IMG/VR virus record: IMGVR_UViG_3300033182_001189 | Location: 1 to 39,936 of that record | DNA: 39,936 nucleotides | Direction: 5' to 3' (one strand) | Source: a virus | Shown here: positions 1 through 39,936 of the stretch, one piece after another | Numbering within the stretch: the first letter of the stretch is position 1 | How the letters are laid out: each line of letters opens with the position of its first letter | Notes under the pieces: model-generated | Databases searched by the model: none | Seen by the model: the letters and a program-made list of their open reading frames with translations, nothing else | What the model was told of the DNA's origin: nothing | Position numbers and translations under genes: made by a program

Positions 1-97
1 AGATGATGAATATCATGCTGTAGGATCTATTGGGTTCACTGGTCCTGCATCTCAGGTTCTGGATCCCAATCATTTCTACATGACAATTTCCTCCTGA
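1..97 (+). CDS. 3' end of an unidentified protein (partial)
   Basis: An open frame enters from the left edge in frame 2 and stops at TGA 95-97, leaving 31 C-terminal residues that include GSIGFTGPASQVLDPNHFYM. The mix of Gly, aromatic and polar residues looks like real coding sequence, and the next gene starts shortly after. I do not recognise the family. The fragment is too short to assign a function. Confidence 0.55.
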   Translation, partial: DDEYHAVGSIGFTGPASQVLDPNHFYMTISS

Positions 98-134
98 AAT
101 GATTTCACTTCCCAATCCAATCAAGCACACCAAA

Positions 135-350
135 ATGTCTCTCAACACTCAACAACTCGCAAAACTCAAGTATGACTATTGCGAGCGGATCATTGATGGC
201 ATGGACATGGACACCCTAGTCCAGATGGCACATGATCTACTGATGGATGCCTATGCTGATTCAACCGAAGAGGACATGAAAGAAGAGATTCTGGATCTCT
301 ACGATGAAGAGTATCTGGAAGATCTCATGGAGAGTGTGACAGCTAGTTAA
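135..350 (+). CDS. Small acidic helical protein, function unknown
   Basis: A 71-aa protein starting MSLNTQQLAKLKYDYC, largely helical by composition, with a strongly acidic C-terminal half (EEDMKEEILDLYDEEYLEDL). An in-frame ATG at 99 would add 12 residues. I prefer 135 because the stretch before it (CAAGCACACCAAA) resembles the A/C-rich, Shine-Dalgarno-free leaders of the neighbouring small genes. It follows the upstream partial gene closely and ends just before the hairpin at 361. Proteins of this type are typical accessory genes of T4-like cyanophages. No catalytic motif or membrane segment is visible. Confidence 0.75.
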   Translation: MSLNTQQLAKLKYDYCERIIDGMDMDTLVQMAHDLLMDAYADSTEEDMKEEILDLYDEEYLEDLMESVTAS

Positions 351-360
351 GTGGCACAAC

Positions 361-379
361 GGAGGGGTTGCATCCCTCC
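361..379 (+). terminator. Hairpin terminator between small genes
   Basis: GGAGGG (361-366) pairs with CCCTCC (374-379) across the loop GTTGCAT, followed by CTTTTGT. This fits a short intrinsic terminator for the gene ending at 350. The loop also holds the -35 candidate TTGCAT of the next promoter, so the two signals are interleaved. Confidence 0.6.
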
Positions 380-423
380 CTTTTGTCTCTATACTGACTT
401 CAGTTCAACCAACCACCTGAACT
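368..423 (+). promoter_or_regulatory. Promoter and leader, CAGTTC cassette copy 1
   Basis: -35 TTGCAT (368-373), 16-nt spacer, -10 TATACT (390-395), then GACTT and the conserved CAGTTCAACC (401-410). A start 6-7 nt after the -10 would place transcription initiation at CAGTTC. The leader contains an inverted repeat, AGTTCA (402-407) with TGAACT (418-423), ending just before the ATG at 425. No Shine-Dalgarno sequence is present. Confidence 0.6.
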
Positions 424-424
424 C

Positions 425-748
425 ATGAGCATCGTCACTTTTCCTTCCATGTGGGGTGAGTACACTGTGACCCAGGCAACTCTCTGCCAGGAACCGTACA
501 TGTACTCCACCGCCAATCGTCGGTCTCAGAACTACATCTACTTTGAGACTGCATCCAATTCCGAAACGGTGCAGATCGTGACGAATTGCATCTATGAGGA
601 CACCGAGACTGGTGAGTGTACCACTCGCAGCAACTGGGGCACCCGTAAGTGTGTGCTGAAACCCCAGGCACGGGAGATCTGGAAGAAGTATCGTGCCAAT
701 GGTTACTCCCTGGATGTGAAGAAGATCAGCGGCAAGGAACTGGAGTGA
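425..748 (+). CDS. Unidentified 107-aa protein
   Basis: Starts MSIVTFPSMWGEYTVTQATL and looks beta-rich, with four cysteines (in LCQEP, NCIYED, GECTT and KCVLKP) and a basic helical tail (REIWKKYRANGYSLDVKK). The ATG follows directly on the conserved leader, which supports the start. It has its own promoter upstream and a hairpin after its stop, so it looks like a single-gene transcription unit. I recognise no family. No signal peptide or membrane segment is seen. Confidence 0.8.
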   Translation: MSIVTFPSMWGEYTVTQATLCQEPYMYSTANRRSQNYIYFETASNSETVQIVTNCIYEDTETGECTTRSNWGTRKCVLKPQAREIWKKYRANGYSLDVKKISGKELE

Positions 749-754
749 TGTGAC

Positions 755-787
755 AGTGGGGGGAGTGTCCACCATTCCCCCTACACT
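755..787 (+). terminator. GC-rich hairpin after the 107-aa gene
   Basis: GGGGGA (759-764) pairs with TCCCCC (776-781). Outer AGTG (755-758) can pair with CACT (784-787) with a small bulge. No U-tract follows, so this may be a processing or stability element rather than a full terminator. Confidence 0.45.
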
Positions 788-800
788 CCACAAAATCGTC

Positions 801-818
801 TATTGTACCTAAGTGTTC
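801..818 (+). promoter_or_regulatory. Possible weak promoter
   Basis: TATTGT (801-806) could be a -10 box, with GTGTTC (813-818) 6 nt later resembling a degenerate form of the CAGTTC element. No clear -35 is seen. It is placed correctly for the gene chain starting at 830. Confidence 0.3.
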
Positions 819-829
819 GGGATTCAATC

Positions 830-1024
830 ATGATCATCACCACTTTTGAGCAAGCACTCCTCGCATCTGACTACATCTATGATCCTCAAGTGGGATCGTA
901 CATGAAAGAAGATTCAAACGGTGATCTTCACACCTACATGAATGTTGAAGGTGCTGATTGGATCTACGAAAAGTATGACATCAATGATGTTGAACTTGTC
1001 TCCAAACCTTTCACTCTGGACTGA
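830..1024 (+). CDS. Unidentified 64-aa protein, first of a coupled chain
   Basis: Starts MIITTFEQALLASDYIYDPQ and is rich in acidic and aromatic residues. An upstream in-frame codon at 803 would overlap the promoter candidate, so ATG 830 is preferred. Its TGA (1022-1024) overlaps the ATG of the next gene by one base, suggesting translational coupling through the chain 830-1492. Function unknown. Composition resembles small acidic phage proteins. Confidence 0.7.
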   Translation: MIITTFEQALLASDYIYDPQVGSYMKEDSNGDLHTYMNVEGADWIYEKYDINDVELVSKPFTLD

Positions 1025-1140
1025 TGAAAAGCATCGGGATCATCTACCTCATTTCCTTCGTGCTATTTGCACCAGTTCGTTATCATACGGGTGAAGCATT
1101 TCACACGGTTGGTGACTTCATTCAAAACACTGCAAAATGA
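1024..1140 (+). CDS. Tiny single-pass membrane protein (38 aa)
   Basis: Reads MKSIGIIYLISFVLFAPV and then a polar tail. Residues 4-17 form a hydrophobic segment after a single Lys, consistent with an N-terminal membrane anchor or a very short signal-like peptide. It starts in a TGATG overlap with the gene before and ends in an ATGA overlap with the gene after, which is the main reason to believe it is translated. Role unknown. Membrane targeting is inferred from hydrophobicity only. Confidence 0.6.
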   Translation: MKSIGIIYLISFVLFAPVRYHTGEAFHTVGDFIQNTAK

Positions 1141-1337
1141 TTATGGAATCTGAACTTTATGAGCACAACATCAAATTGATGTCCGAGCATTTGCTAGGGA
1201 AACTGTTTGATCATGTTGAAAACCATAACATTCAATCTGCCGATGCAATCTATGAAGAATGGGTTGTAGATGGTAAAGATCCAGAAGAGGAAGATTACGT
1301 TTTTCTCTTTATTCAAAATCTTAATCTTGCATCGTGA
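1137..1337 (+). CDS. Unidentified 66-aa protein
   Basis: Starts MIMESELYEHNIKLMSEHLL. It is acidic and probably helical, with an EEEDYVFLFIQNL segment near the end. The ATG lies in an ATGA overlap with the 38-aa gene, and the TGA overlaps the next ATG by one base. Synthesis is probably coupled to its neighbours. ATG 1143 is an alternative start. No recognised family. Confidence 0.7.
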   Translation: MIMESELYEHNIKLMSEHLLGKLFDHVENHNIQSADAIYEEWVVDGKDPEEEDYVFLFIQNLNLAS

Positions 1338-1492
1338 TGTCTTACACCTACACCGAGAATCAACAAATTGAAGAGATTTCTGGATGTTGGGAGGACTATC
1401 TGACTCCTGAGGAACATCTGGATGCACTGGATGCAAAACTTTATGAACAGTCCCAAGGATACCGAACCTGGCGAACTGTGAACAATTATTAA
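1337..1492 (+). CDS. Unidentified 51-aa protein
   Basis: Starts MSYTYTENQQIEEISGCWED and ends GYRTWRTVNNY. ATG 1337 overlaps the preceding TGA (TGATG). It is the last member of the four-gene overlapping chain and is followed by a short hairpin. The Trp and Tyr content and the tight overlap argue for a real gene. Function unknown. Confidence 0.65.
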   Translation: MSYTYTENQQIEEISGCWEDYLTPEEHLDALDAKLYEQSQGYRTWRTVNNY

Positions 1493-1508
1493 CGGTCTGG
1501 TCACAGTT

Positions 1509-1539
1509 CCGCTCTTCGGGCGGTAGGATACGTTCAACC
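1509..1539 (+). promoter_or_regulatory. Small hairpin and possible promoter
   Basis: CCGC (1509-1512) pairs with GCGG (1520-1523) around a TCTTCGG loop, and may end the preceding chain. TAGGAT (1524-1529) could be a -10 box. GTTCAACC (1532-1539) matches part of the conserved leader element, but here it is only 2 nt from the hexamer, so the match to the cassette is imperfect. Confidence 0.35.
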
Positions 1540-1552
1540 GCAAGGCACTCCC

Positions 1553-1741
1553 ATGATTCTCTCAATGGCATCTGATCTCAAGACCCGTCGCATCGTATGG
1601 GCAGGTCGCATGACTGACGATGCACCTCAGACTTGTGGCATTGACCTCCCTCTGACTATTGAGTCCGAGTGGTTGGCGGGTGCCTATACTGGGAAGTATG
1701 CTCACGAAGCGACTCATGCTCGTGACCTCTGCTGCTTCTGA
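1553..1741 (+). CDS. Unidentified 62-aa protein
   Basis: Starts MILSMASDLKTRRIVWAGRM and ends THARDLCCF. A second in-frame ATG at 1565 (MASDL) is an equally reasonable start. No Shine-Dalgarno sequence is seen for either. Codon use favours C-ending codons as in its neighbours. I recognise no domain. The C-terminal Cys pair is the only notable residue feature. Confidence 0.55.
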   Translation: MILSMASDLKTRRIVWAGRMTDDAPQTCGIDLPLTIESEWLAGAYTGKYAHEATHARDLCCF

Positions 1742-1748
1742 TCTGTGC

Positions 1749-1782
1749 TACACTTCTCTCAGTTCAACCAACCACCTGAACT
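1749..1782 (+). promoter_or_regulatory. Promoter and leader, CAGTTC cassette copy 2
   Basis: -10 candidate TACACT (1749-1754), 5 nt, then CAGTTCAACC (1760-1769). The same inverted repeat as copy 1 is present (AGTTCA 1761-1766, TGAACT 1777-1782). Positions 1759-1787 are identical to 400-428 (29 nt). No convincing -35 is visible. Confidence 0.55.
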
Positions 1783-1783
1783 C

Positions 1784-1966
1784 ATGAACACCTTCACCGT
1801 CACCCTGACCGAGGACCAGATTGAGACGATCCTCGCTGCAATGTCTGAATACATTCTGCACGACGATCCTGAGATTGATCCTGAGGACTTGATCGGCGGC
1901 ACTCCTGTTGCCGAACGTGTGGAAGCGATTGAAGACCTTCTGCTCGCCGCCACTCAGGAGAACTGA
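1784..1966 (+). CDS. Small VTLTE-type protein (60 aa)
   Basis: Starts MNTFTVTLTEDQIETILAAM, then an acidic helical part. The N-terminal pattern (a strand ending in T-L-T-E followed by an amphipathic helix) recurs in the products of 2931 and 3194, suggesting a small paralogous family. The ATG follows directly on the conserved leader, so an in-frame GTG at 1745 is rejected because it lies before the -10 box. Function unknown. Confidence 0.75.
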   Translation: MNTFTVTLTEDQIETILAAMSEYILHDDPEIDPEDLIGGTPVAERVEAIEDLLLAATQEN

Positions 1967-1968
1967 TC

Positions 1969-2130
1969 ATGCAAAGCAACCACCTCACGGACTACATTCG
2001 TTCTAAGGGTCGGGACATTCCGACCACTCCCGCTCCCAAGCGTACTTTTCCCTGCACTATTGGACTTCGTACCTTCCAGACTGAGGAAGAGTATCAGGAG
2101 GCACTGCACGACTTCCTGAACGGTATGTGA
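1969..2130 (+). CDS. Unidentified 53-aa protein
   Basis: Starts MQSNHLTDYIRSKGRDIPTT, basic and Pro-rich at first, with an acidic helical end (QTEEEYQEALHDFLNGM). ATG lies 2 nt after the previous stop, so it is probably co-transcribed with the 60-aa gene. The stop is followed by the hairpin at 2145. Function unknown. Not recognised. Confidence 0.65.
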   Translation: MQSNHLTDYIRSKGRDIPTTPAPKRTFPCTIGLRTFQTEEEYQEALHDFLNGM

Positions 2131-2144
2131 CAGTTCGAGGGCTG

Positions 2145-2176
2145 GCCCCTGGTGTCCGTGTTTGGTCGCCAGGGGT
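2145..2176 (+). terminator. Hairpin after the 1784-2130 pair
   Basis: CCCCTGG (2146-2152) pairs with CCAGGGG (2169-2175) across a 16-nt loop, extendable by a G-T pair. It is followed by TCTCTATATT, which overlaps the next -10 box. Likely ends the two-gene unit. Confidence 0.55.
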
Positions 2177-2179
2177 CTC

Positions 2180-2200
2180 TATATTGACTGAAGTTCCAAC
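2180..2200 (+). promoter_or_regulatory. Promoter, CAGTTC cassette copy 3 (variant)
   Basis: -10 TATATT (2180-2185), then GACTG and AAGTTCCAAC (2191-2200). The hexamer-to-element spacing is again 5 nt, with A for C at the first position. The ATG at 2213 follows without a Shine-Dalgarno sequence. Confidence 0.5.
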
Positions 2201-2212
2201 CACTAACGAACA

Positions 2213-2557
2213 ATGTTCAGCACCACTCTCCAGCAGCAACAAGCACAAGAGACCATTGAGGCGAATGTACTCAAGTGGAGTCTGATGTTGTGTGATGCAC
2301 TCACTCACAATGGACCTTCTGATCGTTATTTCTACACTCTAGAATCAGGTCGGAAGTATCATAAAGTCTTCATGCATATTGGTGAACGTCGTGATTCTAT
2401 TCATGCCTTCATTGATAAGAATACTGGTGAAGTGTATAAACCTGCATCAATCAAGGCACCTGCGAAAGGTGTACGTTATGATCTGCGACTGATTGAGCAA
2501 AGAGAATGGTTGCTTGAGAACGCAGACTGGGCAGGAAGTTACCTGTATGCACGGTAA
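2213..2557 (+). CDS. Conserved-looking phage protein, 114 aa, unknown function
   Basis: Starts MFSTTLQQQQAQETIEANVL. An N-terminal helix is followed by a probable beta core (FYTLESGRKYHKVFMHIG, then AFIDKNTGEVYKPASIKAPA) and a helical end rich in Trp. The pattern resembles proteins I associate with cyanophage genomes, but I cannot give a function. The start follows cassette copy 3. It is longer than most neighbours and looks like an intact globular domain. Confidence 0.8.
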   Translation: MFSTTLQQQQAQETIEANVLKWSLMLCDALTHNGPSDRYFYTLESGRKYHKVFMHIGERRDSIHAFIDKNTGEVYKPASIKAPAKGVRYDLRLIEQREWLLENADWAGSYLYAR

Positions 2558-2580
2558 GGACAATCAGTAGACTGTCCACT

Positions 2581-2634
2581 GGGGGGATTGCCAAAGTCCC
2601 CCCACCATGCTTATTATGACTTCAGTTCAAACCA
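2581..2634 (+). promoter_or_regulatory. Hairpin, promoter and leader, cassette copy 4 (54-bp repeat unit)
   Basis: GGGGGGA (2581-2587) pairs with TCCCCCC (2597-2603). -35 TTGCCA (2588-2593) lies in the loop. After an 18-nt spacer comes -10 TATTAT (2612-2617), then GACTT and CAGTTC (2623-2628). The whole 54 bp is identical to 3133-3186. If the hairpin forms in the upstream transcript it may end it, while the same DNA starts the next transcript. Confidence 0.65.
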
Positions 2635-2639
2635 AGGAC

Positions 2640-2861
2640 ATGGACCTCTGCTCAACCACCTGGCACAACGGCACCAAGATTCCCCAACTGACTTCCATTC
2701 GGCAACTGAAGGAAATGCTCCGCAACTACGATGGCATGTTCCTGAAGGTGGACGGAGCGTATGTGGTGGACGTGAACCTGGAGGAGATGTGGTTTGACTC
2801 TCGCCAGGAACTGCTCCGCAACATGTCCTGGTACTGCTTCAACTGGGGAATGGAGTTCTGA
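2640..2861 (+). CDS. Unidentified 73-aa protein
   Basis: Starts MDLCSTTWHNGTKIPQLTSI. It appears to be a compact alpha/beta protein ending in an aromatic stretch (SWYCFNWGMEF). In-frame ATGs at 2607 and 2616 fall in or just after the promoter, so the ATG at 2640, directly after the leader, is chosen. Preceded by cassette copy 4, followed by the hairpin at 2875. Function unknown. Confidence 0.7.
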   Translation: MDLCSTTWHNGTKIPQLTSIRQLKEMLRNYDGMFLKVDGAYVVDVNLEEMWFDSRQELLRNMSWYCFNWGMEF

Positions 2862-2874
2862 AGAAATGTGACAC

Positions 2875-2920
2875 GGGCGCACCATGCGCCCTACCGACCC
2901 TTTATAGTGACATCAGTTCA
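2875..2920 (+). promoter_or_regulatory. Hairpin and promoter, cassette copy 5
   Basis: GGGCGC (2875-2880) pairs with GCGCCC (2886-2891) around ACCAT. -10 TATAGT (2903-2908) is followed by GACAT and CAGTTCA (2914-2920), again with 5-nt spacing. No convincing -35 is seen at the usual distance. Confidence 0.55.
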
Positions 2921-2930
2921 AACGACACCG

Positions 2931-3119
2931 ATGACCATGACCCTGAACCTCACCGCTGAGCAGTTCGCCATCCTACAGACCCTGGTGAATGAAGGAATGG
3001 AGACCGTACTTGCTCCCTATGACGACATCGAAACCACCCCTACCCAGGATGCTAAGATCGCTGAGATCCTGGACGCTGTAACTTTCTTTAACAGTCACGC
3101 CATCACCTATTCCACCTGA
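2931..3119 (+). CDS. Small VTLTE-type protein (62 aa)
   Basis: Starts MTMTLNLTAEQFAILQTLVN. The strand-then-helix start aligns by eye with the products of 1784 (FTVTLTEDQIETIL) and 3194 (CTVTLTEAQWSTIR). ATG 2931 is the first after the leader. An in-frame ATG at 2868 would read through the promoter and hairpin. It has its own promoter and is followed by the next cassette. Function unknown. Confidence 0.7.
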   Translation: MTMTLNLTAEQFAILQTLVNEGMETVLAPYDDIETTPTQDAKIAEILDAVTFFNSHAITYST

Positions 3120-3132
3120 GGCACTGGCACAC

Positions 3133-3186
3133 GGGGGGATTGCCAAAGTCCCCCCACCATGCTTATTATGACTTCAGTTCAAACCA
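3133..3186 (+). promoter_or_regulatory. Hairpin, promoter and leader, cassette copy 6 (54-bp repeat unit)
   Basis: Identical over 54 bp to 2581-2634. Hairpin arms at 3133-3139 and 3149-3155, -35 TTGCCA (3140-3145) in the loop, -10 TATTAT (3164-3169), CAGTTC from 3175. The flanking sequences differ, so the repeat covers just the regulatory unit and not the genes. Confidence 0.65.
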
Positions 3187-3193
3187 CCACACC

Positions 3194-3382
3194 ATGACCC
3201 GCACTCACGTTCTCCCCCTGGACCTCTGCACCGTGACCCTGACCGAGGCACAGTGGAGCACCATCCGCACTGCTTTGCTTACTCTTGCTTGCGACTGCCG
3301 CATCGCTGGTAAGAGCACTGATGCAGACTATTATCTGAACTCCTACAACACCCTGAAGGCAGCGATGGGCATGGACTCCTGA
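3194..3382 (+). CDS. Small VTLTE-type protein (62 aa)
   Basis: Starts MTRTHVLPLDLCTVTLTEAQ, followed by an amphipathic helix and a Tyr-rich part (ADYYLNSYNTLKAAMG). It shares the T-L-T-E-x-Q pattern with the product of 1784. An in-frame ATG at 3140 lies inside the promoter, so ATG 3194 after the leader is chosen. Function unknown. Likely a paralogue of the genes at 1784 and 2931. Confidence 0.7.
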   Translation: MTRTHVLPLDLCTVTLTEAQWSTIRTALLTLACDCRIAGKSTDADYYLNSYNTLKAAMGMDS

Positions 3383-3418
3383 CCTGCTACAGTACCCAAG
3401 AACAACACCACCAGACCG

Positions 3419-3721
3419 ATGTTCCTCCCATTCTCCGAGACCTGGATCGCTACACAGTTTAGACTCAAAGAAACGTTCTACTTCAACGATGGCACCTCAG
3501 AGTCAACGTACAGAACAGTCACCCGATTGATCTCCAAACCATCACATGTCAACATCCAAGGAAGAACACTTACTGAATGGCAAGAACACAATCCTAACAT
3601 CACAAAGATCACTCACACTTACACACCAATAGTAACTGAAGAGACTAACATTGAACACTTCAAGTTAGCAAACATCATTCACTCTAACGCAGGACAACTC
3701 TTTCTCTCCCAACTGTCATGA
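3419..3721 (+). CDS. Unidentified 100-aa protein
   Basis: Starts MFLPFSETWIATQFRLKETF, with a probable beta-rich N-terminal half and a helical C-terminus. A possible -10 TACAGT lies about 25 nt upstream without the CAGTTC element. The TGA (3719-3721) overlaps the next ATG (ATGA), so the two genes are probably coupled. No recognised domain. Confidence 0.7.
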   Translation: MFLPFSETWIATQFRLKETFYFNDGTSESTYRTVTRLISKPSHVNIQGRTLTEWQEHNPNITKITHTYTPIVTEETNIEHFKLANIIHSNAGQLFLSQLS

Positions 3722-3918
3722 ACCCCTCAATCATTGTCATTCCCAAGTCCAACAAAGCAAAGAACCGACTCGCTAATCTAATGAACAGTGACCCAATCGT
3801 AAGAGTAGAACAAGAAACACAGACACAGTTCTTCGTTGCTTCGTCGAATCAAATGAACTTTTTCTGGATTGATAAGAATAATGATAAAGATTGGAGTTTT
3901 ATGCCTATGGAGTGCTAA
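3718..3918 (+). CDS. Unidentified 66-aa protein
   Basis: Starts MNPSIIVIPKSNKAKNRLAN, followed by a probable strand-rich part with several aromatics (FFVASSNQMNFFWIDKNN). The start overlaps the previous stop. It is the last gene before a long AT-rich non-coding stretch, where base composition changes sharply. Function unknown. Confidence 0.65.
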   Translation: MNPSIIVIPKSNKAKNRLANLMNSDPIVRVEQETQTQFFVASSNQMNFFWIDKNNDKDWSFMPMEC

Positions 3919-4105
3919 TGAATTACTTCGTCCATTTTATACTCAAAAGTAGTTAAAATGAGGTAAAAAGGTATTAAAAACGTTATTAAATGTGTTTGTA
4001 AATGTATTCGTGTGTTTTATGTTACTGATCATTATTAGTATCATTGTGGATGTATGATATGAATTCGTATCAAATAATGTACTTATTCGTCCTTATAATT
4101 CCTTA
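3919..4105. other. AT-rich stretch without a gene
   Basis: Only short frames occur here, the longest from the overlapping ATG at 3918 being 12 codons. I see no promoter or hairpin I would defend. It leads into the tandem repeat array. Confidence 0.5.
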
Positions 4106-4259
4106 GAAATAGTGCTAGAAATCTTATGAAATAGTGCTAGAAATATTATGAAATAGTGCTAGAAATATTATGAAATAGTGCTAGAAATATTATGAAATAG
4201 TGCTAGAAATATTATGAAATAGTGCTAGAAATATTATGAAATAGTGCTAGAAATATTAT
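4106..4259. repeat. Seven tandem 22-bp repeats
   Basis: Seven head-to-tail units of GAAATAGTGCTAGAAATATTAT start at 4106, 4128, 4150, 4172, 4194, 4216 and 4238. All are identical except one base in the first (C for A, giving ATCTTAT). The period is not a multiple of three and there is no open frame through it. An eighth unit begins but diverges after GAAAT at 4260-4264. Iteron-like binding sites, an origin element or a recombination-prone satellite are all possible. Confidence 0.9.
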
Positions 4260-4320
4260 GAAATGCTTCGGGGTCTTGTGGTCTTAGCGTGCGCTCTACC
4301 GATTGTCAACATAAAACTCC

Positions 4321-4346
4321 CAAATCCTCACAAATCCTCACAAATC
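4321..4346. repeat. Short 10-bp tandem repeat
   Basis: CAAATCCTCA occurs at 4321-4330 and 4331-4340, followed by a partial CAAATC to 4346. The stretch from here to about 4560 is very AT-rich with no gene. Confidence 0.6.
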
Positions 4347-4560
4347 TTAAAATACCTTTTTTGCTTTTTTATAATTTTTCAATTTATTACAATATCATAA
4401 AACCACAGAAATACTCCGAGATTTTATGATAGAATGGCACAGTACAGTTAGATATACATACACTCCTAATTTACACTGTACAATAACTCAGAGAACTTGT
4501 AAATATAATTTAATGGTTTGAAATAATTATATTTTGTCCTTTTTGATTCTTTATATTTTA

Positions 4561-4645
4561 TTATTTTATGGCAGGGGCGGTGGCGACCGTTTGCGTCAAC
4601 AGTGCTACCTCGCACCTCTCTCTTGATTGTCCCCATAGTCTACAG
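4561..4645. repeat. Dispersed 80-bp intergenic element, copy 1
   Basis: Begins TTATTTTATGGCAGGGG and ends TCTACAG. It shares with 5037-5119 the blocks ATGGCAGGGG, GACCGTTTGCGTCAACAG and CTCTCTTGATTGT. The spacing is conserved except for a 2-nt difference. Self-complementary pieces suggest a structured RNA or DNA element. Both copies follow T/A-rich tracts and precede small transcription units. Confidence 0.75.
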
Positions 4646-4727
4646 GCACCACCGACCCACAAGACCGCCACAGTAGACAGTCTGAGCAGTGGCACAAGAC
4701 CCCGTAGACGGATCCGATCGGTACCTG

Positions 4728-4745
4728 TATTGTGATCTCAGTTCA
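4728..4745 (+). promoter_or_regulatory. Promoter, CAGTTC cassette copy 7
   Basis: -10 TATTGT (4728-4733), GATCT, then CAGTTCA (4739-4745). The 5-nt spacing is the same as in copies 1-6, although this copy stands more than 1 kb away from the others. TAGACG (4705-4710) is at the right distance for a poor -35. Confidence 0.5.
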
Positions 4746-4756
4746 CAACCACTGAA

Positions 4757-4942
4757 ATGAACTTTCAATTCTCCGCCGATTCCGTCAACACTGTACGAGA
4801 ATTCTTCACTAATGAGGAGTGGGACATTATCGATCACGCTCTTTCAGAGTTCCAAGATCATTGCGGTGAGGATGAAGAACAAGACCGCAATTTCGATTCG
4901 GTCAATGCTAAACTGTCTGCAATGTTTAAGATGACTAAGTAA
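4757..4942 (+). CDS. Unidentified acidic 61-aa protein
   Basis: Starts MNFQFSADSVNTVREFFTNE. A short strand is followed by helices, acidic in the middle (HCGEDEEQDRNFD). Its layout (strand, then a helix entered by NEEWDIIDHAL) is reminiscent of the small VTLTE-type proteins, but the resemblance is weak. The start follows cassette copy 7, and a strong terminator follows the stop, so it is a single-gene unit. Function unknown. Confidence 0.75.
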   Translation: MNFQFSADSVNTVREFFTNEEWDIIDHALSEFQDHCGEDEEQDRNFDSVNAKLSAMFKMTK

Positions 4943-4953
4943 CACAAATTCAT

Positions 4954-4986
4954 AGAGAGTTAGTATATCTAACTCTCTTTTTTCTT
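4954..4986 (+). terminator. Intrinsic terminator
   Basis: AGAGAGTTAG (4954-4963) pairs perfectly with CTAACTCTCT (4969-4978) across TATAT, then a run of T. This is the clearest rho-independent terminator in the window. It ends the gene at 4757. Confidence 0.9.
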
Positions 4987-5036
4987 TTTTATATTTTATT
5001 ATTTTATTATTTTATATTTTATTATTTTATATCTTA

Positions 5037-5119
5037 TTATTTTATGGCAGGGGAGGTGACGACCGTTTGCGTCAACAGGGCGACCTGACCCCTCTCTTGA
5101 TTGTCTCCATATCCTACAG
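5037..5119. repeat. Dispersed 80-bp intergenic element, copy 2
   Basis: Second copy of the element at 4561-4645, preceded by repeated TTTTATTAT-type tracts (4989-5043). In this copy AGGGG-AGGT near the left end can pair with ACCT-GA-CCCCT to the right, enclosing the conserved TTTGCGTCAACAG. That pairing is less complete in copy 1. Confidence 0.75.
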
Positions 5120-5238
5120 CATAAGGCAGCAGAGCACAAGGTAGAACGGTAGCAAGCGATACCAAAAACAGAATCCGATTGATCAGCAGACCTTATGGGA
5201 TGAGTTTGGGAAACGGTATCGCTCGCTACCGTTTGGAC

Positions 5239-5278
5239 TTGACCTACTCTAGGGTCTCGGGTATCTTTAGATCAGTCA
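5239..5278 (+). promoter_or_regulatory. Sigma70-like promoter, CAGT variant
   Basis: -35 TTGACC (5239-5244), exact 17-nt spacer, -10 TATCTT (5262-5267), then TAGAT and CAGTCA (5273-5278). It is the best-spaced promoter of the early region. It keeps the 5-nt distance to a CAGT element and places transcription start about 20 nt before the ATG at 5296. Confidence 0.7.
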
Positions 5279-5295
5279 AGGGAACCAACCCAACA

Positions 5296-5967
5296 ATGCA
5301 AGTCGCACTTACTAAGGTCAGCACCAACGCTAAGACTGGACCGATTCCCACAAGTACAACTGAGCGGGCGTCGTGCTGGTCCGGATGCCCTTTCTACGAT
5401 AAGGGATGCTACGCAAAGAGCGGACCTCAGGCAATCCATTGGCGCAAGACAAGCAGCGGCGAGCGTGGCACTGCTTGGGATGCCTTCTGTAGTGCAATTC
5501 GTAAACTCCAGCGAGGGCAATTGTGGCGTCACAATGTAAGCGGCGACCTCCCACATAACGGTCTGGGTGATATTGACGCCGCTAAAGTTGAGCAACTAGT
5601 TGACGCTAACCGTGGGCGCAAGGGATTCACTTACACCCACCATCCTTTGAATTCTGATAACATTCAAGTGCTGCAGAATGCTAACAACAAAGGATTCACG
5701 ATTAACGCATCGACAGAAGATGTAGAGGTCGCAGATAAGGTGATGACTGAGCACAACATTCCCGCAGTTGCTGTAGTTAACTCTGAAGAATCCCGCCGAT
5801 TCTTTACTACTAGCAGCGGACGCAAAGTTATCGTTTGCCCCGCAACAATCCATGAGAATGTAACTTGTGCCACTTGTGGTTTGTGTCAACAATCGGAGCG
5901 CCAGTTTATTATTGCTTTCCCCGCCCACGGTAACGCTAAGAAAACGGTCAACAATATTGTTGCCTAA
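5296..5967 (+). CDS. Cysteine-rich phage protein, possible metal-cluster binder
   Basis: A 223-aa protein starting MQVALTKVSTNAKTGPIPTS. ATG 5296 is chosen because the promoter ends at 5267, so upstream in-frame TTG 5179 and ATG 5200 would precede transcription. It has two Cys groups: C27-x3-C31-x6-C38-Tyr-Ala near the start, and C181 with C191-x2-C194-x2-C197 near the end. Between them are alternating strand and helix stretches (GFTYTHHPL, GFTINASTED, IPAVAVVNSEE). The layout recalls radical-SAM or other Fe-S/zinc TIM-barrel-like proteins, but the canonical CxxxCxxC is absent, so this is only inference. Related proteins occur in other phages, without a function known to me. A hairpin follows the gene. 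Confidence 0.8.
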   Translation: MQVALTKVSTNAKTGPIPTSTTERASCWSGCPFYDKGCYAKSGPQAIHWRKTSSGERGTAWDAFCSAIRKLQRGQLWRHNVSGDLPHNGLGDIDAAKVEQLVDANRGRKGFTYTHHPLNSDNIQVLQNANNKGFTINASTEDVEVADKVMTEHNIPAVAVVNSEESRRFFTTSSGRKVIVCPATIHENVTCATCGLCQQSERQFIIAFPAHGNAKKTVNNIVA

Positions 5968-5983
5968 AGTATAAAGAACCCTA

Positions 5984-6010
5984 GGGGCAGTTCGTTATAG
6001 TAACTGCCCC
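5984..6010 (+). terminator. Hairpin after the cysteine-rich gene
   Basis: GGGGCAGTT (5984-5992) pairs perfectly with AACTGCCCC (6002-6010) across 9 nt. No U-run follows directly. A second A/T palindrome (CAAAAATCGATTTTTG, then TTTTTT) lies about 12 nt further on and could complete termination. Confidence 0.7.
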
Positions 6011-6593
6011 AACACTAAATGTCAAAAATCGATTTTTGCTTTTTTATATTTTTTCTTGTTTTATATCTTTATTCTTTATCCTTAAACTTTCGTTGTTATT
6101 CTTTATACGTCTACTCGATGTTTGCAATGTCTACTATATCTGAGCAATGATCAATTCTACCACTACTTTATGCGTCTCAGATGAGATTCAATGGACTCTT
6201 TATCATTAAGTTTTGTCAAAATATACTTGACATCACGAGACTCACGGTGATAAATGTAAAATAGCAGTGCTGATTCGTGGTCTTAAGTATACCTTTCGTT
6301 TTGTTAAGACTGTATCGTGGTGAACAGCAGTTGCCCGTGATCCGTGGTATGGCGCGGGGTTTGCCCTTGCGGTTTAAAAACCCCAAACTACCCTAACCTA
6401 CAACGAACCAAAATCGCTTGAGATATCATAAATCCAAAAAAATTTCCCAGGACCCCACAAGACCTCCCAACCTCCACAAGACCTCCCATACCTTAAAGGG
6501 ACCCCCATTTGCCGCCCAGGAAAAAAAATTCCCAGGGGTAAAAACGGTCTCAAAGGTCCGCAGAGAATATATAAAAGGAAATGGGGGTTGAAG
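6011..6593. other. Long intergenic region with hairpins, no convincing gene
   Basis: No credible gene. It holds: a palindrome followed by a T-run at the left; a possible promoter starting TTGACA (6227-6232); GTCTTAA (6280-6286) inverted as TTAAGAC (6304-6310); GGGGTTT (6356-6362) inverted as AAACCCC (6378-6384); two copies of CCACAAGACCTCCCA (6455-6469 and 6474-6488); and an A/T-rich box (AATATATAAAAGGA) shortly before the next gene. It could hold regulatory RNA or an origin. Nothing here proves either. Confidence 0.5.
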
Positions 6594-6737
6594 ATGAACT
6601 TAGAGAGCCACGAAGTTGAGTTATTGGTGGAGACAATTGAATATAGGATTGAGAACGACGTTGAGTTAATCAGAGATGTAAATACCAAAGATGATCTCAC
6701 GTACTTATTGGAGAGACTTGAAGATGAATACGTATAA
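6594..6737 (+). CDS. Unidentified acidic helical 47-aa protein
   Basis: Starts MNLESHEVELLVETIEYRIE and is acidic, probably one helical hairpin (DDLTYLLERLEDEYV at the end). Overlaps the next gene by 14 nt. A purine-rich GGGGG run about 8 nt upstream may serve ribosome binding. Coding content (charged heptad-like pattern) and overlap support it. Function unknown. Confidence 0.6.
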   Translation: MNLESHEVELLVETIEYRIENDVELIRDVNTKDDLTYLLERLEDEYV

Positions 6738-6888
6738 TATCTCAGTAAATGGGGTAACAGTTTTTGAGAGAGTACCTGAAAGTAAGGTAAAGGAGTATCA
6801 GAACTGCGTAAGAAATTTTATTTTTATGGGTAGTTCAAAGACTCTCAAGGACGTTGAGGCAGGTATCAAAGCGACTCTAAATACTTAA
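6724..6888 (+). CDS. Unidentified 54-aa protein
   Basis: Starts MNTYNISVNGVTVFERVPES. A short beta part is followed by a helix (KVKEYQNCVRNFIFMG). ATG 6724 is preferred over in-frame ATG 6691 because GGAGAG lies at normal Shine-Dalgarno distance, and because 6691 would add residues entirely inside the preceding gene. Probably translated with the 47-aa gene. Function unknown. Confidence 0.7.
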   Translation: MNTYNISVNGVTVFERVPESKVKEYQNCVRNFIFMGSSKTLKDVEAGIKATLNT

Positions 6889-6898
6889 AGGTTGACCA

Positions 6899-6927
6899 TT
6901 GCAATAATTGACTTGTGGTGGTATAAT
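6899..6927 (+). promoter_or_regulatory. Sigma70-like promoter before the glycosyltransferase-like gene
   Basis: -35 TTGCAA (6899-6904), 17-nt spacer, perfect -10 TATAAT (6922-6927). Start codon of the next gene is at 6951. The CAGTTC element seen in the earlier cassettes is absent here. Confidence 0.75.
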
Positions 6928-6950
6928 AGTTTCGTAACTCATTCATTTTT

Positions 6951-7703
6951 ATGGCTAAAGGATTTACAATCAAAGCGACTGCACCAAAGAATCAGGACTC
7001 GGCAGAAGAGTTTGATTTGGAAGCAGCGAAAGAGATGATGCGTGGTAAGGCATTAGTATTCTGTCTACCTGGACGTGGATGTTCTTATACGTTTTTAAAA
7101 GCATTCGTACAGTTGTGTTTTGATCTTGTACAGAACGGTGCAAGTATTCAGATTTCACAAGACTATAGTTCCATGGTGAACTTTGCACGTTGTAAGTGTC
7201 TTGGTGCAAATGTTCTTCGCGGACCGAATCAGAAACCATGGGATGGTAAACTTCAGTATGACTATCAGTTGTGGATTGATAGTGACATTGTGTTTGACAC
7301 TGAGAAGTTTTATCGTCTGGTTGCAATGAATAAGGACATTGCCGCTGGTTGGTATTGTACTGAGGATGGAAGAACGACATCTGTTGCCCACTGGTTAGAG
7401 GAAGGTGATTTCCGTCAGAATGGTGGCGTGATGAATCATGAAACTCTAGAGACGATGAGCAAGCGTCGCAAGCCCTTCACTGTGGATTATACTGGATTCG
7501 GATGGGTTCTGATTAAGAACGGAGTCTTTGAGAGTCTTGAGTATCCCTGGTTCGCTCCGAAGATGCAACAGTTTGAATCTGGAGAAGTTCAGGATATGTG
7601 TGGCGAGGATGTCTCATTCTGCTTAGATGCGATTGACAAAGGATATGAGATCTGGTGTGACCCTCAGATTCGTGTGGGTCATGAGAAGACTCGTATTATC
7701 TGA
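6951..7703 (+). CDS. Glycosyltransferase-like protein (GT-A fold, likely)
   Basis: A 250-aa protein. Residues about 32-120 read as a Rossmann-like nucleotide-sugar part (KALVFCLPGRGCS, then SIQISQDYSSMVNFARC), leading to WIDSDIVF at 108-115, whose Asp-Ser-Asp (110-112) fits the metal-binding DxD motif. Later GEDVSFC (218-224) and VGHEK (242-246) fit the acidic acceptor-site residue and the final metal-binding His of GT-A enzymes. No membrane segment is seen. Donor and acceptor are unknown. Phage enzymes of this type may modify virion proteins, DNA or host glycans. It has its own sigma70-like promoter, so it may be made before the late genes. Confidence 0.75.
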   Translation: MAKGFTIKATAPKNQDSAEEFDLEAAKEMMRGKALVFCLPGRGCSYTFLKAFVQLCFDLVQNGASIQISQDYSSMVNFARCKCLGANVLRGPNQKPWDGKLQYDYQLWIDSDIVFDTEKFYRLVAMNKDIAAGWYCTEDGRTTSVAHWLEEGDFRQNGGVMNHETLETMSKRRKPFTVDYTGFGWVLIKNGVFESLEYPWFAPKMQQFESGEVQDMCGEDVSFCLDAIDKGYEIWCDPQIRVGHEKTRII

Positions 7704-7822
7704 TGTCTGGTTATGTTCTGATGCTTCTTTTGAGTTCTTCTGAGGAGTATCAGAAAAAACCGCTTTCTAAAATCCTTCAAAAAACCGTAGACAAAACATT
7801 ATTGGAGTATTATCATGGCTAA
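7703..7822 (+). CDS. Possible 39-aa protein bridging two genes
   Basis: Starts MSGYVLMLLLSSSEEYQKKP in a TGATG overlap with the preceding stop, and ends 8 nt inside the following gene. The overlaps at both ends and the lack of stops favour a gene. The short length and absence of a clear Shine-Dalgarno sequence leave doubt. A hydrophobic start (GYVLMLLL) is followed by a Lys-rich tail. Confidence 0.4.
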   Translation: MSGYVLMLLLSSSEEYQKKPLSKILQKTVDKTLLEYYHG

Positions 7823-7964
7823 ATCAAAAGTTGGACTGGTGAAGACTGGTTATAATCCTGGTCCTCCGAAAAAGACCCGTCAGGGATGTGGTGGTGGCAC
7901 CAAGTATGCAGCATCATCCCGCAATGCCGCCCGTAAGAAGTATCGTGGACAAGGTAGAGGGTAA
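7815..7964 (+). CDS. Small basic Gly/Lys-rich protein (49 aa)
   Basis: Starts MAKSKVGLVKTGYNPGPPKK and continues Gly-rich and Lys/Arg-rich to the end (KKYRGQGRG). I recognise this protein type from T4-like cyanophages, where its function is unknown. The high positive charge suggests nucleic-acid contact, which is inference. TTGGAG about 8 nt upstream supports the start. The TAA overlaps the next ATG by one base. Confidence 0.8.
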   Translation: MAKSKVGLVKTGYNPGPPKKTRQGCGGGTKYAASSRNAARKKYRGQGRG

Positions 7965-8560
7965 TGTACTTAGAAGGTAACGAGGAATGGAATCAAATAC
8001 ATTCTGAGGACCTTTGGGTATATAATAAATTAATACTAAGTCGGGTTTTGGGTTATACTTGTGGACCTGTTGGCACAAGTGTTCCCAGACCCGATTTTTA
8101 TATCTTACGTCCAAGTATGAATTTACTTGGTATGGGTCGCTTTGCCCGTAAGGAATACATCTACAAGTATACTGATTCATATCATCCTTCAGAATTCTGG
8201 TGTGAAATCTTTGAAGGTGACCATATTAGTGTTGATTATCAGAATGGTGAACAAAAACTATCTGTTATCGGCATAAGAGATGATATGAATCCACTCTATA
8301 AGTGGGACGCATGGAAAAAAGTGAATATTGAGGTCCCATTTCCTAAAATTTTAACGAATCTGAAGGGAAATTATGAATGGATCAATTGTGAGTTTATAGG
8401 AAATCGTCTGATTGAAGTGCATTTCCGTCAGAATCCAGACTTTAGGTATGGCAATACTGTTGCAATACCAGTTTGGGATGACTCAAATCTATCAGAATAT
8501 CAAGATTACACCTTCATTGAGGATTCTGACTACATGAGAAGAGGTTTCATGGTAAAATAA
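7964..8560 (+). CDS. Conserved phage protein of 198 aa, unknown function
   Basis: Starts MYLEGNEEWNQIHSEDLWVY. Notable stretches: NKLILSRVLGYTCGPVG near residue 21, PDFYILRPSMNLLGMGRFA near 43, and EFWCEIFEGDHISVDY in the middle. The order, a substrate-like Gly loop, an RPxxNLxGMG stretch and then an acidic EIFEGDHIS strand, faintly recalls ATP-grasp-type proteins, but I cannot confirm nucleotide-binding residues. Overlaps the preceding gene by one base. A late promoter core lies across its stop codon. Confidence 0.75.
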   Translation: MYLEGNEEWNQIHSEDLWVYNKLILSRVLGYTCGPVGTSVPRPDFYILRPSMNLLGMGRFARKEYIYKYTDSYHPSEFWCEIFEGDHISVDYQNGEQKLSVIGIRDDMNPLYKWDAWKKVNIEVPFPKILTNLKGNYEWINCEFIGNRLIEVHFRQNPDFRYGNTVAIPVWDDSNLSEYQDYTFIEDSDYMRRGFMVK

Positions 8561-8563
8561 ATA
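8556..8563 (+). promoter_or_regulatory. T4-type late promoter
   Basis: AATAAATA matches the NATAAATA late core of T4-like cyanophages. It spans the stop of the 198-aa gene and lies 60 nt before the gene at 8624. It probably opens the late structural operon. Confidence 0.65.
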
Positions 8564-8595
8564 CATCATAAGGGATAGCAACCCCTCTAAAAGTT

Positions 8596-8618
8596 CTGTT
8601 TTTTCATAAAAACAGGAG
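8596..8618 (+). promoter_or_regulatory. Hairpin abutting a Shine-Dalgarno sequence
   Basis: CTGTTTTT (8596-8603) pairs with AAAAACAG (8608-8615) around TCAT. The final AG is also the start of AGGAG (8614-8618), the ribosome site 5 nt before ATG 8624. The stem may modulate ribosome access or stabilise the late mRNA. Confidence 0.5.
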
Positions 8619-8623
8619 CTAAA

Positions 8624-8869
8624 ATGGGACAATCACCTGTAGATAGAAACCAAGACTACATGAGAGAAATGTGGGGAACCACAAAACTCATTACAGACTA
8701 CGGTTCAATGCAAAATACTCAGAAAAGAGTGCTGACAGAGGTTATGAATGACCATGCACCACTTCATGATCTGAAAAAACAGTCTGAGTTACATGAAAAA
8801 ATCAGAAATGATGAAGATTATGATGATTGGAGTTATGGAACTGAACCCTCATACGGGAAGAAATGGTAG
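8624..8869 (+). CDS. Unidentified 81-aa protein
   Basis: Starts MGQSPVDRNQDYMREMWGTT. It is highly charged and helical, with a C-terminal acidic/aromatic part (NDEDYDDWSYGTEPSY). AGGAG at good distance supports the start. As the first gene after the late promoter and directly before gp25, it may be a minor virion or baseplate-related protein, but that is only positional inference. Confidence 0.75.
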   Translation: MGQSPVDRNQDYMREMWGTTKLITDYGSMQNTQKRVLTEVMNDHAPLHDLKKQSELHEKIRNDEDYDDWSYGTEPSYGKKW

Positions 8870-8877
8870 AAAACCAT

Positions 8878-8885
8878 TATAGATA
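8878..8885 (+). promoter_or_regulatory. Possible late promoter variant before gp25
   Basis: TATAGATA differs from TATAAATA by one base and lies 23 nt before the gp25 start codon, similar to the spacing of the clearer late promoters at 21580 and 38832. Confidence 0.4.
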
Positions 8886-8908
8886 GTATATTCAGTGTAA
8901 CAACTTGG

Positions 8909-9310
8909 ATGGCTGTATCAATTTCTCGTGCTTTTAGAGACATTAGTTTGTCTTTTACGAGACATCCTGTCACAAATGATATCACTATTCTCAGAAATGA
9001 GGATGCAATTAAGAAATCTGTCATTAATTTGGCGAGAACTCGTCTGAATGAGAGATTTTTTAATGATTTGCTTGGCACATCCATTGAAGATTCAATGTTT
9101 GAGTTGAATAACTCAGACATTTCTTCATTTTTAGAAGAGGAAATCAAGACCTTACTCAAGAATTTTGAACCAAGAATCAAATTGACCAATGTTTACATTG
9201 ATTCTCAACCAGATTCTAACGATTTGTACATCAGAATTGAGTATGATATCACTGGATTACCTTTTCCAACGCAGAATATAGAGTTTATCTTACAACCGAC
9301 TAGGGTATAA
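8909..9310 (+). CDS. 25: Baseplate wedge protein gp25
   Basis: 133 aa, close to T4 gp25 (132 aa), and matching the gp25/GPW lysozyme-like family of contractile tails. Hallmarks are the N-terminal FRDISLSFTRHPVTNDITIL, the following NEDAIKKSVINLARTRLNER segment, and the compact alpha/beta domain. In T4 the protein sits in the inner baseplate wedge with gp6 and gp53, and is structural despite its name. No clear Shine-Dalgarno sequence precedes ATG 8909. TAA overlaps the gp6 start by one base (TAATG), so the two are probably made together. Confidence 0.93.
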   Translation: MAVSISRAFRDISLSFTRHPVTNDITILRNEDAIKKSVINLARTRLNERFFNDLLGTSIEDSMFELNNSDISSFLEEEIKTLLKNFEPRIKLTNVYIDSQPDSNDLYIRIEYDITGLPFPTQNIEFILQPTRV

Positions 9311-11268
9311 TGTCATTCAATCAGTTCACAAATCTAGATTTCAATGATCTAAGGACTCAGATTAAGTCTTATCTGAGGGCCAATAGCAATTTTACTGATT
9401 TTGACTTTGAGGGATCAAATTTTTCGGTCCTGATTGATACTTTAGCGTATAATTCTTATATCACCGCCTACAATACCAACATGGCGGTGAATGAATCCTT
9501 CATTGATAGTGCTACTTTACGTGAAAATGTCGTTTCTTTGGCGAGAAACATTGGTTATGTACCAAGATCAAAGAAGGCATCTGTCGCAAGAATCAGTTTT
9601 TCCGTTGATGTGAGCGGAACTCCCGCCAGAGCAGTTAAATTAAAGGCAGGAGTTGTCGCTTTAGGTTCTGTAGTCAATGGAAACTACATTTTTTCCATCC
9701 CAGAGGACATTACAGTCACTCCAGATGCTGATGGAATCGCCTCTTTTAGCGATATTGAGATTTACGAAGGTAATTTACTGAGAAAGTCCTTTACAGTTGA
9801 CTATTCTCAACCAGATGCAAAGTATATTCTTCCAAATTCTGATGTTGACACGTCTACAATTCGTGTTTCTGTAACATCTACCGCAGTTGAGACATATACT
9901 GTATACAAAAACATCTTTGAGGTCAATTCTGACTCAAGATTATTCCTGGTTCAGGAGATTGATGATGAAAAATACCAGATTCTCTTCGGAGATAACATCT
10001 TAGGTAAGAAACCTGAAAATGGTTCAACTATTAATGTAAGTTATATTGTTACAAATGGTGATGCAGCAGATGGTGCTACGAATTTCAACTTCTCTGGCAA
10101 CTTAGTCTATCTGAGAGGTGGAAATGAAGTACAGATCACATCTGGAGTATCCGTTCTAACGACCACCCAGGCGTCTGAAAATGGTGATGACATAGAAAGT
10201 ATTGACAACGTTAAATACCTTGCTCCTAGGGTCTATGCATCGCAGTACAGAGCGGTTACAGCGAATGATTACACTAGTCTGATTCCATTTTTATACCCCA
10301 ATATTGATTCCGTCAGTGCATATGGTGGAGAAGAGTTAGATCCACCACAATATGGCAAAGTCTTTATTACAGTCAAGCCAAAAAATGGTGAGTTCTTGTC
10401 TGATGTTGCAAAAGATTCAATCAAGAATGACCTGAAGAAGTACACGATTGCTGGAATCAAGCAAGAGTTTGTTGATCTTAAGTATCTTTACGTTGAGTAT
10501 GACTCAACCGTATCATACGACCCAGGTCAAGTCACCAATTCTCAAGACCTGCACTCTAGAATCTCCGCTGCAATTGAATCATACTCAGATTCAGCAGATA
10601 TTAACTCTTTTGGTGGAAGATTCAAGTACAGTAAACTCCTGTCGCAAATTGATAGAGTTGATTCTGCCATTACATCAAACATCACAAAGGTTGTAATGAG
10701 AAGGAACATGGTTCCTGCATACAACGCTCTTGCAAACTATGAGATTTGTTATGGAAACCAGTTCCATGCAGAACTAGAAGGATTTAATATCAAGTCTTCT
10801 GGATTTACTGTAGATGGCATTGAAGGTACACTTTATCTGACAGACATACCAACAGTTTCTTCTGGAGGAACTACTGCTACCAATTCTACTGATGCTGCAA
10901 ATGTATTCTCAGCAAGACCATTACAGGTCAATGTAAAGACAGGATCAATCTCAATCATCAGTGTAAGCAGCGACAATAAGGTTAGAACAGTAATACCAAA
11001 TGCAGGAACTGTTGATTATGTAAGAGGGGAGATTATCCTGTATCCAATCACAATTACATCAACAGTTCTGGAGAATAGAATTGAAATCTCGGTAATTCCA
11101 GAATCAAATGATATTGTCGCAAAAGAGAATCTTTATATTGTCCTAGATACTACAGGAAATAGCATCCTCTCACTCAAGGAGGACTTGATTTCGTCTGGAT
11201 CCAATAGATCTGGTACGAATTACATACCACCATCAAGTTTCAACAGCAACAAAAAATACACAAGATAA
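9310..11268 (+). CDS. 6: Baseplate wedge protein gp6
   Basis: 652 aa, near the 660 aa of T4 gp6, and related to the baseplate J family. The N-terminus carries the typical FNDLRTQIKSYLRAN and SVLIDTLAYNSYITAYNTNM, then TLRENVVSLARNIGYVPRS (about residues 10-95). A central beta part and a helix-strand region with VYASQYRAVTANDYTSLIP (about 309-327) match the family. gp6 forms the inner wedge ring around the tail hub. It is overlapped by gp25 upstream and followed after 3 nt by gp7, the same order as in other T4-like cyanophages. Confidence 0.93.
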   Translation: MSFNQFTNLDFNDLRTQIKSYLRANSNFTDFDFEGSNFSVLIDTLAYNSYITAYNTNMAVNESFIDSATLRENVVSLARNIGYVPRSKKASVARISFSVDVSGTPARAVKLKAGVVALGSVVNGNYIFSIPEDITVTPDADGIASFSDIEIYEGNLLRKSFTVDYSQPDAKYILPNSDVDTSTIRVSVTSTAVETYTVYKNIFEVNSDSRLFLVQEIDDEKYQILFGDNILGKKPENGSTINVSYIVTNGDAADGATNFNFSGNLVYLRGGNEVQITSGVSVLTTTQASENGDDIESIDNVKYLAPRVYASQYRAVTANDYTSLIPFLYPNIDSVSAYGGEELDPPQYGKVFITVKPKNGEFLSDVAKDSIKNDLKKYTIAGIKQEFVDLKYLYVEYDSTVSYDPGQVTNSQDLHSRISAAIESYSDSADINSFGGRFKYSKLLSQIDRVDSAITSNITKVVMRRNMVPAYNALANYEICYGNQFHAELEGFNIKSSGFTVDGIEGTLYLTDIPTVSSGGTTATNSTDAANVFSARPLQVNVKTGSISIISVSSDNKVRTVIPNAGTVDYVRGEIILYPITITSTVLENRIEISVIPESNDIVAKENLYIVLDTTGNSILSLKEDLISSGSNRSGTNYIPPSSFNSNKKYTR

Positions 11269-11271
11269 GAA

Positions 11272-14200
11272 ATGGCAGATAAAAAAGTAAAGATCTCTAA
11301 TATTCTGGGCAGTCAGATCCCAGATTTCATTCAGGGTGAAAGTCCTCTGTTCAAGGAATTTTTAGAGCAGTACTATGCTTCAGAAGAGCATGAGTATGGT
11401 ACAACTTATCTTGCCGACAATCTTGATGACTTAAAAGATATCTCTAAGATATCCGATATAGTATACGCTGCTGTTCCAGTAGCATTAACTGAAGATACAT
11501 ATCACCTTGATGAAGTAATTAATGTCAATACGACTGAAGGATTTCCAGATACCTATGGTCTAATTAAAATTGACAATGAAATTATTACGTATACTGGAAA
11601 AACTGCAACTTCGTTTACTGGTTGTGTTCGTGGTTTTAGTGGCATATCCAAAATTGAAAGCAGCAGCAATCCAGAATTTTTAACTTTTAGTGATACGGAA
11701 ATTGATTATCACTATTCTGGTTCTACTGTCCAAAACCTTAGTCTGCAGTTTTTAGGACAGTTCTACAAAAAGTTCAAGTATCAATTCCTACCAGGCTTTG
11801 AGAACAGACAGTTTAAGGATGTATCTGTAGAAAATATTCTCTCCAGAGCAAAAGATTTTTATAGTTCAAAGGGAACTGACACTGCATTGAAGATTTTATT
11901 CAATGTTTTATTTGGTAAAAATGTTGAGGTACTAAAACCATTTGATAATACCATTGTTTTATCAGAAGCAGATTGGAGCATTACAGATGATATCATTGTA
12001 GAAGCAATTTCTGGCGATCCAACTAAGTTAACTTCAACTACTTTATTCCAAGGATCTACTTCAAATCCTACTGCTACTGGAGCAATTTCTAATGTAGAGG
12101 AAGTATTTTTAGGAAATAAGAGATATTTTAAACTTTTGCTGTCTAATGATTCAGTTGTCAATACCTTTGATGTTGGCAAAAAGACCAAAGTAACCAGTCT
12201 GACTAGCACTGAAACTGTAGTTACTGTAGATTCCACTGTTGGATTCCCAGAATCTGGAACATTTTACTACTTAGATTCTTTAGGTGAATACTCAGAAGCA
12301 ACTTATACATCCAAATCATACAACCAATTCTTTGGATGTGTCGGTCTTACAACTTCATTAGCAGAAAACACTCCAATTATTGGAGATCAATTTGTATATG
12401 GATTTGAAGATTTTGATACGACAAGCGTCTGCCAAATGAGAATTGTTGGATCAATTAATGGATTCAACAGAAACTTAGGAAATACAAAATATTTCTCAGT
12501 TGGTGATGAAGTATCAGTAAAATATCTTGGTGAAAAAGTAGATCCAGCTGATAAAAAGTTTAATAATTGGTTCTACAATAATGTATCATATACAGATGTT
12601 GATGTAGTAGATCCCTCTACGAATACAATTACAACAAAAGTAAGACACTTCTTACACAAAGGAGACAAAGTTAGTATCCTAAGAAAGTCAACAAGTGCAG
12701 TTGTAGTTGACAATGTAGAAGTTAATGATGTTTCTAGTGATTTAATATTCCAAATTTCTTCTGGAACACTGCAACTTGGTGTTGAATATACCGTAAAGAA
12801 AAATATCAGTTATGCTAAGTCAACTCTGAATTCAAGTTCAGTACTCTCTAACATCCAAAATTCATTCACTGACGAGGAGAGAAACACTTACGTTGCGTTT
12901 TCTGGTCTGCCATCATATGAGTCAATCCAGACAACTAACAGAGCAAAAACATTTACTTCCTCAGACATAAATCAGTCTTCGGACACTATAAACATTTCTC
13001 AGCATGGTTTCTTCAATGGTGAGAAAATATACTATCAATTAGTATCTGGTGTTTCTGGTATTGGAACTGGATACTACTACGTCAATAAGATTGACAATGA
13101 TAACTTCAAATTGACATTAAGTCCATCTTCAATCTATACAAATTCAAATGTAGATCTGACTGGTATTGGTACTACAGATCAGCATATTGTAACTCCTGCT
13201 GATTTGTTTGGACTTAACCTTGAGAATCAGAACAACTTTAAGAGAATATACAGAAACCCAAAGCAAGTCAAAGAAAATAGAAATATTGTTGGTCCAATTG
13301 GTGTTGCACTAAATGGATTGGAACTTTATTCACCAATCTCAAAAGATTCTATTTTCTATGGTCAACTTGAAGGAATTTCAGCACTGGAATCTGGCACTGG
13401 TTATGACATAAACAATCCACCAGAATTGTTAATAAGTGATGACTCTGGTACTGGAGCAGTTGCACATGCAAACTTCAGTGGAAAAATTGAAGAGATTGTT
13501 TTAGAAACCAAAGGATTTAATTACTCAGAAGTCCCATCAGTTAACATTACTGGTGGAAATGGATCTGGTGCAGTATGTGAAGCAAAGATGAGAGGTTACA
13601 CTCATTCTGTTTCATTTACTGACCTTGATGTAGACTTATCTACAGATAGCATCACACTATCAACCCCACACAAATTCTTAGATGGTGAAGAGGTTGTTTA
13701 TGTTGCGTCTGGTACTCCAATTGGTATTGGTAGCACAAACGTAGGATTCTCTACGACTAGACTGTCTGGTGATAATGTTTATTACATTGCGAAGAAGAGT
13801 GATACATCATTCTCACTTGCAACAACAAAAGCAAGAGCCTTAGCAAAGACAAATCTGGTTGACTTTAATGCTTTTGGTAACCAAGACCACACAATTAGGT
13901 CAAAACAGGTCAGAAATATCATTGATAGAATTATTGTAAAGGATAGTGGATCTTCATATCAGAACAAGAAGGTAACTATTGATGCTCAGCAGTATCCACC
14001 TTCAGACCAAAGAGACTTATTCAGCACTTTTGTTGGCATTAACACTCATGATAATTATGTTTATGCAAGAAATCATGACTTTAAAAATGGAGATCAGGTT
14101 GTATACTCCGTAGATGGAACTGCAATTTCTGGATTATCTACAACTTCATACTATAAAGTTACAGTTGTTGATAGAGATAGATTCAAATTAAGTGATGCAG

Positions 14201-17200
14201 GAACTGCATCTACAATAACAAGCACAAACTACGATAGAAAGATATTCGTATCTTTGGGCGATGTTGGAGTAGGAACTCACACATTTGCATACCCAAGTAT
14301 TCAGGTTGTAATTGATGGACTTGTTTCCATTGGATCAAGCACAACCATCCCATCGTACTACAATGCTACTGCAACAGCAAGTGTTAAGGGTGGTGTAAGT
14401 GGAGCATTTATTCAGTCGGGTGGTGTTGGATTTGGTGTCACCGATATCATAAATTATGTGAGAAGACCAGCAATCAGACTCCTGACTGGTAAGAATGCAA
14501 ATATCAAACCAGTTGTTGGGTCCGATGGCACTATAACTAGCGTATTCATTGTAAATTCTGGATCAGAATACACTACCCCACCAAAACTGGAAGTCATTGG
14601 TTCTGGGTCATTTGCAAGATTAAAGGCAAATATTTCTGGTGGACAGATTACATCTGTAGATATTCTAGACGCAGGTAAGAATTATAAAGCAAGTGACACA
14701 TCAATTAAGGTCATTCCAACAGGTGAAGGTGCCAAGTTAAATGCAGAAATCCATGAATGGAAGTTCAATAATCTCAAGAGATACGAGAATGTTATTTCTG
14801 CTACGTATAGAGATACTGTTCAAATAAGATCGGAAGTTTCTTCTAGGGGCAAGAAACTTTCTACTTTCTATCCTGGAAGATTCTACAGAAGTCTGCTTGA
14901 TGACAACGTAGTATTGACCTCATCTGGTTATGAGGAAAAGACAACTGGTCTTGCTCATTCTCCTATTATTGGTTGGGCCTATGATGGAAATCCAATCTAT
15001 GGTCCATATGGTAATGGAAAAGCAATTCCAGACTCTTCTGGAACTGGTGGAATTAAGAAGATTTATTCTAGTTACTCAGAAAATATAGTTTCAAACACTG
15101 GACTCAGACCTCCATTCGGTTCTGGTTATTTCACTCAGGACTACATTTACGATGCGAATGGTGATCTTGACGAGTACAATGGAAGATACATTGTCAACTT
15201 AGACTTCCCTAATGGAACTTATGCATATTTTTCAACTCTGGACTTAAATGATAACTTATCATATCCATATGTAACATTTAAGCATAGAAATGGAACTGAT
15301 GAATTCAATTACAATGTATTAGTAGACCAATCTGATGCTCATATTAACAGTGGACTCTATAAGAGAAATGTATCGCATCTCGGATTAAATGAGGCATCAA
15401 GAAGATATCCATTCCTTTTTGATTCGCTAGATTCAAATCCAGTCTTACAAGTAGAATCAGTAGACTCTGCAAAAATTACTCAAATTGATGTTGTATCACC
15501 TGGATCATCTTATAAAGTAGGAGAATCCCTCACTTTCAATCAGAATGAACTTGATTGTGAAATCAAAGAGGTATTGGGCAAGACTATTGTATCAATAGCA
15601 ACTTCAGATCTTATATCTGATAATGTTACATTCTCAGTTAAAGAAAATACAATTACTGGATTTACAACAGTTGCTCACAACTTTGTGGATGGGGACACTG
15701 TAGAGATCTCTGGTATTTCTTCTTCCCTGTATAAAGACCTGGAAGGATTCCGAGTTGTTGGAGTCAGTACAATTAATGCATCTCTGTCTGTTGCTCTTGG
15801 TACAACTTCGGTAACTGGACTCAGCACTTTTATTAGTATTTCTGAACCAACCAGCACCAAGAAATTTGAGAAGAACGATACCATCAAACTTGGTTCTGAG
15901 GAGGTCCTAATTACCTCTGTAGACCGTGTTAACAACAAGTATGGTGTCCTTAGGGCAAGGAATGGTACAACAGGTTCTGCACACACAGAGAGTACTCTCG
16001 TAACGAAACTTTCTAAGAAGTTTACGTTCAATGTAAACAAAAAATTAGAAAATAAGAACGTAGAGACAGGTTACTCGCAGTTCTTTAGTGCAACGGGTTC
16101 CGTTGGCATTGGAACAACATATTCTTCGGTTGTAGTTGGAACTGCTGGAAGCACGAACGTTACAAAATCAATTCCACCAAGATCAATCTATCTCCCATAT
16201 CATAGATTCAATACTGGCGATGAATTATCTTATGTTTCGTACAGTGGAACTATTACTGCTTCATCTTCTGATGCATTAACTCCAACGTTTAACTTAGATG
16301 CATTTGATAAACTGTATTGTGTTAAGTTGAATGATGAATATATTGGTGTTTCTACAGCAAAAGTTGGATTCACTACCAACTATGTTTATTTCACTGCTGT
16401 TACTGGAGATTCACACAACTTTGAAGTCATCAAGACTAATTTAACTGGATCTGCTAAGAAAGTTTCTGCTACTGTTACCCTGGATACACAGCATTCACTG
16501 GCGGTTGGTGATGGAGTTAGATTAAACGTAAAACCAAGCAGAACACAAAACTTTGACTTTAGATTTAATGATTCAATCAAAAAACTTGTCGTAAACCCAG
16601 TTTCCTTTGCATCTACTGCAATTGGCGTTGGAACTACAAATTCATCCATCACTTTGAGTAATCATGACTTCAATACAGGAGACATTGTTGTTTATGTGAA
16701 CTCGGTTGGAATCGCTACTCCTCTCCAGAATAACGGAATCTATTATGTGATTAAGGAATCGGATGACACGATCAAGTTAGCTGAGACTGAGTATGATGCT
16801 TTATCGTTCCCATACACACATATTGGAATCACCACATATGGATCAGGAACTCATGAAATTGCCAAGATCAATCCGAAATTAGAATTCTATAGAGGAAATA
16901 ATGTTTCTATTGCAGTATCTCATGTCAGTTTGGTAGACTATGACGTAAACTTCTATACTGATAATCAGTTCAAGACTAGGTATGAGTCTGGATCAATCAT
17001 CAAGAAAGGAACATTTGGTGACTTAAATCCAAGCACTGAGATTTCTATCAGTGTTTCTGATACGTTACCAGAAAGTCTTTTCTACAGAGTAGAGGGTGAT
17101 GACTTAAATTACACTAATACCTTCCCATCATCTGCAAATACAGACGTTGACAATTACTCTTCAATTGATATCTTAAATTCTAAATTCAACAAGTTACATA

Positions 17201-20200
17201 CTGTTTCTGGGATCGGAAGCACCACATTTGAGTTTACTCTTGTTGGTAGTGCAGAAACAAACTCTTATACTTCCTCTGGATTTAGTTCTGCGATCTATTC
17301 AACCAATTCCCCAACGGAAACTGGTGGAATTTATTCAGTAAGAATTTCTAACTTCGGAAAACCAACAAAAGTACTTCCACAATTGACTTCCATTGGATCC
17401 ACCACTGGATCAAATGCTCTGATTTCGGTAAAATCAAATTCTATTGGAAGAATTGTTGATAGTGAAGTCATTCGTCAAGGATTAGAATTCACAGAAGACA
17501 AGACACTTGCACCAAAAGCAGACTCAAATCTGGTACTGAACTTAAAGAATGTATTCACTCTAAAGTCAGTTGGTGTAACCACTGGCGGTAAAAATTATAC
17601 TGGAGCACCAACGGTTGTTGCAATTGGAAACTCTTCAATTCTAACCGATACAACTATTCAAGGTAACTCAGTATTTTCAGTTGAAGTTCTGTCCAGTGAT
17701 AGTAACCTTTCGGAAGATCTTAGAGTAATTCCTACAAATAACTCAAATGGTGTTGGTGTAATCAACGCTACTTCATCCTTTGCAACGAATACATTATTCT
17801 TAAGAGCACCCATCATTGGATTTACAGAATTCCCATTTGCGGTAAATGATGAAATCTATGTTGAAAATATCAAGATTACCAACTCAGCAGATGGTTATAA
17901 TTCAAGTGATTATGGTTATCGTAACTTTACCGTTACTGGTATCAATACTGTAAGTGGTTCCGAGAGCATTACATACTCCATTGCTGGAATTGGAAGCACT
18001 GGTGGATCATATGACCCAACTAGCACCTTTGGTAGAGTCATTAAGTCCAACAACTTAGCAGTTCTTCAACCAGAATTTGAAAAAGTCAAGTTCTTTGAGG
18101 GCGAAAAGATTACATCTCAAGATGGAAGTGCCACTGGAGTTGTTGCTAAGAATGGATGGGATCCAGAAGCACAAACACTCAAGTTAACTGATGTTACTGG
18201 GAAGTTTGAAAAGGAAGACGTTATTGTTGGAAAAACAAATAACTTCAAATCAACAGTATCTGATATCTTCTCATTTGATTTTGACTTAAGTGTTGGAAGT
18301 ATTGTTGAGGATGAGAGTACTTGGAAAACTGATACTGGAAAATTAAATTCCGATTTGCAAAGAATTCATGATAGTGACTACTATCAAAGATTCTCATACT
18401 CAGTAAGAGGTGAGGTTCCATATCAAAATTGGTCAGAACCAGTTAATAGTCTGACACATGTCTCTGGATATAAGAATTTTGCTAATTTGGAAATTATCAA
18501 TGGAATTGGAAACACAGTTGGAATGAGTATAACTGATACTCAGATTGATTTGAATGTTGAGGTCAATAGTCTGGCATCTGTACATTCTATCAGTCATTAT
18601 GATCTTGTTTCCGAAGATACCACTGATTCTTCACTTTCCAAGATTGTTAAGTTTGATTCAAAAGTTATTACTGATTATAACGAGTCAAGAACAAATAAAG
18701 TTCTCTTGATTGATGATATTAGTCCACAATTCACAGGATTCGTAACTTCTACTGGTGGTGGAATCGTAGGTCTCTCTACTTTTGCACTCTTCACTGGTGG
18801 TGATACTCTATTCTATCACACCTTTGATCCTACAGGAATTGATACTTCTACGTCAACAATTACAATCCCAAGACACAATTTCAATACTGGGGAGCAATTA
18901 GTATACTCACCAACAAATAATGATCTGAATAGTGGATCTTCTATTGGAATCGTCACCACGAGTTCACTGGGAATAGGCATAGGAACCACCAGTATCCTCC
19001 CAGAGACGGTCTATGCGATTAGGGTGACGGAAGATAAGTTACAACTCGCTATAGGTGCCTCGGAGGCGACTGCAGGAACTGCTGTTACATTTACTACACT
19101 CACTGGAATTGGACTCACGCACAGTTTAGAAGTTGATAGTGATCTTGCAAACACAAGAACAATTATAACATTAGACAATATCATCCAAAGCCCAATATCA
19201 AGAAAGGACGTTTCAGTTTCTCTGTCATCTGCTGTTGGTATAGGTTCTACTGTAGTATTCTTGAATGACGTTTCAAACGTTGTAGGTAAGTCTTTACTTA
19301 AGATTGAAGATGAGATCATTAGAGTTGAACTCGTTGGCGTTGGAGCAACTAATTCTCTTGATGTCATTCGTGGACAAATGGGAACAGTTGCGGCAGCACA
19401 CACTGTTGGTGCAGCAGTTACAGTTCTCTCTGGAGATTATAGAATCCACCATGGAAACATATACTTCACTGAATCACCATATGGTCCTGCTGGAATTGGA
19501 TCACTCACTACCAGAACTTCATTCTCTGGAAGAGCATTCTATCGTCTGAATTATGACACAAACCTGATCATTGATGATATTTCAGAATCATTTGATGGTG
19601 CAACTGATAAGTTTAACCTGACTTCAAACTCACAAGGAATTAGTGGAATTCAGTCTAGTTTCGGTGCTATTCTAATCAATAACATCTTCCAAAGACCTTT
19701 CTATGGTGATGTTGGATCAATCTTAGAATCTGATTATCAGATTGTAGGTACAGGTCAAACAATTGACTTCACTGGAACTGGTGTTGAGGATCTTCCAAAA
19801 GGTGGAATCATTAATGAATTTGATGTTGGAATTGGAAGTGGTTATCAAGTACCAAGAAGAGCACTTGCAACAGCAGTTGTCTCTGCTGGCGGAACTATCC
19901 AATCTATCGGTCTCTCCACTGGAGGATCTGGTTACATTGGTGTGCCTAGAGTCTCTATTGCGGATACTCTTGGTGTTGGAGTTGGTGCCTCTGTAATTGC
20001 ATCTGTTACCGCTGGATTGGTCACTTCATTTACAATTGCAGTTGCTGGTAGTGGTTACACAAGCACAAATCCACCTCTTGTTGTAATTGATGAACCAAAA
20101 CCATACAAAAATATTCCACTCTCTGGTGGTCAGGGATCTGGAGCTAAGATGGATGTTGTTGTTGGAACTGGAGGAAGCGTAGTATCCTTTGATATCTCTG

Positions 20201-21573
20201 ATCGTGGACTTGGTTACGAAATCGGTGATGTACTGACTCTGACTGAACTTCCTTTCCAAGTTGGAATTGGCACAAGCAATTTTGAAATTACTGTTAGAAA
20301 TAGATACCAGAACAAGTTCTCTGGATGGACATTTGGACAGTTATTGGAATTGGATGACTTCAGTGATCTATTCAATGGATTCAGAAAATCATTCCTGCTC
20401 ACAAGAACTATTGTTAATAAGGAATACTACAGTATAGTTGCACAGAGTGGATCTGGAATTGTTCTTGCTAATAATCTCATGATATTCTTGAATGATGTTC
20501 TCCAGAAACCAGGACAAGACTACACATTCAGCAGTGGAACTCGCTTAACATTCAGAGAAGCACCAAGACCAGGAAGCAAACTGAAGGTATATTTCTATGT
20601 TGGTTCTTCTAGTGACTATATTGAAGTTGATGTTGATGAGACAATCAAACCTGGAGATAGATTAACTTTACAATCTCAAGGTAATGTTCTTCAGCAAGGA
20701 GAGAGAATCATTTATGAACTGATTGCATCAGATACTGTAGAAACCCAAAACTATAGTGGTGTTGGTATTGTAACTGATACTGCATTCACAAGACCAACTA
20801 TTTGGACTAAGCAAACTTCTGATTTGATTATTGATGGTGAAAAGGTATCTAAGGAAAGGGATTACCTTGAACCACAAATCTATCCAAATACAAATATTAT
20901 TGCATCTGTTGGATCAACTGACACTAAGATGTACGTGAAGGATCCATATTTGTTCAGCAGGATTGATGACCTTGGACAAACTCTCAATGACATCATTATC
21001 GTTGGACTAGGTACAACAGCAGTTACAGAAGTAATTAAGACTGTAACATATCAGGGTGATTATGGACTGGTTATCGGTATCGGAACCAGTGCTACTGGAA
21101 TTAATACTACTTCGCCAATGCTTGAGATTGATTTGATTCCACATCCAAACATCTACAGCAGCAGTCCAAACAATTCTCAAGTATCTAAACCTGGAATTTC
21201 AACAGGTGACTACTTCGTCTTAGAGAATACAATACTTGGAAGTGGAGTTACTTCTATTGTTGACGATGTATCTAATGTTGTTGCTATTGGAAATAGTTTC
21301 ATTGATAATGTTTATTATGCAAGCAAAGTTACTTCAATTGGAAGTTCTTCAATTCGTGTTTCAGTAAACGTAGATTCATTAAACGGAATCAACACCTCAA
21401 CTCTTCCAACTGATTTGGAAAGATTTGGTAATTACACCTGGGGTTCTATTGATATTTCATCCAGATCAACTACAAACTCCAGAGCATTTGAGTTCTACAA
21501 TGAAAATGGATTAGTTGGAATTGAAACTTCTGCACACGTTTCTAGAATTCTCCAAATGAGATTAGCTTATTAA
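11272..21573 (+). CDS. 7: Giant baseplate wedge protein gp7 (3433 aa)
   Basis: Assigned to gp7 by position between gp6 and gp8, by its start (KISNILGSQIPDFIQGESPL, then FKEFLEQYYASEE), and by its end (RILQMRLAY), as in cyanophage gp7. It is over three times the size of T4 gp7 (1032 aa). Much of the extra length is repeated beta modules: 'H-x-F-x-x-G-D/E' units near residues 574, 794, 929, 1457, 1638, 1792 and 2529; 'GSGYxxxP' units near 704, 1087, 1402, 2097 and 2872; 'iDxEii...RG' units near 80, 313, 1537 and 2653; and two 'INNIFQRP/LNDVLQKPGxDY' units near 2764 and 3022. A YHYH-like segment, GWAYDGNPIYGPYG, lies near 1234. No frameshift is seen. In the wedge it initiates assembly with gp10, gp8, gp6, gp25 and gp53 (T4 knowledge). 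The modules may bind carbohydrate or enlarge the baseplate rim. Confidence 0.85.
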   Translation: MADKKVKISNILGSQIPDFIQGESPLFKEFLEQYYASEEHEYGTTYLADNLDDLKDISKISDIVYAAVPVALTEDTYHLDEVINVNTTEGFPDTYGLIKIDNEIITYTGKTATSFTGCVRGFSGISKIESSSNPEFLTFSDTEIDYHYSGSTVQNLSLQFLGQFYKKFKYQFLPGFENRQFKDVSVENILSRAKDFYSSKGTDTALKILFNVLFGKNVEVLKPFDNTIVLSEADWSITDDIIVEAISGDPTKLTSTTLFQGSTSNPTATGAISNVEEVFLGNKRYFKLLLSNDSVVNTFDVGKKTKVTSLTSTETVVTVDSTVGFPESGTFYYLDSLGEYSEATYTSKSYNQFFGCVGLTTSLAENTPIIGDQFVYGFEDFDTTSVCQMRIVGSINGFNRNLGNTKYFSVGDEVSVKYLGEKVDPADKKFNNWFYNNVSYTDVDVVDPSTNTITTKVRHFLHKGDKVSILRKSTSAVVVDNVEVNDVSSDLIFQISSGTLQLGVEYTVKKNISYAKSTLNSSSVLSNIQNSFTDEERNTYVAFSGLPSYESIQTTNRAKTFTSSDINQSSDTINISQHGFFNGEKIYYQLVSGVSGIGTGYYYVNKIDNDNFKLTLSPSSIYTNSNVDLTGIGTTDQHIVTPADLFGLNLENQNNFKRIYRNPKQVKENRNIVGPIGVALNGLELYSPISKDSIFYGQLEGISALESGTGYDINNPPELLISDDSGTGAVAHANFSGKIEEIVLETKGFNYSEVPSVNITGGNGSGAVCEAKMRGYTHSVSFTDLDVDLSTDSITLSTPHKFLDGEEVVYVASGTPIGIGSTNVGFSTTRLSGDNVYYIAKKSDTSFSLATTKARALAKTNLVDFNAFGNQDHTIRSKQVRNIIDRIIVKDSGSSYQNKKVTIDAQQYPPSDQRDLFSTFVGINTHDNYVYARNHDFKNGDQVVYSVDGTAISGLSTTSYYKVTVVDRDRFKLSDAGTASTITSTNYDRKIFVSLGDVGVGTHTFAYPSIQVVIDGLVSIGSSTTIPSYYNATATASVKGGVSGAFIQSGGVGFGVTDIINYVRRPAIRLLTGKNANIKPVVGSDGTITSVFIVNSGSEYTTPPKLEVIGSGSFARLKANISGGQITSVDILDAGKNYKASDTSIKVIPTGEGAKLNAEIHEWKFNNLKRYENVISATYRDTVQIRSEVSSRGKKLSTFYPGRFYRSLLDDNVVLTSSGYEEKTTGLAHSPIIGWAYDGNPIYGPYGNGKAIPDSSGTGGIKKIYSSYSENIVSNTGLRPPFGSGYFTQDYIYDANGDLDEYNGRYIVNLDFPNGTYAYFSTLDLNDNLSYPYVTFKHRNGTDEFNYNVLVDQSDAHINSGLYKRNVSHLGLNEASRRYPFLFDSLDSNPVLQVESVDSAKITQIDVVSPGSSYKVGESLTFNQNELDCEIKEVLGKTIVSIATSDLISDNVTFSVKENTITGFTTVAHNFVDGDTVEISGISSSLYKDLEGFRVVGVSTINASLSVALGTTSVTGLSTFISISEPTSTKKFEKNDTIKLGSEEVLITSVDRVNNKYGVLRARNGTTGSAHTESTLVTKLSKKFTFNVNKKLENKNVETGYSQFFSATGSVGIGTTYSSVVVGTAGSTNVTKSIPPRSIYLPYHRFNTGDELSYVSYSGTITASSSDALTPTFNLDAFDKLYCVKLNDEYIGVSTAKVGFTTNYVYFTAVTGDSHNFEVIKTNLTGSAKKVSATVTLDTQHSLAVGDGVRLNVKPSRTQNFDFRFNDSIKKLVVNPVSFASTAIGVGTTNSSITLSNHDFNTGDIVVYVNSVGIATPLQNNGIYYVIKESDDTIKLAETEYDALSFPYTHIGITTYGSGTHEIAKINPKLEFYRGNNVSIAVSHVSLVDYDVNFYTDNQFKTRYESGSIIKKGTFGDLNPSTEISISVSDTLPESLFYRVEGDDLNYTNTFPSSANTDVDNYSSIDILNSKFNKLHTVSGIGSTTFEFTLVGSAETNSYTSSGFSSAIYSTNSPTETGGIYSVRISNFGKPTKVLPQLTSIGSTTGSNALISVKSNSIGRIVDSEVIRQGLEFTEDKTLAPKADSNLVLNLKNVFTLKSVGVTTGGKNYTGAPTVVAIGNSSILTDTTIQGNSVFSVEVLSSDSNLSEDLRVIPTNNSNGVGVINATSSFATNTLFLRAPIIGFTEFPFAVNDEIYVENIKITNSADGYNSSDYGYRNFTVTGINTVSGSESITYSIAGIGSTGGSYDPTSTFGRVIKSNNLAVLQPEFEKVKFFEGEKITSQDGSATGVVAKNGWDPEAQTLKLTDVTGKFEKEDVIVGKTNNFKSTVSDIFSFDFDLSVGSIVEDESTWKTDTGKLNSDLQRIHDSDYYQRFSYSVRGEVPYQNWSEPVNSLTHVSGYKNFANLEIINGIGNTVGMSITDTQIDLNVEVNSLASVHSISHYDLVSEDTTDSSLSKIVKFDSKVITDYNESRTNKVLLIDDISPQFTGFVTSTGGGIVGLSTFALFTGGDTLFYHTFDPTGIDTSTSTITIPRHNFNTGEQLVYSPTNNDLNSGSSIGIVTTSSLGIGIGTTSILPETVYAIRVTEDKLQLAIGASEATAGTAVTFTTLTGIGLTHSLEVDSDLANTRTIITLDNIIQSPISRKDVSVSLSSAVGIGSTVVFLNDVSNVVGKSLLKIEDEIIRVELVGVGATNSLDVIRGQMGTVAAAHTVGAAVTVLSGDYRIHHGNIYFTESPYGPAGIGSLTTRTSFSGRAFYRLNYDTNLIIDDISESFDGATDKFNLTSNSQGISGIQSSFGAILINNIFQRPFYGDVGSILESDYQIVGTGQTIDFTGTGVEDLPKGGIINEFDVGIGSGYQVPRRALATAVVSAGGTIQSIGLSTGGSGYIGVPRVSIADTLGVGVGASVIASVTAGLVTSFTIAVAGSGYTSTNPPLVVIDEPKPYKNIPLSGGQGSGAKMDVVVGTGGSVVSFDISDRGLGYEIGDVLTLTELPFQVGIGTSNFEITVRNRYQNKFSGWTFGQLLELDDFSDLFNGFRKSFLLTRTIVNKEYYSIVAQSGSGIVLANNLMIFLNDVLQKPGQDYTFSSGTRLTFREAPRPGSKLKVYFYVGSSSDYIEVDVDETIKPGDRLTLQSQGNVLQQGERIIYELIASDTVETQNYSGVGIVTDTAFTRPTIWTKQTSDLIIDGEKVSKERDYLEPQIYPNTNIIASVGSTDTKMYVKDPYLFSRIDDLGQTLNDIIIVGLGTTAVTEVIKTVTYQGDYGLVIGIGTSATGINTTSPMLEIDLIPHPNIYSSSPNNSQVSKPGISTGDYFVLENTILGSGVTSIVDDVSNVVAIGNSFIDNVYYASKVTSIGSSSIRVSVNVDSLNGINTSTLPTDLERFGNYTWGSIDISSRSTTNSRAFEFYNENGLVGIETSAHVSRILQMRLAY

Positions 21574-21579
21574 TTTAAG

Positions 21580-21587
21580 TATAAATA
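21580..21587 (+). promoter_or_regulatory. T4-type late promoter before gp8
   Basis: Perfect TATAAATA in the 32-nt gap between gp7 and gp8, 18 nt before the gp8 ATG. It probably boosts expression of the downstream baseplate and fibre genes. Confidence 0.75.
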
Positions 21588-21605
21588 GTCAAAAATCGCA
21601 CTGAC

Positions 21606-23171
21606 ATGCCAGCTATAATCACTGACCAATTTAGAATATTAAATGCTGAGACTTTTGCAAAGAGTTTCACAGGGATTGGTACAACCACAAATTATTACTA
21701 CACATTTCTGGGACATCCAAATCCCACCAATGTGGATATTGATAATTATGGTGATTCTAATTGGTCAACTAGTCCACCAGATCCAAGAGATTCATTTGAG
21801 CAGGAAGACTCATATCATGACAGTATGCTCTTCCTCAAGAGAGTAACTGCAAGCGATGTTGCTAGAATTATCACAAGATATACCTGGCAGTCTGGTATAA
21901 CTTATGACATGTATAGAAATAATTATGACATTGATAATGCTGCACCCCAGACAAACGCAAAAACACTGTACGAATCTCGTTTCTACGTTGTAAACTCTGA
22001 GTATAAGGTTTATATTTGTTTGAACAATGGTGCAAACCCAGACTATCCAAATGGACAAAAGTCTCTGAATGAACCAAACTTTGTAGACACTGTTCCCCAA
22101 CAAGCAGGTAATGGTGCTGATGGATATCTTTGGAAGTATCTCTATACAATTTCTCCAGCAGATATCGTAAAGTTCACAACTGATAATTATATTCCACTCC
22201 CAAGTAATTGGGGAGATGCTAATACCGAAGATGTAAAGAATGCTGCAGTTGAAGGCAAGTTAGAAACAATTGTTATTAAGAATAGAGGTAGTGGATATTC
22301 TCTGAGTGGAGGTTCTTCTACTGGAACAGTCTCCAATATTCCAATTCTTGGTGACGGCACTGGTGGATTTGCATCAGTCTCAATCACTGGTGGAGAAATC
22401 ACCAGCGTTCAGGTCACAAATGGTGGATCTGGTTATACCAAGGCACTTTTAAATTTCGGCACTACATCATCTGGATCGGTTGCAGTTGTAAGTGGAAGCG
22501 GTGGTCAATTTGAAGTAATCATTCCACCAAAAGGTGGACATGGTAAAGATGTATATCGTGAACTTGGATCACATAGAGTCATGGTTTACTCCAAGTACGA
22601 TGCTGATCCTGATTATGTGATCGGAAACACCTTCTCTCGTGTTGGTATCGTAAAGAATCCAATCACTTATGGAAGTCAGACGGACATAATAAATACTTCT
22701 ACCGCAACTAATCTTGGGGCGTTGAAGTTGACACCAATCGGTGCTGGCAATACGTCAGACACTTTATATCCTGAGAATGCATTAATCACACAAACTGTTG
22801 GTGTTGGGTCTACTGCTGTTGGTTATGTTGCTTCCTGGGATAAAAACACAGGAGTTTTGAGATATTATCAACCAGTCGGTCTTTCTACATTAGCAACATA
22901 TGATTATAAACTTTATGATTTTGTTGGTGCTGCAGCAACGGTGAATTGTACATCTATTACTGGAGCGGCACTGATACCAGACACAAATTTTAATACCAAC
23001 ACCATTCAAGTTGGCGGAAAAATCGTAAATCTGGGTCAAACATTTACTTCAGGAAAAGCAAATCCAGATGTAAAGAAATATTCAGGTGAAATCATCTATA
23101 TTGACAATAGAGCACCTATAACGAGATCATCCTCGCAAAAAGAAGAAGTAAAAATTGTAGTAGAGTTCTAA
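21606..23171 (+). CDS. 8: Baseplate wedge protein gp8
   Basis: 521 aa, longer than T4 gp8 (334 aa). The N-terminal half has family features: MPAIITDQFRILNAETFAKS at the start, the acidic SYHDSMLFLKRV, FYVVNSEYKVYICLNNG, and DGYLWKYLYTISPAD (about residues 171-185). An added Gly-rich beta module with GSGYSLSGG and GSGYTKALLNFG lies near 218-281. A C-terminal part, VKKYSGEIIYIDNRAPITR, closes the protein. gp8 is a wedge dimer contacting gp7 and gp10. The next gene begins 4 nt after the stop. Confidence 0.9.
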   Translation: MPAIITDQFRILNAETFAKSFTGIGTTTNYYYTFLGHPNPTNVDIDNYGDSNWSTSPPDPRDSFEQEDSYHDSMLFLKRVTASDVARIITRYTWQSGITYDMYRNNYDIDNAAPQTNAKTLYESRFYVVNSEYKVYICLNNGANPDYPNGQKSLNEPNFVDTVPQQAGNGADGYLWKYLYTISPADIVKFTTDNYIPLPSNWGDANTEDVKNAAVEGKLETIVIKNRGSGYSLSGGSSTGTVSNIPILGDGTGGFASVSITGGEITSVQVTNGGSGYTKALLNFGTTSSGSVAVVSGSGGQFEVIIPPKGGHGKDVYRELGSHRVMVYSKYDADPDYVIGNTFSRVGIVKNPITYGSQTDIINTSTATNLGALKLTPIGAGNTSDTLYPENALITQTVGVGSTAVGYVASWDKNTGVLRYYQPVGLSTLATYDYKLYDFVGAAATVNCTSITGAALIPDTNFNTNTIQVGGKIVNLGQTFTSGKANPDVKKYSGEIIYIDNRAPITRSSSQKEEVKIVVEF

Positions 23172-23175
23172 GAAC

Positions 23176-26100
23176 ATGACCCAGAACACCAATTTAAATG
23201 TCTCTCCATATTTTGATGATTTTAATGAAGACAAGAACTATAATAAGGTTCTGTTCAAGCCTGGATACCCAATCCAGTCTAGGGAATTAACTACATTACA
23301 ATCAATTCTTCAAAACCAAATAGAGAAATTTGGTCAACACTTTTTCAAAGAAGGATCTGTCGTCATTCCTGGCGGCACTTTTTATGACGATAACTATTTT
23401 GCAGTAAGAATAGATCCAAACTTCTTAAGTATTCCAGTTTCATCTTACATTAGTTACTTAGTCAGCAATAATATTGAGATTGAAGGACAAACTTCTGGAG
23501 TAAGAGCAACCGTTGTCAATAGTCTGACTTATCTTGAGTCAGAAGATGGTTATGATACTCTTTATGTCAAATACACAAGATCAGGAAGTGATGGAACAAC
23601 TAAAGTTTTCCAGAATGGAGAAAACTTAATCACTCTTTCTGATATTAATTTCTCTTCTACATCAATTAGCGCAAATAATCAATTTGCAAGATGTATTATT
23701 TCAGATTCTACTAAGATTGGATCTTCTGCCTCGCTTAGTGAGGGTGTATTCTTCATTAGAGGATATTTTGTAAAGGTTCCATCCTCAACCATAATATTAG
23801 ATCAATATAGCAACAGTCCAAGTTACAGAGTTGGTCTTACCATCACTGAAGAGATTGTCACTGCCTCTTCACAAAACTCTGATCTTTATGATAATGCTCA
23901 GGGATTCTCTAACGAATCAGCACCTGGTGCAGACAGATTCAGAATTACTGCATCTCTCAGTAAAAAACTGTTAACTGACACAAATGACTTAGATTTTGTG
24001 GAGTTAATGCGTGTTGAGAATGGTGTATTACAGACTTTTGTCAATAAGACTGATTATAACGTATTCAAGGACGAATTAGCAAGAAGAACTTATGATGAGT
24101 CTGGAGATTACTACGTAAAACAGTTTGCACTGGACGTTAGAGAATCTCTGAATGATAGAATTGGAAATAATGGAGTATACTTAGATACTCAGACAACTCA
24201 AAACGGCAATACGCCTTCCAATAATATCTTCACAATCCAAGTTTCCCCTGGAAAGGCATATGTGAGGGGATTTGAAATTGATAAAACTTCTACGACTTCC
24301 ATTGATGTGGTAAAACCAAGAACTACAAAATCAAAAGAGAATGTCAGCCTTCCCATTAAGATTGGTAATGTTATTGATGTTGAAAATGTGTATGGATCAC
24401 CAACAATTGGATTCTCCACAACATATTCTGTAGATTTACACGATAGAAGACTTGCTGATACTGGACTTCTTGATGGAAGTTCCACACAAATTGGTAAAGC
24501 AAGAGTATTTGACTTCAATCAAAAGAATATCACTGGAGTCAGCACAACAACTTATGAAGTAAGACTTCTTGATATTCAAACTTTCACAAATATTACCGTT
24601 GGATTTGCAATCACTGTTGCAGCAGATGCATATGTCAAGGGTAAGTACAGTGGTTCTAATGGATTTGTTGCTACTGCAGTAAGTGGCGGAACTACCATTT
24701 CACTTCAAGACGTAAAGGGCGAATTCCAAATCAACGAACCATTAGAAGTTAATGGTCTTGATGTAGGAAGAAACATTACCGTAGTTAGAGATTATGATCT
24801 AACAGATGTAAAGGCAATTCATAAAGCAGTTGGAGTTTCTACTTTTGCTGCTAACGTCGCACTGAATAGAGAGAAGAAGTCATTTACTGAGACAAGTCAG
24901 TTTACTGTTACATCAGGTGGAACCGTTACATCAACCTCAGTATCTGACTTTAGAGATGCAGTAAAGGTAGGAGATATTGTTAGATACTCTGAATCTGGTG
25001 CCACTCTGCCAACTCTGAACAGAGTAACCACCGTCACCGAATCTAACTTCACAGTCGCTGGTATTGCATCAGTTACTGGAGTGTGTGATGGTGGAGTAAC
25101 AGCATCAGACTTAACAACAACCGACCTTGATATTCTCATTCCATCCTTAGATGTGAATGTAGACCCAGGCTATAGAGTCACATTACAAAACAAGTATATT
25201 TCATCCATTAATCTTTTAGATAGTTCATATATTGTAAGAAAGCAACTTACAGGAAATGTAACTGGAACCACATTTACCTTCCAGTTAAGTGGATTGGGAG
25301 ATAATGATCTGTATTTTGAACCATTTACAGAGAGCAACTATATTTTAACTTGGGAATCTGGACAAAAGGAACTGATTCGTGCTGCTCAAGTAACTTTCAG
25401 CACAGATTTGAGAGAAATGACAATCGTTGCATTGTCTAGAACTGGTAATGTTACTTTAACTGCTGCTTGCAGAAGAAGCAAACTGACATCTAAGTCCAAG
25501 TCAATCCAAAGATGCTCTAACCTGATCGTTGATAGATCTAAGTATCAGGGATCTGGAATTGGATCAACTACATTTGGTGACGGTTTAACTTATAGCACTG
25601 TTTATGGAACTAGGGTGCAAGATAATGAAATCTCATTGAATGTTCCTGATATATCAAGAATTCTTGCAATTTTTGAATCCAACGATTCAGCAAATCCAGA
25701 TCTTCCTTCTATTGTAGTATCATCGCAAAGTGATACATTTACCAATAATGTTATTGTTGGTGAACAATTTATAGGAAGTGAATCAGGTGCAGTTGCTCGT
25801 GTCGTTGATATTGTAAGTGGAACTCAGTTAAACTTCGTTTATGAAAACGATAAATTCTTTGAATATGGAGAATCAGTTACACTGAAGACCTCTGGAATTA
25901 CAGCAACCATTAGTACTTTACTTGCTGGCGACAGAAATATTTCCAAAAACTATACATTAGATGATGGACAAAGACTTGAGTTCTGTGATTATGGTAAAAT
26001 TATTAGAAAGAAAAATATTGCAGAACCAACTAGAAAATTAAGAATCATTTTTGATTACTTCACAAATAATGAAAGTAGTGGAACCATTGAGTCAGTTAAT

Positions 26101-29100
26101 AGTTACAACTCTTTAGATTACTCAATTGATATTCCATTTGCTATTGATAGAAGAGCATCAGATTTCATTGACATCAGACCAAGAGTAGACGCATATTCAA
26201 CTTCATCAACGAATTCTCCATTCTCTTTTGCTAGCAGATCATTCTCTAGTTCTTCTTCTGAGACCGTAGTTTCAAATAAAACTATCGTTGCAGACTACTC
26301 ATACTATCTTGGTAGAGTTGATAGACTGTACTTAACAAAGGACGGTATCTTTGAAGTCAAAAAGGGAGAACCAGCAGAATATCCAAAGGCACCAACTGCA
26401 AACACTGAAGGTTTTGAAGTTGCTGTCATTTCTATGACTCCATACGTCTTCAACGCAACTATTGATTCCAGCGTGAAGACTATCCCACACAAGAGATTCA
26501 CGATGAGTGATATCGGTGGTCTTGAGAGCAGAATCAAGAATCTTGAAGAGTATACAACACTGTCACTGTTAGAAACAGATACTAAGAATCTCTCAATTAA
26601 GGACCCAAATACTGGATTGGATAAATTCAAGTCTGGTTTCTTTGTTGATAACTTCAGAAATCACAGAACTCATAATCTCAGTGGTGAGTCATTCTTTGAT
26701 ATTGATACGCAGAGAGGTGAGTGTAGACCTAGATCTGCAGAAAGAAACGTATCACTTACGTTTGAAACTAAATCGTCCCTGTCTGACCCAGTAAATGCAG
26801 ACTATCGTTGGATTGAAGACTTTGAAGACGCAAATATCACTAGAGGTGGAAATGGATTAACAATTGCATACAGTGAAGTTGAATTTGTAAATCAACCACT
26901 GGCAACCAGAACAGAAAACCTGAACCCATTCCACATTGCACTCTTTATTGGTTCCATTGCTCTGACTCCTGCTTCTGATTTCTGGATGGAAGAGGTCATC
27001 CTTGCAACTCCAGACGTTGTTAAGATTACTTCGCCATTTGATGGCATGGCATCTCTTCTTGGCGTTGAAGATCGTGAGAACGGTGGCATGGCTGCAAGTT
27101 ATTGGAACTCTCATGAACAAACTTGGACTGGTAGAGAACTGATTAAGGAAGAAGTTCTTAGAAATGAGGAAGTTGGAAGACAAACAATTTCTGATGTAAC
27201 TTTAAGAGGTAATGGAATCAGAAGAATTACTACTGATGCAGTAACCAGAGAAGTTGAAACTCTTAATACATTCAATGAAACTGGTATTGATAGAGAGTTT
27301 GGATTTGAACTGACTGCTGGTGAAGAAGTTGTAAGTCTCGGCAATAGAGTTGTTGGAGTAGATGTACTCTTCAATTGCAGATCAAGAAATATTGAAGTTG
27401 TTGGTAAGAGACTGAAACCAAACACAAGATATTTCGTTTTCATGGAAAACGTAGATCTGTCGCAATATGCAGTTCCAAAGTTCCTCCCAATTACAATGGT
27501 AAGAGGATCATTTGCAACTGGAGACATTGTTGATACGGTAACCCCACCTGGTTCATCTACTGCAAGTATCCGAGTTCGTTTAGCACAACCAAACCATCTG
27601 TTTGGGACATTCAATAAACCAAGTGACACTCGTGGTTCCACAACTCAATACTCTGGAACTAGTTCACAGTTGAACATTGATACTGCTGGTCTTGCCTCTC
27701 AGACAAGACCTGATCACCTTGGTTGGGTGAAATCTGGTAGCAAACTCGTCAATACAACTGGAACTGCAGAAGCAACTGTAGACAACATTCAGTTAATTTC
27801 TGACGATGAAGGAAATCTGATTTTCTCACTCCATATTCCTGATCCAAAGGTTGCAAGTAATCCTAAGTTCACCACTGGAAGCAATACAATTAGACTCACT
27901 ACGAGTTCTGTGAATGCAAATATACTTGATCCAGGTGAAAGTTCTGCAGAAGCAGTATTTACTGCTACAGGATATGCACTGAATTCACAAGAGCAGACCT
28001 TATCAATTAAGACTGCAGATGTAGAGAGAAAGCAGATTGGAAGTGATCAACCAATCACGAGAGTTACTCAAGAACTTGAAGAAGAAACTATCACTGTTCA
28101 AGAGACGAGAGACACTGGATGGTATGATCCTCTTGCACAATCATTCTTGGTTGATAGAAACAAGAGTCAGGATGGAGTCTTTATTACTGGTGGTGAAGTT
28201 TTCTTCAAGACAAAGGATGACAATGTTGCGGTAACGGTTCAAATTAGAACCATGAGAGATGGAACACCAACAACTACTATCGTTCCATACGGAGAAGTTA
28301 ACATTAAACCATCTGATGTACAACTTTCAGATGATGGAAGTGTTCCAACAAGATTCACATTTGACACTCCAGTTTATCTCCAAAGTGGATATGAGTATGC
28401 ATTAGTTCTTGTTGCACCAACAGAGAAATACTTGGCATTCATCACAAGAATGGGTGAAGAGGATCTTCTCCTCAAGACTGTATACAATAGACAACCATAT
28501 CTGGGATCTCTCTTCAAGTCACAAAATAGTTCAACTTGGACTCCAAGCCAACTTGAAGACCTTAAGTTCAAACTCTTTAAGGCGAAGTTCGTAACTAATA
28601 CCTCATCGTTTGTTAAGTTCTACAATAATGAACTTCCTCTCGGTCTGATCAGAAAGACCAACCCAGTTGTTGCATATTCTAAAAGACAATATGTGTCAAT
28701 TGCAAATACAACCACTGTATTTGATCAAGGGAATACAATTACACAAGGAACTCATACCGCAAACGTATTCTCCTCTGGTGGTCCTATTGCACTCGGTACT
28801 ACTTCAACAACTCTTGCATATGCAGGAATTGGTCTGACTGATGGAACATTTACTGGAGTTGGTTTTGAATCTCTGACTGGATTCGGTAATTCTTGCCTTG
28901 CAACCATTACGGTTTCAAGTGGTGCTGTTTCCTCAATCAATGTTACTGACTCTGGTTCTGGTTATGCAGTTGGAGATCTCTTACTTGCAAATCAAATTGG
29001 AGCGACTGGCACTGGAGTCAGAGCAATCGTAGGAATTGTAACTCAGACAAATCTGATTGTTGTTGATGATGTTAGCAGCAATATTGTTGCTGGCACTGCA

Positions 29101-30417
29101 ATGACCCATTATAACTCCAGTGGAACTGGTTCTATAATCTCTGCACCAACTTCGGTCACAAATGATTCAATCAGAGATGGTTATACAATGCTGTTTGATC
29201 ACCATAATCATGGTATGCACGCAAGCACAAACAAAGTTAAAGTAGTCAATTTTGCAAGTGATGTTGCACCAACCTCACTCTCTTCGGCAATTGATGACGA
29301 CACGACAGTTATTACCGTTGCAGATGCAACTGAATTTGCTAACTTTGAGGGTTCACCTGTTGGTGCTGCAAATACTGGATACCTTAAGATTGATAAGGAA
29401 GTTATTTCTTACAATACTGTCTCTGGAAATGACATTACGATCACAAATAGAGTCATTGATTCAAGTCTGAAGTCAAATCATGCTCAAAATGCTGCGGTCT
29501 ATAAGTACGAATTCAATTCAATCTCTCTCCGCAAGATCAATAAAGAGCACAATATGGATCCAAGAGATAAGACATTCAATAGTTACTATCTCAAGTTGGA
29601 TGATACCACTAAGACCTTTGGTTCCACAAAGTCTGGCGGTGGCAATGCTCTGGAAGTTTCACAAAACATCCCATTTGAGTATATTGATCCACAGTTCAAT
29701 ATGATTACACCATCTGGCACTAACGTTACCGCAAGAATTAAAACAACTTCTGGAACAAGTATCAGTGGATCTGAGGGATCATTCCAAGATAAAGGTTATG
29801 AAAGTGTTTCACTGAACAACTTGAATCGTTTAGATGACCCAAGAATCATTGCATCTAAGGTCAACGAGTATAATTTACTTGGAGATTCTAAGTCGTTTAC
29901 TATTGAACTTGCGCTTTCAACCACGAAAGAAGATGTATCACCATTGATTGATCTTGACAGAGCAAACGTTATTGTAATCAGCAACCTTGTTGATAATAAA
30001 GTAACCGATTTTGAAACAGACAGTAGAGTCAGAATTCCTGGTTCTGATCCAAACTCTGCAATCTACGAAACACAAAAGATTCTCCTTGAATTCCCATCCA
30101 ATTCACTTTATGTCCAGTTTGATGGACATAGAGAAGCAGAAGGAGACATCCGTGTATTCTACAAACTCTTCAGAAGTGATGGTTCTGATGCTCAGCAAGT
30201 TTACATTCCATTCAATACTGACGGATCACCTGATAAGACAGTAAATCCAAACCAAACTGAAAATGGTTTCAGTGAGTACAAGTTTACTGCTGAAAATACC
30301 CCTCAGTTCAGTGGATTCATGATCAAGGTTGTAATGACTTCAACGAGTCAAGCAAAACCACCAAGAATCAAAAACTTCAGAGCAATTGCATTAAGATCAT
30401 TCTCAGCAAATGAATAA
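23176..30417 (+). CDS. Large DUF4815-type virion protein, probable gp10 counterpart (2413 aa)
   Basis: The N-terminal region carries the DUF4815 pattern: YFDDFNEDKNYNKVLFKPGY, then QSRELTTLQSILQNQIEKFG and FFKEGSVVIPGGTFYDDNYF within about residues 12-75. It later has VDRLYLTKDGIFEVKKGEP and FTMSDIGGLESRIKNLEEYT, a short coiled coil. Around 1651 comes DPLAQSFLVDRNKSQDGVFI followed by an FFKTKDD/VQIR module, then PYLGSLFKSQNSSTWTPSQ. Near 1909-1955 is a GSGY module and near 2042-2111 an 'IDKEVISY' module, both shared with gp7. Position after gp8 suggests the gp10 role of linking wedge to outer fibres, but homology to T4 gp10 cannot be shown here. It could be a fibre or peripheral baseplate protein. 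Confidence 0.85.
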   Translation: MTQNTNLNVSPYFDDFNEDKNYNKVLFKPGYPIQSRELTTLQSILQNQIEKFGQHFFKEGSVVIPGGTFYDDNYFAVRIDPNFLSIPVSSYISYLVSNNIEIEGQTSGVRATVVNSLTYLESEDGYDTLYVKYTRSGSDGTTKVFQNGENLITLSDINFSSTSISANNQFARCIISDSTKIGSSASLSEGVFFIRGYFVKVPSSTIILDQYSNSPSYRVGLTITEEIVTASSQNSDLYDNAQGFSNESAPGADRFRITASLSKKLLTDTNDLDFVELMRVENGVLQTFVNKTDYNVFKDELARRTYDESGDYYVKQFALDVRESLNDRIGNNGVYLDTQTTQNGNTPSNNIFTIQVSPGKAYVRGFEIDKTSTTSIDVVKPRTTKSKENVSLPIKIGNVIDVENVYGSPTIGFSTTYSVDLHDRRLADTGLLDGSSTQIGKARVFDFNQKNITGVSTTTYEVRLLDIQTFTNITVGFAITVAADAYVKGKYSGSNGFVATAVSGGTTISLQDVKGEFQINEPLEVNGLDVGRNITVVRDYDLTDVKAIHKAVGVSTFAANVALNREKKSFTETSQFTVTSGGTVTSTSVSDFRDAVKVGDIVRYSESGATLPTLNRVTTVTESNFTVAGIASVTGVCDGGVTASDLTTTDLDILIPSLDVNVDPGYRVTLQNKYISSINLLDSSYIVRKQLTGNVTGTTFTFQLSGLGDNDLYFEPFTESNYILTWESGQKELIRAAQVTFSTDLREMTIVALSRTGNVTLTAACRRSKLTSKSKSIQRCSNLIVDRSKYQGSGIGSTTFGDGLTYSTVYGTRVQDNEISLNVPDISRILAIFESNDSANPDLPSIVVSSQSDTFTNNVIVGEQFIGSESGAVARVVDIVSGTQLNFVYENDKFFEYGESVTLKTSGITATISTLLAGDRNISKNYTLDDGQRLEFCDYGKIIRKKNIAEPTRKLRIIFDYFTNNESSGTIESVNSYNSLDYSIDIPFAIDRRASDFIDIRPRVDAYSTSSTNSPFSFASRSFSSSSSETVVSNKTIVADYSYYLGRVDRLYLTKDGIFEVKKGEPAEYPKAPTANTEGFEVAVISMTPYVFNATIDSSVKTIPHKRFTMSDIGGLESRIKNLEEYTTLSLLETDTKNLSIKDPNTGLDKFKSGFFVDNFRNHRTHNLSGESFFDIDTQRGECRPRSAERNVSLTFETKSSLSDPVNADYRWIEDFEDANITRGGNGLTIAYSEVEFVNQPLATRTENLNPFHIALFIGSIALTPASDFWMEEVILATPDVVKITSPFDGMASLLGVEDRENGGMAASYWNSHEQTWTGRELIKEEVLRNEEVGRQTISDVTLRGNGIRRITTDAVTREVETLNTFNETGIDREFGFELTAGEEVVSLGNRVVGVDVLFNCRSRNIEVVGKRLKPNTRYFVFMENVDLSQYAVPKFLPITMVRGSFATGDIVDTVTPPGSSTASIRVRLAQPNHLFGTFNKPSDTRGSTTQYSGTSSQLNIDTAGLASQTRPDHLGWVKSGSKLVNTTGTAEATVDNIQLISDDEGNLIFSLHIPDPKVASNPKFTTGSNTIRLTTSSVNANILDPGESSAEAVFTATGYALNSQEQTLSIKTADVERKQIGSDQPITRVTQELEEETITVQETRDTGWYDPLAQSFLVDRNKSQDGVFITGGEVFFKTKDDNVAVTVQIRTMRDGTPTTTIVPYGEVNIKPSDVQLSDDGSVPTRFTFDTPVYLQSGYEYALVLVAPTEKYLAFITRMGEEDLLLKTVYNRQPYLGSLFKSQNSSTWTPSQLEDLKFKLFKAKFVTNTSSFVKFYNNELPLGLIRKTNPVVAYSKRQYVSIANTTTVFDQGNTITQGTHTANVFSSGGPIALGTTSTTLAYAGIGLTDGTFTGVGFESLTGFGNSCLATITVSSGAVSSINVTDSGSGYAVGDLLLANQIGATGTGVRAIVGIVTQTNLIVVDDVSSNIVAGTAMTHYNSSGTGSIISAPTSVTNDSIRDGYTMLFDHHNHGMHASTNKVKVVNFASDVAPTSLSSAIDDDTTVITVADATEFANFEGSPVGAANTGYLKIDKEVISYNTVSGNDITITNRVIDSSLKSNHAQNAAVYKYEFNSISLRKINKEHNMDPRDKTFNSYYLKLDDTTKTFGSTKSGGGNALEVSQNIPFEYIDPQFNMITPSGTNVTARIKTTSGTSISGSEGSFQDKGYESVSLNNLNRLDDPRIIASKVNEYNLLGDSKSFTIELALSTTKEDVSPLIDLDRANVIVISNLVDNKVTDFETDSRVRIPGSDPNSAIYETQKILLEFPSNSLYVQFDGHREAEGDIRVFYKLFRSDGSDAQQVYIPFNTDGSPDKTVNPNQTENGFSEYKFTAENTPQFSGFMIKVVMTSTSQAKPPRIKNFRAIALRSFSANE

Positions 30418-30634
30418 TTACATCAAAGTGGAGTCTGATACCTCTTTAGTTAGAGATTCAAACTCCAACGCAATTATTAATCAAAATAAGAGCGAGTATG
30501 AAAAATTTATGAGACTTTCTGAGACAAAATACAGAGAGAAGATGGAGATGAAAACTCTCAAAAAAGATGTTGAATCACTAAAGGGTGATTTGGCAGAGAT
30601 AAAATCTCTTCTTCTTTCTATTGTGAATAAATGA
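30410..30634 (+). CDS. Small coiled-coil protein (74 aa)
   Basis: Starts MNNYIKVESDTSLVRDSNSN, then a charged heptad-like stretch (KMEMKTLKKDVESLKGDLAE) that should form a coiled coil to the end. ATG overlaps the preceding stop by 8 nt, so expression is coupled to the large virion gene. Likely an assembly aid, oligomeriser or minor virion component. Function unproven. Confidence 0.8.
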   Translation: MNNYIKVESDTSLVRDSNSNAIINQNKSEYEKFMRLSETKYREKMEMKTLKKDVESLKGDLAEIKSLLLSIVNK

Positions 30635-30636
30635 TT

Positions 30637-30644
30637 TATAAATA
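30637..30644 (+). promoter_or_regulatory. T4-type late promoter
   Basis: Perfect TATAAATA directly after the coiled-coil gene and 30 nt before the ATG at 30675. It probably drives the fibre and neck genes. Confidence 0.75.
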
Positions 30645-30674
30645 TCTAGAGAAAGATCCTATCTGATTGTAGTA

Positions 30675-31013
30675 ATGGCAGCATATGTTAGCAATATCGT
30701 AATAGATATCGGTGCTGATTTTAATCAGACCTTTAATCTTGAAAACTCAGCAAATGCTCCCCTGGATTTAACATCATACACTGGTTCTTCAAAAATGAAG
30801 AAACATCCTTCATCATTAACAACCGCTGCCACCTTTTCAGTTTCATTTCCTAATGCTACTCAAGGTCAATTGAAAATATCTCTAGGATCAACTGCGACTA
30901 CTAGTCTAAAACCAGGAAGATACGTTTATGATATTTTGTTGGATGATGGTTCTATTAAGACTAGAGTAGTAGAAGGAAGTGCCATTGTTACCGCTGGAGT
31001 CACAACTAGTTAA
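30675..31013 (+). CDS. Small beta-rich virion protein (112 aa)
   Basis: Starts MAAYVSNIVIDIGADFNQTF, then alternating strands (LDLTSYTGSSKMKKHP, GQLKISLGSTATTSLKPGRY, VYDILLDDGSIKTRVVEGSA). It resembles small immunoglobulin-like or BppU-N-like domains found next to phage fibre genes, and similar ORFs in T4-like cyanophages are virion-associated. First gene after the late promoter at 30637 and in the fibre cluster. A fibre adaptor is a fair guess only. Confidence 0.75.
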   Translation: MAAYVSNIVIDIGADFNQTFNLENSANAPLDLTSYTGSSKMKKHPSSLTTAATFSVSFPNATQGQLKISLGSTATTSLKPGRYVYDILLDDGSIKTRVVEGSAIVTAGVTTS

Positions 31014-31018
31014 AAAAT

Positions 31019-31246
31019 ATGGCAGACATTAAAGTAAGAGTTGGATCTCAAAATGCAGTAAAAGTCCTATCTTCCTTTTCTGGAAGTGGCGGATCGTTAG
31101 GTGGTTTATCTGATGTTGATATTTCTGGTGGTTTGTCTAACGGTATGGTTTTAGTTTATAATTCTTCAACATCAAAATGGGAAGCAACTTTAGAACTAAC
31201 ACCAGGCAGCACCCAAAATTTGGACATCAATGGAGGAAATTTTTAA
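31019..31246 (+). CDS. Small fibre-associated protein (75 aa)
   Basis: Starts MADIKVRVGSQNAVKVLSSF and contains GLSDVDISGGLSNGMVLVYN followed by a Lys-Trp-Glu motif. This 'LSDVDIS...NGMVLVYNSSTSKW' pattern is common in phage fibre and adhesin proteins. It lies 5 nt after the previous gene and 3 nt before the 804-aa fibre, so the three are a unit. It may be a fibre tip or attachment piece, or a detached domain of a longer fibre. Confidence 0.75.
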   Translation: MADIKVRVGSQNAVKVLSSFSGSGGSLGGLSDVDISGGLSNGMVLVYNSSTSKWEATLELTPGSTQNLDINGGNF

Positions 31247-31249
31247 GCC

Positions 31250-33664
31250 ATGGCAAGTATTATAAGAGTAAAAAGGTCTACAGGCACATTAGCTCCTGCT
31301 AGTCTCAATTTTGGTGAACTTGGTCTTACAGTTGGAGTAGGTACTCACGGCAATAAAGGTGGAAGACTTTTTGCTGGAGACAACTCACAGAACGCACAAG
31401 TAGTCGGCGGTAGATATTACACCGATCTGTTAAGTATTGCACCAGGACTTGTTGCTGGACAAGCAAACCCAACAACTGCGTCAAATGGTTTTGTTGCAAT
31501 TCTTGATCAGAACAGAAAAGTTGATCAATGGAATGTAGATAATATCACCATAGATGGAAATACTATTTCATCTACAGATACAGATGGAGATATTAACTTA
31601 GATCCAAATGGAACTGGTGAAGTTTCAATTCCCGATGACACATATCTTACTTTTGGTACTAGTAAGGACACCAAAATCAGATATGATGAAGTAACGGATG
31701 ATAGACTTGAGGTAGAGGGTGCCGATTGGAACTATGCAGATGGCGTAGCGATCAGCATCAGTGATGTAACTGCATCATCAAGTACAACCACTGGAGCACT
31801 TACTGTAACTGGTGGTGTTGGATTTGCGACCGACTTGAATGTTGGTGGTGCTGTAGATATTGACTTTGATCTGAATGTTGATGGTGGAGACATCACAACA
31901 AATCAGGCAACGTTTAACTTACTTAATGCAAATGCAACAACAGTAAATGCATTTGGTGCTGCTACAAATATTGATATTGGTGCTGCCACTGGCACAATGT
32001 CAATTAATAATGCAACTGTTGACCTTGATGGAGATCTCAATGTTGATGGTGGAGACTTAACCACCAATCAAACGACCTTTAATCTCTTAAATGCTAATGC
32101 AACTACAGTAAATGCATTCAGCGATGCAACTAATATTTCTATTGGTGCAGCAACTGGAATTGCTACTGTTAGAAATGCTTCAGTTGATCTTGATGGAGAT
32201 TTGAATGTTGATGGTGGGAATATTACCACCAATCTAACTGGTACATTTAATTTACTGAATACAAATGCAACCGATATTAATGCATTCGGTGCTGCAATTA
32301 CGATTGATATCGGTGCCGCAACTGGTCAAGTAACCATTGGATCCACAGATCAAGCAACTAGTGTAGATAGTGGTGCATTAGAAGTTGAAGGTGGTGTTGG
32401 AATTGCCAAGAACCTTCATGTTGGTGGTGATTTCATACTTACTGGAAATCAAAATTTAACAGGTGTTACTACTTTCCAGAATGATGTAACGATTAACACT
32501 AATTTAACAGTCCAAGGAAATACTGTTCTTGGAAATGGTGTTTCTGACCAAGTAGAAATTACTGGTATCACAACGATCACTGGTAACATCACTCACGTTG
32601 GTGGATTTGATAATACTGGTGGAGCAACGTTTGATAATGTTGGAATTTCTTCAAACGTTATCTCAACTAGATCTGGTGGTGGTAACACTCTCTTCATTGA
32701 CCCATTCCCCGATGGACTGAGCAACGAAGGAACTGTTATCATCAAAGGTGATCTGCAAGTTGACGGTACTACAACCACTGTTAATTCAAGTTCAGTTACA
32801 GTCAACGAACCAATCTTCAACCTTGGAGATGTAACTAGTGTAAGAACTGTCATGGCGACAGTTCAAAGTGGCGTTTCTACCGTTACTGTTGATTCCGTTG
32901 TTGGAATTAATACTGGAGATATTCTCACGGTTGCTAATATTGATGGTGCTGGATTCTCAACTGTCACAAGTTATGATGATTCTTCTAAAGTAATTACATT
33001 TAGCGGTACTACTACTGCTGGTATTACTACAACGACTCAAATAACAGTCACACATGCATTTGACACCAACACGGATCGTGGTATCTCATTTGACTATAAT
33101 ACAAGTTCAGGAACAGGAAATAATAAGGTAGGTTTCTTCGGATACAATGATAGTACTGGAGAAAACAGTTCTGCAGTTGCAAGAGCATGGACTTATATTC
33201 CAGATGCAACTGTTAGCAACAGTGTTGTAACTGGTACTAGAGGTTTCCTTGACATTAAGGGTATCTATTACCAAACTGGTGATTATAATACTCATGGTGT
33301 AACATACTTTGATGCTGATGGACTTCAGACATCAACAAATGCGCCTTCTGATGGATCTAATACCAAAACATCCACTCAAATTTTGACCGCAGTTACTGAA
33401 ATTACTCTTGCACTTCCTTCAACTGCGACTATTGCTGCTGGGGCTCAAGTAACTCAGCAAAACAATAGTTCTGCATATGGTGTTTGCAAGACAACCATTA
33501 CTGCTGGAAGTACTTTAACTCTGATTGGAGTTCAAGGAACATTCAACACAACAGATGATTTGGTTGTTGATGGAGTATCAATTTCAATTACTCCAAGCAC
33601 CGTCACAACGGTTTATACGAGCAAACCAATGTGGACTGACACTTTAGATGGAGGAACCTTCTAG
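31250..33664 (+). CDS. Tail fibre-like protein with 55-aa repeats (804 aa)
   Basis: Starts MASIIRVKRSTGTLAPASLN, a typical fibre N-terminus. It has GALTVTGGVGFATDLNVGG (about 181-200) and a relative, GALEVEGGVGIAKNLHVGGD, after three near-identical 55-residue repeats (31856-32353; key pieces DLDGDLNVDGG and FNLLNANATTVNAF). The C-terminal half has GTRGFLDIKGIYYQTG, FDADGLQTSTNAP and several beta-solenoid-like stretches. Probably a trimeric host-recognition fibre; receptor unknown. The repeats make it prone to length change by recombination. No chaperone-like or peptidase end domain is obvious. Confidence 0.8.
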   Translation: MASIIRVKRSTGTLAPASLNFGELGLTVGVGTHGNKGGRLFAGDNSQNAQVVGGRYYTDLLSIAPGLVAGQANPTTASNGFVAILDQNRKVDQWNVDNITIDGNTISSTDTDGDINLDPNGTGEVSIPDDTYLTFGTSKDTKIRYDEVTDDRLEVEGADWNYADGVAISISDVTASSSTTTGALTVTGGVGFATDLNVGGAVDIDFDLNVDGGDITTNQATFNLLNANATTVNAFGAATNIDIGAATGTMSINNATVDLDGDLNVDGGDLTTNQTTFNLLNANATTVNAFSDATNISIGAATGIATVRNASVDLDGDLNVDGGNITTNLTGTFNLLNTNATDINAFGAAITIDIGAATGQVTIGSTDQATSVDSGALEVEGGVGIAKNLHVGGDFILTGNQNLTGVTTFQNDVTINTNLTVQGNTVLGNGVSDQVEITGITTITGNITHVGGFDNTGGATFDNVGISSNVISTRSGGGNTLFIDPFPDGLSNEGTVIIKGDLQVDGTTTTVNSSSVTVNEPIFNLGDVTSVRTVMATVQSGVSTVTVDSVVGINTGDILTVANIDGAGFSTVTSYDDSSKVITFSGTTTAGITTTTQITVTHAFDTNTDRGISFDYNTSSGTGNNKVGFFGYNDSTGENSSAVARAWTYIPDATVSNSVVTGTRGFLDIKGIYYQTGDYNTHGVTYFDADGLQTSTNAPSDGSNTKTSTQILTAVTEITLALPSTATIAAGAQVTQQNNSSAYGVCKTTITAGSTLTLIGVQGTFNTTDDLVVDGVSISITPSTVTTVYTSKPMWTDTLDGGTF
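31856..32353 (+). repeat. Three 165-bp coding repeats in the fibre gene
   Basis: Units start at 31856, 32021 and 32186, each encoding D-x-D-x-DLNVDGG ... FNLLN-NAT. The first two are exactly 165 bp, and the third gains one codon (Gly in LTGTFNLLN). DNA identity is high but with synonymous changes, so the duplications are not very recent. Confidence 0.85.
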
Positions 33665-33668
33665 ACTT

Positions 33669-33854
33669 ATGAATAGTGAAGTTGATGTGAATATTTTGAT
33701 CAAGAATTATCATTCTAAACTTTCATCTTTAATTAATCAAAATATTCTTCTAGAATCCAAATACGAATCTTTACAAAAAGATTACGCTGAGTTGAAAACC
33801 CAACTTGATAACATTGGTCCAAATAAATATCAGGAAGCAGGTATCGAAGAATGA
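33669..33854 (+). CDS. Small coiled-coil protein before gp13 (61 aa)
   Basis: Starts MNSEVDVNILIKNYHSKLSS. The middle (NILLESKYESLQKDYAELKTQL) has a heptad pattern. In-frame ATG 33648 would add seven residues inside the fibre gene. I prefer 33669, with GGAGG about 14 nt upstream. The stop overlaps the gp13 start (ATGA). Similar small genes precede gp13 in T4-like cyanophages. Role unknown, perhaps fibre assembly. Confidence 0.75.
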   Translation: MNSEVDVNILIKNYHSKLSSLINQNILLESKYESLQKDYAELKTQLDNIGPNKYQEAGIEE

Positions 33855-34666
33855 GTCAACCAACAACTAGACAAGGTTTAATTGATTATTGTCTAAGGAG
33901 ACTTGGATATCCTGTTTTGGAAATTAACGTGGATGATGATCAGATTGATGATCTCGTTGATGATGCAATTCAACACTTTCAGGAATATCACTTTGATGGT
34001 ATTGAAAGGGTATTCCTGAAGCATAAAATTACTGAATCAGAAAAAGAAACACTCAAGACTGGAATAACAACCACAACTGCTTCATCAACAGTTGGTATCA
34101 CAACTGTGTCTTGGGACCAGAATACAAACTTTCTACAACTACCAGATTATGTTCTTGGAGTCAATCAGGTCTTCAAGATGGATAATAGTACAATCTCTAG
34201 TGGATTGTTCAATCTGAAATATCAGTTATTCCTCAATGACCTTTACTATTATGGAGCACTTGATCTTTTAAATTATGCAATGACAAAAACATATCTGGAA
34301 GATCTTAGCAGATTGATTACTCCAGATGTACAGTTACGTTTTAATAAGAAGAGACATAGATTATATCTTGACATTGACTATGCAAGTTTTAGTTCAGACA
34401 CTTATATCGTTCTTGATTGCTATAGACTTGTAGATCCATTAGAAGCGGATAAAGTATACAACGACTGGTGGTTGAAAAAATATCTTACAGCCTTGATTAA
34501 GAGGCAGTGGGGACAAAACTTAATTAAATTCCAAGGTGTTATGCTTCCAGGTGGAGTTCAACTCAATGGAAGACAAATTTATGATGATGCAATCAGAGAA
34601 GTTGAAGAGTTAGAAGAGGAACTCAGAGATACATACGAAATTCCACCTCTTGACATGATAGGATGA
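33851..34666 (+). CDS. 13: Neck protein gp13
   Basis: 271 aa, slightly shorter than T4 gp13 (309 aa). Family-like stretches are RQGLIDYCLRRLGYPVLEIN, DDAIQHFQEYHFDGIERVF, LNDLYYYGALDLLNYAMTKT and the C-terminal QIYDDAIREVEELEEELRDT. gp13 with gp14 closes the portal after packaging and lets the tail join the head. It is tightly spaced with the coiled-coil gene before and gp14 after (4 nt). Confidence 0.93.
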   Translation: MSQPTTRQGLIDYCLRRLGYPVLEINVDDDQIDDLVDDAIQHFQEYHFDGIERVFLKHKITESEKETLKTGITTTTASSTVGITTVSWDQNTNFLQLPDYVLGVNQVFKMDNSTISSGLFNLKYQLFLNDLYYYGALDLLNYAMTKTYLEDLSRLITPDVQLRFNKKRHRLYLDIDYASFSSDTYIVLDCYRLVDPLEADKVYNDWWLKKYLTALIKRQWGQNLIKFQGVMLPGGVQLNGRQIYDDAIREVEELEEELRDTYEIPPLDMIG

Positions 34667-34670
34667 AGTT

Positions 34671-36098
34671 ATGCCACTCAACTCATATTTCCTTCAAGGG
34701 TCACAAAGCGAACAAAGATTAGTACAAGATCTAATCAACGAGCAATTAAAAATTTATGGGCAAGATGTAGTTTATCTTCCCAGAAAAATGGTCAACAAGA
34801 AGACCATTCTAAGAGAAGTTGTAGCATCAACGTTTGATGATTCATTCAGAATGGAGGCTTATCTCCTCAACTACCAAGGTTTTGAGGGTAGTGGAGATAT
34901 CCTATCAAAATTTGGTGTACAGACCACTGATGCTGTCACTTTCATTATTTCAAAGGAAAGATATGAAGATTTCATTTCACCATTTCTTATAAACCAATCA
35001 GATATTCAATTATCAACTAGACCACAAGAAGGAGATTTAATATATTTCCCACTTGACAATACAATGTTTGAGATCAAGTATGTTGAAGGTAAGAAACCAT
35101 TCTATCAACTAAACAATCTATATGTTTATCAGTTGAGTTGTGAGGTAATGGATTATGCTCTTGATGATGATATTGACACAAGCATTGAAGAAGTAGACGA
35201 ATCTGTAGTTGATTTTGGTTACATTACGAAGTTGACCCTTGCTGGTGCAGGAGCGTCAACATCATCTGTAGACGTACAACTTGCAAAGACATTGAGTGTA
35301 CTGCAGACTGGAAAATCTGTATCTGCAATTGATTTGATTAATGATGGAACAGGGTATACGGTTCCACCACTAATCGGGATCGCAACTGCACCATCTACAG
35401 GCATTAATGCTACTGCTGTTGCGATCATGACCAGTAGAACTGGTCAGGTTGGATCATCCATTGATAGAATTGAAATCACAAACCCTGGATTTGGTTACAC
35501 CGAAGCACCAATAATTACTATTCGTAGTCAAAATGCGTTCGGAACTGGTGCAGCGGCAACAGCAATTATTAATGAAGGTTCCTTGGGTGCAATCACAATC
35601 AACGATGGTGGTAGTGGTTATGGTTCAACTCCAGTGGTATCAATCAGCACTGCACCTTCTGGTGGAATAAATGCATCTGCAACTGCAGTGGTTAATACTC
35701 TTGGTGAAGTAAGCGCAATTAGATTCACAAATGCTGGTGCAGGATATACACTTGCACCTACTATTAGTGTTTCTTCACCTAATACTGGTGGAATTGGAAC
35801 TGGAGATTATCTCTTCAAAGAGTTGGTTAGAGGAGTATCTACTGGTACGACAGCATACGTCGCAGAATGGGATTCTGACGTATCAATACTTAAGGTCACC
35901 ACCGTTTCTGGTAACTTTGCACTTGGTGAAGTCTTGGTTGGTATTGGAACAACTCAAAATGGTTCTGATGCGAGTTACACCATTCGGAGCATTTCAACCC
36001 AAGACGAATATGATACCTTTGCAGAAAATATAGAAGTAGAATCAGAAGCAGATGCAATTCTGGATTTCACTGAAAAGAACCCATTTGGCGAATTCTAA
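34671..36098 (+). CDS. 14: Neck protein gp14 with inserted GSGY modules
   Basis: 475 aa against 256 aa for T4 gp14. The N-terminal part (NSYFLQGSQSEQRLVQDLIN, then LPRKMVNKKTILREVVASTF) and the final DTFAENIEVESEADAILDF/NPFGEF are characteristic of gp14. Between them, about residues 217-373, lie four repeats of 'IDLINDGTGYTVPP', 'IEITNPGFGYTEAP', 'ITINDGGSGYGSTP' and 'IRFTNAGAGYTLAP', the same module seen in gp7 and gp8. In T4, gp14 and gp13 complete the head neck. The insert may decorate the neck in place of whiskers, which is inference. Confidence 0.9.
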   Translation: MPLNSYFLQGSQSEQRLVQDLINEQLKIYGQDVVYLPRKMVNKKTILREVVASTFDDSFRMEAYLLNYQGFEGSGDILSKFGVQTTDAVTFIISKERYEDFISPFLINQSDIQLSTRPQEGDLIYFPLDNTMFEIKYVEGKKPFYQLNNLYVYQLSCEVMDYALDDDIDTSIEEVDESVVDFGYITKLTLAGAGASTSSVDVQLAKTLSVLQTGKSVSAIDLINDGTGYTVPPLIGIATAPSTGINATAVAIMTSRTGQVGSSIDRIEITNPGFGYTEAPIITIRSQNAFGTGAAATAIINEGSLGAITINDGGSGYGSTPVVSISTAPSGGINASATAVVNTLGEVSAIRFTNAGAGYTLAPTISVSSPNTGGIGTGDYLFKELVRGVSTGTTAYVAEWDSDVSILKVTTVSGNFALGEVLVGIGTTQNGSDASYTIRSISTQDEYDTFAENIEVESEADAILDFTEKNPFGEF

Positions 36099-36101
36099 AT
36101 A
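36094..36101 (+). promoter_or_regulatory. Possible late promoter variant before gp15
   Basis: TCTAAATA, one mismatch to NATAAATA, spans the gp14 stop and lies 24 nt before the gp15 ATG. Weak evidence. Confidence 0.3.
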
Positions 36102-36125
36102 GTTAGTATACACTGACACGATATC

Positions 36126-37178
36126 ATGTTAGGAACATATCACTATCACGAGATTATAAGAAAGACAATCATTGCTTTTGGAACTCTCTTCAACACGATT
36201 GAGATCCGCCACAAAAAGCAAGATGGGTCTGCTTATTCTACCGTGAAAGTTCCTATTGCATATGGACCAATTGAAAAGTTCCTGGCAAGACTTGAGCAGA
36301 AACCAGACATCAGAAAAAGAGTTGCAATTACTCTTCCCAGATTAGCATTTGAATTATCTAGTATTCAATATGATAATACTAGAAAGGTTTCAACAATGCA
36401 AACCTTTAAAACTTTCACAAAAGACGGCACAAAACTTGCAAAGAAAGTCTTTATGCCAGTCCCATATAATTTGGGATTTAGACTTTCAATCATGTCACAA
36501 TATAATGAAGATGCCCTGCAAATTATAGAACAGATTCTCCCTATTTTCCAACCATCATTCAATGTGAGCGTTGATTTAGTAGAATCAATTGGAGAAAAGA
36601 GAGATATCCCAATGGTTCTTGATTCTGTTTCCTTTGATGACAATTATGACTCTGGTTATGATGAAAAGAGAGTTATTATTCATACTTTAGACTTTACTGC
36701 AAAGACATATCTGTTTGGTCCTATTGCCGATAGTTCAGAAGGACTTATCAAAAAGGTACAAATTGATTACCACACCAGTACAGATAAAGTAACTGCAAAG
36801 AGAGAACTTAGATACGTTGCTGAACCAAGAGCAATTAAAGATTACAATGATGATGCAGCAACTACTCTTGCAGAAGACATCAATAGCACTGTGACTAAGT
36901 TCCAAGTCACAAATGCATCAAGTCTTTCAGTTGATAGTTACATTGCAATTCAAAATGAATTGATGTACATCAAGGAAATTGATAATGAAACAATAACTGT
37001 TAGAAGGGCTGAAGATGGATCAATTAGTGATTCCTACATCCAAGGAACTGCAATTGATGCGGTCAATAGTGATGATGATGCACTAATTGAAGTTGGAGAC
37101 GACTTTGGATTCAGCGAAACTCGTTATGATTTTGGTGATGGAAGATCTTATAGTACGACTAAGGGAGTAGATGTATGA
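36126..37178 (+). CDS. 15: Tail completion and sheath stabiliser protein gp15
   Basis: 350 aa against 272 aa for T4 gp15. The first two thirds match: MLGTYHYHEIIRKTIIAFGT, IRHKKQDGSAYSTVKVPIAY, KRVAITLPRLAFEL and VIIHTLDFTAKTYLFGPI. The last ~110 residues are an extension with KFQVTNASSLSVDSYIAIQN and ELMYIKEIDNETITVRRAED, matching the 'iDxEii...RG' module of gp7. gp15 forms the hexameric cap on the tail tube and sheath and contacts the neck. ATGA overlap with gp16 suggests coupled translation. Confidence 0.92.
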   Translation: MLGTYHYHEIIRKTIIAFGTLFNTIEIRHKKQDGSAYSTVKVPIAYGPIEKFLARLEQKPDIRKRVAITLPRLAFELSSIQYDNTRKVSTMQTFKTFTKDGTKLAKKVFMPVPYNLGFRLSIMSQYNEDALQIIEQILPIFQPSFNVSVDLVESIGEKRDIPMVLDSVSFDDNYDSGYDEKRVIIHTLDFTAKTYLFGPIADSSEGLIKKVQIDYHTSTDKVTAKRELRYVAEPRAIKDYNDDAATTLAEDINSTVTKFQVTNASSLSVDSYIAIQNELMYIKEIDNETITVRRAEDGSISDSYIQGTAIDAVNSDDDALIEVGDDFGFSETRYDFGDGRSYSTTKGVDV

Positions 37179-37588
37179 GTGAAAAATTTGAAAAGATAAG
37201 TCAATCCTTAGATGTAGAGGTCACTGCTAATGAAGTGGTGAAAGAAACTAAGAAACAGTTGGCAGAGATTCAGAAAAAAAGCGACTCTGTTACTGACTAC
37301 GAATACACAAGAGGGAATCTTTACTCTTTGATTGAAAAGGGTCAAGAAGCAATTAATGGTATTCTTGAACTAGCAGAAGAAGGTCAACAACCAAGATCAT
37401 ATGAAGTCGTTGGACAATTGATCAAAAGTGTTGGTGACGTAACAGATAAGTTAATTGATCTTCAGCAGAAGATGAAGGATCTAAATAAAGAAGAGAAGAA
37501 TACTCCAACTACTGTTAATAATGCATTGTTTGTTGGATCAACCGCAGAACTACAGAAACTCCTAAAGCAAGGATTTAGCAAAGAATGA
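37175..37588 (+). CDS. 16: Small terminase subunit gp16
   Basis: 137 aa (T4 gp16 is 164 aa). The central part (DYEYTRGNLYSLIEKGQEAI, then VGQLIKSVGDVTDKLIDLQQ) is the helical coiled-coil core of T4-type small terminases, and the end NALFVGSTAELQKLLKQGF is a typical tail. It recognises or bridges phage DNA and stimulates the gp17 ATPase. It overlaps both neighbours by 4 nt (ATGA). One gene, one small gene and an HNH gene separate it from gp17. Confidence 0.92.
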   Translation: MSEKFEKISQSLDVEVTANEVVKETKKQLAEIQKKSDSVTDYEYTRGNLYSLIEKGQEAINGILELAEEGQQPRSYEVVGQLIKSVGDVTDKLIDLQQKMKDLNKEEKNTPTTVNNALFVGSTAELQKLLKQGFSKE

Positions 37589-38673
37589 AAAAATTTACGG
37601 ACTGGCAAAGAGACGTTATAGAAGCGACTACATGTTCCCACAACAAAGAAGGGGATAAGTGTCCAGTTCATGGCACAAAAGAGTGCCCAGAAGTTATAGA
37701 AACGCCAAGAAAGAAAAGTAAAAATTATCTATTGAATAATAAGACAATCACAGAGAAGTGGTCAGACAAGTATAAGAAATCAATCAATTGTGACAATCCA
37801 AAAGGATTTTCTCAGCGTGCTCATTGCCAAGGAAAGAAAAAGAGTATTGGCGAAGCAAAAGAAAAAGATCATGAGTATTCAATGGCTCGTTCAGAACTGA
37901 AGACTGTAACCAATGCCGCAAAACGTCTTCAAAAAAAGATGGGCAAAAAAGGTGAAGGAAATCTTCAGGCATGGGTACAATCAAAGATTACCAAAGCAGC
38001 AGATTACATTGATACGGCAGCAGATTATGTTACAAACGAAGAAACGAAGAGTGGTGATAGTTCTTTGCGTGACTGGTTTACTAAGAGTCGCGCTTCTGAT
38101 GGCACCCCTGGTTGGGTTCAACTTGGTGGTAAATACGCAGGAAAACCCTGTGCAAAACAACCAGGACAAACCACAAAACCAAAGTGTGGTTCCAGTAAAA
38201 TGAAAGCAGAACTCTCTGATGAAGAAGAGGAGAGAGCATTCCGTCGTAAGAATCGTCAAGATCCAAACCCAGATAGAAAGGGTAAGGCAAAGAATGTTGC
38301 AACGGAAGCAGTTGATGCATCAAAATATGGTGGTCCAGAAAAACTTCTTCAAAAATTAGTAAAGAAACATGGCGGAGGAGAAGTTATCCCATCAACCCCC
38401 AAAAAGTCTGCTAACGTAAAAGAATCATATCTTAGGATACAGGAAAGAGGAAAGACTTATAGTATACTTTTAAATTGGAGGGGTAAGTCAATTACAACTC
38501 AAATGTTTTTCCCTAAGTTTGGACGACCATCTAAATCTGAGGTTTTGGGAGAAATCGTAAAGGTTTACCCAGGAGCAAAGGTCTTGTATTATAATCCAGT
38601 TCTAAGGGATCCAACCCAACCTTTGCTTTTTGCAGGAGTACAAAATGAACCCAGACAGCATTTCTCTAGATAG
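37585..38673 (+). CDS. DUF5872-containing protein between terminase genes (362 aa)
   Basis: The N-terminus has clustered Cys/His (TCSHNKEGDKCPVHGTKECP, residues 16-35) and NCDNPKGFSQRAHCQGKKK. The middle carries SLRDWFTKSRASDGTPGWVQ with later CAKQPGQTTKPKCGSSKM, which I match to DUF5872. The C-terminus is a separate beta-like domain (SYLRIQERGKTYSILLNWRG, then FFPKFGRPSKSEVLGEIVKV). The position between gp16 and gp17 and the basic, Cys-rich composition fit a nucleic-acid-contacting structural or packaging accessory protein. Function is unproven. The gene overlaps gp16 by 4 nt and the next gene by 29 nt. Confidence 0.8.
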   Translation: MKKFTDWQRDVIEATTCSHNKEGDKCPVHGTKECPEVIETPRKKSKNYLLNNKTITEKWSDKYKKSINCDNPKGFSQRAHCQGKKKSIGEAKEKDHEYSMARSELKTVTNAAKRLQKKMGKKGEGNLQAWVQSKITKAADYIDTAADYVTNEETKSGDSSLRDWFTKSRASDGTPGWVQLGGKYAGKPCAKQPGQTTKPKCGSSKMKAELSDEEEERAFRRKNRQDPNPDRKGKAKNVATEAVDASKYGGPEKLLQKLVKKHGGGEVIPSTPKKSANVKESYLRIQERGKTYSILLNWRGKSITTQMFFPKFGRPSKSEVLGEIVKVYPGAKVLYYNPVLRDPTQPLLFAGVQNEPRQHFSR

Positions 38674-38818
38674 TTTGTCTAAAAACTTTGAGTATGAAAA
38701 GATCTCACGAGAAGTTGATGCATGTGAAGATTTGAATTATCTCCGAAATCTAGCAAAGTCTTACGTAAAACTTTACTTAAAGACACAAGAAACTATTTTA
38801 AAAATATCAGAAATATAA
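38645..38818 (+). CDS. Small helical protein, 57 aa
   Basis: Starts MNPDSISLDSLSKNFEYEKI, then SREVDACEDLNYLRNLAKSY and VKLYLKTQETILKI, an all-helical protein with an 'R-x-L-A-K-S-Y-x-K-L-Y' pattern I associate with small T4-like cyanophage proteins. AGGAG 7 nt upstream favours ATG 38645 over the in-frame TTG at 38630. It starts 29 nt inside the DUF5872 gene. Function unknown. Confidence 0.8.
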   Translation: MNPDSISLDSLSKNFEYEKISREVDACEDLNYLRNLAKSYVKLYLKTQETILKISEI

Positions 38819-38831
38819 ATCATGAGTGAAG

Positions 38832-38839
38832 TATAAATA
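38832..38839 (+). promoter_or_regulatory. T4-type late promoter before the HNH and gp17 genes
   Basis: Perfect TATAAATA 21 nt before the GTG of the HNH gene. It could originally have belonged to gp17 and been separated from it when the HNH gene inserted. Confidence 0.7.
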
Positions 38840-38860
38840 TTTTTAGATTGGGATTGAAAT

Positions 38861-39346
38861 GTGTCTGCTATTGTTAAAGTTCCAAAAGAAAGGTTAAGTC
38901 CAAAAACAGTAAGAAATATTGCTCGCAAAAACTGGGGACTATCCTGGGAACAAATGAAAGGTATGGATGTCCATCATTTTCCCCCAAGATGTGAAGGTGG
39001 AAAAGATATACCAGAGCACCTGTATGTTTGTAGTAGAGAGATACATAAGTGTGGGTGGCACAATGATGCTTGGTTTATGGAAAATTTAAATAAGGCAACA
39101 CAAAAAAATATTGGCAGAAAACAAAGTGAAGAAACTTGCAGAAAAAAGAGTGAGGTACTAAAAGGTCGTTCTTTTGGGTACAAGTATGAAGGTGGAGAGA
39201 AACATCCAAACAGTAAAAAAGTTTCTATAAATGGAAAAGTATATGTTTCTCAACAAGAGGCAGCAGATGATGTTGGCATAACAATACAGGGATTATCTTA
39301 CAGAATGAAACATTGGGGTCCAGAAGGGGGGTATGAATATGTCTAG
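38861..39346 (+). CDS. Free-standing HNH homing endonuclease-like protein
   Basis: 161 aa with GTG start. A helical N-terminus leads to MDVHHFPPRCEGGKD (residues 35-49), with the His-His of an HNH motif, then VCSREIHKCGWHNDAW (56-71). After it are RKQSEETCRKKSEVLKGR (86-103), resembling NUMOD3, and KKVSINGKVYVSQQEAADDV (119-138) to about 150, resembling a NUMOD1/IENR1 DNA-binding repeat. Such proteins cut intronless alleles or neighbouring genes and spread themselves by repair. The overlap of 8 nt with gp17 suggests gp17 is the target neighbourhood. Cleavage activity and site are not known. No intron or intein is seen around it. Confidence 0.8.
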   Translation: MSAIVKVPKERLSPKTVRNIARKNWGLSWEQMKGMDVHHFPPRCEGGKDIPEHLYVCSREIHKCGWHNDAWFMENLNKATQKNIGRKQSEETCRKKSEVLKGRSFGYKYEGGEKHPNSKKVSINGKVYVSQQEAADDVGITIQGLSYRMKHWGPEGGYEYV

Positions 39347-39936
39347 TGATGTTTATTTGGGCAACCCTTTGCTCAAAAAAGCAAATACGCCTATTGAATT
39401 TACACAGGAGCAAGTTTTAGAATTCATCAAGTGTAAAGATGATCCTGTGTATTTTGCAAATAATTATGTGAAAATTGTCTCACTGGACGAAGGTCTTGTG
39501 CCATTCAGTCCGTATCACTTTCAAGAGAAGTTAATTAACAATTTCCATAGGAATAGATTCAATATTTGCAAAATGCCACGACAGACTGGTAAGTCCACCA
39601 CTGTGGTTTCTTATCTATTACATTATCTTATCTTTAATGATAGCGTCAACATTGGTATTCTTGCTAACAAAGCAGCAACTGCTAGAGAATTGTTAGGAAG
39701 ATTAGCAACTGCTTACGAAAACTTGCCAAAATGGATGCAACAAGGTATTATAGCATGGAACAAAGGAAACATAGAGTTAGAAAATGGCAGTAAGATATTG
39801 GCAGCTTCTACATCTGCGAGTGCTGTCCGAGGCATGTCGTTCAATATCCTCTTCCTCGATGAGTTCGCGTTCGTCCCTAATCACATCGCTGACTCCTTCT
39901 TTGCATCTGTTTATCCTACTATTACTTCTGGTAAAA
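39339..39936 (+). CDS. 17: Large terminase subunit gp17 (partial, cut by the window end)
   Basis: The first 199 residues. FTQEQVLEFIKCKDDPVYFA and PFSPYHFQEKLINNFHRNRF lead to the Walker A RQTGKST (81-87), then ILANKAATARELLGRLATAY and the Walker B LFLDEFAF (171-178). This is the N-terminal ATPase that powers DNA translocation. The nuclease half lies beyond the window. GGGGGG (39326-39331) is placed for ATG 39339; in-frame ATG 39333 is too close to it. Start overlaps the HNH gene by 8 nt. Confidence 0.95.
   Translation, partial: MSSDVYLGNPLLKKANTPIEFTQEQVLEFIKCKDDPVYFANNYVKIVSLDEGLVPFSPYHFQEKLINNFHRNRFNICKMPRQTGKSTTVVSYLLHYLIFNDSVNIGILANKAATARELLGRLATAYENLPKWMQQGIIAWNKGNIELENGSKILAASTSASAVRGMSFNILFLDEFAFVPNHIADSFFASVYPTITSGK

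Follow-up and report, generated by a model that had tools for sequence, protein, structure and literature searches.

The window, by which we mean the whole stretch of 39,936 nucleotides analysed here, is a fragment from IMG/VR, 39.9 kb long, and belongs to a T4-like marine virus of Kyanoviridae type. At the DNA level, its terminase gene shares 84.5% identity with that of Synechococcus phage S-SKS1, its gp14 is 49.8% identical to that of S-SCSM2R, and the gene order gp6, gp7, gp8, DUF4815 protein, gp13, gp14 and gp15 is the same in S-SM2 and P-SSM2. Searches of Pfam and PHROGs demonstrated that gp7, gp8, the DUF4815 protein, gp14 and gp15 are true members of their families. The PF11649 T4_neck-protein domain occupies the N-terminal part of gp14 (residues 10-158, E 2.2e-27), which also matches the T4 gp14 structure 9mkb (E 1.8e-20); gp15 contains the PF16724 tail sheath stabiliser domain (residues 5-243, E 7.8e-81), gp8 contains PF09215 (E 5.6e-12) and aligns with T4 gp8 on both flanks of its insertions, and the DUF4815 protein exceeds the cut-off for PF16075 (E 3.7e-53). 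In NCBIfam, gp14, gp15 and gp8 were without a match and gp7 had one tail-domain match below the cut-off. The proteins of the window fall as ordinary members into PHROG 460 (gp14), 438 (gp8), 2885 (gp7) and 358 (DUF4815 protein), families that do not name the shared modules described below. The gp14 orthologue of S-SM1 has been found by mass spectrometry in purified virions (PMC3037559), and therefore the gp14 protein reaches the particle in that relative.

Small modules in the structural proteins

Small repeated units, designated A to D, are distributed over these proteins (Table 1). Module A is a three-strand unit of about 40 residues whose true signature is GxGY, the literal GSGYxxxP being rare, and module B is a unit of about 65 residues with the pattern 'iDxEii…RG'. 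The original prediction had reported these two, and the residues it named are present at every position it quoted; most of its A sites were recovered, except those at 15475 (5.7 bits, E 0.8) and 17560 (7.5 bits, E 0.2), and so were its B sites, with 12210 backed only by other copies in gp7 and large proteins and found by neither hhalign nor the leave-out HMM. Two further modules had escaped it. Module C is a third cross-protein module, recovered with leave-out HMMs in gp7, gp8, the DUF4815 protein and gp14, and probable in orf804. Module D ('HxFxxGdxVxY...YYVi') is repeated six times inside gp7 and also occurs in other large cyanophage tail or virion proteins, such as the S-SM2 tail fibre and a 3410-aa protein of S-SCSM2R.

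Table 1. Positions of the host reading frames and of modules A to D in the window
Feature	Position	Strand	Support or remark
gp7 ORF	11272-21573		3433 aa (T4 gp7 1032 aa)
gp7 B 1 (IDNEIITYTG...CVRG)	11485..11652	+	HMM 61.2 bits; leave-out 15.4 bits
gp7 B 2, weak	12193..12378	+	30.6 bits joint HMM; support from other gp7/large-protein copies only
gp7 D 1	12982..13185	+	62.5 bits
gp7 A 1-2, tandem pair	13375..13590	+	HMM 21.9, 29.2 bits; hhalign vs gp14 array 96%
gp7 D 2	13645..13893	+	59.7 bits
gp7 D 3	14053..14283	+	61.7 bits
gp7 A 3-4, tandem pair	14533..14751	+	HMM 30.9, 18.1 bits; hhalign vs gp14 94.5%, vs gp8 96.9%
gp7 B 3	15802..16002	+	52.8 bits; hhalign vs gp15 96%
gp7 D 4	16183..16419	+	53.4 bits
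gp7 D 5	16642..16857	+	69.8 bits
gp7 C	18100..18261	+	48.4 bits; leave-out 16.1 bits
gp7 D 6	18853..19107	+	49.7 bits
gp7 B 4	19222..19419	+	54.1 bits; hhalign vs gp15 96%; pLDDT 74-87, blocks 21-90
gp7 A 5-6, confident predicted beta array (gp7 ~2846-3013)	19897..20163	+	HMM 20.9, 24.4 bits; hhalign vs gp14 97.1%
gp8 ORF	21606-23171		
gp8 A 1-2, segment absent in T4 gp8	22263..22523	+	HMM 19.5, 17.0 bits; hhalign; T4 gp8 alignment
gp8 C	22791..22943	+	39.4 bits; leave-out 13.5 bits
DUF4815 protein ORF	23176-30417		
DUF4815-protein C 1, weak	23479..23661	+	23.2 bits joint HMM; absent from leave-out list
DUF4815-protein C 2	24631..24780	+	40.7 bits joint HMM
DUF4815-protein C 3	25759..25914	+	51.4 bits; leave-out 9.8 bits, E 0.04
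DUF4815-protein A	28927..29034	+	HMM 21.9 bits; leave-out 15.3 bits; hhalign vs gp8 94%
DUF4815-protein B	29278..29499	+	59.5 bits; leave-out 19.9 bits
orf804 C, probable	33449..33598	+	40.9 bits joint HMM; fails leave-out
gp14 ORF	34671-36098		
gp14 A array, four units	35319..35801	+	HMM 28-43 bits; leave-out 16-34 bits; AlphaFold; alignment
gp14 C, directly 3' of A array	35820..35966	+	50.9 bits; leave-out 37 bits
gp15 ORF	36126-37178		
gp15 B, in linker ahead of conserved C-terminal tail	36867..37055	+	60.2 bits; leave-out 23.1 bits

Several other features of these genes were recorded. A YHYH domain (PF14240; 14935-15249, residues 1222-1326, E 1.5e-18) lies inside gp7 between A and D modules, and in five relatives an A unit of gp7 is interrupted, after residue ~2899, by a nested block of about 100 residues (...CSRDNYxSxHxYPRxTDP...). 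The solved phage protein ORF65 (PDB 9euf) is distantly related to the DUF4815 protein, in which homology can be detected up to residue 1807, a point that precedes the A and B modules; tblastn also revealed relatives in phages of Staphylococcus, Listeria, Bacillus and Salmonella. The product of orf804 (31250-33664) is tail-fibre-like, with internal 'DLNVDGGDLTTNQTTFNLLNANATTVNAF' repeats and the probable C module near its C-terminus.

Homology of the modules across proteins

For each protein we built a query-anchored family alignment out of relatives from IMG/VR and from cyanophages, and the resulting profiles were compared with each other in hhalign, reversed profiles serving as the control; in addition, leave-one-protein-out HMMs, each trained without the protein under test, were run alongside decoys. 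The profile-profile comparison, which the original prediction had proposed as a check, gave probabilities of 87-97% for A and about 94-96% for B, with reversed profiles at or below 5.5% throughout. For A, the gp14 family scored 87% against gp8 and 96%, 94.5% and 97% against gp7 680-800, 1040-1190 and 2630-2970, respectively, and gp8 scored 93.5% against the DUF4815 protein; for B, gp15 scored 93.6% against the DUF4815 protein and 96.2% and 96.3% against gp7 1390-1600 and 2630-2970. Within these wider segments, the matches concerned gp7 2850-2970 for A and gp7 1500-1580 and 2645-2720 for B. The leave-out HMMs recovered A in gp14 (all four window copies and 20 of the 21 panel copies), gp7, gp8 and the DUF4815 protein, and B in gp15 (4/4), the DUF4815 protein (6/7) and gp7 (three copies), and no decoy fell below E 0.05. 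The unit sets for these HMMs had first been gathered jointly, a mild circularity that is answered by hhalign, by matches within one contig and by a PHROG scan: in related records gp14 matches a gp7-sized frame of ~3400 aa on the same contig, and the isolated 198-aa gp14 A array, as one plain sequence, matched 20 PHROG families at E<0.05, among them neck, baseplate wedge (gp7, gp8), hub/lysozyme, tail fibre and virion proteins.

The likeness might alternatively be a matter of composition, a Gly/Ser/Thr-rich bias of beta-repeats without homology. The units do have a low-complexity flavour, and a profile made from gp14 single units alone proved too weak and barely detected the other proteins. However, reversed profiles and shuffled decoys yielded nothing comparable, and isolated modules match many families in PHROG, an independent library, so that this explanation is scarcely credible and was rejected. 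Judged from sequence profiles, A is homologous among gp7, gp8, the DUF4815 protein and gp14, and B among gp7, the DUF4815 protein and gp15; hhalign, the leave-out HMMs and the PHROG scan thus agree with the central claim of the original prediction, that the same modules are present in different core proteins of one virion.

None of the four modules has a model in Pfam, and isolated A, B and C had no meaningful Pfam match at E<=5, whether to Ig-like, BACON or known carbohydrate-binding families. The portions of the phage genome-mosaicism and neck literature that we consulted contained no description of these modules. As far as we have found, they are an undescribed example of a principle already known from phage Ig-like domains. 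Repeated small beta modules on structural proteins are familiar from the Ig-like and BACON accessory domains of phages, such as T4 Hoc and the BACON repeats of crAssphage, which have been linked to the decoration of surfaces and to weak binding; A, B and C differ in matching no Pfam model and in sitting, within one phage group, inside core proteins of the neck, the baseplate and the S-WAM1 sheath. Phage domain mosaicism likewise involves unrelated structural proteins with homologous domains, mostly ancient, but the analysis there was based on ECOD domains and put its emphasis on endolysins and receptor-binding proteins (PMC10684548), whereas A, B and C, which are without Pfam models, occur in core tail and neck proteins.

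Insertion sites and age of the modules

Sites were compared by alignment with T4, S-RIM8 and P-SSM2. In gp14, the T4-like core is followed by four A units, one C and a C-terminal peptide (DFTExNPFG) that is conserved among cyanophages. In gp8, two A units, a middle segment and a C module stand between the core and the C-terminus common to T4, with A and C occupying segments missing from T4 gp8. In gp15, the T4-like core is followed by one B and the tail; this B is missing in P-SSM2 and S-RIM8, and the P-SSM2 protein retains both flanks. The gp15 B therefore behaves as a discrete linker cassette, because the B-less P-SSM2 protein still has its tail. The original prediction placed the modules where these proteins exceed their T4 sizes, which the alignments bear out for gp14, gp15 and gp8; for gp7, only a patch of about 40 residues aligns with T4 gp7. 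A 25-kb stretch of T4, running from within gp5 to the beginning of gp67, yielded no module. In the complete S-SM2 genome, modules were found in six ORFs, all of them tail or virion genes (annotated gp7, VrlC/DUF4815 protein, gp14, gp15, virion structural protein and tail fibre), with a borderline C in gp8 outside this count.

Presence varies among relatives. Four A units and one C were found in 45 of the 50 gp14 orthologues examined, and in S-WAM1 gp14 the C is present and the A array was not detected. The A module of the DUF4815 protein, present in the window, was not detected in any of six reference cyanophages, and the B of the same protein is present in 6/6 panel cyanophages. The annotated tail sheath protein of S-WAM1 (932 aa) contains B twice (residues 103-161 and 179-246). 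Domain I of T4 gp18 (residues 98-188), a beta-barrel of six strands, projects outward from the tail, is free of contacts between subunits and is where retracted fibres bind (PMC3004832). The S-WAM1 B pair (103-246) sits at this site and replaces domain I, so that the place of a protruding beta-barrel insertion in T4 is held by B in S-WAM1, which is the best evidence for a module position on the outside. Residues 102-118 of T4 gp18 form an A-like hairpin, 'TISTPGSNYAVGDKITV' (7.1 bits, versus 5.7 for the best of 1000 shuffles), which may possibly be a distant relative of A; the match covers about 17 residues, a short hairpin only, and hhalign probabilities ranged from <1% to 72% depending on the partner (the best were 38% and 72%, most were <3%).

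The nearest match of a module was the same protein in another genome for 66 of 98 A, 30 of 33 B and 34 of 39 C copies, and another protein encoded by the same genome for only 2/98, 1/33 and 0/39, respectively. On the B tree, protein labels required six changes (shuffled mean 14.0) and genome labels 26. Copies cluster by protein and position, not by genome, and therefore the sharing predates the genera compared; module sharing is, by these neighbour and tree patterns, ancient, with slow gain and loss since then. Recent within-genome copying, for which a module tree had been suggested as a check, was rejected on the nearest matches and on the tree labels. Of the proposal that the modules are mobile or duplicated parts, what endures is that they are discrete and insertable, as seen in gp15 with and without B, in the A of the DUF4815 protein of the window and in the B of the S-WAM1 sheath; any mobility would be ancient. 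The modules also mostly evolve faster than the cores, with mean identities of 59% for B versus 78% for the core in gp15, 53-74% for A versus 82% in gp14, and 44-49% for A versus 62% in gp8, the exception being gp8 C (61%).

Predicted fold, probable exposure and possible roles

Structure prediction, also put forward in the original prediction, returned confident beta structure for A, each unit having roughly three strands in the gp14 model (residues 201-370, pLDDT 79-94 for the most part) as well as in the gp7 segment (pLDDT 76-93 over blocks 221-380). The gp14 core was modelled poorly, and the A array is not placeable relative to the neck ring. Against BFVD, the modelled gp7 segment matched the tail sheath of S-WAM1 at E 7.5e-6 and a neck protein from a cyanophage at E 2e-5; in the PDB, Foldseek gave no match at E<=0.001 for the gp14 and gp7 models, and a search with the A3 profile gave three matches, none significant. 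The gp7 segment holding B resembles tailspike or depolymerase beta-barrels (PDB 4y9v, 9k4a, 4ru4 and 7w1d; Foldseek probability up to 1.00, E 0.03-0.9), and the B profile independently matches depolymerase 9k4a at residues 432-465 (E 0.002). The E-values are weak, and those barrels belong to receptor-binding enzymes, whereas B belongs to neck, baseplate and sheath proteins.

Our data suggest a model whereby A, B and C, all of them beta-rich (D is known so far from gp7 and large tail or virion proteins only), were inserted at peripheral sites of otherwise unrelated T4-type neck and baseplate proteins before the Kyanoviridae compared here split. They were then passed on at those sites, now and then gained or lost, without disturbing the cores or the C-terminal segments used in assembly. 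We consider it likely that A, B and C are such inherited, solvent-exposed decorations of the tail and neck, already in place before these cyanophages diverged. In this virus the modules are most likely exposed and would provide extra virion surface for weak contacts, as Ig-like domains do in other phages; the common surface coat envisaged in the original prediction thus finds indirect backing in the segments absent from T4, the faster divergence and the domain I site of the S-WAM1 sheath. As a conjecture, these contacts might involve host envelope polysaccharide, fibre docking or particles. The glycan-binding coat of the original prediction would be a hypothesis of this kind: the modules matched no carbohydrate-binding family, and the likeness of B to tailspike and depolymerase beta-barrels is structural only.

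The modules might instead reinforce the tail, bridging neighbouring subunits or rings (gp14-gp15, wedge-wedge) and stabilising it without adhesion. The C-terminal arm of T4 gp14 contacts gp15 (PMC12270204), the A array of cyanophages directly precedes the conserved C-terminal segment of gp14, and nearly all the gp14 orthologues examined retain the array. Reinforcement is nevertheless unlikely, given that the modules mostly diverge faster than the cores, that gp15 can do without B in P-SSM2 and S-RIM8 and S-WAM1 gp14 lacks a detectable A, and that the sheath site used in S-WAM1 has no inter-subunit contacts in T4. We regard as more improbable still that the modules are largely neutral passengers, spread among late virion genes by intragenic recombination and without a common function; their variable copy number and presence, and the block nested in gp7 A of relatives, would fit such a history, but the modules have stayed in the same positions in divergent genera and their beta units are folded and conserved, which suggests selection for keeping them.

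Extending the favoured reading of inherited, exposed decorations, the three or four beta-module families may together form a common outer tail coat in marine T4-like cyanophages, giving most of the tail the same weakly adhesive surface, which T4 would lack save perhaps for one hairpin in sheath domain I. We offer this only tentatively and with considerable doubt; if true, one kit would have been placed in the neck, the sheath stabiliser, the baseplate and, in some phages, the sheath itself. In Kyanoviridae, gp7 reaches about 5200 codons (P-SSM2, S-SCSM2R), and much of the sequence of such 'giant structural proteins' resolves into a few reusable domains that Pfam does not model. Annotations passed on through such modules, from neck to fibre to baseplate, will mislead. 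Together, these findings suggest that marine T4-like phages re-surface their tails by means of shared modules.
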